Positions 1 through 59,572 of a stretch of DNA of 59,572 nt are shown here, piece after piece. How positions within the stretch are numbered: the first letter of the stretch is position 1; every line of letters begins with the position of its first letter. The position numbers and the translations under genes were made by a program. The stretch covers positions 1 to 59,572 of the forward strand of contig JAFVTS010000005.1 in assembly GCA_017503105.1 (NCBI GenBank). Reading direction: 5' to 3'. Under the pieces are notes generated by a model, which had not been told where the DNA came from, made no database searches, and saw nothing but the letters and a program-made list of their open reading frames with translations. The stretch is from Clostridia bacterium (GTDB lineage: Bacteria > Bacillota > Clostridia > Oscillospirales > CAG-272).

Positions 1-76
1 AAATCATTATCACGTACAACTTTTCGGACACGCCCACACCCCATAAGATAACACCCGAAACAACAAATGAAACAGA

Positions 77-100
77 AAGGCAGATAACCGCTGCCTTTTC
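77..100. terminator. Probable intrinsic terminator at the left edge
   Basis: AAAGGCAG is followed by a short loop and CTGCCTTTT, giving a small stem with a U-tract in the plus direction. It would close a transcript entering from the left. Confidence 0.45.
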
Positions 101-144
101 TCATAATAAAGGTTCGTACATTGACCCCGCTGGCGCACCAAAAC

Positions 145-175
145 AAAAAGACCAAGCCTCGCGCTTGGTCTTTTT
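145..175. terminator. Bidirectional intrinsic terminator (repeat copy 1)
   Basis: AAAAAGACCAAGC and GCTTGGTCTTTTT form a perfect 13-bp stem around a 5-nt loop, with A- and T-runs on either side. The same stem core recurs at 342-358. Confidence 0.75.
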
Positions 176-217
176 GCTTTGGTGCGTCGGAGGGGACGAG
201 AAGCGACGCGGGAGTGA
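151..217. repeat. Dispersed repeat element A, copy 1
   Basis: About 67 bp (CCAAGCCTCGCGCTTGGTC, a T-run, TGCGTCGG, GGGGAC, GAAGCGACG, GGGAGTGAA) are repeated almost unchanged at 341-409. The element includes a terminator stem. Confidence 0.7.
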
Positions 218-340
218 ATGACAGCCTAAACGGCTGTCAGAGCCGCGGCTGACCGAGCGCGTAGTTCGCGCGAGAGTCGAGTCCCTGAAAGATAGAACCG
301 TAGCTATCCTTTTTTTGCATTTTCCCGGAATAGATTTTTT

Positions 341-409
341 GCCAAGCCTTGCGCTTGGTCTTTTTGCTTTGCGTGCGTCGGTGGGGACTCGAAGCGACGT
401 GGGAGTGAA
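341..409. repeat. Dispersed repeat element A, copy 2
   Basis: Second copy of the segment at 151-217, with a few substitutions (CCTTG for CCTCG in the loop, GTGGGGACTC for GAGGGGACGA). The terminator stem CCAAGC/GCTTGG at 342-358 followed by TCTTTTT is kept. Confidence 0.7.
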
Positions 410-419
410 CGGGGCTTTC

Positions 420-482
420 GCATTCGGGCATAAACGAATAAAAAACAGGAGGTACCGTGAAAAAAGACACGGTACCTCTTTT
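420..482. repeat. Dispersed repeat element B, copy 1, with terminator
   Basis: Starts GCATTCGGGCATAAACGAAT and ends in an 11-bp terminator stem (GAGGTACCGTG at 449-459, CACGGTACCTC at 468-478) plus TTTTA. A partial copy lies at 648-690, and a diverged copy with a working terminator lies at 27154-27214 behind the second lyase gene. Confidence 0.65.
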
Positions 483-647
483 ATATTAAATGCGTTTTTT
501 AGGAAGTCAAGGTCGAAAACCTGCGGTTTTCCCCACTTCTATTTAAGTTTTTATTCTATCGCCGTTTCCTTCCTCTCGGTGTATACATATACACCTTCGG
601 GGCGGAGAACGCCGATTTCTGCTCCGAATCCGTTTGCCCCGGCTTCC

Positions 648-690
648 GCATTCGGGCATAAACGAATAAAAAACGAAAGGTACTGTGAAA
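648..690. repeat. Dispersed repeat element B, copy 2 (partial)
   Basis: Begins with the same 20 bases as copy 1 and continues AAAAAAC..AGGTAC.GTGAAA, but the right arm of the terminator stem is missing. Confidence 0.6.
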
Positions 691-753
691 TCTTGTTCAA
701 TACTTTTAATTTTTTATTTTCCTTCCTTTTCGGCTTACCCCAAAACGTTCTTT

Positions 754-1737
754 TCAAAGGCCCAAATTCAGCGCATTCATAATATCGACCGCAGGAGAAG
801 GTAATCTTCCAAGGTAATCCGGTCCTATGTTGAGAAGCAAATTGGCGCCGCAGATACGGCATTTTTCATATATCTCGCGCACACGCTCGGGAGATTTCCA
901 ATTATTATCAAAAGATTTATAGCCCCAAGTATCATTCAACGTTATGGGAGATTCCACAAGATCATCCGTATAAGTTACGGGTAGCTTGTTGTCACCGAGA
1001 GAAAGATAATCACCAAGGCCGTTTCCTATCCGCGAGTTCACCAGACAATTCGGTTGGTATTTCTTTACCATATCAAAAAGATCTCTTGAATAATACTCAG
1101 GAAGACCGAAGGGCGTGTCAAACCAAATCAAGCAGAGCTCGCCGTAGTTGGTCAGAATTTCTTTTACCTGCGGCTTTATCTTTTTCTCGTAGCAAATATT
1201 ATAATCTTTAACCGAACGGTTGGGATAATCCCAATCATTATCCCAACTCATTCCGGGATCGCCGTTTACGCCCCGATTATTTGAATGATAAAATCTCATA
1301 TCATATCCTCCGCCGTGAGGTTCGTGCCAATCTATATTTTGTGAGTAATAAAGACCGAGCTTCATATCATATTTTCGGCAAGCCTCGGCAAGCTCTCCGA
1401 TAACGTCTCTGCCAAACGGCGTTGCATCAACAACATTATATCGGTCTACCTTGGAATGAAAAAGCGCAAAACCGTCGTGGTGCTTCGAAGTGACCACGAT
1501 ATATTTCATCCCTGCCGCCTTCGCCGTTAACACCCACTCCTCGGCATCGAAATATATCGGATTGAAAATATGCGCAAGCTTTTCGTACTCTTTGTTTGGA
1601 ATTTCATATTTTGACATTATCCATTCGCCAATATAATCCATTCTTTTGCCTTTCCATTCTCCGCCAAGAACGGAATAAAGACCCCAATGGATCATCATTC
1701 CGGCTCGAGCCTGCTTAAACCATTCCTTATTTGTCAT
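754..1737 (-). CDS. Alpha-L-fucosidase, GH29, short form
   Basis: Predicted GH29 alpha-L-fucosidase (327 aa) removing terminal fucose from glycans. The N-terminus carries the family block A-R-A-G-M-M-I-H-W-G (residues 10-19), then Y-I-V-V-T-S-K-H-H-D-G-F, and C-L-I-W-F-D-T-P-F-G, where Asp207 is the expected catalytic nucleophile. There is no signal peptide, so it probably acts on imported oligosaccharides. The protein stops just after L-L-L-N-I-G-P-D, at the end of the barrel, and lacks the C-terminal beta-sandwich that makes most GH29 enzymes 400-500 aa or more. The start is set at 1737, where GGAGG sits 8 nt upstream; an in-frame codon at 1761 has no such site. It is divergent from the AraC gene at 1881, which is its likely regulator. 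Confidence 0.9.
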   Translation of the reverse strand: MTNKEWFKQARAGMMIHWGLYSVLGGEWKGKRMDYIGEWIMSKYEIPNKEYEKLAHIFNPIYFDAEEWVLTAKAAGMKYIVVTSKHHDGFALFHSKVDRYNVVDATPFGRDVIGELAEACRKYDMKLGLYYSQNIDWHEPHGGGYDMRFYHSNNRGVNGDPGMSWDNDWDYPNRSVKDYNICYEKKIKPQVKEILTNYGELCLIWFDTPFGLPEYYSRDLFDMVKKYQPNCLVNSRIGNGLGDYLSLGDNKLPVTYTDDLVESPITLNDTWGYKSFDNNWKSPERVREIYEKCRICGANLLLNIGPDYLGRLPSPAVDIMNALNLGL

Positions 1738-1745
1738 AATGTTTT

Positions 1746-1750
1746 CCTCC
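1746..1750 (-). promoter_or_regulatory. Ribosome site that sets the fucosidase start
   Basis: On the minus strand GGAGG precedes the ATG at 1737 by 8 nt. This favours that start over the in-frame codon at 1761. Confidence 0.8.
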
Positions 1751-1799
1751 CGAATTGTCAAAGTTACGGTTGAAAAACCGTATTTTGTGTGATATAATA

Positions 1800-1828
1800 A
1801 TTATAACATTCAAGCGCTTTGATGTAAA
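1800..1828 (-). promoter_or_regulatory. Fucosidase promoter with CcpA-like (cre) operator in the spacer
   Basis: On the minus strand TTTACA (1823-1828) and TATAAT (1800-1805) are exactly 17 nt apart. The spacer side contains TCAAAGCGCTTGAA (1809-1822). This matches 12 of 14 positions of the catabolite-responsive consensus TGWAARCGYTWNCW, so repression by CcpA or another LacI-family protein is plausible. The site is predicted by eye only. Confidence 0.65.
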
Positions 1829-1880
1829 TATCAAAAATGTTTCTGTTTTATACTAAAATTGACTTTTTTGGGGGAACGAA

Positions 1881-2591
1881 ATGAACACCTTGAGGCTTCT
1901 TGCTTTCGGTCGCAAAATTTCAACCGAACCGTGGTATATCAATAAGAGCCACGCGGTAAACCGATTATATTACGTTAATTCGGGTACTGCCGTGATTCAT
2001 CTCGCAACAAAAGAATATACTTTGAGCGCAAATAAATTTTATATAATACCGCAGTGCGCAAGTTTTAAACCTGCCGTTGCGAAGAGCTTTGACCATACGT
2101 TTTTTGATTATTACAGTTCTGATATTCTCGCACCGAATCAAATTTACGAATTCGATTCGGCTTTTTGCGGCGGAAGTTATTTTTTCAAATTTATCAATAC
2201 TTTGCTGCCGATGAATAAAAAAGAAAGCCTTATCGGCGGAGCAGAAAAGTTGCTTGCGGGCTTTTTATCTGTTCTTGAGGCATCGGGTGCTGAGTTTTTG
2301 TATGTAAATAACGATGCAATCAAATTTGCCGTAGAAATAATTCACAAAAAATACGCGAATATAACTTGTAAAAGTCTTGCGGAAGAGATACACCTTAACG
2401 AGAGTTATTTTATAAGACTGTTTCATAAAACACTGGGATTATCTCCAATGAAATATATAAGAGCTTGCCGTATCTTGGAGGGCAAAGAGTTAATTCGCAA
2501 CGGGCTCAGTGCTAAAGCTGCATCTGAAAAATGCGGATATTCTTCAGTAACCGCTTTTTACAGAGCGATCAAAGCAGACAAGCTGTGCTGA
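1881..2591 (+). CDS. AraC-family transcriptional regulator
   Basis: A 236-aa regulator with an N-terminal cupin-like sensor half (about residues 25-110, with the A-V-I-H-L...I-I-P-Q pattern of AraC ligand-binding domains) and a C-terminal double helix-turn-helix (about 150-236: L-A-E-E-I-H-L-N-E-S-Y-F-I-R-L-F-H, then the second helix pair with K-C-G-Y-S-S-V-T-A-F-Y-R). GGGGGAACGAA precedes the ATG. It is divergent from the GH29 gene with 143 bp between them. In this family that arrangement usually means the regulator controls the neighbouring carbohydrate gene, probably in response to a sugar. The inducer is not predictable. Confidence 0.9.
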   Translation: MNTLRLLAFGRKISTEPWYINKSHAVNRLYYVNSGTAVIHLATKEYTLSANKFYIIPQCASFKPAVAKSFDHTFFDYYSSDILAPNQIYEFDSAFCGGSYFFKFINTLLPMNKKESLIGGAEKLLAGFLSVLEASGAEFLYVNNDAIKFAVEIIHKKYANITCKSLAEEIHLNESYFIRLFHKTLGLSPMKYIRACRILEGKELIRNGLSAKAASEKCGYSSVTAFYRAIKADKLC

Positions 2592-2663
2592 GCAATATAT
2601 TGCAAAATAAAAAAAGAAGAAATTCGAGAAATTTCAACCCCAAACTCTGATACGCATAATTTT

Positions 2664-2702
2664 AGAGCGGAGATACTGTTTTTTAGTATCTCCGCTCTTT
2701 TT
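2664..2702 (+). terminator. Intrinsic terminator of the AraC gene
   Basis: AGAGCGGAGATACT and AGTATCTCCGCTCT form a perfect 14-bp stem with a 7-nt loop, followed by TTTTT. Confidence 0.9.
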
Positions 2703-2820
2703 AATTCGACTACGCCTAAATAACGCAGAACCTTGGTAAATATTAAAAAATTTCGGCGAAGTATAGGGTAAAATTCGCCTCTCAAAACCTTGTGTGCTCG
2801 ACTCCGCTACGGCTATGCAA

Positions 2821-2850
2821 AACTGACACCGCACAAAAGCGGTGTCAGTT
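2821..2850 (-). terminator. Probable terminator of the SGNH / small-peptide transcript
   Basis: AACTGACACCGC and GCGGTGTCAGTT form a perfect 12-bp stem with a 6-nt loop. On the minus strand it is followed by a short T-run (TTTTG). Confidence 0.65.
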
Positions 2851-2949
2851 CGTTGCTTAATTTTAAATTATCTGCCTGCACGAGTCTTTTTAAACCGTCC
2901 GCGCAGATCGGGACAGTTCAAAAAGACAAAGCAGCGTAGAATATTGCTC

Positions 2950-3135
2950 TTATGATTCGTAGTTATTTAGAGAAGTTGTCGGCATATATTGAAAACTTAC
3001 AAGATTGTAACTGTCTTCGTTAAAAGAATTTATGCCTATCGGAGTTCTGTCGGTTTCAAGATACTCGCCGCTTGTGAGAATAAGATCTTCACACTTATGA
3101 AGCTCTATTTCGATAAAATTATATACTTTTTTCAT
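2950..3135 (-). CDS. Small protein with D-L-I-L-T-S-G motif, behind the SGNH gene
   Basis: A 61-aa predicted protein starting M-K-K-V-Y with D-L-I-L-T-S-G at residues 17-23 and a polar tail. AGAGGTGA lies just upstream of the ATG at 3135, which starts only 17 bp after the stop of the giant secreted SGNH protein, so the two are probably cotranscribed and perhaps translationally coupled. There is no signal peptide or membrane segment. It resembles the 54-aa product at 51252-51416 (M-K-K-Y, D-V-I-R-T-S-G at residues 19-25), which sits in the same position behind another giant secreted protein. I recall similar short M-K-K-Y...T-S-G proteins in gut Clostridia but know no function. A peptide precursor is one possibility and is purely inference. 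Confidence 0.6.
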   Translation of the reverse strand: MKKVYNFIEIELHKCEDLILTSGEYLETDRTPIGINSFNEDSYNLVSFQYMPTTSLNNYES

Positions 3136-3152
3136 CTTTTCACCTCTTTCAC

Positions 3153-6100
3153 TCACTCTTCGGAAAAGATAGGTTCAAGCACCTCGATAACCTTAAGTGC
3201 CATAGAATAGAAGCCTATATCGTTGGGATGCGTTCCGTCGACGGCAACCTCTCTGCCCGAGAATTCGGTGAGATCGTCACCCGAGAGGAAGTAAACGTTT
3301 TCGTCGCCTCTTGCGATTGCGTTATCGTAGGTTGCCTTTGCGGTCTTGTATCTTGAGCTGCCCGTATGACCTACATTAGGACGAGTCATAATGAGTATCG
3401 GAAGATCGGGTGCCGCCTCGCGAAGAGCCAAGAAGAGTCTTTCGTGAGTTTCGGCATAATGGGCATCGCTGTTAGCGTTGTGGTCGTAGTCGTAAACGAA
3501 CATCTCCATCTGATCGACTATGCTCACAAGGTAATCTATCATAGCCTGCTCTGCTCTGCAGCTTCCCGAGAAGCCGAGGTTAACGAAATCGGCTCCAAGC
3601 GCTCTTGAAACGATGTTCTCGTAAGCAAGTCCCGGTCTTGAAGGGCTTGCGCCCTGCGTAATAGACGAGCCGTAGAAGTATATAGCTTTATCGGTCTTGT
3701 AAGCCGCCGCCTCTTCAAGCGTAGCATCACTTTCAACGCCTATCTCAATAGAATATACGCCTGCGTAGTTAGGCATATTGATAGTGTAATCGTAAAGCTC
3801 GCCCGAAACGGGTATCACAGCCTCGTATCCGTTCTTCATACCGAACGGCGGAACGAACGAACCCACGAACGTCTCCTGTCCGTTTACGGTTGCGTAGAGA
3901 TCGAATCCTGACATACCCAAAAGAGATGTTTTATCTCCGCCGCCTACGCTGTGCATAGAAACCTTGATAGCAACGTACTTACTGTCAGTTTTGAAGCGGA
4001 CTCTTCCGCCTGCGGTATTATCGTAAAGACTGTGCACGCCCTCGCCAACACCGGGCTTCACCGTGTTTGCTTCATCTCTTACAGCCGCGGCTACACTCTC
4101 GGGAAGCCTAACGAAGCGATCACCCTCTCTGAATACACCGTAGATCTTCATCGGATTCGTTGCTTCTTCGGGATTTATCCACTCGATATTCGAGGTATCC
4201 TCTTCGCCGTATTTGCTAAGCTCGACGTTTGTACCGACGGTAGACGTATCTATCATAGTATCGGGATCGTATACGACGTTTTCCTTACCTGCAAATATTT
4301 CTTCGATCTTGTCGCCAATTACCTTAGCTATTGAATAAATGGCAACGTGGGTGGGCATCTCACCTGTGGCAAAGGTGTCAGTTCCGCAATACTTGACAAG
4401 CTCGTTACCCGAAATGAAGTAAACGTTCTCGTCGCCGCTCGCGATGGCACTCGTATAGGTTGCGTAAGGAATATCGAAACTTGCGTGTCCGGGTACGGCG
4501 TAGCTTGCCGCCTTTGTGGTTATAATGATAGGAAGGTCGGGGCGGCTTGCTCTTATTTTGTCAAAGAAGCTCTTGTGTGTAGCCTCGAGATGAGCGGCAT
4601 CAACGCCCCAGCCGTAGTCGTATACGAACATCGACATATCGAGCGATGCGATGTATTCCGCCATCTTTTCCTGTCCGAGAGTGCAGTTTTCAAATCCGAG
4701 ATTTACGTAATCGGAATCGAATCTTCTTGCGATCAAGGAAGGATAGGTAATGCCGGGACGTGCCGCGCCGAGTCCCTGCGTTGTAGCGCCGCCGTAGAAG
4801 ACGATGGGAGAGGTCCTCTCGTATTCGTAGGTAGGTACGTCAATGTACGAGCCTTCGATAAGACCGATATATATCTTCTTTACGTTTACAAAGCTCGGAA
4901 GATTTAATGTGTAATCGTGGATCTCGGAGCTGTACCAATTCTTATAACCCTCAAATACCGTCTTGCCAACGGTACTGTTTGCGGGGATGATAGTGGTTGC
5001 AAAGGTATATTCGCCTCCGGAATTTCTTCTGTAAACGTCAACACCCGTCGTGCCTGTAAGGGGCATATCCGAATATCCCTCGACCGTGTCAGTTTCGATA
5101 TGAACTGCAACGTAGGGGCTGTTTGTGGTGAAGCGTATTCTGCCGCCTGCGGTATCCCTGCTTGCCGCCAATACGTCCTCACCGATAGCGCTTGCCGCAC
5201 TCTCGGGCATACGGACGAGGTAATTGCCTTCACGCACGACACCGTAAAGCTCGAAGCGCTCGTCGTTTTCTACGTCGAAGAATTTAAGACCTTCAACGTC
5301 GGTGATATTCGTTTCGATCTTGAAGTTCGGGTCAACGTCGGAAATGTCACCCGAGTCCGAGTCACCGGACTGATCGTTTTTAGCTTCTTCCTTATAGGTC
5401 ATAACGCATTTGTGATAATTGTACATAGCTTTCATAAGATCCTTATGCTCTTCGCTCGCCGTGGAGGAATTCAGCACCATATTCATAACGCTGAGCACGC
5501 TTAAGCGAAGCTCGGTATTGACCGCACTGCCCGTCTTGGTAGTAAGAGATACTACTCTGTGATATACATCCGGGCGGATACCGCTTAGCACGACGTACTT
5601 ATTTCCCTTTTCATCGACAAGGGGTATCTGGCTTGCTGCGGAGTCGGTCATATTGTTGAAGTTGACCTTCGTGCCGCTGTAATCAAAGTATATCTTGAGC
5701 TTCGTTCCCGAAACGAGAACCAAAGACGCGCTGATATTTTCAAGCTCCGAGGCACTTCCCGTATAGGTAAGCTCGGGGGCGAGTCCTGTGGAATCCACAA
5801 AAACGGAAGAGAGATTGATCTCGACATCCTTGTTTGCAAGATCGTCTAAATCAATGTCGTAATTATAATCATTCTTTGTTGCAAAGTACTTTTGCGCGTA
5901 TGCACCGTAATTCAAAAGCGCCTTTGCCATATTGACGATATAAGCCTTGTTAGGATACAATTCTATAAGCTCAAGCGCGTAGTCCCTGACCGAGGTCGTG
6001 TACTCACCGCCAAGGAGTGCGCCGTCCTTGTAGAATTTGATGCTTACGGGCTTTGTCATATCAATAGAATCTACCGTTTGTCTAACGATATAATAGCCGT

Positions 6101-8624
6101 CTTCATTCTGCTTCAAGGAGCTTAACGGAATAATTGTCGTACTTCCGCCGTGAGTTACGTGGAAAGCGGCATCATCCGCCGAAGCCGCCGCTTGGTCTAC
6201 GGAAACGTAAAGAGTGATCATTACGCAATCGGCAAGTCCGACGCTGCGCATAGTGACCCAAGCACCGCCGCCGAGATCTCCGTTTTCGCCAAACACACCT
6301 GATATCTGATACTGCTTTTCGGGACTGTCGGTTTCGGTCTTCGTGATGGTGAAGCTTCCATCGCTATGGGTATGTGATGTCACGTATTTTCCGGTAGGAA
6401 CTGCGTTCTTCACAAACTCATCGGAATAGTAGAAGAACGTGTCGTTTACACAAAGTCTGTTCTGCTCTGACGTGCTTGCATACTGATACATACGTATCAT
6501 AGTGGGAGCAAAATCTGCTACCGTACAAATCGTTCCTATAACGTTTCCGTTCTCATCATTAAAAACTTTTCCGTCTGCACCAACGAAAGCTTCCTTTACA
6601 ACTATCTCGTTATCTGCAAGATCCGTAGGATAGGTGTAGCTGCCGTCCGCATTCTTGGAAAGAGGTGTAAGTGAGCTTATGTAACGGCAGGTTGAAGTGT
6701 TTGAATACTGCGAGTAGGTGGCTCTGTAGTATGCGGTATCGCTGTCAAGAGGATCGTTCGCACCAACCTCTGAAAACCGCTTGTCGATATTTTTCTTGTC
6801 AGAAGTCAACGAATGATAGAGATAGCCGTAGACCTTTTCGCCGCCTATAACGCTATAATATATAAGGCAAGAGGAAAATCTGCCCTGCATAGTCTTGGAG
6901 AAAAGCGCGACGTCCGCTTTGAAAAGCTCGCCGTCAACGTAGAGGTCGTAGGTGTTTTTCTCGGGGTGAACGTGTGCGGAAAGCGTTACGAAATCTCCGC
7001 CGGGGCTGAGGAATATTCCCGTGCCGGTTTTCACACCGTCAACAGAGTACATAATTTCACCTTCGGAGCTTACACGGCAAATGGACACGCTTATCTGATT
7101 GGCTGCCGTAGCAGTACCGTTGTAATATGACGTCATATTACCGTACAGACCGATAATTTCAAATTCATCCTTCGCAATGTGCTCCTCGCCGAACTTAAGC
7201 TCGGTTTGTATAACGAAATCCTTGCCTCCGTTAGCCTGCAAATGCGCTGCTATCTTTGGCGAATCGGGAGCCGGATACCAAGTGCTATACAAATTAGTGT
7301 AAACGGCAGAGGGCTTGTGTTCGGTTGGGGTTGTCTGACTGTACATCAGGTACTTGTTGCCGTATTCCTCGACGACGGTCAAATCATCCTTGACCTTTGA
7401 AGAGCCGAAATATCCTGTCGCGGTATCAAAATCCTTTGCCGCTACAATTTCTACACCTGCGGCATTCAGGTTTGCAACCTTTTCTTCATAGGTACGGTAC
7501 GGATTTTCGGTATTTTTCCAATCCGCCTCGCAAAAATCGCAAAGGTTGTTACCGTTTCCGTCCATTGCGGGCTCGCCCACCTTAGACTCGCCGCAGAAAA
7601 GACACTCGTAAGCAGCTTCTACCGTGCCGTCTGCTTTATGCTCGTGGTCCACATAGGCGAATTCGTGTGCAACACAGCTGTAATACTTTTCCGTTTTGTA
7701 GAAGTAATAATCCTTGAAGGAGAGGATCTGACCGGGTTTGGTCGTTCCGTCTTCAAGCGTGACCTCGGGAAGAACTGAGAGTCCGTTGGTATAGAACTTA
7801 ATATTTCTTGTATAAGAAAAGATATAGTCCTCAGGACCGTTCATAAAGTTGCCGTTAGGTCTTGTGGGATCCTCGGGAAGAGTGCTCGTTCCGTTATAAA
7901 CGGTTCCCGCAGGAACTATGAATTTGCTCTTATCGGCGTCGGAAATGAACTGTGCATTGTCAACGACGCAGACACCGTCCACGTATACGTCGTAGGAGTT
8001 GGTTTTCGGGGTTACGTATACGGCAACGTGCGTGAAATCATTATCATTTAATTTTCCAATAACCTCACCGTTCGAAACAAGCCCACCCGTCGGAGCAAGC
8101 TGTACAAGCGTTATGTAATGCGCCGCAAGCGCTCCGGAGGCATTTACCGAAAAGTAAGTATACAGATACACAAGGTCAATAGACTTTCCGTAATCGTCAA
8201 GCTCGCTTTCAGCCTTGAACTTGCCTTCCACAACAAACGACTGACCGCGGGCAGCGGAAATTTTATCAATTGCGGACGACTTACTCAAGTCGTTATAGCG
8301 CACGTAAAACTCATTGGTATTCGTAGCCTTTTGGATCGTGTAATAATCTCCCGCAGGATTATCAGCGGGAAATACTATACCGTCGGAATAGCCCACGGAC
8401 GGCTTTTGCACACCCACGTCCTTCACCGATACACCAAGGCTTTGAAGCTCCGCCTTCGTTTTGATGCTTCCAAGACTTGTGCTTACAGATGAAGCCGCGG
8501 CAACGTTCTCGGTGCTTGAAGCTTCAAGCGAATCACCGCTTTCAACAACCGCGCTGACCGTAGTTACCACCGTCGAAAAGACGAGAACAAGCGTCAGCAA
8601 GAGCGAAAGAATTTTCTTTTTCAT
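3153..8624 (-). CDS. Giant secreted protein with tandem GxDLY-SGNH (GDSL-3) esterase modules
   Basis: An 1,823-aa protein with a clear signal peptide (M-K-K-K-I-L-S-L-L-L..., cleavage near A-V-V-E). Order: two lectin-like (LamG-type) beta domains (about 50-300 and 400-700) separated by a Cys-rich linker with two C-x-x-C pairs, a beta domain ending in A-L-L-N-Y-G-A-Y-A-Q-K-Y-F (about 770-1090), then two copies of a GxDLY domain plus SGNH hydrolase. The last SGNH copy has G-S-S-I-T-Q-G (Ser1654), V-N-L-G-F-S-G-S and D-G-T-H (Asp1796, His1799) and should be an active carbohydrate or acyl esterase. The first copy has Ala1280 at the Ser position and Met1423 at the Asp position and is probably inactive. 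AAAGGAG precedes the ATG at 8624; the longer reading to 8693 lacks a ribosome site. No sortase, SLH or dockerin signal is visible. Confidence 0.85.
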   Translation of the reverse strand: MKKKILSLLLTLVLVFSTVVTTVSAVVESGDSLEASSTENVAAASSVSTSLGSIKTKAELQSLGVSVKDVGVQKPSVGYSDGIVFPADNPAGDYYTIQKATNTNEFYVRYNDLSKSSAIDKISAARGQSFVVEGKFKAESELDDYGKSIDLVYLYTYFSVNASGALAAHYITLVQLAPTGGLVSNGEVIGKLNDNDFTHVAVYVTPKTNSYDVYVDGVCVVDNAQFISDADKSKFIVPAGTVYNGTSTLPEDPTRPNGNFMNGPEDYIFSYTRNIKFYTNGLSVLPEVTLEDGTTKPGQILSFKDYYFYKTEKYYSCVAHEFAYVDHEHKADGTVEAAYECLFCGESKVGEPAMDGNGNNLCDFCEADWKNTENPYRTYEEKVANLNAAGVEIVAAKDFDTATGYFGSSKVKDDLTVVEEYGNKYLMYSQTTPTEHKPSAVYTNLYSTWYPAPDSPKIAAHLQANGGKDFVIQTELKFGEEHIAKDEFEIIGLYGNMTSYYNGTATAANQISVSICRVSSEGEIMYSVDGVKTGTGIFLSPGGDFVTLSAHVHPEKNTYDLYVDGELFKADVALFSKTMQGRFSSCLIYYSVIGGEKVYGYLYHSLTSDKKNIDKRFSEVGANDPLDSDTAYYRATYSQYSNTSTCRYISSLTPLSKNADGSYTYPTDLADNEIVVKEAFVGADGKVFNDENGNVIGTICTVADFAPTMIRMYQYASTSEQNRLCVNDTFFYYSDEFVKNAVPTGKYVTSHTHSDGSFTITKTETDSPEKQYQISGVFGENGDLGGGAWVTMRSVGLADCVMITLYVSVDQAAASADDAAFHVTHGGSTTIIPLSSLKQNEDGYYIVRQTVDSIDMTKPVSIKFYKDGALLGGEYTTSVRDYALELIELYPNKAYIVNMAKALLNYGAYAQKYFATKNDYNYDIDLDDLANKDVEINLSSVFVDSTGLAPELTYTGSASELENISASLVLVSGTKLKIYFDYSGTKVNFNNMTDSAASQIPLVDEKGNKYVVLSGIRPDVYHRVVSLTTKTGSAVNTELRLSVLSVMNMVLNSSTASEEHKDLMKAMYNYHKCVMTYKEEAKNDQSGDSDSGDISDVDPNFKIETNITDVEGLKFFDVENDERFELYGVVREGNYLVRMPESAASAIGEDVLAASRDTAGGRIRFTTNSPYVAVHIETDTVEGYSDMPLTGTTGVDVYRRNSGGEYTFATTIIPANSTVGKTVFEGYKNWYSSEIHDYTLNLPSFVNVKKIYIGLIEGSYIDVPTYEYERTSPIVFYGGATTQGLGAARPGITYPSLIARRFDSDYVNLGFENCTLGQEKMAEYIASLDMSMFVYDYGWGVDAAHLEATHKSFFDKIRASRPDLPIIITTKAASYAVPGHASFDIPYATYTSAIASGDENVYFISGNELVKYCGTDTFATGEMPTHVAIYSIAKVIGDKIEEIFAGKENVVYDPDTMIDTSTVGTNVELSKYGEEDTSNIEWINPEEATNPMKIYGVFREGDRFVRLPESVAAAVRDEANTVKPGVGEGVHSLYDNTAGGRVRFKTDSKYVAIKVSMHSVGGGDKTSLLGMSGFDLYATVNGQETFVGSFVPPFGMKNGYEAVIPVSGELYDYTINMPNYAGVYSIEIGVESDATLEEAAAYKTDKAIYFYGSSITQGASPSRPGLAYENIVSRALGADFVNLGFSGSCRAEQAMIDYLVSIVDQMEMFVYDYDHNANSDAHYAETHERLFLALREAAPDLPILIMTRPNVGHTGSSRYKTAKATYDNAIARGDENVYFLSGDDLTEFSGREVAVDGTHPNDIGFYSMALKVIEVLEPIFSEE

Positions 8625-8658
8625 TGTGATCTCCTTTGTTATAAATTTCATTAAAATA

Positions 8659-8727
8659 ATTATATCATATTTCCGTGCCGGTGGATTTAGCAAACGTTAC
8701 TTTTTATTTATCTTTTTTTCCATTATA
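8659..8727 (-). promoter_or_regulatory. SGNH-gene promoter region with -10 boxes but no clear -35
   Basis: Reading the minus strand, TATAAT occurs at 8722-8727 and again at 8659-8664. Neither has a recognisable -35 at 16-18 nt. A weak -35 next to the direct repeats at 8757-8785 suits activation by the divergent AraC protein. Confidence 0.45.
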
Positions 8728-8756
8728 ACACTTTTTTGCTGTTGAGCGTTATGTTT

Positions 8757-8785
8757 TTTCGCTAACGACTTGGACGTTTCGCTAA
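8757..8785. promoter_or_regulatory. Direct repeat, candidate AraC-family operator
   Basis: TTTCGCTAA occurs at 8757-8765 and again at 8777-8785, exactly 20 bp apart (about two helical turns) and in the same orientation. This is the usual geometry for an AraC-family dimer. It lies between the SGNH gene and the divergent AraC gene, just upstream of the SGNH -10 at 8722-8727. Confidence 0.6.
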
Positions 8786-8792
8786 TTATCTA

Positions 8793-8821
8793 TTGCTTTT
8801 TTCCAAAAAATGTTGTAAAAT
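8793..8821 (+). promoter_or_regulatory. Promoter of the AraC gene at 8854
   Basis: TTGCTT (8793-8798) and TAAAAT (8816-8821) are separated by 17 nt. The start codon follows 33 nt later. Confidence 0.5.
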
Positions 8822-8853
8822 TATTATGGCAAAAACAATCAGGGGGATCAAAT

Positions 8854-9738
8854 ATGAAATATACGATAAGAGAATGGGAAATGCCTACCTTCTTTGCTGA
8901 CTCTCAAAAAGAAAAAGCTTTTACTGTGAAAAGAAACAGTTTGGGTGCAGGCGAGTCGGTCATAAAAACTCTTCACTACCACAACAGGTTTGAAATAGGC
9001 ATTTGCACCGAAGGTGAGGGAGAGTGCTACATTGCCGACCGCATCTACCGCTACAGTCCCGGGTGTATTCAAATCGTGCCTCCTAAAATACCGCATCGCC
9101 CAAACACGGACGAGGGTGTGCGACGCTCTTGGAAATGGATATTATTCGACGGAGTAAAGCTTCTTTCAGGGGCAGGCATCAATCCTGCGGAGATCCTCCC
9201 TATCATTCAAAAAGCACAAGCACTTGGCGGCGTATTTACGAGAGAGGAGCTTGGAAATATCGCAAACGCCATAGACATACTCAGCGAATGTGCCGATATT
9301 TCGGATGAATATACGAATATTTCCCAAGCCCTTGCAGTAGGCAATTTTCTCACCCTTGCGGCAAGGTATGAAGGAGAACCTCTCACGTATAGCAATAATA
9401 ATGCAAGTGAGCACCGCTTAACAGAGGTTATAGATTTTATTGCCGAGCACCTCGATTCCCCCGAACTTCTCTCCGAGGAGGCTCTTGCAAAAAGGTACTC
9501 TATGAGCGTATCGAATTTCAGGCGTATTTTCAAGCTGCACTGCGGAATAAGTCCAAAGTCTTTTATAATCAGGTCTCGAATGGCATACGCCGAGTATCTT
9601 TTAAGGAAAACGGATCTCTCCGTTTCCGAAATCTCAAACCGCGTCGGTTACGGTGAGGTTTCGGGCTTCAACAGAGTTTTTAAACGCTTCTTTCTTTTAT
9701 CCCCCAGGGCTTACCGTGAAATGATAGAAACTTCGTAA
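8854..9738 (+). CDS. AraC-family transcriptional regulator
   Basis: A 294-aa regulator. The N-terminal half is a cupin sensor (T-L-H-Y-H-N-R-F-E-I-G near residue 35, then a G-E-C-Y-I-A-D-R stretch and P-P-K-I-P-H-R). The C-terminal 100 residues are a standard AraC double helix-turn-helix (L-A-K-R-Y-S-M-S-V-S-N-F-R-R-I-F-K, then I-S-N-R-V-G-Y-G-E-V-S-G-F-N-R-V-F-K-R). The start at 8854 is chosen because AGGGGGAT lies immediately upstream; an in-frame TTG at 8770 has none. It is divergent from the giant SGNH protein gene, with a phased direct repeat between them, so it probably activates that gene when a glycan-derived ligand is present. The ligand is unknown. Confidence 0.9.
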   Translation: MKYTIREWEMPTFFADSQKEKAFTVKRNSLGAGESVIKTLHYHNRFEIGICTEGEGECYIADRIYRYSPGCIQIVPPKIPHRPNTDEGVRRSWKWILFDGVKLLSGAGINPAEILPIIQKAQALGGVFTREELGNIANAIDILSECADISDEYTNISQALAVGNFLTLAARYEGEPLTYSNNNASEHRLTEVIDFIAEHLDSPELLSEEALAKRYSMSVSNFRRIFKLHCGISPKSFIIRSRMAYAEYLLRKTDLSVSEISNRVGYGEVSGFNRVFKRFFLLSPRAYREMIETS

Positions 9739-10083
9739 GCTCGCCCCCGGCTGATGACGTAACAAAAACATAATGAGAGGATCATAGTCTCGTACAGACT
9801 TTCGTCAAAAAACGTACTCGGTATAAAAGAGGCGCCGTGTGCCGAGGCTCTGACACGGACGTTTAATAAAAAGGCCTCTTGCAGTAGAACGGAAATATCT
9901 GCTGCAAGAGGTCTTTTTATTTTTATATTAGGAACAAAACGTTATCCCGAGCGCTTCGGGTTGAAAATTACGAGCGAGTACAAAGAAGAATCAACGACCC
10001 CGTTGAGCCGCGGCTTGGCAAAGTCAAGCGCGGACTTTACAATGCGGGCTTTGGAAAAACGTCGGAATTTACCGAGGCCGGGC
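9739..10083. other. Convergent intergenic region
   Basis: The region contains one strong bidirectional terminator (9875-9918). Two loosely similar G/C-rich stretches follow up to the end of the Wzy-like gene. No gene with a ribosome site was found. Confidence 0.55.
9875..9918. terminator. Bidirectional terminator between AraC and the exopolysaccharide operon
   Basis: CCTCTTGCAG (9875-9884) pairs with CTGCAAGAGG (9902-9911). A-rich sequence precedes it and TCTTTTTATTTTTAT follows, so it can serve both converging transcripts. Confidence 0.8.
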
Positions 10084-11610
10084 TTACTTGCCCGACTTTC
10101 CGCGCTTATTCGAGGCTTTCTTATTTTTGCTCTTCTTTGACGCGCCCATCGAAGAGCGCTCGTCTTCGTTCTGCCTTTCAAATATAATAGCGGAAACGGC
10201 AAGAACGACCCCGTAAAAGAACGTGGGGAATATAATGAATATGAAATTGTCAAGAAGGCTCCCGAGTAAGAGGGTGAGGGCTGAAAGCCCGAGCATCGTT
10301 TTCAAAAGCGTCGGCTTTTTCACGAACATTTCAAGCGTGTCGAATCTGTAATACAGATACGCCCCAAGTCCGACGACGCCCATTGAACTCAAGAGCTGCA
10401 AAAACGTCTGATGAGCCATAAGAGGTATGGCGGGCGAAAGATTATGCAAGATCGGCGCGGTAAAGTGGTAGAATCCCGTTCCGAATACGGGAGCGGATTT
10501 GAAATTGTTTACGGCTACCGCCCAAACGCCGAATCTGCCGTTGTCGGAAAAGCCTCTGTCAAACACGTCTTTTGCCAGGACTTTTATTTCGCCGAAGAAC
10601 ACTATTACAAAGAACGCCGCCCCCAGGATGCCGAGGAAAACGCACACTCTGAAAATCGTTCTGCGAGTTTTCTCCGCGAAGAAGCACGCGATCAAAACGG
10701 AGCCGAAGTAAGCCAACGTGGCAAAGATCATAGCGTTTCTGGAAAGCGTAAGGAGCGCCGCCACATAGGTCAGCGTTGCCGCGCCAAAATAAAGCACGGG
10801 GTGCCTTCCCTTCATCACTCCGTAGAAAATAGCGGGGATAAGTATGGACATACACGCGCCCGCGGGATTCCAAGTAGCCCACCCGAGATGTATCCTCTCT
10901 TTAATAACCGAGCCGTCAGAGTTAAAAATGGTAGGAAAATATCCGCCACCGAAGCAATACAGATATGCCATCTCAAGAGCGAGTATCACGCCCATCACTG
11001 CGGCAACGTAAGACACGTAAAGCCCAAGCTCTTCCATATCCTTTTCATTCTTAAGTCCCTTGTAAAACAGAAGGAAAATGAACGGGAACAAAAACGCCTG
11101 AAGCGCGCCGTATAAGAGATCTGCAAACTCCCAATGAGCGGAAAAAGCTCCGTTTAGGAGGAATGCCGCGCCAAGGATAGACATAGAGAGCAAAAGCGGT
11201 GTTTTCGAGAACGAAAGCCCCGAGAAGACCTTGAATTTAATTATGATGTAGATAAGATCGGCTACTATCATAGCGGAGATCAAAGCTATGAAGTAAGGGC
11301 TTACCCCGCTCGTATATGCATCCGACCAGACGGGTCCGCCCGGGGTATTTTGCATAGAGACCTGATAGGTAAAGGCGCAAAGAGCGATGATGATGGGCCT
11401 TACCGAATCGCAAACGATCACACCGAGCGTGATCAGAAGCATATAAACGAAGCAAAGGTACACCTCGATCCCGAACGTATGTCCAAAGAGGATAAGCGCC
11501 GCGGCGACTATTGGAAACCATTTGCCCATAAAAAAGCTTTGGAGGGCACCCGTGTCGAGTTTTTCCTTGATTTTTTCTAAAGCTGAGCGTTTTTGATTCT
11601 CGCCGTTCAT
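10084..11610 (-). CDS. O-antigen ligase / Wzy polymerase-like membrane protein
   Basis: About 508 aa with roughly a dozen hydrophobic segments and the large loop typical of the O-antigen ligase/polymerase superfamily. The diagnostic part is the Wzy_C-like stretch F-G-V-W-A-V-A-V-N-N-F...F-G-T-G-F-Y-H-F followed by A-H-Q-T-F-L-Q-L-L-S-S-M-G-V-V-G-L-G. The C-terminus is a lysine-rich cytoplasmic tail. It probably polymerises repeat units on undecaprenyl diphosphate outside the membrane, or transfers them. Its ATG overlaps the TGA of the upstream sugar transferase gene (TGATG), so the two are translationally coupled; GTG at 11613 is an alternative start. Polymerase and ligase cannot be told apart from sequence alone. 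Confidence 0.8.
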   Translation of the reverse strand: MNGENQKRSALEKIKEKLDTGALQSFFMGKWFPIVAAALILFGHTFGIEVYLCFVYMLLITLGVIVCDSVRPIIIALCAFTYQVSMQNTPGGPVWSDAYTSGVSPYFIALISAMIVADLIYIIIKFKVFSGLSFSKTPLLLSMSILGAAFLLNGAFSAHWEFADLLYGALQAFLFPFIFLLFYKGLKNEKDMEELGLYVSYVAAVMGVILALEMAYLYCFGGGYFPTIFNSDGSVIKERIHLGWATWNPAGACMSILIPAIFYGVMKGRHPVLYFGAATLTYVAALLTLSRNAMIFATLAYFGSVLIACFFAEKTRRTIFRVCVFLGILGAAFFVIVFFGEIKVLAKDVFDRGFSDNGRFGVWAVAVNNFKSAPVFGTGFYHFTAPILHNLSPAIPLMAHQTFLQLLSSMGVVGLGAYLYYRFDTLEMFVKKPTLLKTMLGLSALTLLLGSLLDNFIFIIFPTFFYGVVLAVSAIIFERQNEDERSSMGASKKSKNKKASNKRGKSGK

Positions 11611-14105
11611 CACAAGATCATAGCCTCCTTTACCGCTCCGAGCGTTTCTTCGAACACCTGCTCCTTGGAATAATATTCGTACCGTTCGAGAAGCGCCAAG
11701 GGCTGAACCTCAAATTCTCCCCTCTGCACGGTGGAAACGCAGTTCACGAACTGCTTCTCGTCACCGCCGTCGTAAAGAAGTCCCACGCCGTCCAAAACGT
11801 CGCTGTGTCCTTTTACGTTGCAAGCGACGACGGGGCGTTCACATCCGAGAGCTTCGACTATATTGAACGGCAAGCCTTCGATTTTGCTGGCACTCACGTA
11901 AACGTCGCACGCGCGCATAAAATCAAGCGCATCGCTTCTTCTGCCCGCGAAGATGACCGAATCGGAAAGTCCGAGCTGCGATACGAGGCTCTCAAGCCTC
12001 TCCCTCTCGTCGCCGTCGCCAACGAGAACGAGTGCGGCGTTTTCTATTTTCTCCTTTACTTTAGGCATACACCTTATAAGGAATTCCTGGTTTTTTCTTC
12101 CCGAAAGCTCTCCGACGAAGCACATAAGGAACTTATCCTGTGCGCCTATTTCTTCCCTGATCTCTTCGGGCGTGTGAACCTCTTCGCGCAGAGAAACGCC
12201 CATTCCTCTGACGAAACGAACGCTCGGAGCAAGATGATGCCGCTCTGCGAGGCGCAAGTCCTGCTTATTCATAACTATGACCTCGTCGGTCTTGTTGGAT
12301 ACGAGCCTTTCAAGGGTCAGGAGCATCGTTGACTTCGGGAAGCCAACGTCGCCCGAAAACAGGTATCCGTGCACGAAATTCACGACACGGGGGCGGTTCT
12401 TTTTGGGAAGAGCCCACCTCACGTGAAATGCGGCGAGGGTCGTGTTAAGAAGTATAACGTCAAAGGCACCGTCGGCAACTATTTTCTTGATCATCTTGCG
12501 CGCCTTGGTGTTGTTTTTCGAGAAGAATTTCTTCTCAAACGGAACGTCGAAATCAGCCCCCTCGCCCCTTGCCAAAACCGAAACCTCGTTCCCCTCGTTT
12601 CTGAGGGCGGCGATATAATCACGGTGGAAATTGTTGATATGCGACACGGTTGAAGCGACGTAAAGAATGCGTTTTTTTCCGTTTGGAAGCGGCTGCTTTT
12701 GCGCGTCACTTCCGTATTTTTCATTCATATTTATAGCTTTAAACGGAGTTTTGAACAGAATAGCAATATCAAGAGCCAGCGACCAGTTTTCGATATATTC
12801 TATATCCTCGTGTATTCTGTCCTCAACAGAAGTATCTCCGCGAAGTCCCTTTATCTGAGCGAGCCCCGTCATTCCCGGCTTTACGTAATGCTTGACCATA
12901 TAAAGCGGGATTATCTCCTTAAAATGCTCAACGAAATGCGGTATCTCGGGGCGCGGACCGACGAGCGACATACTTCCGAGGAGGACGTTGAAGAGCTGAG
13001 GCAGCTCGTCTATCGAAGTCTTTCTCATAAAGTTGCCGAATTTGGTCTTTCTCGGGTCGTAATCGGTAGACCACGCGGTCGTTGACTCGTCGTTTACACG
13101 CATAGAGCGGAATTTGTACATATAAAAATCCTTACCGAGCATTCCGACCCTCTTCTGCTTGAACAGTATGGGTCCCGGAGAAGAAAGCTTTACGCCGATG
13201 ACGGCAACGAGCATAATCGGAGAGGTAATTATTATGAGAGCGAGTGAGCCTAAAATATCGACCGCGCGCTTGACCATAGCGTTTGCTTTGTTGTCAAGCG
13301 GCGTGCTGTGGATATTTATAACGGGCATAGAGCCGACCTGCTCTATCTGCCTCGGATTTTTAAAGAAGCCGTATATAACGGGAAGGAAGAACACCTTGAT
13401 ACATCTGTCGTCACAAAGGTTGACGAGCTTGATAAGATGCTTCTTATCGTAAGAATCTATCGCGAAAACCGCCTCGCTCGGCTTATATTCGTCAAGTATG
13501 CGCTCAAGGTCCTCGAAATCTCCAAGCTTCTGACAGCCCACCTCTTCGGTCATTTTTCTTCCGACGCAGCCTATGATCTTGATACCCGATTCGCGGTTTT
13601 TAAAAACAGCCTTCACGTAATCGCTCGCGGTGAGGATGTTGTCGCCGATAATTATAGCCGTCCTTACGTTTTCCTGCTTTTTTCGCATTTCTATAACCGC
13701 TTTTATTATAGCGCGCTTTTTGTACATCAGTATGACCGTGCTTATAAACGCGGATATAAGTATCCAGTGAACGATAAACAGCTTAACGTAACCCGCCGCA
13801 AACAGCGCCGCAAGAATGACGAGGATGCCGAAGTAAACCGCGTTTGCCTTCAAAATATCAAAAAGCATTCTGTACGGCTTGACGCCCGGAACGCGGGCGT
13901 ATAAATTAAACGCCTGATAAAAGAACGACGCAACGAAAAGAACCGCCGCGATAACTATAATTACAGGCACCGCGGAAATCTTGATAACGTTGCCGTCGTA
14001 GATCATAATGGCAAACAAATATCCCACGAAAATAGAGAGAATATTCACGAAAAAGTCAATTATATTTTCAATAGCGATCCATATATTTCGCTTTTCGGCG
14101 TTCAT
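11610..14105 (-). CDS. Fused polyprenyl glycosylphosphotransferase + GT4 glycosyltransferase
   Basis: An 831-aa fusion. Residues 1-130 carry four to five membrane segments. About 150-270 is the nucleotide-binding-like domain of WbaP-type enzymes. About 277-470 is the bacterial sugar transferase domain (K-R-A-V-D-I-L-G-S, Y-K-F-R-S-M, D-E-L-P-Q-L, G-P-R-P-E, K-P-G-M-T-G-L-A-Q), which loads the first sugar phosphate onto undecaprenyl phosphate. From about 478 a complete GT4 glycosyltransferase follows (I-L-Y-V-A-S-T...; G-E-L-S-G-R-K-N-Q; S-K-I-E-G-L-P-F-N-I-V-E-A-L-G-C), which should add a later sugar. One polypeptide thus likely performs two steps of exopolysaccharide repeat-unit assembly. 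The start is ATG at 14105 with GGAGG 7 nt upstream; a GTG at 14111 is less likely. A 2-gene operon with the Wzy-like gene. Confidence 0.85.
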   Translation of the reverse strand: MNAEKRNIWIAIENIIDFFVNILSIFVGYLFAIMIYDGNVIKISAVPVIIVIAAVLFVASFFYQAFNLYARVPGVKPYRMLFDILKANAVYFGILVILAALFAAGYVKLFIVHWILISAFISTVILMYKKRAIIKAVIEMRKKQENVRTAIIIGDNILTASDYVKAVFKNRESGIKIIGCVGRKMTEEVGCQKLGDFEDLERILDEYKPSEAVFAIDSYDKKHLIKLVNLCDDRCIKVFFLPVIYGFFKNPRQIEQVGSMPVINIHSTPLDNKANAMVKRAVDILGSLALIIITSPIMLVAVIGVKLSSPGPILFKQKRVGMLGKDFYMYKFRSMRVNDESTTAWSTDYDPRKTKFGNFMRKTSIDELPQLFNVLLGSMSLVGPRPEIPHFVEHFKEIIPLYMVKHYVKPGMTGLAQIKGLRGDTSVEDRIHEDIEYIENWSLALDIAILFKTPFKAINMNEKYGSDAQKQPLPNGKKRILYVASTVSHINNFHRDYIAALRNEGNEVSVLARGEGADFDVPFEKKFFSKNNTKARKMIKKIVADGAFDVILLNTTLAAFHVRWALPKKNRPRVVNFVHGYLFSGDVGFPKSTMLLTLERLVSNKTDEVIVMNKQDLRLAERHHLAPSVRFVRGMGVSLREEVHTPEEIREEIGAQDKFLMCFVGELSGRKNQEFLIRCMPKVKEKIENAALVLVGDGDERERLESLVSQLGLSDSVIFAGRRSDALDFMRACDVYVSASKIEGLPFNIVEALGCERPVVACNVKGHSDVLDGVGLLYDGGDEKQFVNCVSTVQRGEFEVQPLALLERYEYYSKEQVFEETLGAVKEAMIL

Positions 14106-14164
14106 ACACACCCTCCGATCTCACGTACACGCGCAAGTAATGAATTAGCTGAATTTATAATTCT

Positions 14165-14193
14165 ATAATACCACGAACACTCCGATTTGTCAA
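14165..14193 (-). promoter_or_regulatory. Promoter of the exopolysaccharide operon
   Basis: On the minus strand TTGACA (14188-14193) and TATTAT (14165-14170) are separated by 17 nt, about 60 nt upstream of the start codon. Confidence 0.75.
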
Positions 14194-14493
14194 GCAAATT
14201 AAAAAATCCCTTTAAACGCCGAAGATCAAGGAAAAGACCTCTTTTCGGTCAAAGCGAAGGAAAACGCTCTTTAAAACCGTCAAAAATCGCGTTTTCGTCC
14301 GTAAAATTTAACACGGGTGGGGACATTCAAGCTGTGATTTGAAAATTATTGCGCATTTTTTTGCAAATTCCGACTTTGTTTTTATTTGAAAGCGATCGGC
14401 AGCTTTCTGAAAACAGCCTTCGTCATTTTGCACATTTTATTCCCGCGTTTTTTGTGCATATGGGAGATTTTACCCCGTTTTTAATATTTTAGA

Positions 14494-14523
14494 TTTACTT
14501 TTTTTAATAAAATGTGTTATAAT
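14494..14523 (+). promoter_or_regulatory. Promoter of lyase gene 1
   Basis: TTTACT (14494-14499) and TATAAT (14518-14523) are separated by 18 nt. The -35 is imperfect. The leader is about 110 nt. Confidence 0.6.
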
Positions 14524-14643
14524 TAGTTACCGCAAGTTTTACGAATGTTCATTTGTTCAAATTCTTACTTTGAATGTGTGAATTACGTAAATAAAGCGGA
14601 ATTAGGTTTGTTAAGAAAATAAAAAATGAAAGAGGATAAAACA

Positions 14644-17600
14644 ATGACTGCAAAGAAAGTAAAAAAAATCACGGTCGCATCGCTTCTTCTGCTGCTTGTT
14701 TTTACGCTCTGCGTCACCGTCGGCGCAGAGTCTGGAGGCAAAGCGGAAAAAGTCAGCGACGCGCCCTCAGCCGTCCTTACGGCAGAGGACGGGGAAAAGA
14801 CCGTTGACATCGTCAAGGACGGAAAAAGCGATTACACCGTAATTTTCTCCGCCTCCGACGCATTTCAGGCGGACGCCGATATTGCGAAGGATATCTCCAC
14901 GCAGATAAGACGCAATTACGGAGTTACCGTGCGCTACCGCCCCGACGAATCCACGAATGAAAGCGACTGCGAGATCCTGATTGGCGCGACGAACAGAGAG
15001 TTTTCCGCTGTCATTGCAAAAGAAATCGCCCGTCTTACGAAAAACGAAAACCTCGTTTTCATCATTGCTGAATCGAACGGCAAGCTTGCGTGCATCGCTA
15101 ACTCGAACGAGGCGTACGAAAAAGCTTCCGAAGCGCTCTTCGATCTTCTCGGAGATGAGAGTTTCAGCGTTACAGAGGGTCTTTACGTTACCTTTGTTAT
15201 GACCCGAGAGGAATACGACCAGGAGATCGCCGACAAGGAGGCTGCCGAAAGAGAGGAGAAGCTCAGGGAGCTGAGAGATAAGATCGCGGCGTTTGACACC
15301 GCGCTCTTCGGCGACAGAGATCCTATGCCCGACGGGCTTTACGACCCGCCCTATACCTACCCCGCAGTAGGACAGCACCCCAGACTCAACCTGACAGCCG
15401 ATATGCTTCCCGACATTCAAAGGATACTCGACGACCCTTACTACGCACAGCTCGCCGATGATTTCTGGAATACCGCAAACACCGACTGCGACGGTATTCT
15501 TGAGCCCGTTTCTTCTCTCGGAAAAACGTACAACTGGGTAAGTGCGGGCGCAGCTCCTTGGAAAAACGAGCTTGCCGTAATCGAAGCGAAGGCGCTTGCC
15601 TACCTTCTTACGGGTGACGAGCTTTACGGTTATCAGGCGATATACGCGGCAAAGAACCATATGCTCACCCTTGAGATCTCTCACGACATCGCGTCGGATA
15701 TATTCCGTATCTACGGATATTCGATGATGGTAACGGGCGAGGTCTACGACTGGTGCCACGACCTTATGACCGACCTTGACAAGGAGCAGTTCGTAAGAGG
15801 CGTTCAGAAATTCTACTGCGAGGACTGCGTCTGCGGTTCGGGCGACAAAATGACCATAGGCTTCCCGCCCACAGGTCAGAACGCCATAGCAGGACACGGA
15901 ACGAACGTTGCGCTCCACCGCGACTACGTTGCATTCGCTATTGCAATATTCGACGAGTACCCCGACTGGTGGAATCTCATCGGCGGACGCTTCTACGAGG
16001 AGTACGTCCCCGCGAACAACGTCTTCTACAAAGCGGGAATGAACACTCAGGGAACGAACACCTACATTTGGGGTAAGGGCTACGCGCAGATCTACTCCGC
16101 CTGGCTCGTTTACGTTATGTCGGGCGAGATGCCCTACGACCCGGGACTTGAGGACTTCGTTTACGGTCTTATGGGTCTGCGTCTTCCTAACGGAAACGTA
16201 TTCCAAAGCGGTGACGGCACAGCAAGCAGAGTCGGACACGCCGACGCTCTCACTTCGATGATTTATATCGCTCAGGCGCTCTTCCCGTCCGAGATGATAC
16301 AGAAGAACGCGAGAATACTTACGAACAACTACACGAAGTACGATATTTACAACTCCAACTTCATCACTCCCACTACCTCCCTTATTTTCCGCGCTAACGG
16401 AATCGAGAGCGAGATAGACGGTAAAAAGAGCGAAGGACTTGACCTCATCTGGTACTACGGCTCTCCTATGGGTCTTATGACGGTGCGCGACAGCTGGGAC
16501 ACGGATGCCGCGGCGGTTTATATGAAGGTCGGCGAGGTTTCGGGAACGAACCACGACCATCAGGATGCAGGAACGTTCCAAATTTATTATAAAGGCTGCT
16601 TCACCTCCGAGTCGAGCGTTTACGGCAAGAGCGCGGGCTACGGCACATCCTCGCACGACAAGTGGGCGCAGGCAACCATCGCGCACAACGGTCTTCTCGT
16701 ATACAATCCCGCTTTAGTCAGCAACGAGATAGTCTGGGGTGAGCGCGCGGGTGCACCTTGCGTTGCAAACCGCGAAACGTATTTCTATTCGGGCAGCCAG
16801 AGAATTCCCACGGGCCCCGCCGATCCCTACGATTGGGAATTCGGTGAAAAATGCGATATGGGTACCGTCACGGGTCACGATCAGTATCAGGATATAAACG
16901 GTACCGTTAAGTACGCATATCTTGCGGGTGATATTTCGACCGCATACAACACCGCGACCGTCGAAACAATAGAAAGACGTATGCTTACGATATACACGGG
17001 AAATGAAGAATTCCCGATGTTCTTCGTGGTCTACGACTATATGAAATCGAAGGACGCATCGTTCCAGAAATCCTTCCTCCTTCACGTTGCGGAGGAGCCC
17101 GTCGTTGACGGCAACACGGCTTACTTCGAGCAAGAGGACGGAAAGATAGTTCTCACTACCCTTACCGACGACGCGGTGATACGCACCTACGGCGGCGAGG
17201 AATACGGCACTTATTGGATAAACGGCTACGAAAACGAAGAGCTCGGTATTTCCATCCCCGGCAGAAAATGCAACATTGCCGAGGCGGCAGGCGGAACGGG
17301 TGCGGACAAGGGCGACGAGGACTTCCTTCCCGACAACGACCTTTGGGGAAGGATCCAGATCGACAATATGGGCAAGCTTGAGGACCACCTCCTCAACGTT
17401 ATCTACGTCACCGACGCAGGTAACGAAAACACCCTGACTCCCGTGAAATTTGAAAACGATATGGTGATCGGTATGAGCCTTGAGGACGTTATCACCGTCT
17501 TCAGCAAGACCGAATCCAAAAACCGCGCCGTTATGGAATTTACCACAGACGGCAAGGGGCTCAGAGAATACTACGTTTCGGGTATGTCCGAGGGCTCTTG

Positions 17601-20600
17601 GACGGTATACGTTGACGACGTCGTGGTAGCTCACGCGCACACCTCGGGCGATTCGGGACTCATCACCTTCAGAGCTCCTGCAGGAAACGTAAGACTTGAG
17701 CCCGGACGCGACGTAAGACCCGCCAATTCCGACGACATCAAGTTCACGATGAACGGCGGTATTCTTCCCGACGACGTCATTCACTTCTACACTCACGACG
17801 TTGAGTACGTTCTCCCCGAGCTTGCGAGCACGCCCGATATGGAATTTGCGGGCTGGTACGCAGACGAAATCTCCTCTGAAAGACTCTACACCATTCCCGT
17901 CGGAACAAGAGGAACCTTTAAAGTATTTGCCAAGTGGTATCGCTCGTACGTAGAGGATTACGAAAATTCTACGATAAACGTGCCTAACGCAACGAAGACA
18001 ATAAACGGATTCACTTATGCGGCAAACGGAAAGACCGGTGCAAAATACAGCACCGTCACCGATGAAGCTACGGGCAACACGTACCTGCTTTGGCAGTGCG
18101 GAGAAAAAGATCCCCAGTTTGACCTGTCAGGCTCTATGTTAGGATTCCTTGCCGACAAGAAGACAGTCACATTCCGACTTGACATAGCACTTGACGGTGA
18201 CGCACCGCCGATATCCTCGGCTTTCCGTTTAAGAGGTAACCGCGGAGCTAACTCCGGCGGCGTAAGTTCTAACAAAACCGTTCCCGTTTTCAGCGTTACG
18301 TCTTCCGGAAATATCAACCTCGGAGGCAGCGCGGCAAATACTATAGCAGTTTTGACGAAGGAATTCCAAACCTTCACGTTCAGCGTCGACTTCTCTGCCG
18401 AACTGATATATGCGTTTGACACGGAGGGAAATATTATTTCCAAGATGGCTCTTAAGCTTCCCAAAGCGTTCAGAGAGGAATTCCCGAACCCCGATGAAGT
18501 AACGGTTCAGGATTATTTGGAAGGTCTATTCTACATCTTCGACTGGTATACGGGAACGCAAAGCTCTTCCGACCACGCGCTCAGAATCGATAACATCAAA
18601 GTAACGGGCGGTCTTCCGAAGAATGCCGTCATTCCCGACGAATCCGCACCTAACGCAATAATTTATCATAATCTCGGCGGAGCAAGGCTCCCTGTCGGCG
18701 CTCCTTATTACTACGATGCGGAAAACGGAACAGCTCTTCCCGAGAGTTGCATCTCTTCTTCAGAACACGAATTCCTCGGCTGGTACAGCGACGAGAACTT
18801 CACGAAGCAGATCTTCTCCGTCCCCGCAGGTCTTACCTCTCAGTTCAACGTCTACGCAAGATGGCGTATGGAGATGAAGGAGAACTACGAGGGTGAGGAG
18901 TTTGAAGGCTTTGACATCTACTGTCCCGATGCAGAAACAGACAAAAAGAACCAAGCTATCAACGGCTTCAGCTACGAGATAAACAAAAAAACGGGTGCAG
19001 GCTTCAAGACCGTCAAGGACGGTGAGAACACCTACCTCGTCTGGACACCGGGCTCTGCCGACCCCATCCTGCGCGTTCACGGCTGTCTTAACAACTACAT
19101 CGGTGCGGAAAAATCCGTTACGTACAAGGTAAGCCTCGCGCTTGAAGAGGGTATGACGCCCTCGGCAACCACCTTCAGAGTCCAACAGGTCTCCTCCAAG
19201 AGCTTCCCCGTATTCACGACTAATACGAACGGCGATATACTTCTCGGCGGCAAGTCAAATCTCAAGATCGGCACGCTTTCGAGCGAGTTTACCGACCTTA
19301 TAATCACCGTTGACTTCCTTAACGCCACGATGACCGCCTATAACGCGGACGGCTCCGTAGCAAAGAACCCCGACACGGGCGAAAATCTCACGATGGCTAT
19401 ATCGAAGCCCTCCGCCTCCGAGGCGAAGGACCTCGTTGACTTCATCTCTTACACCGCCTACGCCTTCTCCTGGCAGGACAGCACGGCTAAAGACGTCGTT
19501 TCCGCAATAAGAATAGACGACGTTGCCGTCATCTCAGGACCGTATATCATTGAAGTTATGGACCCTGACTCGACGAATATTTATTACAAGAATCTCGGCT
19601 CCGCAAGCCTTCCCGAGGATGCACCCAAGGAATACGACACCGAAAAGGGCTCGGATCTTCCCATCCTCTCGGATTCCGCGACGGGCAAGTTTGCAGGCTG
19701 GTATCTTGACGCTCTTTACACGGAGAAGATCGACGCCATCCCCGCAGGCACTACGGGTCCCGTGGTCGTCTACGCAAAATGGCTTCCCAAGTACGTGGAA
19801 ACCTTCGAGGACGTAGAAGTTCCCGAGGGAACCGAGAAGATCACGCTTAACGAAGTCCATTACATCTCGTCCAAAAAGGACGGTGCCTCCGTTATGACCG
19901 AAAAGGACGCGGGCGGTAACACCTACCTCGTATGGAAAAAGGGCACTGCCGATCCTCAGCACGTCAAAAGCGGCGCGCTTTACGACTTCCTCGGTAAAGA
20001 AACGTCTATGACCTTCTCGGTCGATATGGCGACGTATGAAGATCAGCCCTTCTTTGCAACGGCACTTTATATCAGAGTTACGGGTTCGAACAATTTCACC
20101 CTCTTCTCAACCAAGGCTGACGGCAGCGTTTATCTCGGCGCTTCCGCAAGCGGCAAGAAGATAGGTCAGGTCACCGACGTGCTTACGAAGTTCACGGTTT
20201 CTCTTGACTTCAGAACGGGAAAGGCGTTTGCTTACGACCCTGCGGGCAACCTTATCACGGATGAAGAAGGCAACCCCATCAGCACTACGTTCACGGTTCC
20301 CAAGGCGTCCGAGTGCACGACGCTTCTCGAGTGGCTCGGCACACTTTCAAACTATAACTTCGTGTGGTATGCGGCAAGCGCAGGCGGCGCCGACGGTTAT
20401 ATGAAGTTTGACAACCTCACCCTTGCCGCAGGCGTTCCCGCGGCAGGAGAGATCGGGTCGGAGGTGCCCGACTGCGAACACGAATGGACGGACGCCACCT
20501 GCACCCAGCCCAAGACCTGCTCGGTATGCGGCAGCACCGAAGGCGCGCCTCTTCCGCACAGCTATTCATCAAACGGTGTCTGCGCGGTCTGCGGTGCCCT

Positions 20601-21309
20601 CGATCCCGACTTCCCTTATTTCTCCGAGGATTTTGAGAGCACCGTGCTCGACGCTTCAAACCCGACGGGTGAAGACAGCCCGTCGCTCAACACAACGAAA
20701 AACAGCATCATCTATCAGGTAAACAAAAAGGCGGGTGCCTCTTTCAAAACCGTAAATGACGGCGATAACACGTACCTCGTCTGGTCTAAAGGCGAAAACG
20801 ACCCTCAGTTCCAGAAGAACGGCGCGCTTTACAGCTTCCTCGGTGATAAAACGTCCTTCACCTTCTCCGTGAAAATGGCAAAGCACGGCGAAAGCCCCAC
20901 TATAGCAACGCAGTTTATGATAAGAGTCTCGGGCAGCGACAATTTCCGCCTCTTCGAAACGGATAAAGAGGGCAACGTTTACCTCTTCTCCGCCGCGGGC
21001 GGAATCAAGATCGGAAGCATCACGGAAGAGCTCACGACCTTTACCTTCTCCTTTGATTTCGCTACCGCAACGCTTCGCGCCCACAACGCCGACGGCAGCG
21101 TAATGCAGACGGAGGACGGCACGCTTTGCGAGATGACGGTCAGCGTCCCCTCGGCATCCGATTGCGAAACGATGCTTGAATGGCTCGGAACTCTTGAGAA
21201 ATACAACTTCGTGTGGTACGCTCCGAACGCGAACAACGTCGGTGCAGAGCTCGCAATAGACGATATAATTTTTAAAGCAGGCATCCCGACCGAAGAACCC
21301 ACAGCATAA
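14644..21309 (+). CDS. Giant secreted heparinase II/III-like protein 1 (divergent active site)
   Basis: 2,221 aa. Signal peptide 1-28; an N-terminal helper domain (about 50-195, with E-I-L-I-G-A-T-N-R); a short charged helix; then a heparinase II/III unit (about 240-900: alpha-toroid and beta-sandwich) with N-H-D-H-Q-D-A-G (His637, His639) and I-A-H-N-G-L-L-V. The C-terminal 1,200 residues alternate InlB-B (Flg_new) repeats (about 1030, 1338, 1644) and four lectin-like domains, with a Cys-rich C-x-x-C linker near 1940-1990 before the last. Where its three neighbours have H-G-S-E and G-T-Y-P-Q-G, it has H-G-T-N (Asn421) and G-M-N-T-Q-G (Asn467), so mechanism or activity probably differs. GAGGA lies 7 nt before the ATG at 14644. 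No wall anchor is visible. Confidence 0.85.
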   Translation: MTAKKVKKITVASLLLLLVFTLCVTVGAESGGKAEKVSDAPSAVLTAEDGEKTVDIVKDGKSDYTVIFSASDAFQADADIAKDISTQIRRNYGVTVRYRPDESTNESDCEILIGATNREFSAVIAKEIARLTKNENLVFIIAESNGKLACIANSNEAYEKASEALFDLLGDESFSVTEGLYVTFVMTREEYDQEIADKEAAEREEKLRELRDKIAAFDTALFGDRDPMPDGLYDPPYTYPAVGQHPRLNLTADMLPDIQRILDDPYYAQLADDFWNTANTDCDGILEPVSSLGKTYNWVSAGAAPWKNELAVIEAKALAYLLTGDELYGYQAIYAAKNHMLTLEISHDIASDIFRIYGYSMMVTGEVYDWCHDLMTDLDKEQFVRGVQKFYCEDCVCGSGDKMTIGFPPTGQNAIAGHGTNVALHRDYVAFAIAIFDEYPDWWNLIGGRFYEEYVPANNVFYKAGMNTQGTNTYIWGKGYAQIYSAWLVYVMSGEMPYDPGLEDFVYGLMGLRLPNGNVFQSGDGTASRVGHADALTSMIYIAQALFPSEMIQKNARILTNNYTKYDIYNSNFITPTTSLIFRANGIESEIDGKKSEGLDLIWYYGSPMGLMTVRDSWDTDAAAVYMKVGEVSGTNHDHQDAGTFQIYYKGCFTSESSVYGKSAGYGTSSHDKWAQATIAHNGLLVYNPALVSNEIVWGERAGAPCVANRETYFYSGSQRIPTGPADPYDWEFGEKCDMGTVTGHDQYQDINGTVKYAYLAGDISTAYNTATVETIERRMLTIYTGNEEFPMFFVVYDYMKSKDASFQKSFLLHVAEEPVVDGNTAYFEQEDGKIVLTTLTDDAVIRTYGGEEYGTYWINGYENEELGISIPGRKCNIAEAAGGTGADKGDEDFLPDNDLWGRIQIDNMGKLEDHLLNVIYVTDAGNENTLTPVKFENDMVIGMSLEDVITVFSKTESKNRAVMEFTTDGKGLREYYVSGMSEGSWTVYVDDVVVAHAHTSGDSGLITFRAPAGNVRLEPGRDVRPANSDDIKFTMNGGILPDDVIHFYTHDVEYVLPELASTPDMEFAGWYADEISSERLYTIPVGTRGTFKVFAKWYRSYVEDYENSTINVPNATKTINGFTYAANGKTGAKYSTVTDEATGNTYLLWQCGEKDPQFDLSGSMLGFLADKKTVTFRLDIALDGDAPPISSAFRLRGNRGANSGGVSSNKTVPVFSVTSSGNINLGGSAANTIAVLTKEFQTFTFSVDFSAELIYAFDTEGNIISKMALKLPKAFREEFPNPDEVTVQDYLEGLFYIFDWYTGTQSSSDHALRIDNIKVTGGLPKNAVIPDESAPNAIIYHNLGGARLPVGAPYYYDAENGTALPESCISSSEHEFLGWYSDENFTKQIFSVPAGLTSQFNVYARWRMEMKENYEGEEFEGFDIYCPDAETDKKNQAINGFSYEINKKTGAGFKTVKDGENTYLVWTPGSADPILRVHGCLNNYIGAEKSVTYKVSLALEEGMTPSATTFRVQQVSSKSFPVFTTNTNGDILLGGKSNLKIGTLSSEFTDLIITVDFLNATMTAYNADGSVAKNPDTGENLTMAISKPSASEAKDLVDFISYTAYAFSWQDSTAKDVVSAIRIDDVAVISGPYIIEVMDPDSTNIYYKNLGSASLPEDAPKEYDTEKGSDLPILSDSATGKFAGWYLDALYTEKIDAIPAGTTGPVVVYAKWLPKYVETFEDVEVPEGTEKITLNEVHYISSKKDGASVMTEKDAGGNTYLVWKKGTADPQHVKSGALYDFLGKETSMTFSVDMATYEDQPFFATALYIRVTGSNNFTLFSTKADGSVYLGASASGKKIGQVTDVLTKFTVSLDFRTGKAFAYDPAGNLITDEEGNPISTTFTVPKASECTTLLEWLGTLSNYNFVWYAASAGGADGYMKFDNLTLAAGVPAAGEIGSEVPDCEHEWTDATCTQPKTCSVCGSTEGAPLPHSYSSNGVCAVCGALDPDFPYFSEDFESTVLDASNPTGEDSPSLNTTKNSIIYQVNKKAGASFKTVNDGDNTYLVWSKGENDPQFQKNGALYSFLGDKTSFTFSVKMAKHGESPTIATQFMIRVSGSDNFRLFETDKEGNVYLFSAAGGIKIGSITEELTTFTFSFDFATATLRAHNADGSVMQTEDGTLCEMTVSVPSASDCETMLEWLGTLEKYNFVWYAPNANNVGAELAIDDIIFKAGIPTEEPTA

Positions 21310-21328
21310 AAACAGATAACGCTTTACT

Positions 21329-21361
21329 GCCCGACGCGCGTTTGCCGCGTCGGGCTTTTAT
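21329..21361 (+). terminator. Terminator behind lyase gene 1
   Basis: GCCCGACGCG and CGCGTCGGGC form a perfect 10-bp stem followed by TTTTATCTTTTA. Confidence 0.9.
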
Positions 21362-21423
21362 CTTTTATTAACTGAATTTTAATGCAATATTTCTGTTTTT
21401 AATTTAAAATAACTGATTTCGTA

Positions 21424-21452
21424 TTGAAAAAATCGTTACGGTATGGTAAAAT
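21424..21452 (+). promoter_or_regulatory. Promoter of lyase gene 2
   Basis: TTGAAA (21424-21429) and TAAAAT (21447-21452) are separated by 17 nt. The start codon is about 78 nt downstream. Confidence 0.7.
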
Positions 21453-21529
21453 ATAGATACAAAGTAATTTTAAATAAAAATTACGAACGAGATAGAAGCA
21501 AGCAAAAAAATCAAGAAAGAGAGAACGTT

Positions 21530-24500
21530 ATGGTCAACGCAAGAATCAAAAGAGGCATTCTTACGCTCACGGTGCTTCTGTTATTTACGGCACTCATCTC
21601 TTTTATATTCACGTTTGAGAACGAAAACGGAGAAAAAACCGACCACGGTTCCGTGCGTCTTTTGTCCGAGGACGAGGTCGCTGCGACGGATATCGTCAAG
21701 GACGGTGCGAGCGATTACGTGATAATCTTCTCCACCGACGACGGAATGCAGAGCGACAACGATTTTGCCAAAGAGCTTGAAAGCACTTTGCGGAAGAAGT
21801 ACGGCGTCAGAGTCCGTTACCGCGCCGACTCAAGCACGAAAGAAACGGAGCACGAGATACTTCTCGGTATAACTGACAGAGCCTTCTCGGAAGAGTTAAA
21901 CGAAGCGATAAAGGCTGTCGAAACGAACGGCGAGCTCATTTGGGTCGTGGCGGAAAAGGACGGCAAGCTCGCCTACCTTGCAAACTCTCCCGAGGCTTTT
22001 GAAAGAGGCATCGACGACTTTTTGGCTTACGCCCGCGACGACGGCTTCTCCGTGCCGTCGGGTATCCAAAAGATATTCACCCTGAGCCGCGCCGAATACG
22101 ACGCGGAGCTTAAAGAGGAACAGGACCGAATAGAGGCGGAAAAGGAGCTTGAGCGTCTTAAACGCATAGAAGAGCTCAAGGTGCTTATCACCGAGTTTGA
22201 ATACGCGGATTTCGGAGATGCTCCGAGCACCTCTATGGCGGGCAGCAGCTACGGCAAGCCCGCGGTATACCCGAATTCGGGCGAGCACCCGAGAATCAAC
22301 GTCACCGCCTATATGATACCGAAAATCCTCGAATATATGAAAACCGAGGAAGCCAAGTACACCGTCGCCGAATTCTGGAAGATGGCAAACGAAGAGTACG
22401 ACGGAATCCTTCCCGCGGCAACGGAGCATACCACGGGCAGGATAGGCGTTCATAATATGGACGAGCAAGGACTCGGAAAAATCGAGGCAAAGGCGTTTGC
22501 CTACCTCCTCACGGGTGACGAGCTTTACGCGTACGAAGCGATCTACGCTATGAAAAACTTCCTCACTACCGTTGATATACAGCACATCCACAGCGACCAA
22601 TGCCGTGAGTTCGGACGCATTATGTACTGCACGGCGGAGGTATACGACTGGTGCTACGGTCTTCTTACGGAAGACGACAAGGCGCAGTTTATTATGGCGT
22701 GCGCCGACATCGGCTCCTCGCGCAACCAGAACACCGATTTCGGAAACCAGATGGAGGTTGGATTCCCCCCGAGACTCCAGGGCTGCGTTTCGGGACACGG
22801 CTCTGAGCATCAGGTGCTTCGCGACTATCTTTCCATCGCCATTGCCATATTCGACGAGGACCCCACTTGGTACGAATGGGTCGGCGGTCTTGTATACAAT
22901 TATTTCGTCCCCTTCAGGGATTATTACTTCACCTCGGGCACGTATCCTCAGGGTATGAACGTCTACGCGCCCCACAGATTCGACGCGGACCTTTGGTCAG
23001 CCTGGCTGCTCCTTTCGGCAACGGGTGAGATACCTTACAGCTCTGATTTTGCAAGGGTAACGCGCTCGTTCTTCGCCAACGAAACACCCAACGGCTCGTT
23101 CTTCGGAACGGGTGACGGCGGAAGGCTTTCAAGCGGAACCAACTTCTGGCATCACGCCGTTATCTCGTCCGCTCTTTACGGTGACGAGCCGCTGAGATCT
23201 CAGGCGTTCAAATTCACCTCGGGCTTCTCGGGCTATTCGGGATATACCGTAAGCTTCTCGTTTGCGCATATGCTGATACTCAGCACGTCGTATCACGAAA
23301 AGAAAGAGATAGAAGAGCCCGTCGACCGCTTCTCCGAGACCGACCCCGTCGTTTACCTCGGCTCGCCGCTCGGTCAGATGACGGTCCGCTCTGCCTGGAA
23401 TGACGAAAACGCGGCGGCAACCTTTATGAAGCTCGGCGAGCGTACGACGGCAAACCACGAGCACGCGGACGCGGGAACCTTCCAGATCTTCTACAAGGGT
23501 CTTTACACGGGTGACACGGGCAGCTACGATAAATACGGCTCGACACACTGGACGTATTACCACACGCAGACCGTAGCACACAACGGACTTCTTATCTCCA
23601 ATCCCGCATTTACAGGAGACGACCCCTCCGTCCCTTCGGCTTACTTCTACTCGGGCGGTCAGAGAAAGCTCTCCGAAGCTAACAATCTTGAGACCTGGCT
23701 GACTTCAAATTACGACACGGGTACGGTCCTCGGCGCGGAATGGGCGTACAATAGCGACGGCTCGACCGACTACGCATACCTCGGCGGTGACATCACGGCA
23801 GCGTACGAAGCGCATACGGTCTCCTACGTCGGAAGACAGATGCTAACCCTTTACACGGGCAACCCCGACGCTCCGATGTACTTTATAGTTTACGATAAGA
23901 TCACGTCCGCAGGCGAGGATTTCAAAAAGACGTTCCTCCTTCACACGAAAAACGAGCCCGAAACAGATGAAGAAAACGGAACCGTTATCTCCACCCAAAG
24001 CGGAGGCAGACTCGTTCTTAAATCTCTGCTCGGCGGTGAGAGTATAACCGCCGTCGGCGGTGAGGGAATGACCTATGCGATAAACGGTCGTCAGTGCGCT
24101 ACGCTCAACGGAAGAGACGGCTCAGAGTGGGGGCGTGTTGAGATTTCTCCCACTTCGGAGGCGCTTACGCACCATCTTCTTAACTTTATGTACGTCACAG
24201 ACGCAGACAGCGAGCTTATGCTTGAGCCCGAGCTTCTGGTTGCAGATACGGAGAATGCAAGAGGCGCTCTCATAGACAAAAACGTGCTCCTCTTTGCCGA
24301 GGGCGACGGAGAGAACAACTCTTCCGAGATAGAACTCACCACCGAAGGCAGGGGGCTTCACCGCTTCATCGTTATGGGAATGTTCACGGGAACGTGGAAC
24401 GTTTCCGTTGACGGCGTAAGCGTGGCTCACGCCGTTTCCTCCGAGAGCGGCGGAATGATAACCTTCTACGCTCCCGCAGGTGACGTCCTCATCTCTCCCG

Positions 24501-27124
24501 GCAAGGACATCGCTCCCTCTAACGGCGGACGTATAGTATACAACACCTTCGGCGGCATAGTTCCCGACGACGCGCCCCTCGTTTACGAGATAGGCGTTCC
24601 CGTCACGCTTCCTGACAATATAGTAAACGGCTCGGACAGATTCGTCGGCTGGTACACCTCTCCGTATTACGAGGAAGAAACACGCGTTACCGAGCTTATC
24701 GGTACCGACAAGGGCAAGATAAACGTCTACGCCAAATTTAAGGGCGTTGCCTTTGAAGAGGATTACGAATCTATCGTTATCGAGGACACGACCCACGCGT
24801 CGGAAAACGGCATTCACTATAACGGAAAAGAGGGTACGGTATTCAGAACCGTTACCGATGAAAAAACGAATAACACCTATCTGCAAGTCGTAAAAGGTTT
24901 GACGGACCAGCAGATAGACGCAGGCAAATCCCCCTCGTCCTTCCTCTACGGCGAAAAGGTATTCACCCTTACGATAGACCTTGCGAGAACGGACGCTGAC
25001 GTCCTTTCTTCCACCTGCCGAATCCGCGGACAGAAGGGCTCTTCCGACACGATCCCCTACTTCTCCGTTTCAACGGGCGGCAGCGTCAGCCTCGGCGGAA
25101 AGATCGGCGTTATGACCCTGACGAAATCCTTCCAGACCCTTGCGGTTACGTTCGATTTCAACGAAAAAACTCTCACGGGCTACGACAAAGAGGGTGGCGT
25201 GCTCGCTCAGATGAGCATTACAGCTCCCGCGGCGAGCGGACTTGATGCCGAGAACACCGACGGCTGGTTCACTTCCCTCTCCTCCATACTTAACTGGTGG
25301 ATGGGTGGAGGCGAAACTATTCTTATAGATAACTTCTCGATCTATGCCGGCGAGTACGTTCCGAAACCCATAGTTCTTCCCGACGGATATTCCAAGATCA
25401 ACTACAACTTAAACGGCGGCGCATTCGTTTCGGAGCCCGAAAGGATTTACAAGGAAGGCGTGGCGACGCTCCTTGAGCCCGGCGTTGTAAAGGGCGTCGA
25501 CGAATTCCTCGGCTGGTATACGACGCCCAACTTCGAAAAAGGAACCGCTATTGCCGAGATAAGCCCCGACACGACGGGCGAGGTCACGGTATACGCAAAA
25601 TGGGCAGGCAAGGTGATTGGCTCGGACTTTGAAGGAACCGACTTTGAAATATCAGATAAGAACGAGCGCGTAGACGGCATCGATCTCGCCGCAACGGGAA
25701 AAGCGGGATGCGTCTTCAGGTCGGAGAAGGATCCATTTGGCAATACTTACGTTTATTGGTACAAAGGCTCTGCGGATCCCCAGTTCAAATACTCCGGAAA
25801 TCTCGGCAGCACGTCAGTCGCTACGTTTATGATCTCACTTGCTACGGTAGAGGGCGAAACTCCTATGGCAATTCAGTACAGAGTGCGCTCGTCAAGCAAG
25901 GCTCTTACCGCCGAGAACCCCTCGAATTTCATCTCCCTCTTTACCACCGATACGAAGGGTAACGTGAAGCTTGGCGGAAAAACGACCGTAGCAACGCTTA
26001 ATTCCGACAGCTTTACCACCGTTATCGCAAGTATTGACTTTGAAGCGAAGGCTATTATTGCTTATTCCGAGGACGGAGAAGAGCTTGCGAGAGTCGAATT
26101 TGAGATAGACGACTATAAGGATTGGCTCTCGGCTATGGACCTTCCTATGTACATCTATCCCACGGGCGGACAGTCATTAAAGATAGATAACGTCATAATA
26201 AACGCAGCTCCGTATTCACCCAAGGAAGAAATTCTTCCATCCACTATGGGTAAGATAAACTACGTAACTAACGGCGGCACTCTTCCCGCGGGCGCTCCCA
26301 AGTACTATACTAAGGGCGTCGACGCCTTCACTCTTCCCATCCCAATGAAAAAGAACGCCGAGTTCCTCGGCTGGTTCAAGGACGCGGCACTCACCGAGCG
26401 CATTACCGAGATCACCCTCGGCGACACGGAAAACTTCATTCTCTATGCGTCCTGGCGCACTACCGTTCTTGATTACAACGCCGACGACGTCACCCTCGAT
26501 TACGAAGGAAAGGACGACGGCTCTATGGGCTCGGCAAACGCAGGCGGACTCACGTTCCAGACCAAGGGCGAAAACAGCTTTTACAAAACCCTTGACGACG
26601 GCGCGGGCGGAAAATACCTGCTTTGGAGCAAGGGCTCGGGTGACCCGCAGATAATCAAATCGGGAACGCTTTCCGAAGCGGCGGGCGGCGACAAGGTGAT
26701 AAGCTTCTCCCTCACCTTCGCGAAGGACGCTGACACCCCCTTCGTCGCATTCCAGGCAAGAATGCGTACGGCAATAATCGACGGAAAGAGAAAAGAGCTG
26801 CAACTCTTCAAGCTTACGACGGACGGCACTCTTTACCTTTCCAACGTGACGGGCAGCGAAACGCGCGTAGGACAGTTTGGCGCAGAGTTTAAGACTCTCG
26901 GCGTCGTCGCGGATTTTAACACGGGTATGCTCTACGGCTATAACGAAGAGGGCGTGCAGGTATGTCAGTGCGCTATGACCCTCCCCGCGCCGTATACGAC
27001 TCCCGCTGAAATGTACGACGCTGTCACAAGCGATATACTCGGCTTCTACGCGGGCACGACGGCTCAAACCGCTCTCCGTATAAAGCGTATCACGATAACG
27101 ACGGGCAATTCTTTTGAGCTTTAA
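21530..27124 (+). CDS. Giant secreted heparinase II/III-like polysaccharide lyase 2
   Basis: 1,864 aa with an N-terminal membrane/signal segment (about 8-27), the same helper domain, a long charged helix (E-E-Q-D-R-I-E-A-E-K-E) and a heparinase II/III unit. Residues expected from Pedobacter heparinase II can be read: H-G-S-E (His423, Glu426), G-T-Y-P-Q-G (Tyr472), N-H-E-H-A-D-A-G (His643), a G-D-T-G Asp 17 residues after the second His of that motif, and V-A-H-N. It should cleave a uronic-acid polysaccharide by beta-elimination; the substrate is not predictable. The tail has three InlB-B repeats (about 1000, 1287, 1574; each with F-x-G-W-[YF]) alternating with three lectin-like domains. It has its own promoter and a terminator behind it. 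The start at 21530 is preferred to 21443 because the signal segment follows it directly; the ribosome site (GAGAG) is weak. Confidence 0.85.
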   Translation: MVNARIKRGILTLTVLLLFTALISFIFTFENENGEKTDHGSVRLLSEDEVAATDIVKDGASDYVIIFSTDDGMQSDNDFAKELESTLRKKYGVRVRYRADSSTKETEHEILLGITDRAFSEELNEAIKAVETNGELIWVVAEKDGKLAYLANSPEAFERGIDDFLAYARDDGFSVPSGIQKIFTLSRAEYDAELKEEQDRIEAEKELERLKRIEELKVLITEFEYADFGDAPSTSMAGSSYGKPAVYPNSGEHPRINVTAYMIPKILEYMKTEEAKYTVAEFWKMANEEYDGILPAATEHTTGRIGVHNMDEQGLGKIEAKAFAYLLTGDELYAYEAIYAMKNFLTTVDIQHIHSDQCREFGRIMYCTAEVYDWCYGLLTEDDKAQFIMACADIGSSRNQNTDFGNQMEVGFPPRLQGCVSGHGSEHQVLRDYLSIAIAIFDEDPTWYEWVGGLVYNYFVPFRDYYFTSGTYPQGMNVYAPHRFDADLWSAWLLLSATGEIPYSSDFARVTRSFFANETPNGSFFGTGDGGRLSSGTNFWHHAVISSALYGDEPLRSQAFKFTSGFSGYSGYTVSFSFAHMLILSTSYHEKKEIEEPVDRFSETDPVVYLGSPLGQMTVRSAWNDENAAATFMKLGERTTANHEHADAGTFQIFYKGLYTGDTGSYDKYGSTHWTYYHTQTVAHNGLLISNPAFTGDDPSVPSAYFYSGGQRKLSEANNLETWLTSNYDTGTVLGAEWAYNSDGSTDYAYLGGDITAAYEAHTVSYVGRQMLTLYTGNPDAPMYFIVYDKITSAGEDFKKTFLLHTKNEPETDEENGTVISTQSGGRLVLKSLLGGESITAVGGEGMTYAINGRQCATLNGRDGSEWGRVEISPTSEALTHHLLNFMYVTDADSELMLEPELLVADTENARGALIDKNVLLFAEGDGENNSSEIELTTEGRGLHRFIVMGMFTGTWNVSVDGVSVAHAVSSESGGMITFYAPAGDVLISPGKDIAPSNGGRIVYNTFGGIVPDDAPLVYEIGVPVTLPDNIVNGSDRFVGWYTSPYYEEETRVTELIGTDKGKINVYAKFKGVAFEEDYESIVIEDTTHASENGIHYNGKEGTVFRTVTDEKTNNTYLQVVKGLTDQQIDAGKSPSSFLYGEKVFTLTIDLARTDADVLSSTCRIRGQKGSSDTIPYFSVSTGGSVSLGGKIGVMTLTKSFQTLAVTFDFNEKTLTGYDKEGGVLAQMSITAPAASGLDAENTDGWFTSLSSILNWWMGGGETILIDNFSIYAGEYVPKPIVLPDGYSKINYNLNGGAFVSEPERIYKEGVATLLEPGVVKGVDEFLGWYTTPNFEKGTAIAEISPDTTGEVTVYAKWAGKVIGSDFEGTDFEISDKNERVDGIDLAATGKAGCVFRSEKDPFGNTYVYWYKGSADPQFKYSGNLGSTSVATFMISLATVEGETPMAIQYRVRSSSKALTAENPSNFISLFTTDTKGNVKLGGKTTVATLNSDSFTTVIASIDFEAKAIIAYSEDGEELARVEFEIDDYKDWLSAMDLPMYIYPTGGQSLKIDNVIINAAPYSPKEEILPSTMGKINYVTNGGTLPAGAPKYYTKGVDAFTLPIPMKKNAEFLGWFKDAALTERITEITLGDTENFILYASWRTTVLDYNADDVTLDYEGKDDGSMGSANAGGLTFQTKGENSFYKTLDDGAGGKYLLWSKGSGDPQIIKSGTLSEAAGGDKVISFSLTFAKDADTPFVAFQARMRTAIIDGKRKELQLFKLTTDGTLYLSNVTGSETRVGQFGAEFKTLGVVADFNTGMLYGYNEEGVQVCQCAMTLPAPYTTPAEMYDAVTSDILGFYAGTTAQTALRIKRITITTGNSFEL

Positions 27125-27153
27125 TACGGGCGATTAAATTCCGAGAGCCGTCC

Positions 27154-27214
27154 GCACTCGGACAAAGACGAATAGTGACGAGAGGTATTGTGTTTTTACA
27201 CAGTACCTCTTTTC
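27154..27214 (+). terminator. Terminator behind lyase gene 2, within repeat element B
   Basis: AGAGGTATTGTG (27181-27192) and CACAGTACCTCT (27199-27210) form a 12-bp stem followed by TTTTCG. The upstream part (GCACTCGGACAAAGACGAAT) matches elements at 420 and 648 with several substitutions. Confidence 0.8.
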
Positions 27215-27322
27215 GTAATAAAACGAACAAATTACTAAATTAGAATAAATAAAATGTTAAAATAAACAAATTTATAGTTATTTTCTACAATTGCATAAAA
27301 AATATTTTGTTTATTTTACCAA

Positions 27323-27352
27323 TTGCGTTAGCACTGCGCGGTATGATATAAT
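27323..27352 (+). promoter_or_regulatory. Promoter of lyase gene 3
   Basis: TTGCGT (27323-27328) and TATAAT (27347-27352) are separated by 18 nt; the start codon is 35 nt downstream. Confidence 0.65.
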
Positions 27353-27386
27353 ATATACACAAAAAATATTTATTCAGGAGGTCTTT

Positions 27387-30300
27387 ATGAAGACTGCAAA
27401 AAAACGTCTTGGAGCTTTTCTTTCGGTTCTCGTTTTTGCCGCTGTTTTGCTTACGGTGCTGCTTTTAAAGCAAAACGCTGAAACGGCGCCGACGGACATA
27501 GCGAAAGACGATCTGACAGTACGTACTGTTTCGGAGGAAAAAACGGTACTCGTTCCCGGAAACGATTACACCATCATTTTCTCATCAGACGACAACCAAC
27601 TCGATGCCGAAATAGCCACGAAGCTTCGCTCAAGCCTTTCGAAATCGGGGCAAAGAGTAAACGCGAGAAGTGACGCGGTGCAAAAAGAGGGTAAGTACGA
27701 AATTCTTATCGGAAACACCAACCGTGAACTCTCTTCCGTTTTGCAAGAGGCTTGTGAAAACGCCGTGAGCAACAACTCGCTCGTTTGGGGCTTCGCCTTC
27801 AGGGACGGAAAATTCGCGTTTGCAGCAGCGGACAACACGTCCTTTGAAAGAGGAAGCAACGATTTGTTTGAGCTTTTCATAACGGACGATTTCTCATTCG
27901 AGGTCCCCTCAGATCTTTGGCTCATAGTTTCCCTCTCAAGAGCGGAATACGAGGAGGAGCTTAAGGCAGAGCAGGACAGAATAGAGGCGGAGAAGGAAGC
28001 GGAGCGCCAAAAGCGCATAGAAGCGCTCAAGGGCGAGATCGCAAACTTTACTTACGCCGACTTCACCGATTACGTAACTCTTGATTTTACCGTGATGCCC
28101 GAATCGGCGTGGGGAGCCCCCGCTCTTTATCCCACCCCCGGCGAGCATCCAAGAGTAAACGTCACGAAGGAGCTTTTAGAGCTTGTACGCGAGTATATCA
28201 AAACCGAAGAGGGTGCCCTCCTTTACGATGGCTTGATCTCTCTTACGAATGAAAGTTTTAACGGCGTTCTCAATCCCGCATACGAGCACACGAGCGGACG
28301 AATAGGCTTCCACAATATGAACGAAAAGGGGCTCGCTATAATCGAAGCAAGGGCGTTTGCATACCTCGTCACGGGTGACGCGGAGTACGGTTATAACGCC
28401 ATCCTTTCGATGAAGAACTTCCTCAAAACCATAAAAATCGGATGGATAAGCAGTGACCAATGCCGTGAGTTCGGACGCATAATTTATTGCACCGCCGAGA
28501 TATACGACTGGTGCCACGACCTTTTGACCGAGGAAGACAAGAATCAGTTTATGGTTGCCGTAACCGACATTTGTGCAAGCGAGGTAGACCCTCAATATTC
28601 GGGCAAATGCCAGTCGGGCGACAGGCAGATAGAGGTCGGCTATCCGCCGAGCGGACAGGGCTCCGTTTCGGGTCACGGCTCGGAGCATCAGATCCTTCGC
28701 GACTACCTCTCCGTTGCTATTGCCATATTTGACGAAAACCCCTCTTGGTACAATTACGTCGGCGCAAGAGTATACAACGACTACATAGTAACGAGAAATT
28801 ATTACTATCAGTCGGGAACCTACCAGCAGGGAATATTCAACTACGGCCCCTTCAGACACAACGCCGACATCTGGTCAGCGTGGCTCCTTCTCTCGGCAAC
28901 GGGAGAAAACCCCTACAACGATACTCTTCAGAATATAACCAATTCGTTCTTTGAATACCAGCTCCCCGACGGAACCTTCTTCGGCACGGGTGACGGCTCC
29001 CGTCCCAAGGGCCCCACCGCCAGAATGATGAACGACGCCGAGCTTATCGCGGCACTTTACGGCGACAAGGGGCTCAGAACGAGAGTTCTTCAGGCTTGGA
29101 ATAATTTCGCAAACGTCTCGGGCACGTCAATAGATATGTCGTTTGCCCACTTCCTTATACTCAACACGGAATACATCCGCAGGGCGGGCACCGCGGAGGG
29201 CGAGGATATACACAGCGGCAAGGTCGTCGTGTCGTATCACTCATACCCCGTCGGTCAGATGATGGCAAGAAGCGAGTGGAAAAACGAAAACGCTCCCGCT
29301 ATCTTTATGAAGATAGGCGAAAAGACGACCGCAAACCACGAGCACGCGGACGCGGGCTCATTCCAGATCTTCTATAAGGGTCTTTATTCGGGCGAGTCGG
29401 GAGTTTACGATAAATACGGCTCCCCGCACTTCCGCTATTATCATCAGGCAACTGTATCTCACAACAGTCTTCTCATATTCAACCCGGATGCCGCCGAATA
29501 CGAGCTTGACGGCGACAGCGTAGAAACCTCCACGAACCTCGCAAAATGCTTCTACTCGGGCGGTCAGCGCACCCTCGGCGAGACGTCAACTCTCGAATCC
29601 TGGCTCAACAACTCCTCCTACAATACGGGAGAGGTCACAGGACACGAATACGTGCTTAACGCCGACGGCTCCGCCGATTACGCTTACCTTGCGGGCGACA
29701 TCACCACGGCTTATCAGTCGTCTCAGGCAAGCTACGTCGGACGCAGAATGCTCACTATCTTCACGGAAGACGAAAGCTACCCGATGTACTTCGTCGTTTA
29801 CGACAGAATAAGCGCGTTGCAAGAAACTTTCGTTAAGAAGTTCCTCCTTCACACGCCCACCGAGCCCGTGATAGACGAGGAGACGAAGACCGTTACCTTA
29901 ACCGACGGTGACGGACGTCTCGTGCTCCATTCACTCAGGGGCGGAGATACCTTTGAGGCGATCGGCGGAGAAGGAAAAAATTATTACGTAAACGGAATTC
30001 AGTGCGCCTCTGCGACCACGAAAACCGACGGTATGTGGGGCAGAGTTGAGATCTCGCACACAGGAACGCAAATAAGCGAATTCTTGAGCTTTATGTACGT
30101 TACGGACGCGCAAAACGACGAAAAGCTCGCTCCCGCCACCATAGAAACGAACCTTCTGACAGGCCTTCAGCTCGGCTCTGACGTCATCATCTTCGCGAAG
30201 TCGGAGGAAAGAAACACGGAGGAGCTTATATTTGAAGCAGAAGGTACGGGTCTTAACAGATATTTCGTCAGCGGACTCTTTGAGGGCACGTGGAATATAG

Positions 30301-33300
30301 AAGTTGACGGCATAAACGTCGCGCACAGAGTTTCGTCGGTGGACGGCGGATTTATCACCTTCTACGCTCCCGCGGGAGAAGTACACGTCAAGCCGGGACG
30401 CGATATAGCACCCTCCAACGGCGGACGTATAATTTATAACTCCTACGGCGGCGTTGTTCCCGACGATGCTCCTCAGGTATACGAAATAGGCATTCCCGTC
30501 GTTCTCCCCGAAAATATCGTCAGAGGACGCGACGCGTTCCTTGGTTGGTACACGACCCCCACCTTCGATGAAGGAACGCTCATAACCGAAGTCGTCGGAA
30601 CAGACAAAGGAAAATTCCACGTCTACGCAAAATATAAAGCCGTCCCCGTTCTTGAAGACTACGAGGACAAGAGCTTCGCGTTCGGAGAAAAGACTTCAAT
30701 TATCGGCGACCTCACGTACGGCGGTTCAGGAAAGGCGGGCTCGTTCTTCGAGACCATAAAGGACGAGGTGAGCGGTAATACCTACCTTGCTATGTCAAGG
30801 ACGGAGACCGATATGCAGCTCGACTCAAAGAAAAGCGTTGGAGATTACATAGGAGCCGACACCGCTATCACTTTCGAGATCGATCTTGCACAAAACGGCG
30901 ATAAGGTGCCGATGAGCTCGAACTTCAGACTCAGAGAATCGTCGAACCAGCAGACGGTGCAGCTCTTCACCACGGCAACTGACGGAACTGTCAAGTTTGG
31001 TACAACGAAGCTCTTCGACCTCACAAACGAATTTAAAAAAGTCATCATCACCGTCGATTTTGCCGAGGGTAAGATAACGGCGTACAACATATTCGGCGAC
31101 ACGCTCGCGACAAGATCCTTCTCCGTTCCCAAGGCATCCACAGCAGAGAACACTCTTGATTGGATGTACACCCTTTCTTACACCTTTAACTGGTGGATAG
31201 GAGGAGGCGAATCTATCCTCGTCGATAACGTCAAGGTCTACTGCGGAGCGTACGATGCAAGTGAGCTCGTGCTTCCCGAGGGCGAGGCAAGAATAATATA
31301 CAAGGCGTCTCCCGGCACTCTTCCCGAGGGGTATCCTATGACCTACAAGGCAGGCGTTCCCACGACTCTTCCCATTCCGCTGATAGACAACGGAACGTTC
31401 CTCGGCTGGTATACTACCGCCTCCTTCGATGAAGGCACAGAGATCAGCGTTATAGATAAAGAAACGGCAGAAGAACCCGTAACCGTTTACGCAAAGTATT
31501 CCATCACGGTCTTTGAAGACGACTTTACGGGCTCGACTCTGGACGTAGACGCCACGAGCGCCACCGTAAACGATATTCTCTATCAATTTAACGGAAAAAC
31601 GGGTACCACCGCTAAGGCTGTTACCGACGCACTCGGAAACACTTATATACGCGTGTATACCGACGGAGCGGACGGAAGCATCAATAATTACGCCGACATA
31701 GCATCCGCCATCCTCGCCTGCGGTGGAAAAGCGACCTTCACCATAGACCTCGCGACTCTTGAGGACGGACGCTCGGGCACCTCGACCTTCAGACTCCGTG
31801 CGAGCAGCTCCTCCGATATACTTCCTCTGTTCGGGACATCCGGCGGCAAGGTATACCTCGGAGCAGACCCTTCACTCCCGATTATGACCCTCGGCACTTC
31901 TATGCAAAAGGTAATAATCACTCTTGACATCTACTCCTCCACGCTCGTCGCCCTCGACCCCTACGGCGCGCTCCTCGCGACGAAGACCGTCGCTCCGCCT
32001 AAGGGTTCGGGTATAGAAAGCCTCGAGGAATGGATTAGCGGAGTCGGTTTTGCCTTCAACTGGCACCTCAGCTCGGGCGGTGGAATCGCCTTTGACAACG
32101 TAAGCATTTACACGGGCGACTACACACCCCTCATAGAAGAGATCCCCGAAAACTCCGTCAAGGTAAACTATCAGACGAACGGCGGTATTTTCGGTATCAC
32201 CCCCGATAAATACGTTTCTAACGAAGTGCCCTTCACCATTCCTACGGACGTCACTAACGGAGATTACATTTTCGCAGGCTGGTATACATCCCCGAACTTC
32301 GAGAGCGGAACCGAAATAACGCAGATCCCCGCAGGTCTTGAAGGCGAGATCACCGTTTTCGCAAAATGGATAGGAACGCTGTATTCCAACGACTTCACGG
32401 GCTCTACCGTCGACGTTGCGGACAGCTCCCCAACCGTTGACAGTATTCAATACCAGTTCGCAAGCAAGACGGGCGCTTACGCTAAGGCTGTAACGGACTC
32501 GCTCGGAAACACCTATATCAAGATCTACACCGACGGCACGGACGCTACCGTCAACAACTTCACGTCGCTTGCAGACAAGACCGAGGCAGGAGGCGGAAAG
32601 CTCACCTTTACCGTCGATCTTGCGACCCACGAAGACGGAAGATCAGGTACGAGCACGTTCAGAATGAGAGTAAGCTCCTCTTCCGACATCATCCCCATCT
32701 TCTCCACGGCTAAGGGGGCAGTATACCTCGGCGCGGACGTGACCAAGCAGATAGCGACGCTCTCGACCGAGCTTCAGAGAATTGCCGTAACGCTTGACGT
32801 AAACAACTCTTCTATCACCGCCTACACCCTTTACGGCGAGAAGATCGCGAGCGCGAGCGTTTCCGTTCCCAAGGCATCCACGGAAACAAGCCTTTCCTCT
32901 TGGATAAACAACGTAAGATACTGCTTCAACTGGTACTTCAGCTCGGGCGGCGGTATCGCTTTCGATAACGTAAACATCTACGTAGGTGATTACATTCCCG
33001 AAACGGAAGTAATTCCCGACGGTCACACGAAGGTAACTTACGAAACGAACGGCGGAAGCTTTGCGACTGCACCCGAAAGATACGCTCCCACCGCCGATGC
33101 GGATTATATCCTTCCCACCGACATCTCAAACGGCGACTTTATATTCAAGGGGTGGTATACGACGGCTACGTTTGAAAACGGTACGGAAATAACGAGCATC
33201 CCCAAGGGAAGCGCAGAAGAGATCAAAGTGTACGCAAAATGGGTCGGAAAGGTCTTTTCCGAAAGCTTCACGGGCAAAGAAGGCGCGAGCATTGATTCAA

Positions 33301-33884
33301 AGAACGGCACTCTCCCCGGCTCGAAGCTCACCTTTACGGCAAACGGCCTTACGGGCGCGAAGCTGCTCGTTGTCAAAGACGAGAGCGGCAACGAATACCT
33401 CTCGTTTAACAGAGGTGACCTGGAAACGAACGACCCTCAGCTCAGATACAACGCGCAAAACGTTTCGGCGGGATCTGACGGAGCTATCACGTTCCACTTC
33501 TCACTCGCCCTTCCCGACGAGGGAGAATGTATGAATGCCGACGTCCGCGTAAGAAAATACGTAACGAGCACGCAAAGAGAAGATTTCCTGCTCCTGAAGC
33601 TTAAAGACGGCAAGGTATATCTTGGCTCAAGCACCACGGTCGTAGCAACGCTCACCGAGGACTTTACGGACGTTTCCGTCACGTATAACGCGAAGGATCT
33701 GACACTCACGGCATACACGAACGACGGCACCGTCATCGCTCAGACCCAGATCAACGCGAACTTCGGTACGGATTGGGCTCAGGGCATCGACAACGCCATA
33801 TACTTCCGTGCTACGGGCGGTAACGCTATAAAGATCGACAACGTCTGGATCGCGGAATGCGGATTTGACCCAAGCTTTATTTAA
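27387..33884 (+). CDS. Giant secreted heparinase II/III-like polysaccharide lyase 3
   Basis: 2,165 aa: signal segment (about 8-25), helper domain with E-I-L-I-G-N-T-N-R, charged helix, heparinase II/III unit with H-G-S-E (His430, Glu433), G-T-Y-Q-Q-G (Tyr479), N-H-E-H-A-D-A-G (His651) and V-S-H-N-S-L-L-I. It is expected to be a beta-eliminating polysaccharide lyase secreted from the cell. The C-terminal half has four InlB-B repeats (about 1013, 1300, 1592, 1880) alternating with four lectin-like domains. The second and third lectin domains (both with N/D-D-F-T-G-S-T and Y-Q-F) are clearly duplicated copies. GGAGG lies 7 nt upstream of the ATG at 27387, which decides this start over the upstream in-frame codon at 27291. 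Confidence 0.87.
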   Translation: MKTAKKRLGAFLSVLVFAAVLLTVLLLKQNAETAPTDIAKDDLTVRTVSEEKTVLVPGNDYTIIFSSDDNQLDAEIATKLRSSLSKSGQRVNARSDAVQKEGKYEILIGNTNRELSSVLQEACENAVSNNSLVWGFAFRDGKFAFAAADNTSFERGSNDLFELFITDDFSFEVPSDLWLIVSLSRAEYEEELKAEQDRIEAEKEAERQKRIEALKGEIANFTYADFTDYVTLDFTVMPESAWGAPALYPTPGEHPRVNVTKELLELVREYIKTEEGALLYDGLISLTNESFNGVLNPAYEHTSGRIGFHNMNEKGLAIIEARAFAYLVTGDAEYGYNAILSMKNFLKTIKIGWISSDQCREFGRIIYCTAEIYDWCHDLLTEEDKNQFMVAVTDICASEVDPQYSGKCQSGDRQIEVGYPPSGQGSVSGHGSEHQILRDYLSVAIAIFDENPSWYNYVGARVYNDYIVTRNYYYQSGTYQQGIFNYGPFRHNADIWSAWLLLSATGENPYNDTLQNITNSFFEYQLPDGTFFGTGDGSRPKGPTARMMNDAELIAALYGDKGLRTRVLQAWNNFANVSGTSIDMSFAHFLILNTEYIRRAGTAEGEDIHSGKVVVSYHSYPVGQMMARSEWKNENAPAIFMKIGEKTTANHEHADAGSFQIFYKGLYSGESGVYDKYGSPHFRYYHQATVSHNSLLIFNPDAAEYELDGDSVETSTNLAKCFYSGGQRTLGETSTLESWLNNSSYNTGEVTGHEYVLNADGSADYAYLAGDITTAYQSSQASYVGRRMLTIFTEDESYPMYFVVYDRISALQETFVKKFLLHTPTEPVIDEETKTVTLTDGDGRLVLHSLRGGDTFEAIGGEGKNYYVNGIQCASATTKTDGMWGRVEISHTGTQISEFLSFMYVTDAQNDEKLAPATIETNLLTGLQLGSDVIIFAKSEERNTEELIFEAEGTGLNRYFVSGLFEGTWNIEVDGINVAHRVSSVDGGFITFYAPAGEVHVKPGRDIAPSNGGRIIYNSYGGVVPDDAPQVYEIGIPVVLPENIVRGRDAFLGWYTTPTFDEGTLITEVVGTDKGKFHVYAKYKAVPVLEDYEDKSFAFGEKTSIIGDLTYGGSGKAGSFFETIKDEVSGNTYLAMSRTETDMQLDSKKSVGDYIGADTAITFEIDLAQNGDKVPMSSNFRLRESSNQQTVQLFTTATDGTVKFGTTKLFDLTNEFKKVIITVDFAEGKITAYNIFGDTLATRSFSVPKASTAENTLDWMYTLSYTFNWWIGGGESILVDNVKVYCGAYDASELVLPEGEARIIYKASPGTLPEGYPMTYKAGVPTTLPIPLIDNGTFLGWYTTASFDEGTEISVIDKETAEEPVTVYAKYSITVFEDDFTGSTLDVDATSATVNDILYQFNGKTGTTAKAVTDALGNTYIRVYTDGADGSINNYADIASAILACGGKATFTIDLATLEDGRSGTSTFRLRASSSSDILPLFGTSGGKVYLGADPSLPIMTLGTSMQKVIITLDIYSSTLVALDPYGALLATKTVAPPKGSGIESLEEWISGVGFAFNWHLSSGGGIAFDNVSIYTGDYTPLIEEIPENSVKVNYQTNGGIFGITPDKYVSNEVPFTIPTDVTNGDYIFAGWYTSPNFESGTEITQIPAGLEGEITVFAKWIGTLYSNDFTGSTVDVADSSPTVDSIQYQFASKTGAYAKAVTDSLGNTYIKIYTDGTDATVNNFTSLADKTEAGGGKLTFTVDLATHEDGRSGTSTFRMRVSSSSDIIPIFSTAKGAVYLGADVTKQIATLSTELQRIAVTLDVNNSSITAYTLYGEKIASASVSVPKASTETSLSSWINNVRYCFNWYFSSGGGIAFDNVNIYVGDYIPETEVIPDGHTKVTYETNGGSFATAPERYAPTADADYILPTDISNGDFIFKGWYTTATFENGTEITSIPKGSAEEIKVYAKWVGKVFSESFTGKEGASIDSKNGTLPGSKLTFTANGLTGAKLLVVKDESGNEYLSFNRGDLETNDPQLRYNAQNVSAGSDGAITFHFSLALPDEGECMNADVRVRKYVTSTQREDFLLLKLKDGKVYLGSSTTVVATLTEDFTDVSVTYNAKDLTLTAYTNDGTVIAQTQINANFGTDWAQGIDNAIYFRATGGNAIKIDNVWIAECGFDPSFI

Positions 33885-33900
33885 AAAATTTAATACCCCT

Positions 33901-33935
33901 GCCCCGCGGACCTCGCAAGGTCCGCGGGGCTTTTT
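33901..33935 (+). terminator. Terminator behind lyase gene 3
   Basis: GCCCCGCGGACC and GGTCCGCGGGGC form a perfect 12-bp stem with a 6-nt loop, followed by TTTTTC. Confidence 0.95.
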
Positions 33936-34042
33936 CATACTTATGAGCATTTTTTAAATAAAAAGATAATTTTTATAAGAGGTAGTAATTTTTTTGTTCA
34001 AACTGCCCAAATAGAGTATTTAAACTTCATATAATCTCACAA

Positions 34043-34071
34043 TTGATAAATAGAATTCGATATGTTATAAT
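34043..34071 (+). promoter_or_regulatory. Promoter of lyase gene 4
   Basis: TTGATA (34043-34048) and TATAAT (34066-34071) are separated by 17 nt; the start codon is 72 nt downstream. Confidence 0.8.
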
Positions 34072-34142
34072 AAAATTGGAAGTTTTATTTTTTTACAAGA
34101 GCGCCCATTTTTACGAGGCGCAAGATTAAGAAAGAGGTACGT

Positions 34143-37100
34143 ATGGAAAAGACGAAGAAAATCACCTTGGCATTTTTATCAATGCTTTTGGCAACAATGA
34201 TCGCCGCGGTGTTTCTGACCGAAAGCGCGGCAGAGCGAAAGACCGACGACGTTTACGCCGCCCGCCTTACGGCAGAAGAGAGCGAAACGGTCGTTCTCGG
34301 CGCGCCCTCGGGCAGCGGCATCGAGCATAACGAATACAGAATAATCGTAAGCTCCGACAGCTTTATGGTAGATATGGACTTCGCCGTTGAGTTCAGTGAC
34401 TATCTGAGAAAGCTCGGAACGCTCATACGCTATTCGATCGACACGAGAGCCGAGGATGATTTTGAAATACTCTTCGGTAACACGAACAGAGCTCTCTCCA
34501 AGGAGCTCGTCGATCTATGCAAGACATCTACTGCCAATGACGAGCTCGTATGGGGATATATGTTCCGTGACGGCAAGCTTGCCTTTGCGGCAAACTCAGA
34601 CGAGGCGTTCACCAGAGGTACGAAGGAATTCAAGGAACTCTTCTTCCCCGAGGACGGCGTGTTCACCGTGCCTTCCGATCTTATGAAGCTCTCGGTGCTT
34701 TCAAGAGCAGAATACGATGAAGAGGTAAGAATTGAAAACGAGCGTCTTGAAGCTGAAAAGGAAGCGGAAAGGCTGAAGTATATAGAAGAGCTGAAGGCTC
34801 TCATCTCAGGGTTCGAGCTCTCGCAGTTCGGCGACGTTTCTCTTGATACCTCAATGCCCGCGTCGCCTTACGGAAAGCCTAACTTATACCCTAACGCGGG
34901 CGAGCACCCGAGGCTTAACGTAACGTCGTATATGATCCCCCTTATCAACGAATTTTTTGACAGATACGAGGCGAAGTATTTGAAGGAAAAGTTCTATGCC
35001 TTCGCAAACTCGGATTATACGGGTATACTCCCTCCCGCAAAAGAGGTAACGGAAGGCAGAAAGGGCTTCCACAACGTAGACGAGTCGGGTCTTATGAAAA
35101 TAGAAGCGAGGGCGCTCGCCTATCTCCTCACAGGGGATGAAAAATACGGCTACGAGGCGATATACGCCATCAAGAATTACCTCACCACGCTTGACCTCAG
35201 GCAAATATACAGCGACCAATGCCGCGAGTTCGGAAGAACTATAATGTGCGCGGCAGAGGTATACGATTGGTGCTACGATCTTCTTTCTGACGCCGACAAG
35301 GAGCAGCTCATTCTCGGCATTACCGACATTTGCGCGGGCACGAACGAGATGGGACGCCAGATGGAGGTCGGCTACCCTCCTCTCGGTCAGGGCTCCGTTT
35401 CGGGTCACGGCTCGGAAAGACAGATATTGCGAGATTATTTCTCGGTCGCCGTCGCTATATACGACGAGGACCCCTCGTGGTACGAATTTGTCGCGGGCAG
35501 AATCTATAACGAGTACGTCCCCTTCAGAAACCACTATTATCAGTCGGGCACTTATCCTCAGGGTGTAAACCTCTACGCCGCGGGAAGACACAGCGCCGAC
35601 ACCTGGAGCGCGTGGATAATGCTCACCTCCGTCGGAGAGACCGCATACGATCCCGCACTCAGGAATATCGTAAAATCCTTCTACGCATACGAGCTTCCTG
35701 ACGGAACGTTCTTCGGCACGGGAGACTCGGGAAGAAACTCGGGCTCCACGAGGTTTAATACCTGTGCTTATCTTATGATGGGTCTTTTCGAAGACGATTA
35801 TCTTTATTCGTGGATATACAAGAACACTTCCGCTCTTAAAAGGATAAGCGCGTCAAACCTTGAGATGTCATATTCTCATATGGCGATACTTCTCTCGAAT
35901 TATTTTTCAGACCCGAATAACACCGTTGAACCGATATCAAGATATGACGGCGTCAGCGTCATATCCTACAACGGTTATCCAATAGGGCAGATGATCACGC
36001 GCTACGATTGGCAAAACGGAGCGGCAGCCGCGACCTTTATGAAAATAGGTGAGAGAACGACTGCAAACCACGAGCACGGTGACGCGGGCACCTTCCAGAT
36101 CTTCTACAAGGGGCTTTACACGGGCGAATCGGGTCTTTACGACAAATACGGCTCAACGCACTTCACCTTCTATCATCAGGCGACCGTCGCCCATAACGGA
36201 CTTCTCGTTTATAACGCCAACCTTTACGGCTCGGAAACGGACAGCGAAGGAGTTCCCGTCAACAATAAGAGATATTGGTATTCGGGCAGTCAGAGAGACC
36301 CCGGCGAATCCGGAGATCTTTGGGAATGGCTTAATGATGACGTTTACGACACAGGCTCGGTCACGGACGTCGAATACGGAATAAACGAAGACGCAACGGC
36401 GGATTACGCTTATCTTGCGGGGGACATTACCGCCGCTTACGATAAGCAGACCGTTGATTACGTCGGTCGCCGTATGTTCACCCTTTACACGGGCAACGAA
36501 GAGTTCCCGATGTACTTTATAGTCTACGACGCCATCACCTCGGATTCCGAAGAATACGAGAAGAGATTCCTTCTTCAAACGCCTACCGAGCCCGAAATCG
36601 ACGAGGTGGCAAAGACCGTTACGATAAAGGACAAAGAGGGCAAGCTCGTTCTTACCTCGCTCGTCGGAGCTGAGAGATTTGACGCCCTCGGCGGCACGGA
36701 CCGCACCTTCCTTATAAACGGCGTCAACTGCGAGGCCATAGGCGGCTCCGACGGTAACAATTGGGGTCGTGTGGAAATCGCCGCCCCCACGGGCGAGAAA
36801 ATGACCGAGATGCTGAACTTTATGTACGTTACGGATATCGGCAACGAGAACAAGACCGTTCCTACCCTCATTGAAAATGATAAGATCGTAGGAACGAGAG
36901 TGGAAAATACCGTCGTGCTTTTCGCGAAGGATCTCGACCCGAGCTGCGAGAGCTTTAACTTCACCACGGAAGGAAGCGGACTTGTCAGACACTTCATTAC
37001 GGGCGTGCACGGCGGCACGTGGCACGTCACGGTCGACGGAGTATCGGTCGCAACCGTTACGGCATCCGACGAAGGACACCTGCTCGACTTCTACGCTCCG

Positions 37101-40100
37101 TGCGGTAACGTCACGGTTCGCCCGGGCTCCGACGTTCCCCCCGCGAACGGCGGAAGGATAATCTACAACGTCTTCGGAGGACTCGTTCCCGACGACGCGC
37201 CCCTTACGTTTGAAATCGGCGTGCCCGTAACGCTTCCGACAAACATCGTCCGCGGAAGCGACATATTCATCGGCTGGTATTCACATCCCTCGTTGGCTGA
37301 CGAATATCTCATCACCGAGGTAAACGCCACCGAAAAGGGCAGATATAACGTTTACGCTAAATATAAGGCGTTCCCCGTGAACGAAAACTATGAATCCTCG
37401 GTAGTTAACCACGAGGTATCAAGTAAAACGGTAAACAAAATATCCTATAACGGCTCCGGAAAGGCAGGCTCAAAATTCGAAACCATCACAGAAAACGGCA
37501 ACTCATATCTCAGGATAACGAAGGGAACCAGCGACCCTGCAGTCAACGTCAGCAACGCTATTCCCGACTACATAGGGGTAGACACAAAGCTCACAATAAG
37601 GATAGACCTTGCCAAAGAGGCAGACACCCCCATATTCGCAAGCAATTGCCGTCTTCGTGCATCCAGCTCCGCGGACACGATCTCGATATTCAAAACCTCG
37701 GTTGACGGCTCCGTATTGCTTATGGGCAAGACCAAGGTGATGACGCTGACGGAAAGCTTCCAGACGCTTGCTATCACCATTGATTTTGAAGCGGGAACTA
37801 TGACCGCTTATGAAAAATACGGCAAAGAGATAGCTACTTCTACCTTCTCGCCTCCCACAGTTTCCGGTCTTACCGCGACGTCCGAATGGATGGGGACTCT
37901 CGTCTCTACCTTCAACTGGTATATGTCGGGTGCCGACGGAACGCTTCTCGTCGACAATTTGTACGTGTACGTCGGTGACTTTGTGCCCGACGTAGAGATA
38001 ATCCCCGAAGGAATGGGCAAAATAATCTACAACACGGGCGGCAATCCTCTCCCCTCAGACGCACCGATATATTACGAGATGGGAACGGTCACGGAGCTTC
38101 CGATCCTCACTTCCAACGTAGATGAGTTTATCGGTTGGTATACAAGCCCGAGCTTTGAGAAAGAAACGCTTATAAGTGCCATTCCCGAGGACGCCGAGGG
38201 CGAATTTGAGATCTTCGCAAGATGGCGCGGAATTTACATCAAAGAAGACTTCGAGGACGTAGGAGAGATCACCTTCACCGAAGAGATGGGCACCTTCGGT
38301 CAGATAGGTCTTAACGCAGGCACGTCTAAGGTAGGCGCGTCGGCAAGGACCGAAACCGATGAAAACGGAAACACCTATCTTGTCTTTATAAGAGGCGAGA
38401 ACGATCCCGCTCTGTACGTATCGGGAGGCATCGGTGATTTCGCAACGCCCGCTCATGCACTGACCGTAGAGCTCTCTATGGCTCTCGTTCCCGGAATGAG
38501 CGCGGCGAACATAGCTTACAGAATAAGAGCGAAGATAGACGGCAAAAATACTCATCTCATCCCCTTCGCGGTAGCTTTGGATGGCAAGGTGCTCCTTGGC
38601 GGAAAGTCCGATTACGTAATAACCGAGCTCACGGAAGAGTTCCAGACGGTCGCCGTTACGGTGAACTGGGACACCTCGACCTTCACGGCTTATCTTGACG
38701 GTGTGAAGGTCAAGGAGATGAAAGCCGATCTTTCGGTCTGCAATCTTGAATGGCTCTCCTCCGTCACGGGTGCTCTGAACTTCTACTCATCCAAGAGCGG
38801 CGAGGCTTTGAAGTTCGATAACTTCCTCGCTTACACCGACGTATATCCCGACAAGGGACTCGTCGCCCCCGAGGGCAAAGGTGCTATCACTTACGAAGCA
38901 GGCGGCGCTACGCTGCCGAGCGATGCCCCCATCTACTTTGACAAAAACGGCGGCACCGTGCTTCCCGTGCCCGTCAAGGACAGAGATGAATTCCTCGGCT
39001 GGTACACCGACCCCGAATTTTCCGAAGACAGTAAAATAAGCGTCATCCCCGCAACGGAGAACGACAGCATTACCGTCTACGCAAGATGGCGCGGAATTTA
39101 CATTAACGAAGACTTCGAGGACGTAGGAGAGATCTCCTACACCGAAGAGTCAGGAATGTTCGGTCAGGTAGGTCTTAGCTCGAGCGCGGGCAAGGTGGGC
39201 TCGTCAGCAAGGACCGAAACGGATGAAAACGGCAACACTTACCTCGTCTTTATAAGAGGCGAGAACGATCCCGCTCTGTACGTATCGGGAGGCATCGGTG
39301 ATTTCGCGTCCTCCAATCACGCCCTGACCGTAGAGCTTTCTATGGCTCTCGTTCCCGAGATGAGCGCGGCGAGCATAGCTTACAGAATAAGAGCGAAGAT
39401 AGACGGCAAAAATACTCATCTTAACGTCTTCTCGGTAACTTCGGAGGGCAAGGTTCTTCTTGGCGGAAAGTCCGAGTACGTAATAACCGAGCTCACGGAA
39501 GAGTTCCAGACGGTCGCCGTTACGGTGAACTGGGACACCTCGACGTTCACGGCTTATCTTGACGGTGTGAAGGTCCAGGAGATAGAAGTCGATCTTTCGT
39601 ATAATAATCTCGAATGGCTCTCATCCGTCACGAGTGCTATGAACTTCTGGTCAAACTCAGGCGGCGAGGCGTTGAAGTTCGATAACTTCCTCGCTTACAC
39701 CGACGTATATCCCGACAAAGGGCTCGTCGCCCCCGAGGGCAAGGGTGCTATCACTTACGAAGCAGGCGATGCTACTCTGCCGAGCGACGCCCCCATCTAC
39801 TTTGACAAAAACGGCGGCACCGTGCTTCCCGTGCCCGTCAAGGACAAAGATGAGTTCCTCGGCTGGTACACCGACCCCGAATTTTCCGAAGACAGTAAAA
39901 TAAGCGTCATCCCCGCGACGGAGGACGACAGCATTACCGTCTACGCAAGATGGCGCGGAATATTCATAAACCAAAACTTTGACAGTGCGGCAGACGCCGA
40001 ATACGTAGCCACCTCGGGCAAGATAGCAGGCGTATCCTTCAATCCCAAGGCGGGCGCTTCATTCAAGACCGCGACGGATGATTCGGGCAATAAGTACGTC

Positions 40101-40586
40101 GTTCTCGAAATAAATAACGAGAGCGCCGTCGACCCGCATTTGGGAATGTCGGGCAGCATCCCCGCTTTCTCGACCAAGAACAAGGCGCTTACTCTTGAGG
40201 CTTCCCTCTCGCTTAAAGAGGGCGCGTCTGCACTTGCGTGCTCTTACAGACTGCGCTCGCGTGTGGACGGTAAAAAGCTCGACCTTTATCTCTTCACGGT
40301 AGCGAAGGATGGAAGAGTACTTCTCGGACAAAACGGCGCTGCAATATGTACGCTGAGCTCCGAGGAATTTACCGACATCGCGGTAAGCGTTAATTGGGAT
40401 ACGGGGCTTCTTACGGGCTACGTAAACGGAACCCCCGTGGCAAGTGCCGAATTTGACACACAGACCAGAGGTCTTGACTGGCTCGCGGGTGTTTCTAACA
40501 TTATGTACTTCTATGCGTACGGCAGTGAGGGCGCTATTATGATAGACGACCTCTTTGCCTACACGGATGAATACTCAGCAAAGTAA
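34143..40586 (+). CDS. Giant secreted heparinase II/III-like polysaccharide lyase 4
   Basis: 2,147 aa. Signal peptide (about 1-30, ending near E-S-A-A-E), helper domain with E-I-L-F-G-N-T-N-R, charged helix, and heparinase II/III unit with H-G-S-E (His422, Glu425), G-T-Y-P-Q-G (Tyr471), N-H-E-H-G-D-A-G (His643) and V-A-H-N-G-L-L-V. The tail contains four InlB-B repeats (about 1003, 1291, 1579, 1867) alternating with four lectin-like domains; the unit at residues 1362-1649 is repeated at 1650-1937 with about 40 differences in 288 residues by my count. AGAGGTACGT precedes the ATG. It is the last of the four-gene array and is closed by a strong terminator. As in the others, no LPxTG, SLH or dockerin is visible, so the protein is either released or held by its lectin-like modules. 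Confidence 0.87.
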   Translation: MEKTKKITLAFLSMLLATMIAAVFLTESAAERKTDDVYAARLTAEESETVVLGAPSGSGIEHNEYRIIVSSDSFMVDMDFAVEFSDYLRKLGTLIRYSIDTRAEDDFEILFGNTNRALSKELVDLCKTSTANDELVWGYMFRDGKLAFAANSDEAFTRGTKEFKELFFPEDGVFTVPSDLMKLSVLSRAEYDEEVRIENERLEAEKEAERLKYIEELKALISGFELSQFGDVSLDTSMPASPYGKPNLYPNAGEHPRLNVTSYMIPLINEFFDRYEAKYLKEKFYAFANSDYTGILPPAKEVTEGRKGFHNVDESGLMKIEARALAYLLTGDEKYGYEAIYAIKNYLTTLDLRQIYSDQCREFGRTIMCAAEVYDWCYDLLSDADKEQLILGITDICAGTNEMGRQMEVGYPPLGQGSVSGHGSERQILRDYFSVAVAIYDEDPSWYEFVAGRIYNEYVPFRNHYYQSGTYPQGVNLYAAGRHSADTWSAWIMLTSVGETAYDPALRNIVKSFYAYELPDGTFFGTGDSGRNSGSTRFNTCAYLMMGLFEDDYLYSWIYKNTSALKRISASNLEMSYSHMAILLSNYFSDPNNTVEPISRYDGVSVISYNGYPIGQMITRYDWQNGAAAATFMKIGERTTANHEHGDAGTFQIFYKGLYTGESGLYDKYGSTHFTFYHQATVAHNGLLVYNANLYGSETDSEGVPVNNKRYWYSGSQRDPGESGDLWEWLNDDVYDTGSVTDVEYGINEDATADYAYLAGDITAAYDKQTVDYVGRRMFTLYTGNEEFPMYFIVYDAITSDSEEYEKRFLLQTPTEPEIDEVAKTVTIKDKEGKLVLTSLVGAERFDALGGTDRTFLINGVNCEAIGGSDGNNWGRVEIAAPTGEKMTEMLNFMYVTDIGNENKTVPTLIENDKIVGTRVENTVVLFAKDLDPSCESFNFTTEGSGLVRHFITGVHGGTWHVTVDGVSVATVTASDEGHLLDFYAPCGNVTVRPGSDVPPANGGRIIYNVFGGLVPDDAPLTFEIGVPVTLPTNIVRGSDIFIGWYSHPSLADEYLITEVNATEKGRYNVYAKYKAFPVNENYESSVVNHEVSSKTVNKISYNGSGKAGSKFETITENGNSYLRITKGTSDPAVNVSNAIPDYIGVDTKLTIRIDLAKEADTPIFASNCRLRASSSADTISIFKTSVDGSVLLMGKTKVMTLTESFQTLAITIDFEAGTMTAYEKYGKEIATSTFSPPTVSGLTATSEWMGTLVSTFNWYMSGADGTLLVDNLYVYVGDFVPDVEIIPEGMGKIIYNTGGNPLPSDAPIYYEMGTVTELPILTSNVDEFIGWYTSPSFEKETLISAIPEDAEGEFEIFARWRGIYIKEDFEDVGEITFTEEMGTFGQIGLNAGTSKVGASARTETDENGNTYLVFIRGENDPALYVSGGIGDFATPAHALTVELSMALVPGMSAANIAYRIRAKIDGKNTHLIPFAVALDGKVLLGGKSDYVITELTEEFQTVAVTVNWDTSTFTAYLDGVKVKEMKADLSVCNLEWLSSVTGALNFYSSKSGEALKFDNFLAYTDVYPDKGLVAPEGKGAITYEAGGATLPSDAPIYFDKNGGTVLPVPVKDRDEFLGWYTDPEFSEDSKISVIPATENDSITVYARWRGIYINEDFEDVGEISYTEESGMFGQVGLSSSAGKVGSSARTETDENGNTYLVFIRGENDPALYVSGGIGDFASSNHALTVELSMALVPEMSAASIAYRIRAKIDGKNTHLNVFSVTSEGKVLLGGKSEYVITELTEEFQTVAVTVNWDTSTFTAYLDGVKVQEIEVDLSYNNLEWLSSVTSAMNFWSNSGGEALKFDNFLAYTDVYPDKGLVAPEGKGAITYEAGDATLPSDAPIYFDKNGGTVLPVPVKDKDEFLGWYTDPEFSEDSKISVIPATEDDSITVYARWRGIFINQNFDSAADAEYVATSGKIAGVSFNPKAGASFKTATDDSGNKYVVLEINNESAVDPHLGMSGSIPAFSTKNKALTLEASLSLKEGASALACSYRLRSRVDGKKLDLYLFTVAKDGRVLLGQNGAAICTLSSEEFTDIAVSVNWDTGLLTGYVNGTPVASAEFDTQTRGLDWLAGVSNIMYFYAYGSEGAIMIDDLFAYTDEYSAK
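38226..39953 (+). repeat. Two tandem 864-bp repeats inside lyase gene 4
   Basis: The segment starting CGCGGAATTTACAT at 38226 starts again at 39090, and a third, diverged unit starts at 39954. Spacing is exactly 864 bp (288 codons) both times, and long stretches of the first two copies are identical at DNA level. Each unit encodes one lectin-like domain plus one InlB-B repeat. Confidence 0.95.
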
Positions 40587-40597
40587 AAACAAAAACC

Positions 40598-40627
40598 GAG
40601 TACCCGAGTTTTCGGGTACTCTTTTTT
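40598..40627 (+). terminator. Terminator behind lyase gene 4
   Basis: GAGTACCCGA and TCGGGTACTC form a 10-bp stem followed by TTTTTTT. Confidence 0.95.
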
Positions 40628-40693
40628 TCCTTATGAATAAAACGGGGGTTTTTGGCATATCATTATTACAAAAACAAGCAAAAGGAGCAATTT

Positions 40694-41266
40694 ATGGAAA
40701 AAGCAATAAAAAGCTTAAAAGAGCGCGTTTTTGCAATATGGGACGACCCGTGTGCTATTTTTTCGGTTTTCGGTTTTGTGTTCACCTCGCTTGCGGGGAC
40801 GCTTTTGCACTTTCTGCCCGACGTTGCGGATAACACTCTCGTCCGTCTTATAGCCCCCGTCAACGAGAGCGTGTGGGAGCACCTGAAGCTCATTTTCTAT
40901 CCTTATCTTATTTTTATGATTGCGGAATATTTCGCCTACGGAAAAGAAACGCGCGGCTTCCTTGGCGCAAAGATAAGAGGCATTCTTCTCGGCGAGGGGG
41001 TCATCGTCACCGTGCACTATCTCGTTTCGGGCGTGATCGGCAAAGACGTCGCGTGGGTCGATATTACGCTCTTCTTCGTAGGGACTCTCGTCGCGTACCT
41101 CCTCCCGTATCTTATGATAAAAAGAGGAAAAGCCGACGAGTTTTCGGGAGCTAAGGCAGCCGCGATTTTCATTCTTCATATAGTGCTCTTCTCCGTTTTC
41201 ACCTTTATGACGCCAAAGCTCGGAATTTTCCTCGACCCACAGACACTCACCTACGGTATAAGCTGA
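40694..41266 (+). CDS. DUF6512-family membrane protein
   Basis: A 190-aa polytopic membrane protein with about six hydrophobic segments. The stretch A-G-T-L-L-H-F...A-P-V-N-E-S-V-W-E-H-L-K-L-I-F-Y-P matches what I remember of the DUF6512 family, small Firmicutes inner-membrane proteins of unknown function. AAGGAG lies 6 nt upstream of the ATG at 40694, so the longer reading to 40652 is not preferred. It stands between two strong terminators and is probably a single-gene unit. Nothing links it to the lyase array other than position. Confidence 0.8.
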   Translation: MEKAIKSLKERVFAIWDDPCAIFSVFGFVFTSLAGTLLHFLPDVADNTLVRLIAPVNESVWEHLKLIFYPYLIFMIAEYFAYGKETRGFLGAKIRGILLGEGVIVTVHYLVSGVIGKDVAWVDITLFFVGTLVAYLLPYLMIKRGKADEFSGAKAAAIFILHIVLFSVFTFMTPKLGIFLDPQTLTYGIS

Positions 41267-41277
41267 TTTTTCGTTTT

Positions 41278-41310
41278 AAGCCCGAAAGTTCTTGACTTTC
41301 GGGCTTTTTT
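41278..41310 (+). terminator. Terminator behind the DUF6512 gene
   Basis: AAGCCCGAAAGT and ACTTTCGGGCTT form a perfect 12-bp stem, loop TCTTG, followed by TTTT. Its right arm overlaps the -35 of the next gene's promoter. Confidence 0.9.
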
Positions 41311-41320
41311 AGTTTATAAT
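41292..41320 (+). promoter_or_regulatory. Promoter of the isomerase/epimerase gene, overlapping a terminator
   Basis: TTGACT (41292-41297) and TATAAT (41315-41320) are separated by 17 nt. The -35 lies in the loop and right arm of the preceding terminator hairpin. Confidence 0.8.
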
Positions 41321-41359
41321 ACAAGAGAATCAACTTTTCATAAGAAAGGGTTTATCGAA

Positions 41360-42088
41360 ATGACGGAATACGGACTTCAACTTTACAGCGTAAGAGATAT
41401 TACGAAAAACGATCTTGACGGCGCGCTTAAAAAGGTTGCCGCGCTCGGATACACTTACGTCGAGTTTGCAGGCTTCTTCGGACACTCGGCAGACGAGGTC
41501 AAGGCAATGCTCGACAGGCACGGACTTAAAATCTCGGGCACGCACTCTCCTTGGGAAGACCTCAGACCCACGAAGATCTTTGAAACGATAGCTTATCATA
41601 AGGCTATCGGAAACCCCTATTACATAGTTCCCGGCGCGGATCTTTCCACTCTTGAGAAGATCGAGGAGTTTTGCGCTGTAATGAACTTCGCGAAGCCCAT
41701 TCTTGCGGCAGAGGGAATAAAGCTCGGCTACCACAACCATTCAGGCGAGTTTAAGGTAATGCCTTGGGGCTCGACCATTCACTCGGAGCTTGAGAGAAGA
41801 ACGGACATCGACTTTGAGCTTGACACCTATTGGCTCTTCAACGCGGAGGTAGACCCCATCGCGACAATGGAAAAGCTGCGTGACAGACTTCACGTCATAC
41901 ACCTGAAGGACGGCTTCCTCGGCGGCAAGGGCAAGGCTCTCGGCGAGGGCGACGCACCCGTAAAGGCGGTACGCGAGAAGGCTCTTGAGATGGGGCTTAC
42001 TATGGTCGTTGAGAGTGAAACTCTCGATCCTACGGGAATCGAAGAGGTCGAAAGATGCATCAAGTATCTCAGAACTCTTGAGGACTGA
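41360..42088 (+). CDS. Sugar phosphate isomerase/epimerase-like TIM-barrel protein
   Basis: A 242-aa member of the xylose isomerase-like (AP endonuclease 2) TIM-barrel superfamily. Visible motifs are G-L-Q-L-Y-S-V-R-D at the start, I-S-G-T-H-S-P-W, G-Y-H-N-H-S-G-E-F, F-E-L-D-T-Y-W, V-I-H-L-K-D-G and V-V-E-S-E. The His, Glu and Asp residues in these motifs form the usual divalent-metal site. Members isomerise or epimerise sugars or inositols; many are also found beside catabolic operons with unknown substrates. There is no signal peptide. AAGAAAGGG precedes the ATG. It could process monosaccharides released by the neighbouring lyases, but that is inference. Confidence 0.85.
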   Translation: MTEYGLQLYSVRDITKNDLDGALKKVAALGYTYVEFAGFFGHSADEVKAMLDRHGLKISGTHSPWEDLRPTKIFETIAYHKAIGNPYYIVPGADLSTLEKIEEFCAVMNFAKPILAAEGIKLGYHNHSGEFKVMPWGSTIHSELERRTDIDFELDTYWLFNAEVDPIATMEKLRDRLHVIHLKDGFLGGKGKALGEGDAPVKAVREKALEMGLTMVVESETLDPTGIEEVERCIKYLRTLED

Positions 42089-42175
42089 TAGAATAAACGC
42101 ACGAAAAAAGCAGACAGAGCCAATGAAACGTGCTCTTGAGGACAGTTTTAAGAATATGTTACCTACCGACAAGAG

Positions 42176-42216
42176 AAGGACAGAGAGTGTTTTTACACAC
42201 TCTCCGTCCTTTTTTC
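42176..42216 (+). terminator. Terminator behind the isomerase/epimerase gene
   Basis: AAGGACAGAGAGTGT and ACACTCTCCGTCCTT form a 15-bp stem with one mismatch, followed by TTTTTC. Confidence 0.9.
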
Positions 42217-42278
42217 TTTGCAATTGCTGAGCTGATTAAAGACATCAAGTTTTGTCTTTATTAAATTCTCAAGCTTTA

Positions 42279-42307
42279 TTGACAAATCAACAGAAATGTG
42301 ATAGAAT
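42279..42307 (+). promoter_or_regulatory. Strong promoter of the structured leader RNA
   Basis: TTGACA (42279-42284) and TAGAAT (42302-42307) are exactly 17 nt apart. Transcription would start about 42313-42315, at the first base of the long hairpin. Confidence 0.85.
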
Positions 42308-42313
42308 ATTCTC

Positions 42314-42467
42314 GTCACACAATCTAATATTTTTTCGTGTTAGTGGGAAACTACCCTTGGTAAAAGGTGTTTCCTTTTTCCTCATACCCACTAACACTGG
42401 CGAGAGATTGTGTGACAACAATGAAGGAACACTTTTTCGGTGCGTTCCTTCGTGGGGCGCACTTTTT
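42314..42467 (+). ncRNA. Candidate structured leader RNA / regulatory RNA
   Basis: A nested hairpin: GTCACACAATCT (42314-42325) pairs with AGATTGTGTGAC (42405-42416), and inside it GTGTTAGTGGG (42337-42347) pairs with CCCACTAACAC (42387-42397), with a further small G/A-rich hairpin at the tip. Downstream, GAAGGAAC (42423-42430) can pair with GTTCCTTC (42444-42451), while GTGCG (42440-42444) can pair with CGCAC (42458-42462) followed by TTTTT. These two cannot both form as simple hairpins, so this may be an attenuator or a pseudoknot. It precedes a small Cys-rich gene. I do not recognise it as a known riboswitch, 6S, SRP or tmRNA. It may be a leader or a stand-alone RNA. Confidence 0.6.
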
Positions 42468-42485
42468 ATATGCTGAGGGAAATAT

Positions 42486-42692
42486 ATGAACAATACTGAT
42501 ATACCAAGAAAGATAATAGATATTACCGGCACAGAACTTACGCCCGGAAAGCCTGCCGTTTGTCTTGGCAACGGAGAGCAAGGCTTTGAATGCTGTTGCG
42601 ACGAATGTGACTTCTTTTTGCTTTGTTTCCCCGAATTTGATTCAAAAAGTGAAACAATTAACAAAACAGAAATCCCCCAGACCTTACTATGA
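42486..42692 (+). CDS. Small cysteine-rich protein
   Basis: A 68-aa protein with the core P-A-V-C-L-G-N-G-E, then E-C-C-C-D-E-C-D-F-F-L-L-C-F-P-E-F-D (six Cys in all, at about 26, 36, 37, 38, 41 and 47), which looks like a metal-binding or redox knot. GAGGG lies 6 nt before the ATG. No signal peptide is present. The composition and ribosome site support a real gene; I have a vague memory of similar short proteins in gut Clostridia but no name or function. It is preceded by the structured leader at 42314-42467, which may control it. Confidence 0.6.
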   Translation: MNNTDIPRKIIDITGTELTPGKPAVCLGNGEQGFECCCDECDFFLLCFPEFDSKSETINKTEIPQTLL

Positions 42693-42703
42693 CAAAAACA
42701 ATC

Positions 42704-42750
42704 CCTCAGTCGCTTCGCGACAGCTCCCTTTACACAAGGGAGCCTTTTTT
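42704..42750 (+). repeat. Clostridial-type intergenic palindrome, also a terminator
   Basis: CCTCAG is followed by two hairpins: GTCGC/GCGAC (42709-42721) and GCTCCCTT/AAGGGAGC (42723-42743), then CTTTTTT. The CCTCAGTC...CAGCTCCCT layout is one I recall from many gut Clostridia genomes as a dispersed repeat. Here it would also end the small Cys-rich gene's transcript. Confidence 0.7.
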
Positions 42751-42789
42751 ATGCTCATCTATGCCTTGTCATTTTTCCTGACAAGCACC

Positions 42790-42848
42790 GCATTTGTGGA
42801 CACAAATGCAAAAATACGGCATACCTCTTTCGAGATATACCGTATTTT
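42790..42848 (-). terminator. Two hairpins ending the anchored-protein gene
   Basis: GCATTTGTG/CACAAATGC (42790-42809) and AAAATACGG/CCGTATTTT (42811-42848) lie just beyond the 3' end of the minus-strand gene at 42899. On that strand the second stem runs into TTTTTGC. Confidence 0.6.
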
Positions 42849-42898
42849 AAAAAACTGTCCTTTTTGAGTATTGCTCTAAACTATCTTCTTTTTAATGA

Positions 42899-43396
42899 TC
42901 ACGAAAAGCCCCTCAGCACGTCCTCAAGAAAGCCCGCAGGACCGCTTATAACCGTCGTTCCGCGAATGACGGCAGTATGAGTGCTTATGAGATTTTCCAA
43001 GTAATACTGATATAAAATTTGCGCCTCGGCGGCACTCGAGCACTCGTATGCTATAATCTTATCCTCGCCCTTCGCCGCTCCGCAGCCCGAGATCAGCTTT
43101 ACGCTTACACCCTCGCCCGAAAGCCTGTCCTCCTCGTCCTTCAGGTTTGTTTCGCTTAAAGTGTAATTTGAAGCTATCTTTCCTTCAAGCTTGAGCTTTT
43201 TTAAATGCTCCGCAAAGGTAGCTGCCACAGACTCCGAGGGGTTATCCTGCCCGTCACCCGTCTGCCCGTCACCCGCGAAAATGAACGCGAGCGCGATAGC
43301 TGCGACTATTACGAGCACCGCCGCGGATATGATAAGTATTTTCTTTTTTGACGTAACGGAGCTGTGCTTTTTAGCACCTTTTTTGCTTTTTTTCAT
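42899..43396 (-). CDS. Membrane-anchored protein of unknown function
   Basis: A 165-aa protein: a lysine-rich cytoplasmic N-terminus (K-K-S-K-K-G-A-K-K), one membrane segment (about 20-42), a Gly/Asp-rich linker (G-D-G-Q-T-G-D-G-Q), and an extracytoplasmic domain of about 115 residues with two Cys (S-G-C-G-A and Y-E-C-S-S) that could form a disulfide. TAGGAGAAACG precedes the ATG at 43396, so the longer reading to 43474 is rejected. I do not recognise a family. It is a single-gene unit between a promoter (43465-43493) and two hairpins. Confidence 0.75.
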   Translation of the reverse strand: MKKSKKGAKKHSSVTSKKKILIISAAVLVIVAAIALAFIFAGDGQTGDGQDNPSESVAATFAEHLKKLKLEGKIASNYTLSETNLKDEEDRLSGEGVSVKLISGCGAAKGEDKIIAYECSSAAEAQILYQYYLENLISTHTAVIRGTTVISGPAGFLEDVLRGFS

Positions 43397-43464
43397 CGTT
43401 TCTCCTATGATAATCGGCAGAGCATAGCTTTCTCCGCTTTCGTAATGCGCTTTTTCGCTATTAC

Positions 43465-43493
43465 ATTCTAACATAAAGAGAATAAAAAGTCAA
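43465..43493 (-). promoter_or_regulatory. Promoter of the anchored-protein gene
   Basis: On the minus strand TTGACT (43488-43493) and TAGAAT (43465-43470) are separated by 17 nt. Confidence 0.75.
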
Positions 43494-43550
43494 TAGTGCG
43501 AAATTGATGCACAGAAAAACGCGAGCATAACCCTCGGGCGACGTTCCCAA

Positions 43551-43572
43551 GCCTTCCCCCACAAGGGAAGGC
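43551..43572. repeat. Short intergenic palindrome
   Basis: GCCTTCCC and GGGAAGGC flank a 6-nt loop. The preceding CCCAA and the C-rich loop resemble another palindrome I recall as common in gut Clostridia. It is not followed by a T-run. Confidence 0.5.
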
Positions 43573-43623
43573 TTAAATAGCAAATCCGCATTTCGCATTT
43601 TCACGTCCATCTCTCACCTATAT

Positions 43624-43661
43624 ACAAAAAAAGAGAGCCTCTTTTTTGAAAGAAGCTCTCT
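43624..43661 (-). terminator. Terminator of the polytopic membrane protein gene
   Basis: On the minus strand AGAGAGCTTCTTT and AAAGAGGCTCTCT form a 13-bp stem with one internal mismatch, followed by TTTTTTT. Confidence 0.9.
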
Positions 43662-43678
43662 CTATACGTTTTTTAATT

Positions 43679-45112
43679 TTATTGGTTGCTGATAGTAGTG
43701 CCTGTCATAACCGCGTTCTTCTCAGCGGAGGTAACACCGCGAAGGAAGATATGGCTGAGCACCTTGAAGACGATAGCGCCCGCAAGTGTAAGTGCTATTC
43801 CGACGAATGCCACGGTAACAGCCGAATCCTGCTCTGCCGTCAGCACGATCTGATACTTGGAGAGAAGGATCTTGCTTACGATAAGAAGCGCAAGTCCCGC
43901 GATGCCCGCGAACAGACCAGTACCACCCTTCTTGCCCATACAAGCGGAGCGGGTGATAAGGTTCATTATGCTCTTGAAGACGAATCCGAGCACGACTATG
44001 GTCAGGGCCGCCATACCTGCAAAAATAGCAAGCACGAGAGCGACGGTGGCAACGTCATTCGGGTAAAGAATTTCAGCCTGAGCAAGAAGATCGGAGCTGA
44101 GATAGAAGTTGATGAGATCAGCTTCAACAAGCTTGACGGCGAAAATAACGATTCCTACGACGGAAATAAGCGCGGAGAGCTGCATTACGTTCAAGAACTT
44201 AGCCTCGCCCTTGGTGTAGGACTTAAGTCTGCTTGCAAGAAGATTTGCCGCTACGACGATAGCCGCTACGACGATAAGAAGCGTACCGTAGGTAGTGATC
44301 TCAGCGCCCCAAACGATAAGGGTAGTCAGAAGAGAGCCGATCCACACGATAGCAGACTTGCAATACTTGAGCGACTTCTTCTCGGTCTTACGCATAATGA
44401 ACGCGATAATGAGCTTGATAAGGCTGATAGCCATTGCGAAGGGGAATACGACGACTATCGAGAACAGAAGCACGAGCTTAAGTACGGTAAAGAGAATTAC
44501 GAGAATGGTATTAACTATGCTTCCCGCGCCGTCAAGACCCGAAACGGAGATGAATCCGCCGAAGAAGAGTCTGAACATTCCGATAGTTTCGGAATTGACC
44601 ACGGTGGGGTCAACGCTGTCACGGAGCTGCTGAGAGAGATCGATGTCCGCTTCGGGCACCTCAACGCCGCCAAGCTCCTCGGGAACCTCGACGTCTCCTA
44701 CCGCGCCCTGGATCTGCTCGTTCACGCGGTCCTCGGCATAAGACTCGGCATAATCAAGACCTATTGCCTGGAAATAATAAAGCGCGAACTCAAGAGCGCT
44801 CGGGAAGGTCTTGACAAGCTCGATTACGGAAACGTCAAATTTGGACGTTTCACTCTTGTCGGTGCTCTTCACCTCTTTTTTAAGAGCTTCATAACGCGCG
44901 GAGATCGCTGCGACGTCAGCCTCGGGAGCATCCTCGCCAAGAGCGGCAATTTCCTTGTCCTTCGCGGCGTCTATTACGACCTCGAAGGTTTCCGTGTCCT
45001 CAATAGGATCCGTTCCTATGCTGAGCAGCGGCATAAAAGCAAGTGCCGCAATAAGTACTATGGCAACCGTAGTAATTATAACCTGCAGTTTGCCGATAAT
45101 AAAGTTTTTCAT
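43679..45112 (-). CDS. Polytopic membrane protein of unknown function
   Basis: A 477-aa protein with one N-terminal membrane segment (about 5-30), a soluble acidic extracytoplasmic region of about 160 residues (E-D-A-P-E-A-D-V-A-A-I...E-V-P-E-A-D-I), then about eight further membrane segments, and a short polar tail. No family is recognised. An AAAGG ribosome site stands 11 nt before the ATG at 45112; the upstream reading to 45169 overlaps the promoter -10 and is rejected. The promoter is near-consensus and a strong terminator follows, so it is a single-gene unit. A roughly 495-residue open frame on the opposite strand of the same DNA is a shadow. Confidence 0.8.
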   Translation of the reverse strand: MKNFIIGKLQVIITTVAIVLIAALAFMPLLSIGTDPIEDTETFEVVIDAAKDKEIAALGEDAPEADVAAISARYEALKKEVKSTDKSETSKFDVSVIELVKTFPSALEFALYYFQAIGLDYAESYAEDRVNEQIQGAVGDVEVPEELGGVEVPEADIDLSQQLRDSVDPTVVNSETIGMFRLFFGGFISVSGLDGAGSIVNTILVILFTVLKLVLLFSIVVVFPFAMAISLIKLIIAFIMRKTEKKSLKYCKSAIVWIGSLLTTLIVWGAEITTYGTLLIVVAAIVVAANLLASRLKSYTKGEAKFLNVMQLSALISVVGIVIFAVKLVEADLINFYLSSDLLAQAEILYPNDVATVALVLAIFAGMAALTIVVLGFVFKSIMNLITRSACMGKKGGTGLFAGIAGLALLIVSKILLSKYQIVLTAEQDSAVTVAFVGIALTLAGAIVFKVLSHIFLRGVTSAEKNAVMTGTTISNQ

Positions 45113-45167
45113 AACTTTACTAACCTTTCTTAAAAACGTTTTAGTATCCAAACTAAGATACATAATC

Positions 45168-45196
45168 ATATTATCATATTTTTAAAAAAATGTCAA
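45168..45196 (-). promoter_or_regulatory. Promoter of the polytopic membrane protein gene
   Basis: On the minus strand TTGACA (45191-45196) and TAATAT (45168-45173) are separated by 17 nt. Confidence 0.85.
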
Positions 45197-45374
45197 GACT
45201 TTTTTGTTTCCTCGCGCTCTTCGATGCTGCATAGGCTGTATTTCAAACAACGGAAACACTTTTTTAGCGCTCGGCATATAATGAAAACAGCGACGCGGCG
45301 AAAACGAAAAAAGCTAAGCAAAAATCATTTTTTAAAAAAAGTAAAAAGAAAAATGCGAAAAATGCGAAAACCCC

Positions 45375-45403
45375 TTGACAAATCCGAAACACTTTGTTAT
45401 AAT
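45375..45403 (+). promoter_or_regulatory. Promoter of tRNA-Cys
   Basis: TTGACA (45375-45380) and TATAAT (45398-45403) are exactly consensus with a 17-nt spacer. The tRNA begins 18 nt later. Confidence 0.95.
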
Positions 45404-45420
45404 ATATAAGCATAACGAAC

Positions 45421-45494
45421 GGTGCCATAGCCAAGTGGTAAGGCAAAGGTCTGCAACACCTCTATCCCCAGTTCAAATCTGGGTGGCACCTCCA
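45421..45494 (+). tRNA. tRNA-Cys (GCA)
   Basis: The acceptor stem GGTGCCA/TGGCACC is perfect. Anticodon GCA is at 45453-45455 in loop CTGCAAC. The T-arm CCCAG-TTCAAAT-CTGGG is intact. The discriminator base is U, as expected for tRNA-Cys, and CCA is encoded (45492-45494). It stands alone between its own consensus promoter and a 17-bp terminator. Confidence 0.97.
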
Positions 45495-45531
45495 AACGAA
45501 AAAGCACTGCTTTCGCAGTGCTTTTTCGTTT
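45494..45531 (+). terminator. Terminator of tRNA-Cys
   Basis: AAACGAAAAAGCACTGC and its exact complement form a 17-bp stem around TTTC. The right arm supplies the T-run. Confidence 0.95.
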
Positions 45532-45675
45532 AAAAATGAAGCAGGGCTTTGACATATCGTTTTTTTCTTTTCTTTTTTGGAAAGCGGCAAATTATAATAA
45601 AAGCCGCTACTCCTCGCAAATTTGACACGTTTCTCCGTTTTCTTCCAAAATTTTTCAAAAATATCCGTATTTCCG

Positions 45676-45704
45676 TTGACAGCTCAAAACCTTTATGATA
45701 TAAT
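45676..45704 (+). promoter_or_regulatory. Promoter of the small hypothetical gene at 45781
   Basis: TTGACA (45676-45681) and TATAAT (45699-45704) are exactly consensus with a 17-nt spacer. Confidence 0.9.
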
Positions 45705-45780
45705 TATCTTACAAAGGAGCTTACGCCTCACGTTTCCTTTTATTTAGACAGACTTTATTGCTTAAATTTCAGGAGGAAGT

Positions 45781-46107
45781 ATGAATTACGATTTTCGCAT
45801 CTATGATAAATCTACGAACATTTCTCTTTTAGCAAACAGAAAGGGCGAGGTCAGAATGACCGCATTCGATAAATATTATTTCGATATCACGCCCGATAAC
45901 GTCGCTTACGTGGTTATGAAGCAACCTAAGCTCTTTAAAAAAGGTTATATAATGTTTTACGACTCCGATGATGATGTTGCAAAGGTGTCCACCGAGGACG
46001 GCGGCGCATTCTATCTTCTTTTGGACGTAAGCAGAAAATACAAGGACGATTTCTACCTTACTTACAAGGTATTGAAGGATCACGGATTCGAAATACAGGT
46101 CTATTAA
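45781..46107 (+). CDS. Small hypothetical protein
   Basis: A 108-aa soluble protein rich in Tyr, Asp and Lys and without Cys. AGGAGGAAGT directly before the ATG is a near-perfect ribosome site, and the promoter is consensus, so the gene should be well expressed. The pattern K-L-F-K-K-G-Y-I-M-F-Y followed by a short acidic turn and F-Y-L-L-L-D-V-S-R-K-Y reminds me of bacterial PH-like beta domains, but this is only a guess. It is a single-gene unit closed by two hairpins. Confidence 0.8.
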   Translation: MNYDFRIYDKSTNISLLANRKGEVRMTAFDKYYFDITPDNVAYVVMKQPKLFKKGYIMFYDSDDDVAKVSTEDGGAFYLLLDVSRKYKDDFYLTYKVLKDHGFEIQVY

Positions 46108-46116
46108 GACGTTTCG

Positions 46117-46149
46117 CTTTTAAAGGCAACGGGGCGGTGCCTTTAAAAG
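46117..46149 (+). terminator. Hairpin behind the small hypothetical gene
   Basis: CTTTTAAAGGCA and TGCCTTTAAAAG form a perfect 12-bp stem. No separate T-run follows, so it may be a 3' stability hairpin. Confidence 0.55.
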
Positions 46150-46183
46150 CAGTCTTGATAGCTCTGAAATCCTTATCCTACGA

Positions 46184-46225
46184 AAAACAAGAGCCGTTTT
46201 GCTCCCGCAAAACGGCTCTTGTTTT
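46184..46225. terminator. Bidirectional terminator between convergent genes
   Basis: AAAACAAGAGCCGTTTTGC and its exact complement form a 19-bp stem around TCCC. Both flanks are T-rich in the relevant direction, so it can close the gene at 45781 and the LRR gene at 46246. Confidence 0.95.
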
Positions 46226-46245
46226 GTTAACGGAAAGAGAAAGCA

Positions 46246-47985
46246 TCAATCCTCTATCAGGTCCATAACCCACGGAAGCTTTTCCTTATTCTGAGAATAA
46301 TTGATCACTACGTCGGTCGCGTTGTCCTTATAGCTCTCCTTCCATCCGACGACGTGCTCCGACGCCTCGAAGTATATCTGAAGGTCCTCAGTCTTACCGA
46401 ACAGACGGTCGCCCATCGAAATAACGGATGACGGGATGTATATACGCTTGAGGTCGGTTGAGCTGTAAAACGCGAAGTGCCATATCTCTTCAACGCAATC
46501 GGGAACGTATATGCTCTCTATTCCCGTTTGACCGAAGAAGGCGCCCGTGAAAATACCGTACGGCTTTGCCGTCGTGGGAAGCGCTATATGCTTATCCGTT
46601 CCGAGATATTCAAGCAAATAGTGTACGGACGAGGATTTATAGAATATAAATTCATCGTTGTCACCGTAGGTATATATGTTGGTTTCCCATTTGCGGGACT
46701 CTTCCTCCGAATATACTGCCCCCGACTCTCCGTACGGGAACGGGCTGCCAGACTTCGGATACGAGGTGCTCTCCCAATAGTAAATATGCTGAACGTACGC
46801 GGAAATATATCCCGTGCTCGCCAAGGAGACCGTATCACTCGAAAGCTGAAGCTTTGAGAAATTGTGTATTTCCGCAAGCTTGTAGCAGAATCGAAATGCG
46901 TCCTCGCCGATAGAACCGCTCTCATAGTCAAAATCACGGGGAAGCGTTACGCTGACTATTCTCGTCGCGTTTTTAAACGCACGAGCGCTTATGGTCTTAA
47001 CGCCGTAAGGTATTTCAAGGCGCAAAACGAGCTCGCCGTTATTATAAAGCCTTTGACCGAGATATATGGGGTTTGCATAATCGTTTCCGACGAAGTTTAC
47101 TCCGCACCAATTCGCGATGTCGGCAACGTCGACCCTGTTAAGAGAGTCACAGCCGATGAAGGCACTCGTGCCTATCTCATTCAGCGCCGAGCCCGTGAAG
47201 CTCACGGATCGAAGACTTTCACAGTATGCAAAAGCTCCCGAACCTATCTCTTTTATTTTCTCGGGGAATACAACGTCGCCAAGGCTCCTGCATCCGTAGA
47301 ATGCGCTTCGCCCTATCCTTCTGAGATTCGACGGCTTTTCTCCGCCGTCAAAGCCAATACGCTCCAAGGCGTGACAGTTATAAAACGCGCTGTCACTTAT
47401 CTGCTTTACGGTATACGGAATATCAACTCTTTCAAGAGCGACGCAATAACCGAACGCGCCGTCTGAGATCTCCTCTATTCCTTTCGGGATCTCAACAGAG
47501 CGAAGCTTGTCGCACCCGTGGAAAAGATTATACGGCAGGTATTTCATTCCCGTGGGTATTTTTACAGCGGTAAGAGAATCACAGTTATTGAACGCGGCGT
47601 TGCCGATCTTGTTCAAGACCATAGAATCCGCGAACATTACCTCCGAGAGAGACGAGCAATCCTTGAACGCCTCGTATTTTATTTCGGTTACGGAAGCAGG
47701 AATAACGAGGCGGGAAAAGCCCGAGCAATATGAAAAGCCGTTTTCTTTGATCGCGGTAACGGGCTTACCCTTAAAGCTCGAGGGAATTACGAGCTCCGTG
47801 CCGAAGTAAACGTCCTTATCGGCAAGCCCGACGGAATAAGACGCTCCATCCTCGTTAAGAGAATAAGCAAACGCGCCGTCAACATCTACGTTTTTATCAA
47901 TGGACGCGGATATAAGAATTGCCGTCAGCACGGCTATTACGACGAGCCAGATCGTTAGTATTATAAAGGCAAATTTTCCTTTCAT
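46246..47985 (-). CDS. BspA-type leucine-rich repeat (LRR_5) protein
   Basis: 579 aa. An N-terminal hydrophobic segment (about 5-30) acts as signal or anchor. It is followed by LRR_5 repeats of the BspA/Treponema type (about 90-300 and 440-545; pattern L-x-x-[VI]-x-I-P-x-x-[VI]-x-x-I-x-x-x-A-F-x-x-C) interrupted by a non-repeat segment with aromatic and polar residues (about 300-430). It ends with the cap D-L-Q-I-Y-F-E-A-S-E...G-W-K-E-S. Such proteins are extracellular, used for adhesion or scaffolding. There is no sortase motif. A second, much larger LRR protein is encoded at 51441-55247. The start at 47985 is the first ATG after a consensus promoter. Confidence 0.87.
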   Translation of the reverse strand: MKGKFAFIILTIWLVVIAVLTAILISASIDKNVDVDGAFAYSLNEDGASYSVGLADKDVYFGTELVIPSSFKGKPVTAIKENGFSYCSGFSRLVIPASVTEIKYEAFKDCSSLSEVMFADSMVLNKIGNAAFNNCDSLTAVKIPTGMKYLPYNLFHGCDKLRSVEIPKGIEEISDGAFGYCVALERVDIPYTVKQISDSAFYNCHALERIGFDGGEKPSNLRRIGRSAFYGCRSLGDVVFPEKIKEIGSGAFAYCESLRSVSFTGSALNEIGTSAFIGCDSLNRVDVADIANWCGVNFVGNDYANPIYLGQRLYNNGELVLRLEIPYGVKTISARAFKNATRIVSVTLPRDFDYESGSIGEDAFRFCYKLAEIHNFSKLQLSSDTVSLASTGYISAYVQHIYYWESTSYPKSGSPFPYGESGAVYSEEESRKWETNIYTYGDNDEFIFYKSSSVHYLLEYLGTDKHIALPTTAKPYGIFTGAFFGQTGIESIYVPDCVEEIWHFAFYSSTDLKRIYIPSSVISMGDRLFGKTEDLQIYFEASEHVVGWKESYKDNATDVVINYSQNKEKLPWVMDLIED

Positions 47986-48025
47986 CCCACATCCTCCGTT
48001 AAAATTAAATAAATCTTTATTTTAT

Positions 48026-48054
48026 ATTATACCACCAATAAGCGCGTTTGTCAA
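48026..48054 (-). promoter_or_regulatory. Promoter of the LRR gene at 46246
   Basis: On the minus strand TTGACA (48049-48054) and TATAAT (48026-48031) are exactly consensus with 17 nt between them. Confidence 0.92.
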
Positions 48055-48192
48055 GAAAAAAGAAAAACCCGATGAAAAAGTGTAAAAGCTCGGCTAATAC
48101 GCAAGCACACCGAGATTTTCAGGAAAGATTTCGAAAGCCCGCACTCCCCTCTTCGTTTAACGGGCGAATTTAGGAAAAAGTTAACTTTTCTA

Positions 48193-48221
48193 TTGAAATG
48201 CGGTGTTAAATGTGCTAAAAT
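48193..48221 (+). promoter_or_regulatory. Promoter of fumC
   Basis: TTGAAA (48193-48198) and TAAAAT (48216-48221) are separated by 17 nt; the start codon follows 35 nt later. Confidence 0.75.
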
Positions 48222-48256
48222 GTAAAATATAGAAAATCAAGCTTTGAGGTGATCTT

Positions 48257-49627
48257 ATGGAAATGAGAGCAGAACACGATTCTATGGGCGAGGTGCTCGT
48301 GCCAAAGGATAAATATTGGGGCGCGCAAACTCAGCGCAGTCTTGAAAACTTCAAAATAGGCATTGAAAAAATGCCGACGGAGGTAGTTCACGCCTTCGGT
48401 GCGCTCAAGCTGGCGGCGGCGCGTACAAACGCACGTCTGAAGCCCGAAAAGATGACCGAAAAAAAGCTCCGGTTCATCGAGCAAGCCGCAAAGGAAGTAA
48501 TGTCAGGTGCGCTCGACGGGCATTTTCCTCTCGCCGTTTGGCAGACGGGCAGCGGCACGCAAAGCAATATGAACGCAAACGAGGTCATCGCCAACCGTGC
48601 CTCGGAGATAGCGGGAGAGCGCCTTCTTCACCCGAACGACGATATAAATATGTCCCAATCGTCGAATGACACCTTTCCAGCGGCTATGCATATAAGCGCA
48701 GTCCTTCTTATAGAGCGCTCTCTCATCCCCGCGCTTGACGCAATGATAAACGAGCTTGTAAGGCTTGAAGAAGAGAACCTCGGAATAGTAAAATCGGGTA
48801 GAACTCATCTGCAGGACGCGACGCCTATTGCGTTCTCTCAGGAGATAAGCGGCTGGCGCTCATCCCTTGAATACGATAAAGAAATGATCTTAAAGGCTCT
48901 TGAGCCTCTTCGCGAGATCGCCCTCGGCGCAACGGCGGTCGGCACGGGTCTCAACGCACCGCAGGGCTTCGACGTGCTCGTTGCGCAAGAGCTTTCCGCG
49001 ATAACGGGAACGAAGTTCGTAACCGCGAGAAACAAATTCCACGCTCTTACGAGCAAGGACGAGCTCGTATTTATGCACGGTGCCCTCAAGGCTCTCGCGG
49101 CGGATATGATGAAGATGGCAAACGACGTAAGATGGCTCGCAAGCGGTCCGCGCGCAGGTCTTGGCGAAATAACGATTCCCGAAAACGAGCCGGGATCCTC
49201 CATAATGCCGGGAAAGGTCAATCCCACGCAGTGCGAGTCGGTCACAATGGTCGCCGTTCAGGTCATAGCCGCGGACACGGCGGTCGGACTTGCCGCATCG
49301 CAGGGCAATTTTGAGCTCAACGTGTTTATGCCCGTTCTCATTCACAATTTCCTTACCTCCGTACGCCTTCTTTCGGATTCGCTGAATTCATTCAGAACGA
49401 ACTGCGTCAGCGGAATAAAAGCAAATCGCGACAAAATGACAACTAATCTTTACAATTCCTTGATGCTCGCAACTGCCTTGACGCCTTATATCGGCTATGA
49501 AAACGCCGCGCGGGTCGTGCACCTCGCTCACGAGAGCGGAACGTCGCTCAAGGACGCCTGCCTGAAGCTCGGATACCTTGACGAGGAGCGATTTGACGAA
49601 TACTTCCACCCCGAAAAAATGATCTGA
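48257..49627 (+). CDS. fumC: Class II fumarate hydratase
   Basis: A 456-aa class II fumarase, interconverting fumarate and malate in the cytoplasm without an iron-sulfur cluster. Length and landmarks fit: D-K-Y-W-G-A-Q-T-Q-R-S near residue 18, G-S-G-T-Q-S-N-M-N-A-N-E-V, S-Q-S-S-N-D-T-F-P, G-R-T-H-L-Q-D-A-T-P, and the signature G-S-S-I-M-P-G-K-V-N-P-T-Q, with the catalytic Ser in the flexible loop. The T-H-L-Q-D pattern separates it from aspartase-like relatives only moderately, but overall it reads as FumC. GAGGTGAT precedes the ATG. It has its own promoter and terminator and stands alone, which suits a fermenter with a partial citric acid cycle. Confidence 0.93.
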   Translation: MEMRAEHDSMGEVLVPKDKYWGAQTQRSLENFKIGIEKMPTEVVHAFGALKLAAARTNARLKPEKMTEKKLRFIEQAAKEVMSGALDGHFPLAVWQTGSGTQSNMNANEVIANRASEIAGERLLHPNDDINMSQSSNDTFPAAMHISAVLLIERSLIPALDAMINELVRLEEENLGIVKSGRTHLQDATPIAFSQEISGWRSSLEYDKEMILKALEPLREIALGATAVGTGLNAPQGFDVLVAQELSAITGTKFVTARNKFHALTSKDELVFMHGALKALAADMMKMANDVRWLASGPRAGLGEITIPENEPGSSIMPGKVNPTQCESVTMVAVQVIAADTAVGLAASQGNFELNVFMPVLIHNFLTSVRLLSDSLNSFRTNCVSGIKANRDKMTTNLYNSLMLATALTPYIGYENAARVVHLAHESGTSLKDACLKLGYLDEERFDEYFHPEKMI

Positions 49628-49643
49628 CGGAGCAAAAAGTATG

Positions 49644-49670
49644 GGGGCGTGTTAAAAAAACGCCCCTTTT
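49644..49670 (+). terminator. Terminator behind fumC
   Basis: GGGGCGT and ACGCCCC form a stem around an A-rich loop, followed by TTTTCG. Confidence 0.85.
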
Positions 49671-49730
49671 CGAATACAAATATTCAAAAACCTCAATAAT
49701 AAATATAAAACTTGAAAGTCGAAAAACAAA

Positions 49731-51110
49731 ATGCTATTAACGAAAGACAAGAGCTTTTATAAATCGCTTTTCCTGTTGGCAATACCGATAGCGCTTCAGA
49801 ATTTCGTCACCTTCTGCGTGGGTCTTTGCGACAACGTAATGATAGGCGTCCTTGGCGACACCGCTATTTCGGGCGTTTATATGGGAAACCAGGTGCAAAC
49901 GCTCTTACAGCTTTTCAGCGGCGGAATTGAAGGCGCAATACTCGTGCTTGCGGCACAGTATTGGGGAAAGGGCGACGTAAAAAGCATAAAGCGCATCGTT
50001 TCGCTCGGGCTTCGATTCACCGTCGTTTTCGGCGTAGCCCTCAGCACCGTCTGCATCCTCGCACCAAGATGGGTCATCTCTCTTTTTACCGACGATCCCG
50101 CCGTCTGCGCAAGCGGAGCGGAGTATTTAAAGATAGTAGCCTTTTCTTACGTATTCTTTTGCTTGACGCAGGCGCTCATCGCCGCAATGCGAAGCGTGGA
50201 AACCGCAAGGATAGGGCTCTACGTTTCGATAGTTTCGCTCGTGATAAACGCCGCTTTAAACTACATTCTTATATTCGGGCACTTTGGCGCGCCCGCCCTC
50301 GGAATAAAGGGCGCGGCAATAGCGACTCTCATAGCGAGAATTGCCGAGTGCGCCGTTATTCTTCTTTACGTCCTGATATTCGATAAGAAACTTTTATTCA
50401 AAATACGCGACCTTTTCGTGACGGACAAAAATCTTCTCCGCGACTTTTTGAAATACGGTGCACCTATCATTGGCGGTCAGCTCGTTTGGGCGGTAAATAT
50501 GCTCTCAAATTCCGCGATAATGGGAAGACAAAGCGCCGTGGGAGTCGTCGCGGCTCTGTCGGTCGCCAATACGCTCCACAACCTCGCGTACGTTGCAATG
50601 AACGGAATGGCGAGCGCCGTGGGAATCATTACGGGAAAGACGATAGGCCGCGGCGAAGAGGAGCTGATGCGCGAATACGCGAAAACGACCCAGGTAATCT
50701 TCTTAGCCCTCGGACTTGTCACGGGTATTACCCTCCGACTGATACGCGACCCGTATATTTCGATATACAATATATCCCCCGAAGCAATAGGACAAGCCCG
50801 CTCGCTCATCAACGTCATCTCCGTTACGATAATCGGAACGTGTTACCAGTGCGCGTGCCTCTTCGGCCTTGTTAAGAGCGGCGGCGATATATCGTTCGTG
50901 TTCAAAAACGACTGTATATTCGTATTTTTGATCGTTCTGCCCTCGGCTCTTATCGCCACGCGCCTCGGAGCCGCACCTTGGATAGTGTTCGCTTGTCTGA
51001 AATGCGACCAGATACTCAAATGCTTCGTTGCCGCCGTTAAGATAAACCGCTTCAAATGGATGAAAAACTTAACACGGGGTGGCACGAAAGAGCAAAAAAC
51101 GCTTGAATAA
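49731..51110 (+). CDS. MATE-family multidrug/organic cation efflux transporter
   Basis: A 459-aa polytopic protein with about twelve membrane segments in two halves, the MATE layout. The start (F-Y-K-S-L-F-L-L-A-I-P-I-A-L-Q-N-F-V) and the loop D-N-V-M-I-G-V-L-G-D-T-A-I-S-G-V-Y-M-G-N-Q matches the first two helices of this family; G-A-P-I-I-G-G-Q-L-V-W-A-V-N begins the second half. It should export drugs or metabolites driven by Na+ or H+. A clear ribosome site is missing before the ATG at 49731, so expression may be weak or the start uncertain by a few codons. It ends before a strong terminator. Confidence 0.9.
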   Translation: MLLTKDKSFYKSLFLLAIPIALQNFVTFCVGLCDNVMIGVLGDTAISGVYMGNQVQTLLQLFSGGIEGAILVLAAQYWGKGDVKSIKRIVSLGLRFTVVFGVALSTVCILAPRWVISLFTDDPAVCASGAEYLKIVAFSYVFFCLTQALIAAMRSVETARIGLYVSIVSLVINAALNYILIFGHFGAPALGIKGAAIATLIARIAECAVILLYVLIFDKKLLFKIRDLFVTDKNLLRDFLKYGAPIIGGQLVWAVNMLSNSAIMGRQSAVGVVAALSVANTLHNLAYVAMNGMASAVGIITGKTIGRGEEELMREYAKTTQVIFLALGLVTGITLRLIRDPYISIYNISPEAIGQARSLINVISVTIIGTCYQCACLFGLVKSGGDISFVFKNDCIFVFLIVLPSALIATRLGAAPWIVFACLKCDQILKCFVAAVKINRFKWMKNLTRGGTKEQKTLE

Positions 51111-51156
51111 TGCATATCCGCTCGCACAAAGCGAAGCTCTTTATCGCAGATTAACG

Positions 51157-51195
51157 AAAAGCGCTCGCCGTCAAAAAAGACGGCGAGTGCTTTTT
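51157..51195. terminator. Terminator behind the MATE gene
   Basis: AAAAGCGCTCGCCGTC and GACGGCGAGTGCTTTT form a 16-bp stem with one wobble or mismatch around AAAAAA. The flanking A- and T-runs allow function in both directions. Confidence 0.9.
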
Positions 51196-51251
51196 ATGCT
51201 TTAACAGTCGTTCAGCACGCTTGTATAAACTTGCTCGTGCCTGTTTGTTTT

Positions 51252-51416
51252 TTAAAAATTATAAAGTCCCGAGCTTGTAGGGGGCGTTTCAACGTCGCCG
51301 CCCGAGCTTCCGCTGCCGATCTCGTCGTCGTCGCCCTCTATACCCGACGTTCTGATAACGTCGGTGAGTTCATCGGCGCCCGTTATATATGCTTTAGGGG
51401 ATACGTACTTTTTCAT
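51252..51416 (-). CDS. Small protein with D-V-I-R-T-S-G motif, behind the giant LRR gene
   Basis: A 54-aa predicted protein: M-K-K-Y-V-S-P-K-A-Y, then D-V-I-R-T-S-G at residues 19-25, then a tail of Asp, Glu, Gly and Ser ending L-Y-N-F. AGGAG stands 9 nt upstream of the ATG at 51416, which is 24 bp after the stop of the 1,268-aa LRR protein, so the two share a transcript. It has the same size class, start, motif and position as the 61-aa product at 2950-3135. No signal peptide, membrane segment or Cys. It is shorter than common annotation cut-offs and would be easily missed. Function unknown; a secreted or processed peptide and an adaptor of the secreted partner are both possible. Confidence 0.6.
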   Translation of the reverse strand: MKKYVSPKAYITGADELTDVIRTSGIEGDDDEIGSGSSGGDVETPPTSSGLYNF

Positions 51417-51440
51417 TTTTCTTTTCTCCTTTTTTAAAAA

Positions 51441-54400
51441 TCAGTTTGCCTGTGCGTAGGTCTTTGCCGAAAGTCCGTACTTGTAAGTCGCTCTGACAAG
51501 CTCGGCAAGGGTCGTATTTGACGCACTTTGCTTCGAATATACGTAAGACCTGACGCTGTAAGCAAGCGTCTGTACCTCTACAGCGTCGTATATAAGCGTC
51601 GCGTAGTAAACGTCGTCGAACTCCGTCGCGCGGATCTTGTCGGTATAGAACGAGTAGACACCGTCGTTGTTTACAAAGTCATCCGCCGTATAATACGTGA
51701 TAACGCCGTTGACAAAGAGGCGAAGCGTCAGCTTTTCCACGTCTGTCGCGCGGAACTTGAAGATTAGCTGATTCGCGTTGTTGAAATAGAGGTTTGCCGC
51801 GGTGAATCTCACGCCGTCCACCGTCTTATGGTAGCTCACCTTCATATCCGTCCAAGTAAGGGGTGAAAACTCGCTTGAGCCCTCGATGCCCTCGTTTACA
51901 AGAGCGTCGGTCTTGTAGTCCGTGTACTTCTGTGCCGCCGCACCGTAGTCAAGCAGGTCGCATATAAGAGTTCTTATCGCCGCATACTTCGCATCGGAAA
52001 GACCGAGCTCTTCCTTGCTCATTCCGAGCAGGTTTTCGCAATACCCCTTCACGCTGTAATCGTTGACGGAAGCTATAAGAGTACCGTCCTTGAAGACCTC
52101 GATCACAATAGTATCACCGATATTGGTGGGCCAAACGCCCTCGAAGGTGAACTTGTATCTGCCCGTGCCTGCGTCGTAAACGCCGCTGACAGTTGCAATC
52201 TTTTCGCCCATAGTGAAGCGCACGGTAACGCCCTCGGCGTCATCCACGTTCACGAACGCGTTGACCGAAAGCATAGAGCCGAGGGTCAGGTTGGTGAGGA
52301 CGTTGACTCTGACGTAGCCCCAAACGACGGGGCAAGGAACGGGATTCCACTTTGCATTCCAGCCCGTGGGCTGGCTTTCAGCTTCACAGTATATTGTAAG
52401 ACTCGCGCATTTATAGAACACGTAAGAGTCGACGGTAACAACGCTCTTGGGAATAACGATACTCTTGAGGCTCTCACAATACTGGAACGCAGAAGAACCG
52501 ATAGATGTAACGCCGTTTGGAATCACAACGCTCTCAAGACTCGTGCAACCGGAAAAGACAGTGGAAGCTATGGACGTAACGGCGTTGGGGATTATTACTT
52601 CCTTAAGCTTCTCGCAGCTTGAAAACGCTCCCGTGCCGATAGACGTTACGTTCGATGGAATTATCACTTTCGCAAGAGTTCTGCAGCCTGCAAATGCGCT
52701 TTTACCGATAGACGTTACGCTGTCGGGAATTACAATGCCCGTTAAGCTGTTGCAATCTAAGAATGCGTATTCGTCGATAGATGTGACTTCGCTCGAGATC
52801 AAAACGTTTGAAAGGGAGGTGCAATACGCGAACATCCAATCACCAACGGAGGTAACGTTAGCCGAAATTGTTACGCTTTCAAGCATCGCGCATTCATAGA
52901 ACACAGAACTACCGATATATGTTACGTTAGAAGGAATCACAATACTCAAAAGAGCAGAACAGCGTCTGAACGCGAAATTCCCAATAGAAGCGAGATCGTT
53001 TCCGATCGTCACGCTCACGAGGTTCTCGCAACCGTAAAACGCAGCTGCACTGACAGCAGTTACACCGTCGGGAATAACAAAGCTCGTTTCACTTTTCCCT
53101 ATAGCATAGTGCACTAACGTCTTGCCGTCTTTTGTATAAAGATTTCCGTCTATAGACTTGTATACTTTGTTAGCCTCGTCTACGACGATGCTCGCAAGGC
53201 TCGTACAGGTAGAGAACGTGCCGCCTTCACCAAGCGAGGAAACGGATGCAGGAATTACGATGCTTGAAAGAACCGTGCAGTTAGAAAACGCAAAAGCGCC
53301 GATGTTGGCAACGCTGTTTCCGAGAGTCACTGTTGCAAGTCTCGTACAATTCCAAAAAGAATAAGAACCGATAGACGTTACGCTGTCGGGGATCGTCACG
53401 CTCGTAAGGCTCTCGCAGCTACCGAACGCATAAGAACCAATATATGTTACGCTATTGCCGATAGTCACGCTAATAAGACTCGTGCAACCTGAAAATGCAT
53501 AATTACCGATAGAAGTAACGCCATCTTCAATTATAGCCGCTCCTATTTTATCCGCAGTTATCTTATCTCCGTTATCAGAGAAAAATGAGTACCACGGAAC
53601 AGCGCTCGCATAACCGTAATTTTTCATAGCGCCCGAACCCGAGATAACGAGCTTATAATAGCCCTCGTTCTCCGGGTCGGCGTAGAGCCTTGCGGTAACG
53701 GAGTCGTCAGCGCTCGCGGAAACGTCCCACTCCTCAACAAGCTTGCCCAAAATTTCCTCGGGCTCAGAGCCGTAGCCCCAAACGACGGGGCAAGGAACGG
53801 GGTTCCAATCTGCATTCCAGCCTTCCGGCTGACTCGCAGCTTCGCAGTAAATGGTAAGATTTGTACAATCATTAAATGCCCAAAAGCCGATAGACTCTAC
53901 ACTGTCGGGAATTACTATGCTCGTAAGGCTTGTGCAACCACTGAATGCATAAGCACCGATAGAGGTAACGCTGTCGGGAATTACTATGCTCGTAAGGCTT
54001 GTGCAACCACTGAATGCATAAGCACCGATAGAGGTAACGCTGTCGGGGATTACTATGCTCGTAAGGCTCGTACAATGATAGAACGCATCATCACCTATAG
54101 AGGTAATACTGTCAGGGATTTCAATGCTCGTAAGGCTTGTGCAATGAGCGAACGTGTCATCACCTATAGAGGTAACGCCGTCGGGAATTACTATGCTTGT
54201 AAGGCTTGTGCAATACTCGAACGCCCTCGGACCTATAAAGGTAACGTTGTCGGGGATTACTACGCTCGTAAGGCTTGTGCAATGAGCGAACGTGTCATCA
54301 CCTATAGAGGTAACGCCGTCGGGGATTACTATGCTCGTAAGGCTATCGCACCGAAAGAAAGCTTGACTACCGATAGAAGTAACGCTACTCGGAATTTCAA

Positions 54401-55247
54401 CGCTCGTAAGGCTTGTGCAATAAGAGAACGCGTCATAACCTATAGAGGTAACGCTGTCGGGGATTACTATGCTCGTAAGACTCGTGCAATCACAAAACGC
54501 CCTATCACCTATAGAGGTAACGCCGTCGGGAATTACTATGCTTGTAAGGCTTGTGCAAGATGCGAACGCCCACTGGCTTATAGTGGTAACACTGTCGGGA
54601 ACGGTAAAGCTTGAATCCGTCTTTCCTATAGCGTACTGAATTAAAGTCTTCTCGTCATTTGTATAAAGGTTTCCGTCAATGGACTTGTAAGCAGTATTTT
54701 TCTCATCTACGGTGATGCTCGTAAGGCTGTAGCACAGGCAGAAAGGTTCATAACCTATAGAGGTAACGCTACTCGGAATTTCAACGCTCGTAAGGCTATC
54801 GCACCGAAGGAAAGCTTGACTACCGATAGAAGTAACGCTACTCGGAATTTCAACGCTCGTAAGGTTCTCGCAGAAACTGAAAGCTGCATCACAGATAGAG
54901 GTTACGCCGTCTGAAATATACACATCGATGATTTGCGGAGAAAATTCACACCACGGAATATATCCCATATTTCCGCTGCCGTAAATACTTAAAAAGTAAT
55001 AAACAACGCCGTCCTCATCCGTCATAGGGTGGAGGTCCGCCCAAACGCTGTCACTCTCGGTTGCCGAAACGTCCCACGTCATCGGTTCGGGCAAAACCGT
55101 TTCATCTACCAATTGCGCGTATGAAGAAGGATTTTGAGATTCGGAATCAACCGCTGCTTTCTCCGCGGTAAAACAGAATGCGGATAAAATCACAACGATC
55201 GCGAAGACCGCAAATACAACCGCGCGTTTTGAATTTGTTTTTATCAT
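51441..55247 (-). CDS. Giant BspA-type leucine-rich repeat surface protein
   Basis: 1,268 aa with an N-terminal signal segment (about 8-28, ending F-C-F-T-A-E-K-A). Two similar modules follow: each begins W-D-V-S-A...G-S-G-x-M (about 58 and 504), continues with LRR_5 repeats of 23 residues (about 105-465 and 560-950; C-T-S-L-T-S-I-V-I-P-D-S-V-T-S-I-G) and ends with a cap I-Y-C-E-A-x-S-Q-P-x-G-W-N. The last 290 residues form a domain containing L-L-D-Y-G-A-A-A-Q-K-Y, also present in the SGNH protein at 3153-8624. It is probably an adhesin or scaffold. GAGGAG lies before the ATG, and the promoter is consensus with a palindromic spacer. A 54-aa gene follows on the same transcript. Confidence 0.9.
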   Translation of the reverse strand: MIKTNSKRAVVFAVFAIVVILSAFCFTAEKAAVDSESQNPSSYAQLVDETVLPEPMTWDVSATESDSVWADLHPMTDEDGVVYYFLSIYGSGNMGYIPWCEFSPQIIDVYISDGVTSICDAAFSFCENLTSVEIPSSVTSIGSQAFLRCDSLTSVEIPSSVTSIGYEPFCLCYSLTSITVDEKNTAYKSIDGNLYTNDEKTLIQYAIGKTDSSFTVPDSVTTISQWAFASCTSLTSIVIPDGVTSIGDRAFCDCTSLTSIVIPDSVTSIGYDAFSYCTSLTSVEIPSSVTSIGSQAFFRCDSLTSIVIPDGVTSIGDDTFAHCTSLTSVVIPDNVTFIGPRAFEYCTSLTSIVIPDGVTSIGDDTFAHCTSLTSIEIPDSITSIGDDAFYHCTSLTSIVIPDSVTSIGAYAFSGCTSLTSIVIPDSVTSIGAYAFSGCTSLTSIVIPDSVESIGFWAFNDCTNLTIYCEAASQPEGWNADWNPVPCPVVWGYGSEPEEILGKLVEEWDVSASADDSVTARLYADPENEGYYKLVISGSGAMKNYGYASAVPWYSFFSDNGDKITADKIGAAIIEDGVTSIGNYAFSGCTSLISVTIGNSVTYIGSYAFGSCESLTSVTIPDSVTSIGSYSFWNCTRLATVTLGNSVANIGAFAFSNCTVLSSIVIPASVSSLGEGGTFSTCTSLASIVVDEANKVYKSIDGNLYTKDGKTLVHYAIGKSETSFVIPDGVTAVSAAAFYGCENLVSVTIGNDLASIGNFAFRRCSALLSIVIPSNVTYIGSSVFYECAMLESVTISANVTSVGDWMFAYCTSLSNVLISSEVTSIDEYAFLDCNSLTGIVIPDSVTSIGKSAFAGCRTLAKVIIPSNVTSIGTGAFSSCEKLKEVIIPNAVTSIASTVFSGCTSLESVVIPNGVTSIGSSAFQYCESLKSIVIPKSVVTVDSYVFYKCASLTIYCEAESQPTGWNAKWNPVPCPVVWGYVRVNVLTNLTLGSMLSVNAFVNVDDAEGVTVRFTMGEKIATVSGVYDAGTGRYKFTFEGVWPTNIGDTIVIEVFKDGTLIASVNDYSVKGYCENLLGMSKEELGLSDAKYAAIRTLICDLLDYGAAAQKYTDYKTDALVNEGIEGSSEFSPLTWTDMKVSYHKTVDGVRFTAANLYFNNANQLIFKFRATDVEKLTLRLFVNGVITYYTADDFVNNDGVYSFYTDKIRATEFDDVYYATLIYDAVEVQTLAYSVRSYVYSKQSASNTTLAELVRATYKYGLSAKTYAQAN
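53866..54600 (-). repeat. Array of near-identical 69-bp coding repeats in the LRR gene
   Basis: The unit coding for one 23-residue LRR recurs with period 69 bp (for example the copies beginning near 53920, 53989 and 54058), with whole 60-base stretches unchanged. The similarity at silent positions indicates recent duplication or gene conversion and would allow slippage. Confidence 0.9.
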
Positions 55248-55307
55248 TTTTTGCTCTCCTCTTTTAATAAATTGTTAAGAATATATTATATTTTTGAAAT
55301 TATAATC

Positions 55308-55336
55308 ATTATAACCTTAAATAAAGGTTTTGTCAA
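55308..55336 (-). promoter_or_regulatory. Consensus promoter of the giant LRR gene with palindromic spacer
   Basis: On the minus strand TTGACA (55331-55336) and TATAAT (55308-55313) are exactly 17 nt apart. The spacer (55314-55330) is a perfect 6-bp inverted repeat, AACCTT-AAATA-AAGGTT, which could be an operator for a dimeric repressor. Confidence 0.85.
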
Positions 55337-55372
55337 TAGATTTTGAATTTTTAACAATTTAAAATCAAAAAT

Positions 55373-55396
55373 AAAAAACGCCTGAAGGCGTTTTTT
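55373..55396 (-). terminator. Terminator of the his operon
   Basis: AAAAAACGCC and GGCGTTTTTT form a 10-bp stem around a 4-nt loop, lying 9 bp beyond the end of hisJ. Confidence 0.9.
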
Positions 55397-55404
55397 AACA
55401 TTTA

Positions 55405-56214
55405 TTATCTCGTAATTTCAAGGACGTCGTCCATACTCGTAAGATATTTTATGCCAAAGGCGTCAAGCTTTTTTACCGCCGCCTCGTATCCGAAAAGAAG
55501 CGAGTCGGTGCAGTGTGTGTCAGACGTGATGAGCATAGGCTTTTTTGCAAGAGCTATTCGCTCAAGAAGAAAATCGTTGGGGTAAAAATTATCTCTGTAA
55601 CCGCGATAGGCACCACCCGTGTTAAATTCAAAGACCGCAGGCGTCAAAAGCAGCTTGTCAAGCGCCGCCGTTGCCGCAGCTACGTAACGCGGGTGTTTTT
55701 CGTCGAACATCCGCTCTTTTTGGTTGAACTTATTCACGATGTCGAAATGCCCTATCACGTCGCAGCACGTCTTATTATAGATGTCCGAGATGGCAAGAAA
55801 GTAGTCCTCGACGAAAGCGTAAGGATCGCCGCCCCACAGCTTTTTTACGTTTTCAAGGCGGCTCTCGTACGTCCCACCGTCGACCTCCGCACGCACGCCG
55901 TCCTTAAGGAGAGTATGCACCGAGCCTATCACGTAATCGTAAGGTTCCGTCGGCTCGCAGGAGAGGTAATCGTACTCTATTCCGAGAAAGACCTTTATCT
56001 TATCCTTATATTTTTCCTTCAAGCGGAGCACCTCGCGTCGGTACTCGGGCATTCCGTCTTTGGAAATACACCACTCGTCGTCACCCTGTGAATAGACGTG
56101 ACCCGAAAATCCGTACTCGGGGCATCCGAGCTCTATGGCACGAAGGAGCATCTCTTCTGCGGTGTTCTTTCCGTCGCAAAAGACGCTGTGCGAATGGTAA
56201 GTCGAGAGCTTCAT
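55405..56214 (-). CDS. hisJ: Histidinol-phosphatase, PHP type
   Basis: A 269-aa PHP-domain phosphatase that removes phosphate from histidinol phosphate, the eighth step of histidine synthesis. Metal-binding motifs are visible: Y-H-S-H-S (His7, His9), G-F-S-G-H-V, L-G-I-E-Y-D, I-G-S-V-H-T, and T-S-D-T-H at the C-terminal end. The size fits HisJ/HisK rather than HAD-type enzymes. Its ATG overlaps the TGA of hisIE (TGATG), so it is translationally coupled as the last gene of the operon. Position supports the function strongly, since PHP domains alone are functionally diverse. Confidence 0.9.
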   Translation of the reverse strand: MKLSTYHSHSVFCDGKNTAEEMLLRAIELGCPEYGFSGHVYSQGDDEWCISKDGMPEYRREVLRLKEKYKDKIKVFLGIEYDYLSCEPTEPYDYVIGSVHTLLKDGVRAEVDGGTYESRLENVKKLWGGDPYAFVEDYFLAISDIYNKTCCDVIGHFDIVNKFNQKERMFDEKHPRYVAAATAALDKLLLTPAVFEFNTGGAYRGYRDNFYPNDFLLERIALAKKPMLITSDTHCTDSLLFGYEAAVKKLDAFGIKYLTSMDDVLEITR

Positions 56215-56867
56215 CAGGTCATCTTCTCCTGCTTTACCTTCTTATCTATAACGTGTCTTGAAGCAAGCTCGCGCACGACGTCCTCGGTCGTGATGCCCAT
56301 TTCGGTCATAAGCACCATTACGTGATAAGCAAGGTCCGCTATCTCGTATATCGTTTCGCGCTTGTCGTCGCCCTTTGCCGCAACTATTACCTCGGTCGAT
56401 TCCTCACCGACCTTCTTCAGTATCTTATCTCTTCCCTTTTCGAAAAGATAAGTGGTATAAGAGCCCTCGGGCATATCGCGCTTTCTGCCGAGGAGCAGCT
56501 CGTATAGCCCCTCGAACGTGAAATCGTTAAGCTCGTCGCTTATATAAACGGGCGCGGTGAAACACGAGTCCGTTCCCGTGTGGCAGGCAGGTCCGTCCTT
56601 TTCTACCACGACGACAAGCGCATCCTTATCGCAGTCTGCGGTGATGGAAACGACGTGCTGATAATTTCCGCTGGTCTCACCCTTGAGCCAAAGCTCGTCT
56701 CTTGAGCGGCTGTAAAAGCAGGTCAGCGCCTTTTCCATCGTTATTTTAAGACTCTCCTTATTCATATAAGCGAGGGTGAGCACCTTTCGGCTGATAGCGT
56801 CAACGACTATCGCGGGAATAAGACCGCGCTCGTCAAATTTAAGTTCGTCTATTTTTACGTTTGCCAT
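56214..56867 (-). CDS. hisI: Bifunctional phosphoribosyl-AMP cyclohydrolase / phosphoribosyl-ATP pyrophosphatase
   Basis: A 217-aa HisIE fusion catalysing steps two and three of histidine synthesis. The first 105 residues are the cyclohydrolase ([31 protein letters not shown] with the zinc Cys residues). From about 115 the pyrophosphatase follows ([30 protein letters not shown]). AGGAGAAAT precedes the ATG, 12 bp after the end of hisF. Confidence 0.95.
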
Positions 56868-56879
56868 AATATTTCTCCT

Positions 56880-57638
56880 TTACATCCTGACCGTTATACC
56901 GTTTTCTTTAAGCGCGCGCTTGAGGTCGGGTATTTTTATTTCGCCAAAGTGGAACACCGATGCGGCAAGTCCCGCGTCGATATCGGGTATCTCTTTAAAG
57001 AGGTCTATAAAGTGCTTGACCGAGCCTGCGCCGCCCGAGGCGATAACGGGAACCTTGACCGCGCTTCGCACAAGCCTCAAAAGCTCAATGTCAAAGCCGC
57101 TTTTAGCGCCGTCGGTGTCTATCGAATTAACGACCACCTCTCCGGCACCTCTGTCAACGCATTCCTTTATCCAAGGAATAGCGGACATACCCGTGTCAAC
57201 TCTTCCGCCCTTCGCAAACACGCGGAAGTCGCCGTCCACGCGCTTTATATCGGCGGAAATTACAACGCACTGATTGCCGTATTTCCTTGCCGCCTCGGAG
57301 ATGAGCTCCGGATTTCTTATAGCGCCTGAGTTGACGCTGACCTTATCCGCTCCGCATTTAAGAACTCTGTCAAAGTCGTCGACCGTATTTATTCCTCCGC
57401 CGACGGTGAGAGGGATAAAGACCGTACGCGCGACCTTCGTCAAAATATCGGTGAAAAGCGCGCGACCTTCGGCAGATGCCGTAATATCGTAGAAGACGAG
57501 CTCGTCAGCACCGCACGCGGAATAAAATTCGGAGAGCCGCTCGGGGGACGAAACGTCATTCAGCCCCGCGAAATTAACTCCCTTGACTACCCTTCCGTCC
57601 TTAACGTCAAGACACGGAATAATTCTCTTGGTGATCAT
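56880..57638 (-). CDS. hisF: Imidazole glycerol phosphate synthase cyclase subunit
   Basis: A 252-aa (beta-alpha)8-barrel that uses ammonia from HisH to make imidazole glycerol phosphate and AICAR. Motifs: I-P-C-L-D-V-K-D-G-R-V-V-K-G (catalytic Asp11), T-V-G-G-G-I, G-A-D-K-V-S-V-N-S, N-S-I-D-T-D-G (second catalytic Asp), and I-A-S-G-G-A-G. The start overlaps the end of hisA by 4 bp (ATGA) with GGAGGTGGCGGG upstream. Confidence 0.97.
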   Translation of the reverse strand: MITKRIIPCLDVKDGRVVKGVNFAGLNDVSSPERLSEFYSACGADELVFYDITASAEGRALFTDILTKVARTVFIPLTVGGGINTVDDFDRVLKCGADKVSVNSGAIRNPELISEAARKYGNQCVVISADIKRVDGDFRVFAKGGRVDTGMSAIPWIKECVDRGAGEVVVNSIDTDGAKSGFDIELLRLVRSAVKVPVIASGGAGSVKHFIDLFKEIPDIDAGLAASVFHFGEIKIPDLKRALKENGITVRM

Positions 57639-58348
57639 CCCGCCACCTCCAAAGCTTCCTTAAGATCTAACGCCCCCGTGTAATACGCTTTGCCTATTAT
57701 AGCGGCGTACATTCCCATATTTTTCAGCGCCTTAATATCCGAAATACTCGACACGCCCCCCGAGGCAACGATATTTATGGGGTATTTTTCATTAAGCTCC
57801 GCATAGAGCTCAAGGTTAGTGCCCGCCATAGCTCCGTCCTTGGAAATATCGGTGCATATGACCGTTTTAACACCGAGCTCCGCCATACGTGAGAGAAATG
57901 CGTCCAGGGTATACTCGCTTTCGACAAGCCAGCCCTTTATCGCGATCTTACCGTTTTTAACGTCAGCACCGACGGCTATTTTTTCACCGTATTTTTCAAG
58001 CGCTTTTATCAGGAACGGCTCGTCCGTGACAGCCGCCGTGCCAATGATAACTCTTCCGACGCCTGCGGAAATATAGCTGTCGACGACGTCCATCGAGCGA
58101 ATGCCGCCGCCTATCTCAACGAAAAGCGATGTGTTCTTCGCAACCGCCTTTACCGCCTCGAGATTAGGAACACCGCCGAACTTCGCGCCCTCAAGATCGA
58201 CCATATGGATAAATTCAGCGCCCGCCTCTTCAAACTCCTTTGCCACGGCGAGGGGGCTGTCGCCGTAAACGGTCATCTCGTCGTAATTGCCCTTATAAAG
58301 ACGCACGACCTGACCGTTATAAATATCAACGGCGGGAAAAATTTTCAT
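57635..58348 (-). CDS. hisA: ProFAR isomerase
   Basis: A 237-aa barrel enzyme converting ProFAR to PRFAR. Motifs: F-P-A-V-D-I-Y-N-G-Q-V-V-R-L (catalytic Asp8), V-E-I-G-G-G-I-R, C-T-D-I-S-K-D-G-A-M-A-G-T-N (second Asp), V-A-S-G-G-V-S-S. AAAGGTAAG precedes the ATG. It lies 58 bp behind hisH and overlaps hisF. Confidence 0.96.
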   Translation of the reverse strand: MKIFPAVDIYNGQVVRLYKGNYDEMTVYGDSPLAVAKEFEEAGAEFIHMVDLEGAKFGGVPNLEAVKAVAKNTSLFVEIGGGIRSMDVVDSYISAGVGRVIIGTAAVTDEPFLIKALEKYGEKIAVGADVKNGKIAIKGWLVESEYTLDAFLSRMAELGVKTVICTDISKDGAMAGTNLELYAELNEKYPINIVASGGVSSISDIKALKNMGMYAAIIGKAYYTGALDLKEALEVAG

Positions 58349-58406
58349 AACTTACCTTTCTTTCGTGTGAAGACTTAAATTCCGACAAAAGCCGAGTCTT
58401 CTCTCT

Positions 58407-59015
58407 TTACCAATCTATGAATGCTTTAAGTATCGAAAGCCCGACCGACGAACTTTTTTCGGGATGGAACTGTGCTCCCGCGACGTTATCCTTGGCAACC
58501 ATCGCGGTAAGCTCCTTGCCGTATTCAGCCGTAGCGATAAGGCTGTCCTCGCATCCCTCGGCGTAAAACGAGTGAACGAAGTAAACGCAATCGCCCGCCG
58601 AAACGCCCGCAAGAAGCGGATGCTCGCGTTTTTTTATAAGCGCGTTCCAGCCGATGTGGGGGATCATAAGCTCGGACGGGATACTTCCCTGCATCGGAAC
58701 GACGGTGCCGCGGAGAAGTCCGAGCCCCTCCCATTCGCCGTACTCGAAGCTCTTTTCAAAAAGAAGCTGCATTCCAAGACAGATGCCGAGGAGCTTTTTG
58801 CCTTTTTTTACTTCGCGGATAACGACCTTGTCAAGTCCTGCAGAGCGCAGCTTAGCGATAGCGTCGCCGAACGCTCCGACACCCGGAAGGATTATCTTAT
58901 CGGCTCTTGCTATGACCTCCTCGTCGTCACTCACGACGACGTCCGCCCCGAGCGACTCAAAGGACGAGCGGAGCGAAAAGAGGTTGCCGACTCCGTAATC
59001 AATAATAACTATCAT
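58407..59015 (-). CDS. hisH: Imidazole glycerol phosphate synthase glutaminase subunit
   Basis: A 202-aa class I glutamine amidotransferase supplying ammonia to HisF. Motifs: D-Y-G-V-G-N-L at the start, L-P-G-V-G-A-F, G-I-C-L-G-M-Q-L-L-F-E (Cys nucleophile), and Q-F-H-P-E-K-S (His and Glu of the triad). The start is the ATG at 59015, which overlaps the hisB stop (TGATG) and follows AAGGAG; a longer open frame to 59204 runs into hisB and is not used. Confidence 0.96.
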   Translation of the reverse strand: MIVIIDYGVGNLFSLRSSFESLGADVVVSDDEEVIARADKIILPGVGAFGDAIAKLRSAGLDKVVIREVKKGKKLLGICLGMQLLFEKSFEYGEWEGLGLLRGTVVPMQGSIPSELMIPHIGWNALIKKREHPLLAGVSAGDCVYFVHSFYAEGCEDSLIATAEYGKELTAMVAKDNVAGAQFHPEKSSSVGLSILKAFIDW

Positions 59016-59572
59016 CAAAGAGCTCCTTTTGTCGACGGGATCTCGTCCGAGCACTTGGGATTTATCGCGGTTGCCTTCGCAAGAGCTCTTCCGACGGCCT
59101 TGAATATTCCTTCTATTATGTGGTGGGAATTTGTGCCCGCCATTTTCTTTACGTGAAGCGTCACCTTCGCGCGTCTTACGAAAGCGCGGAAGAACTCCTC
59201 GCAAAGCTCCGTGTCAAAATCTCCGACCTTATACGCGGGAATTTCCGCGTCAAAGCCAAGATATTCTCTGCCCGATATATCGACGGCGACCATAACGAGC
59301 GTTTCATCCATCGGAAGGATTATATCGCCGTAACGGGTGATTCCTACCTTCTCTCCGAGAGCTTCAAGGAACGCGTCGCCAAGGCAAATAGCAATATCCT
59401 CCACCGTGTGATGATAATCCACGTGCGTATCGCCCTTGCAAGAAACCTGAAGGTCATATCCCGAGTGAGCGGTAAAGAGCGTAAGCATATGATCAAGGAA
59501 GCCACACCCCGTGTCAATTTTAAAGATGCCTCTGCCGTCAAGCGACAGCTTCAGGCGAACGTCGGTCTCTGC
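59015..59572 (-). CDS. hisB: Imidazoleglycerol-phosphate dehydratase, 5' end outside the window
   Basis: The visible part codes for 185 residues and runs off the right edge. It begins A-E-T-D-V-R-L-K-L and continues T-G-C-G-F-L-D-H-M-L, H-V-D-Y-H-H-T-V-E-D-I-A, and A-G-T-N-S-H-H-I-I-E-G-I-F-K-A, the manganese-binding His/Glu motifs of monofunctional HisB. Only about 10 N-terminal residues should be missing compared with the usual 195. It catalyses the sixth committed step of histidine synthesis. The apparent ATG at 59488 is internal (the Met of D-H-M-L). Confidence 0.96.
   Translation of the reverse strand, partial: AETDVRLKLSLDGRGIFKIDTGCGFLDHMLTLFTAHSGYDLQVSCKGDTHVDYHHTVEDIAICLGDAFLEALGEKVGITRYGDIILPMDETLVMVAVDISGREYLGFDAEIPAYKVGDFDTELCEEFFRAFVRRAKVTLHVKKMAGTNSHHIIEGIFKAVGRALAKATAINPKCSDEIPSTKGAL

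Follow-up and report, generated by a model that had tools for sequence, protein, structure and literature searches.

Giant heparinase II-like proteins of a Clostridia bacterium form a 24-member, lineage-specific family of probable surface lyases for uronate polysaccharides

Heparinase II of Pedobacter heparinus (HepB; polysaccharide lyase family PL21; structure 2FUQ), a heparin and heparan sulfate lyase crystallised as a 747-residue chain with one core, is the closest solved relative of the proteins described here. In PCHepII, mutants of His199 and His403 were without any heparin activity and a Tyr254 mutant retained some (available text of PMC10656541). The PL35 GAGases and PL33 lyases share the fold group and catalytic logic with our proteins, and the accessible parts of PMC12088678 and PMC11848413 describe one fold with a wide or shifting substrate range; their sequence similarity to our proteins, however, is much weaker (PL35 chondroitinase 9o3q, E 2e-9 with a profile of our 24 cores). 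Among the literature matches listed, titles and abstract openings describe no expansion of PL21 or heparinase II in Bacillota or in rumen or Oscillospiraceae bacteria, with InlB repeats or as a paralogue family.

The window (the whole 59,572-nucleotide stretch analysed) carries four consecutive long open reading frames on the forward strand, all encoding giant proteins of about 1,864-2,227 residues. Hidden Markov models built from the family itself give the four a common order: a hydrophobic N-terminus, a domain of ~150 residues, a core of ~800 residues, and a tail of InlB-type repeats alternating with modules of ~200 residues. The same-strand run of giant paralogues proposed by the sequence-only reading is thus confirmed. 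Frame lengths are counted from the first start codon that follows a stop; in genes 2 and 3 a later start is likely, and AGGAGG precedes that of gene 3. Classes A and B below, like class C elsewhere in the genome, are names coined here for active-site types.

14626 to 21309, forward strand: gene 1, 2,227 residues, class B active site
14788 to 15231, 15250 to 17748 and 17737 to 21282, forward strand: ~150-residue domain, core and tail of gene 1 (3 InlB-type and 4 other modules)
21443 to 27124, forward strand: gene 2, frame of 1,893 residues; likely start 21530, giving 1,864 residues; class A (canonical heparinase II site)
21668 to 22114, 22154 to 24544 and 24533 to 27109, forward strand: ~150-residue domain, core and tail of gene 2 (3 and 3 modules)
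27291 to 33884, forward strand: gene 3, frame of 2,197 residues; likely start 27387, giving 2,165 residues; class A
27510 to 27965, 28005 to 30440 and 30429 to 33860, forward strand: ~150-residue domain, core and tail of gene 3 (4 and 4 modules)
34143 to 40586, forward strand: gene 4, 2,147 residues, class A; matches heparinase II 2FUQ, E 9e-76
34275 to 34730, 34770 to 37169 and 37158 to 40571, forward strand: ~150-residue domain, core and tail of gene 4 (4 and 4 modules)
35406 to 36077, forward strand: gene 4 active-site span; H422, E425, Y478, R482, N642-H643 and H645 correspond to His202, Glu205, Tyr257, Arg261, Asn405-His406 and His408 of heparinase II

The cores are homologous to heparinase II over about 670-770 residues. 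Structure 2FUQ was matched by three cores singly (gene 4, as listed; gene 1, E 4e-74; one class C core, E 3e-67) and by the 24-core profile (E 6e-127), which places them with PL21 and narrows the heparinase II/III assignment of the sequence-only reading to heparinase II. The Pfam domains agree: Hepar_II_III_C exceeds its cut-off in two of the four window proteins and HepII_C in three, with at least one of the two in each protein, while DUF4962 matches all four below its cut-off (17.8-26.6 bits against 28.7). However, the NCBIfam equivalog for heparin lyase HepB, NF045571, gave the four only 317-365 bits against a cut-off of 600, and for this reason the name heparinase should not be transferred to them. 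Most copies also differ from HepB in having the extra N-terminal domain, and 22 of the 24 frames in the genome are 1,561-2,953 residues long and end in a repeat tail.

These tails account for about half of each window protein. The InlB-B repeats claimed for them are indeed there: Flg_new/List_Bact_rpt (PF09479) scores 42.6-93.5 bits against a cut-off of 27 in all four proteins, and the cut-off of TIGR02543 is likewise passed in all four. Unlike in the InlB B-repeat (Listeria-Bacteroides repeat) proteins, the repeat here alternates with the ~200-residue modules and lies C-terminal to a lyase core. We could not support the label 'lectin-like' given earlier to these modules, since in the 63 of 79 scanned against Pfam no family matched more than one module (four families with a single hit each, at E 0.01), and profile searches of the PDB returned weak, short matches that were not repeated between profiles (best E 0.005 for a 17-row profile, to LM2363, and 0.039 for a 63-row profile, to intimin). 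Nothing convincing was found for the ~150-residue domain in PDB profile searches or Pfam scans of its members; the E-I-L-x-G-x-T-N-R type motif ascribed to it is present in genes 1, 3 and 4, but gene 2 has T-D-R.

A terminator had been proposed after each gene and a sigma70-like promoter before it, and with them separate regulation of the four. The sites in question are the following.

14494 to 14523, forward strand: promoter-like site 5' of gene 1, 10/12, TG before the second hexamer
21329 to 21355, forward strand: terminator hairpin 3' of gene 1, z -3.9
21424 to 21452, forward strand: promoter-like site 5' of gene 2, 10/12, TG before the second hexamer
27180 to 27211, forward strand: terminator hairpin 3' of gene 2, z -5.3; missed by the consensus scan
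27344 to 27352, forward strand: possible extended -10 5' of gene 3, TGATATAAT
33901 to 33930, forward strand: terminator hairpin 3' of gene 3, z -6.0
34043 to 34071, forward strand: promoter-like site 5' of gene 4, 11/12, TG before the second hexamer
40598 to 40621, forward strand: terminator hairpin 3' of gene 4, z -6.0

All four hairpins fold far better than shuffled sequence, and the terminators can be accepted. Candidate promoters precede every gene (a 9/12 site upstream of gene 3), but the numbers of such sites were at chance in both regions scanned (15 against 12.9 +/- 3.7, and 9 against 7.0 +/- 3.2), so a promoter for each gene is plausible and separate regulation draws its support only from the terminators. 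A search for motifs shared upstream of 23 of the 24 family genes returned five 8-mers that occur in more genes than any 8-mer did in 20 shuffles (highest count 5 genes): four are A/T-rich and present in 6-7 of the 23 genes, and the fifth is CAAAAACG, in 6.

The 'expanded, diversifying' system suspected from the window proved larger than claimed. The genome contains 24 heparinase II-like cores, in 145,098 bp of open reading frame or 5.57% of the 2.60 Mb assembly (44 contigs, 96.5% complete, 1.4% contaminated), a count from which two duplicate partial frames were dropped and in which two frames are cut by contig ends. A hydrophobic N-terminal segment is present in 21 copies, and one of the other three is truncated by a contig end. 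Since there are further clusters on C32 (four), C31 (four, two per strand) and C1 (three consecutive, the last in opposite orientation), four adjacent copies are not special in this genome. Nor is the window array one recently amplified gene: identity among its cores is 37-54%, and for three of them the closest core lies on another contig, for gene 1 a tailless 781-residue copy on C30 (54%), for gene 2 a copy on C4 (69%) and for gene 3 one on C19 (66%). The most similar core pair in the whole genome is 69% identical.

In a tree with cores from congeners, a single branch (SH-aLRT 96) sets all 24 copies apart; the outgroup was not separated in this way, and the root is weakly placed. Among the genomes searched, the family is rare outside the genus. 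Match counts for the genomes searched are of matching pieces rather than genes and are to be read as 'at least' for G000, G024, G032 and G359. G024 and G359 have 15 core frames each, 3 and 4 of them partial and some adjacent; those with more than 600 aligned residues (12 and 11) entered the tree, and the seven partial ones were left out. The complete frames span 879-1,056 residues, with one of 790, and are tailless forms, mostly of 880-1,060 residues: none of the 30 cores matched the ~150-residue, InlB-type or ~200-residue models at E 1e-3. These forms, which share the core with our family and differ from it in lacking tails, apparently represent a second, separate amplification within the genus.

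Within the family, MAFFT alignments separate the active sites into classes. Catalytic His202, Tyr257, Asn405 and His406 (HepB numbering) are present in all 24 copies. Class A (six copies, three in the window) also shares Arg148, Glu205, Arg261, His408, Asp/Glu425 and His440 with HepB in six of six. Position 148 of one copy, C31:19604, was read differently in two of the analyses. The sites of classes B and C are altered. Class B comprises two copies, one of them gene 1, which has Asn at 205, Lys at 261, His408 and Glu at 425. Class C, with 15 copies, none in the window, has Gly at 205 and Lys at 261, and has lost His408 and His440 in all 15 and Asp425 in 14; 14 of its copies also have His at 411, and all 15 have it at 441. 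The remaining copy, on C15, is intermediate, with His408 present and Asn at 425. Glu205 is therefore kept in six copies and replaced in 18 (Gly 15, Asn 2, Ser 1), the same 18 in which Arg261 is changed, while the metal-site positions His408 and Asp/Glu425 are both present in the eight copies of classes A and B. His408 and Asp425 were assigned as metal-site positions by alignment; His440 and His451 are named as alignment positions only.

Eleven positions distinguish class A from class C, and they are concentrated around the active site: five lie within four residues of His202, Glu205, Tyr257 or His406, a distance that holds for 30 of 616 columns (p 7e-5). Class C forms a clade with one SIG701 copy (100/100), and its 15 copies alone are supported at 95/87. 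The complete copies of G024 and G359, in contrast, keep His408 and Asp425 in 23 of 23 and His440 in 21 of 23. Neither class C change alone marks a function, since each also occurs singly: the metal positions are retained beside Gly 205 and Lys 261 in a G359 copy, and a G015 copy with Glu 205 and Arg 261 no longer has His408 and Asp425. Genes 2, 3 and 4 are identical at the aligned active-site residues examined (with Asp or Glu at 425), so distinct substrates among them are not evident, whereas the rebuilt active site in most copies elsewhere in the genome suggests that different sugars are cut.

The reading that we consider reasonably likely is that these proteins are a lineage-specific family of giant exported PL21-type lyases, displayed on the surface, acting on little-sulfated uronate polysaccharides and specialised by class. 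The hydrophobic N-terminus would anchor most copies at the cell surface; the core, presumably an (alpha/alpha) toroid with a beta-sandwich, would cut uronic acid polysaccharides by beta-elimination through His202, Tyr257 and His406; and the tail may keep the core at a distance from the wall and bind glycan or wall components. Uptake of the products may follow, with PL12-like lyases in the cytoplasm, GH88-type unsaturated-uronyl hydrolases and a KduI/KduD-like route completing their breakdown. Candidates for these steps are two PL12-like proteins (643 and 649 residues, no signal segment seen by eye) and, on C14, two GH88-type frames, one above and one below the PF07470 cut-off, next to genes for a KduI/IolB-family protein and a short-chain dehydrogenase; matches to GH88 are weak (best E 6e-9), and one of the five fits GH127 better. 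GH95, GH78, GH2, GH39/42-like and esterase genes occur among 30 Pfam-scanned genes near members of the family and related loci, taken from 27 stretches with L064, L066, L067 and L072 left out. As the classes differ in metal-site positions (kept in A and B, mostly lost in C) and in the pocket, they probably take different, mostly unsulfated, uronate glycans.

Of the alternatives, the one that survives best, though we consider it unlikely, is that all copies are ordinary host glycosaminoglycan lyases cutting heparan sulfate or related animal glycans, copy number serving as dosage. The specificity of the closest solved relative and the residue set retained by class A would fit, as would a mucosal habitat, which is possible: the available text of PMC9750977 links UBA1740-affiliated hindgut genomes from dairy cows to mucin glycans. 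However, the copies are long diverged rather than near-identical, 18 of 24 have changed both Glu205 and Arg261, and the genome has no PF00884 sulfatase match, another difference from HepB. PF00884 also covers lipoteichoic acid (LTA) synthase-like proteins. We also rejected the idea that the whole genus lacks sulfatases: of 10 searched congeners, 7 gave PF00884 matches, a count that includes any LTA synthase-like proteins.

Somewhat less likely still is that the proteins are mainly adhesins, whose tails bind and vary the surface, the lyase core being of lesser importance or, in some copies, gone. The bulk of the tails speaks for this, as does the way in which they change by internal duplication: 28 of the 79 ~200-residue modules are nearest to a module in the same protein, one pair in gene 4 being 82% identical. 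The other 51, however, are closest to a module of another protein, the catalytic residues have been kept in every copy, and two congeners retain 15 core frames each without such tails.

That part of the family, chiefly class C, uses this fold for something other than lyase chemistry, for instance as uronyl C5-epimerases, we regard as improbable. According to the accessible text of PMC8006597, human dermatan sulfate epimerase 1 has the heparinase II fold, catalytic residues and metal site, small active-site changes are proposed to turn a lyase into an epimerase, and DUF4962, the subthreshold match of all four window proteins, is the family given for the epimerase N-terminal domain. The same text, however, has the metal ligands of that enzyme needed for activity or folding, and class C has lost the aligned positions; moreover, the sequence matches are to lyases.

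Remodelling or release of the bacterium's own exopolysaccharide is more doubtful again. The exopolysaccharide operon reported beside the array comes down to a polymerase/sugar-transferase unit of two genes that does adjoin gene 1, but it lies on the opposite strand, nothing found ties it to the lyases, and no comparable unit occurs among the 30 neighbours scanned, which cover part of the family loci. Least probable is a copy number inflated by the binning of contigs that are unrelated or come from strain variants, as the 44 contigs and two cut copies might allow, given the low contamination and high completeness, a closest core pair of 69% identity that excludes strain variants, the single side of the branch shared by all copies, and four copies intact in this contig.

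Returning to class-specialised surface lyases, we tentatively raise a bolder possibility, drawn from the alignments, for which the odds are well short of even. Class C may have become independent of metal and so form a new branch within the heparinase II fold, its catalytic His/Tyr/Asn/His set intact but its metal site dismantled and its pocket rebuilt (Glu205 to Gly, Arg261 to Lys), with cleavage of a uronate linkage that is not a known target of any PL21 enzyme; the 24 lyases might then act as surface receptors and scissors in one, each for one glycan variant. GAGase II, by comparison, is described in the source text available as requiring its metal residues.

An uncultured gut-type bacterium thus appears to devote more than 5% of its genome to one lyase fold. 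The related active sites of the family range from the canonical one to sites without the metal-site residues, a natural set on which the contributions of the metal, Glu205 and Arg261 to lyase specificity become directly testable. The family is also a warning against 'heparinase' as an annotation, since transfer of the name would imply that glycosaminoglycans are degraded by a bacterium whose genome gave no PF00884 match.

The sequence-only reading described a four-gene array of giant proteins, a description that was borne out and proved understated: the four genes, consecutive on one strand, share a single domain order (4/4), and 24 copies are found genome-wide. The four ORFs of the window are as follows.

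Gene 1: 14626-21309, + strand, 2,227 codons
Gene 2: 21443-27124, + strand, 1,893 codons, probable start at 21530
Gene 3: 27291-33884, + strand, 2,197 codons, probable start at 27387
Gene 4: 34143-40586, + strand, 2,147 codons

As read with HMMs made from the family itself, a ~150-aa domain is followed by a ~800-aa core and by InlB-type repeats alternating with ~200-aa modules; the N-terminal segment is strongly hydrophobic in all four. The proposed terminator after each gene was recovered as a 3′ hairpin (4/4). Promoter-like sites lie upstream of the genes, at a frequency in the region no higher than in shuffles.

The earlier assignment to the heparinase II/III family also held, the nearest PDB sequences being heparinase II of Pedobacter heparinus. 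Single-core searches, which covered gene 4 (E 9e-76), gene 1 (E 4e-74) and one core of class C, defined below (E 3e-67), matched this enzyme, as did a profile of the 24 cores (E 6e-127), with which entries of PL35, PL15, PL12 and PL17 rank far below. The NCBIfam HepB equivalog matched genes 1-4 (4/4) at 53-61% of its cut-off score. Since heparinase II is nearest in the PDB and the HepB score is under cut-off, the core is assigned by sequence to the heparinase II (PL21) lineage, yet is not a predicted heparin lyase by annotation standards.

Searching the assembly (2,603,637 bases, 96.5% complete) for the core and extracting the ORFs gave 24 core-bearing ORFs that together take up 145,098 bp (5.57% of its length). 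Of these, 22 encode proteins of 1,500 aa or more (the longest, 2,953); the ~150-aa domain is present in 19, and InlB-type repeats (84 in all) with ~200-aa modules (79 in all) in 23. Three further clusters lie on other contigs.

C32: four core ORFs in about 35 kb
C31: four core ORFs, two per strand
C1: three core ORFs in a row

Core identity among the window genes is 37-54%. The nearest core in the genome is a tailless copy on C30 for gene 1 (54%), a C4 copy for gene 2 (69%), a C19 copy for gene 3 (66%) and gene 2 for gene 4 (54%). On C31 (16236-19589 and 19604-26239; stretch L065), the start of a 1,117-aa copy lies 14 bases past the stop codon of one of 2,211 aa, in a different frame; the shorter copy lacks both a signal and the ~150-aa domain and is possibly coupled to this neighbour, or a remnant.

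The core was found (E 1e-20) in 16 of 69 genomes of the genus, and in 6 of 295 and 2 of 398 genomes of the order and phylum samples, own genome included in each. Counted as matching pieces rather than genes, 10 of the 16 genomes have at least nine; a metagenome genome, SIG701, has 13, one weak. Two congeners, G024 and G359, carry 15 core ORFs each (12 and 11 complete, all 879-1,056 aa long except one of 790 aa), and 0/30 matched the three extra domain models. In a 72-row tree that includes congeners only in part, one branch (SH-aLRT 96) has all 24 own copies on the same side, two SIG701 copies lying among these, and the sister of 9 of 12 G024 copies is a G359 copy. The simplest reading would be two separate amplifications, the second predating the G024/G359 split. 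ORFs of 2,779-2,982 aa with the same core occur in Oscillospiraceae SIG507 (stretches L045, L046, L047 and L060), where the three additional domain models gave no match.

Residues were numbered by alignment to heparinase II (2FUQ), of which Arg148, Arg261 and Asn405 are active-site residues. His202, Tyr257, Asn405 and His406 are conserved in 24/24 copies. Roles of His202, Glu205, Tyr257 and His406 are given in PMC12088678. Published work also shows the importance of the metal site in this fold: replacing His403, Asp405, Asp421 or His457 of GAGase II by alanine abolishes activity or removes most of it (PMC12088678), and EDTA inhibits PCHepII completely (PMC10656541). According to PMC8006597, the Mn of DS-epi1 is bound by His452, Glu470 and Asn481, and the geometry of this site is conserved in heparinase II, which binds zinc. 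We took 408 and 425 as metal positions because the His and the acidic residue stand 17-18 residues apart in each of the three enzymes.

The copies fall into classes. Class A (genes 2, 3 and 4, the C19 and C4 copies and C32:136807) has the canonical heparinase II residue set, retaining 408, 425 (Asp/Glu) and 440 in 6/6 each; class B (gene 1 and the C30 copy) has Asn at 205 and Lys at 261; and a C15 copy is intermediate (Ser 205, Lys 261, Asn 425). Class C comprises 15 copies (C1:77309-83494 is one), all with Gly 205 and Lys 261, which form a clade with one SIG701 copy of similar signature at 100/100 (95/87 for the 15 alone). They have lost His408 (15/15), Asp425 (14/15) and His440 (15/15), retain His451 in 11/15, and have His at 411 (14/15) and 441 (15/15), the latter found also in 12 of 23 congener copies. 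The 23 complete G024/G359 copies retain 408, 425 and 440 in 23, 23 and 21. Eleven positions among 616 columns separate class A from class C, five of them within four residues of His202, Glu205, Tyr257 or His406 (p 7e-5; 3e-4 to 8e-4 at other thresholds). Against a neat class picture, however, one G359 copy combines Gly 205 and Lys 261 with kept metal positions, and a copy of the congener G015 (L131:1379-3556, - strand) has Gln at 408 and Ala at 425 with Glu205 and Arg261 kept, a loss of metal-site residues outside class C. In SIG507, three of the four core ORFs have Gly at 205 and Tyr at 148 and keep His408.

Other genes were noted in the window and on C1.

3153-8693, - strand: 1,846-aa ORF, a tandem pair of GxDLY and SGNH-hydrolase (Lipase_GDSL_3) units, possibly a polysaccharide esterase
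11610-14111, - strand: 833-aa bacterial sugar transferase fused with a glycosyltransferase group 1 domain, adjoining an O-antigen-ligase-like gene (Wzy_C)
46246-47985, - strand: BspA-type leucine-rich repeat protein, 579 aa (LRR_5)
51441-55247, - strand: 1,268-aa protein, similar by eye only to the preceding one
C1:93898-97038: further LRR_5 protein, between family members

No PF00884 sulfatase was found in the own genome by a search whose control matched in 10 of 14 named genomes; this absence is not a genus rule, because 7 of 10 congeners searched have PF00884 matches. PF07470 (GH88 type) gave five matches, two of which fall on the same C18 frame, for which GH127 is the better reading. Next to two of the PF07470 matches are a short-chain dehydrogenase and a KduI/IolB-family gene; the genome also encodes PL12-like proteins, 643 and 649 aa long, and alpha-L-rhamnosidase, GH95, GH29 and GH2 genes lie near family members or related loci. 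While naming no glycan, the gene set fits a predicted consumption of unsaturated uronates derived from glycans that carry rhamnose and fucose but little sulfate. The kind of enzyme, here a putative lyase, is already known; what is new in this family is its scale, its giant tailed form and class C.
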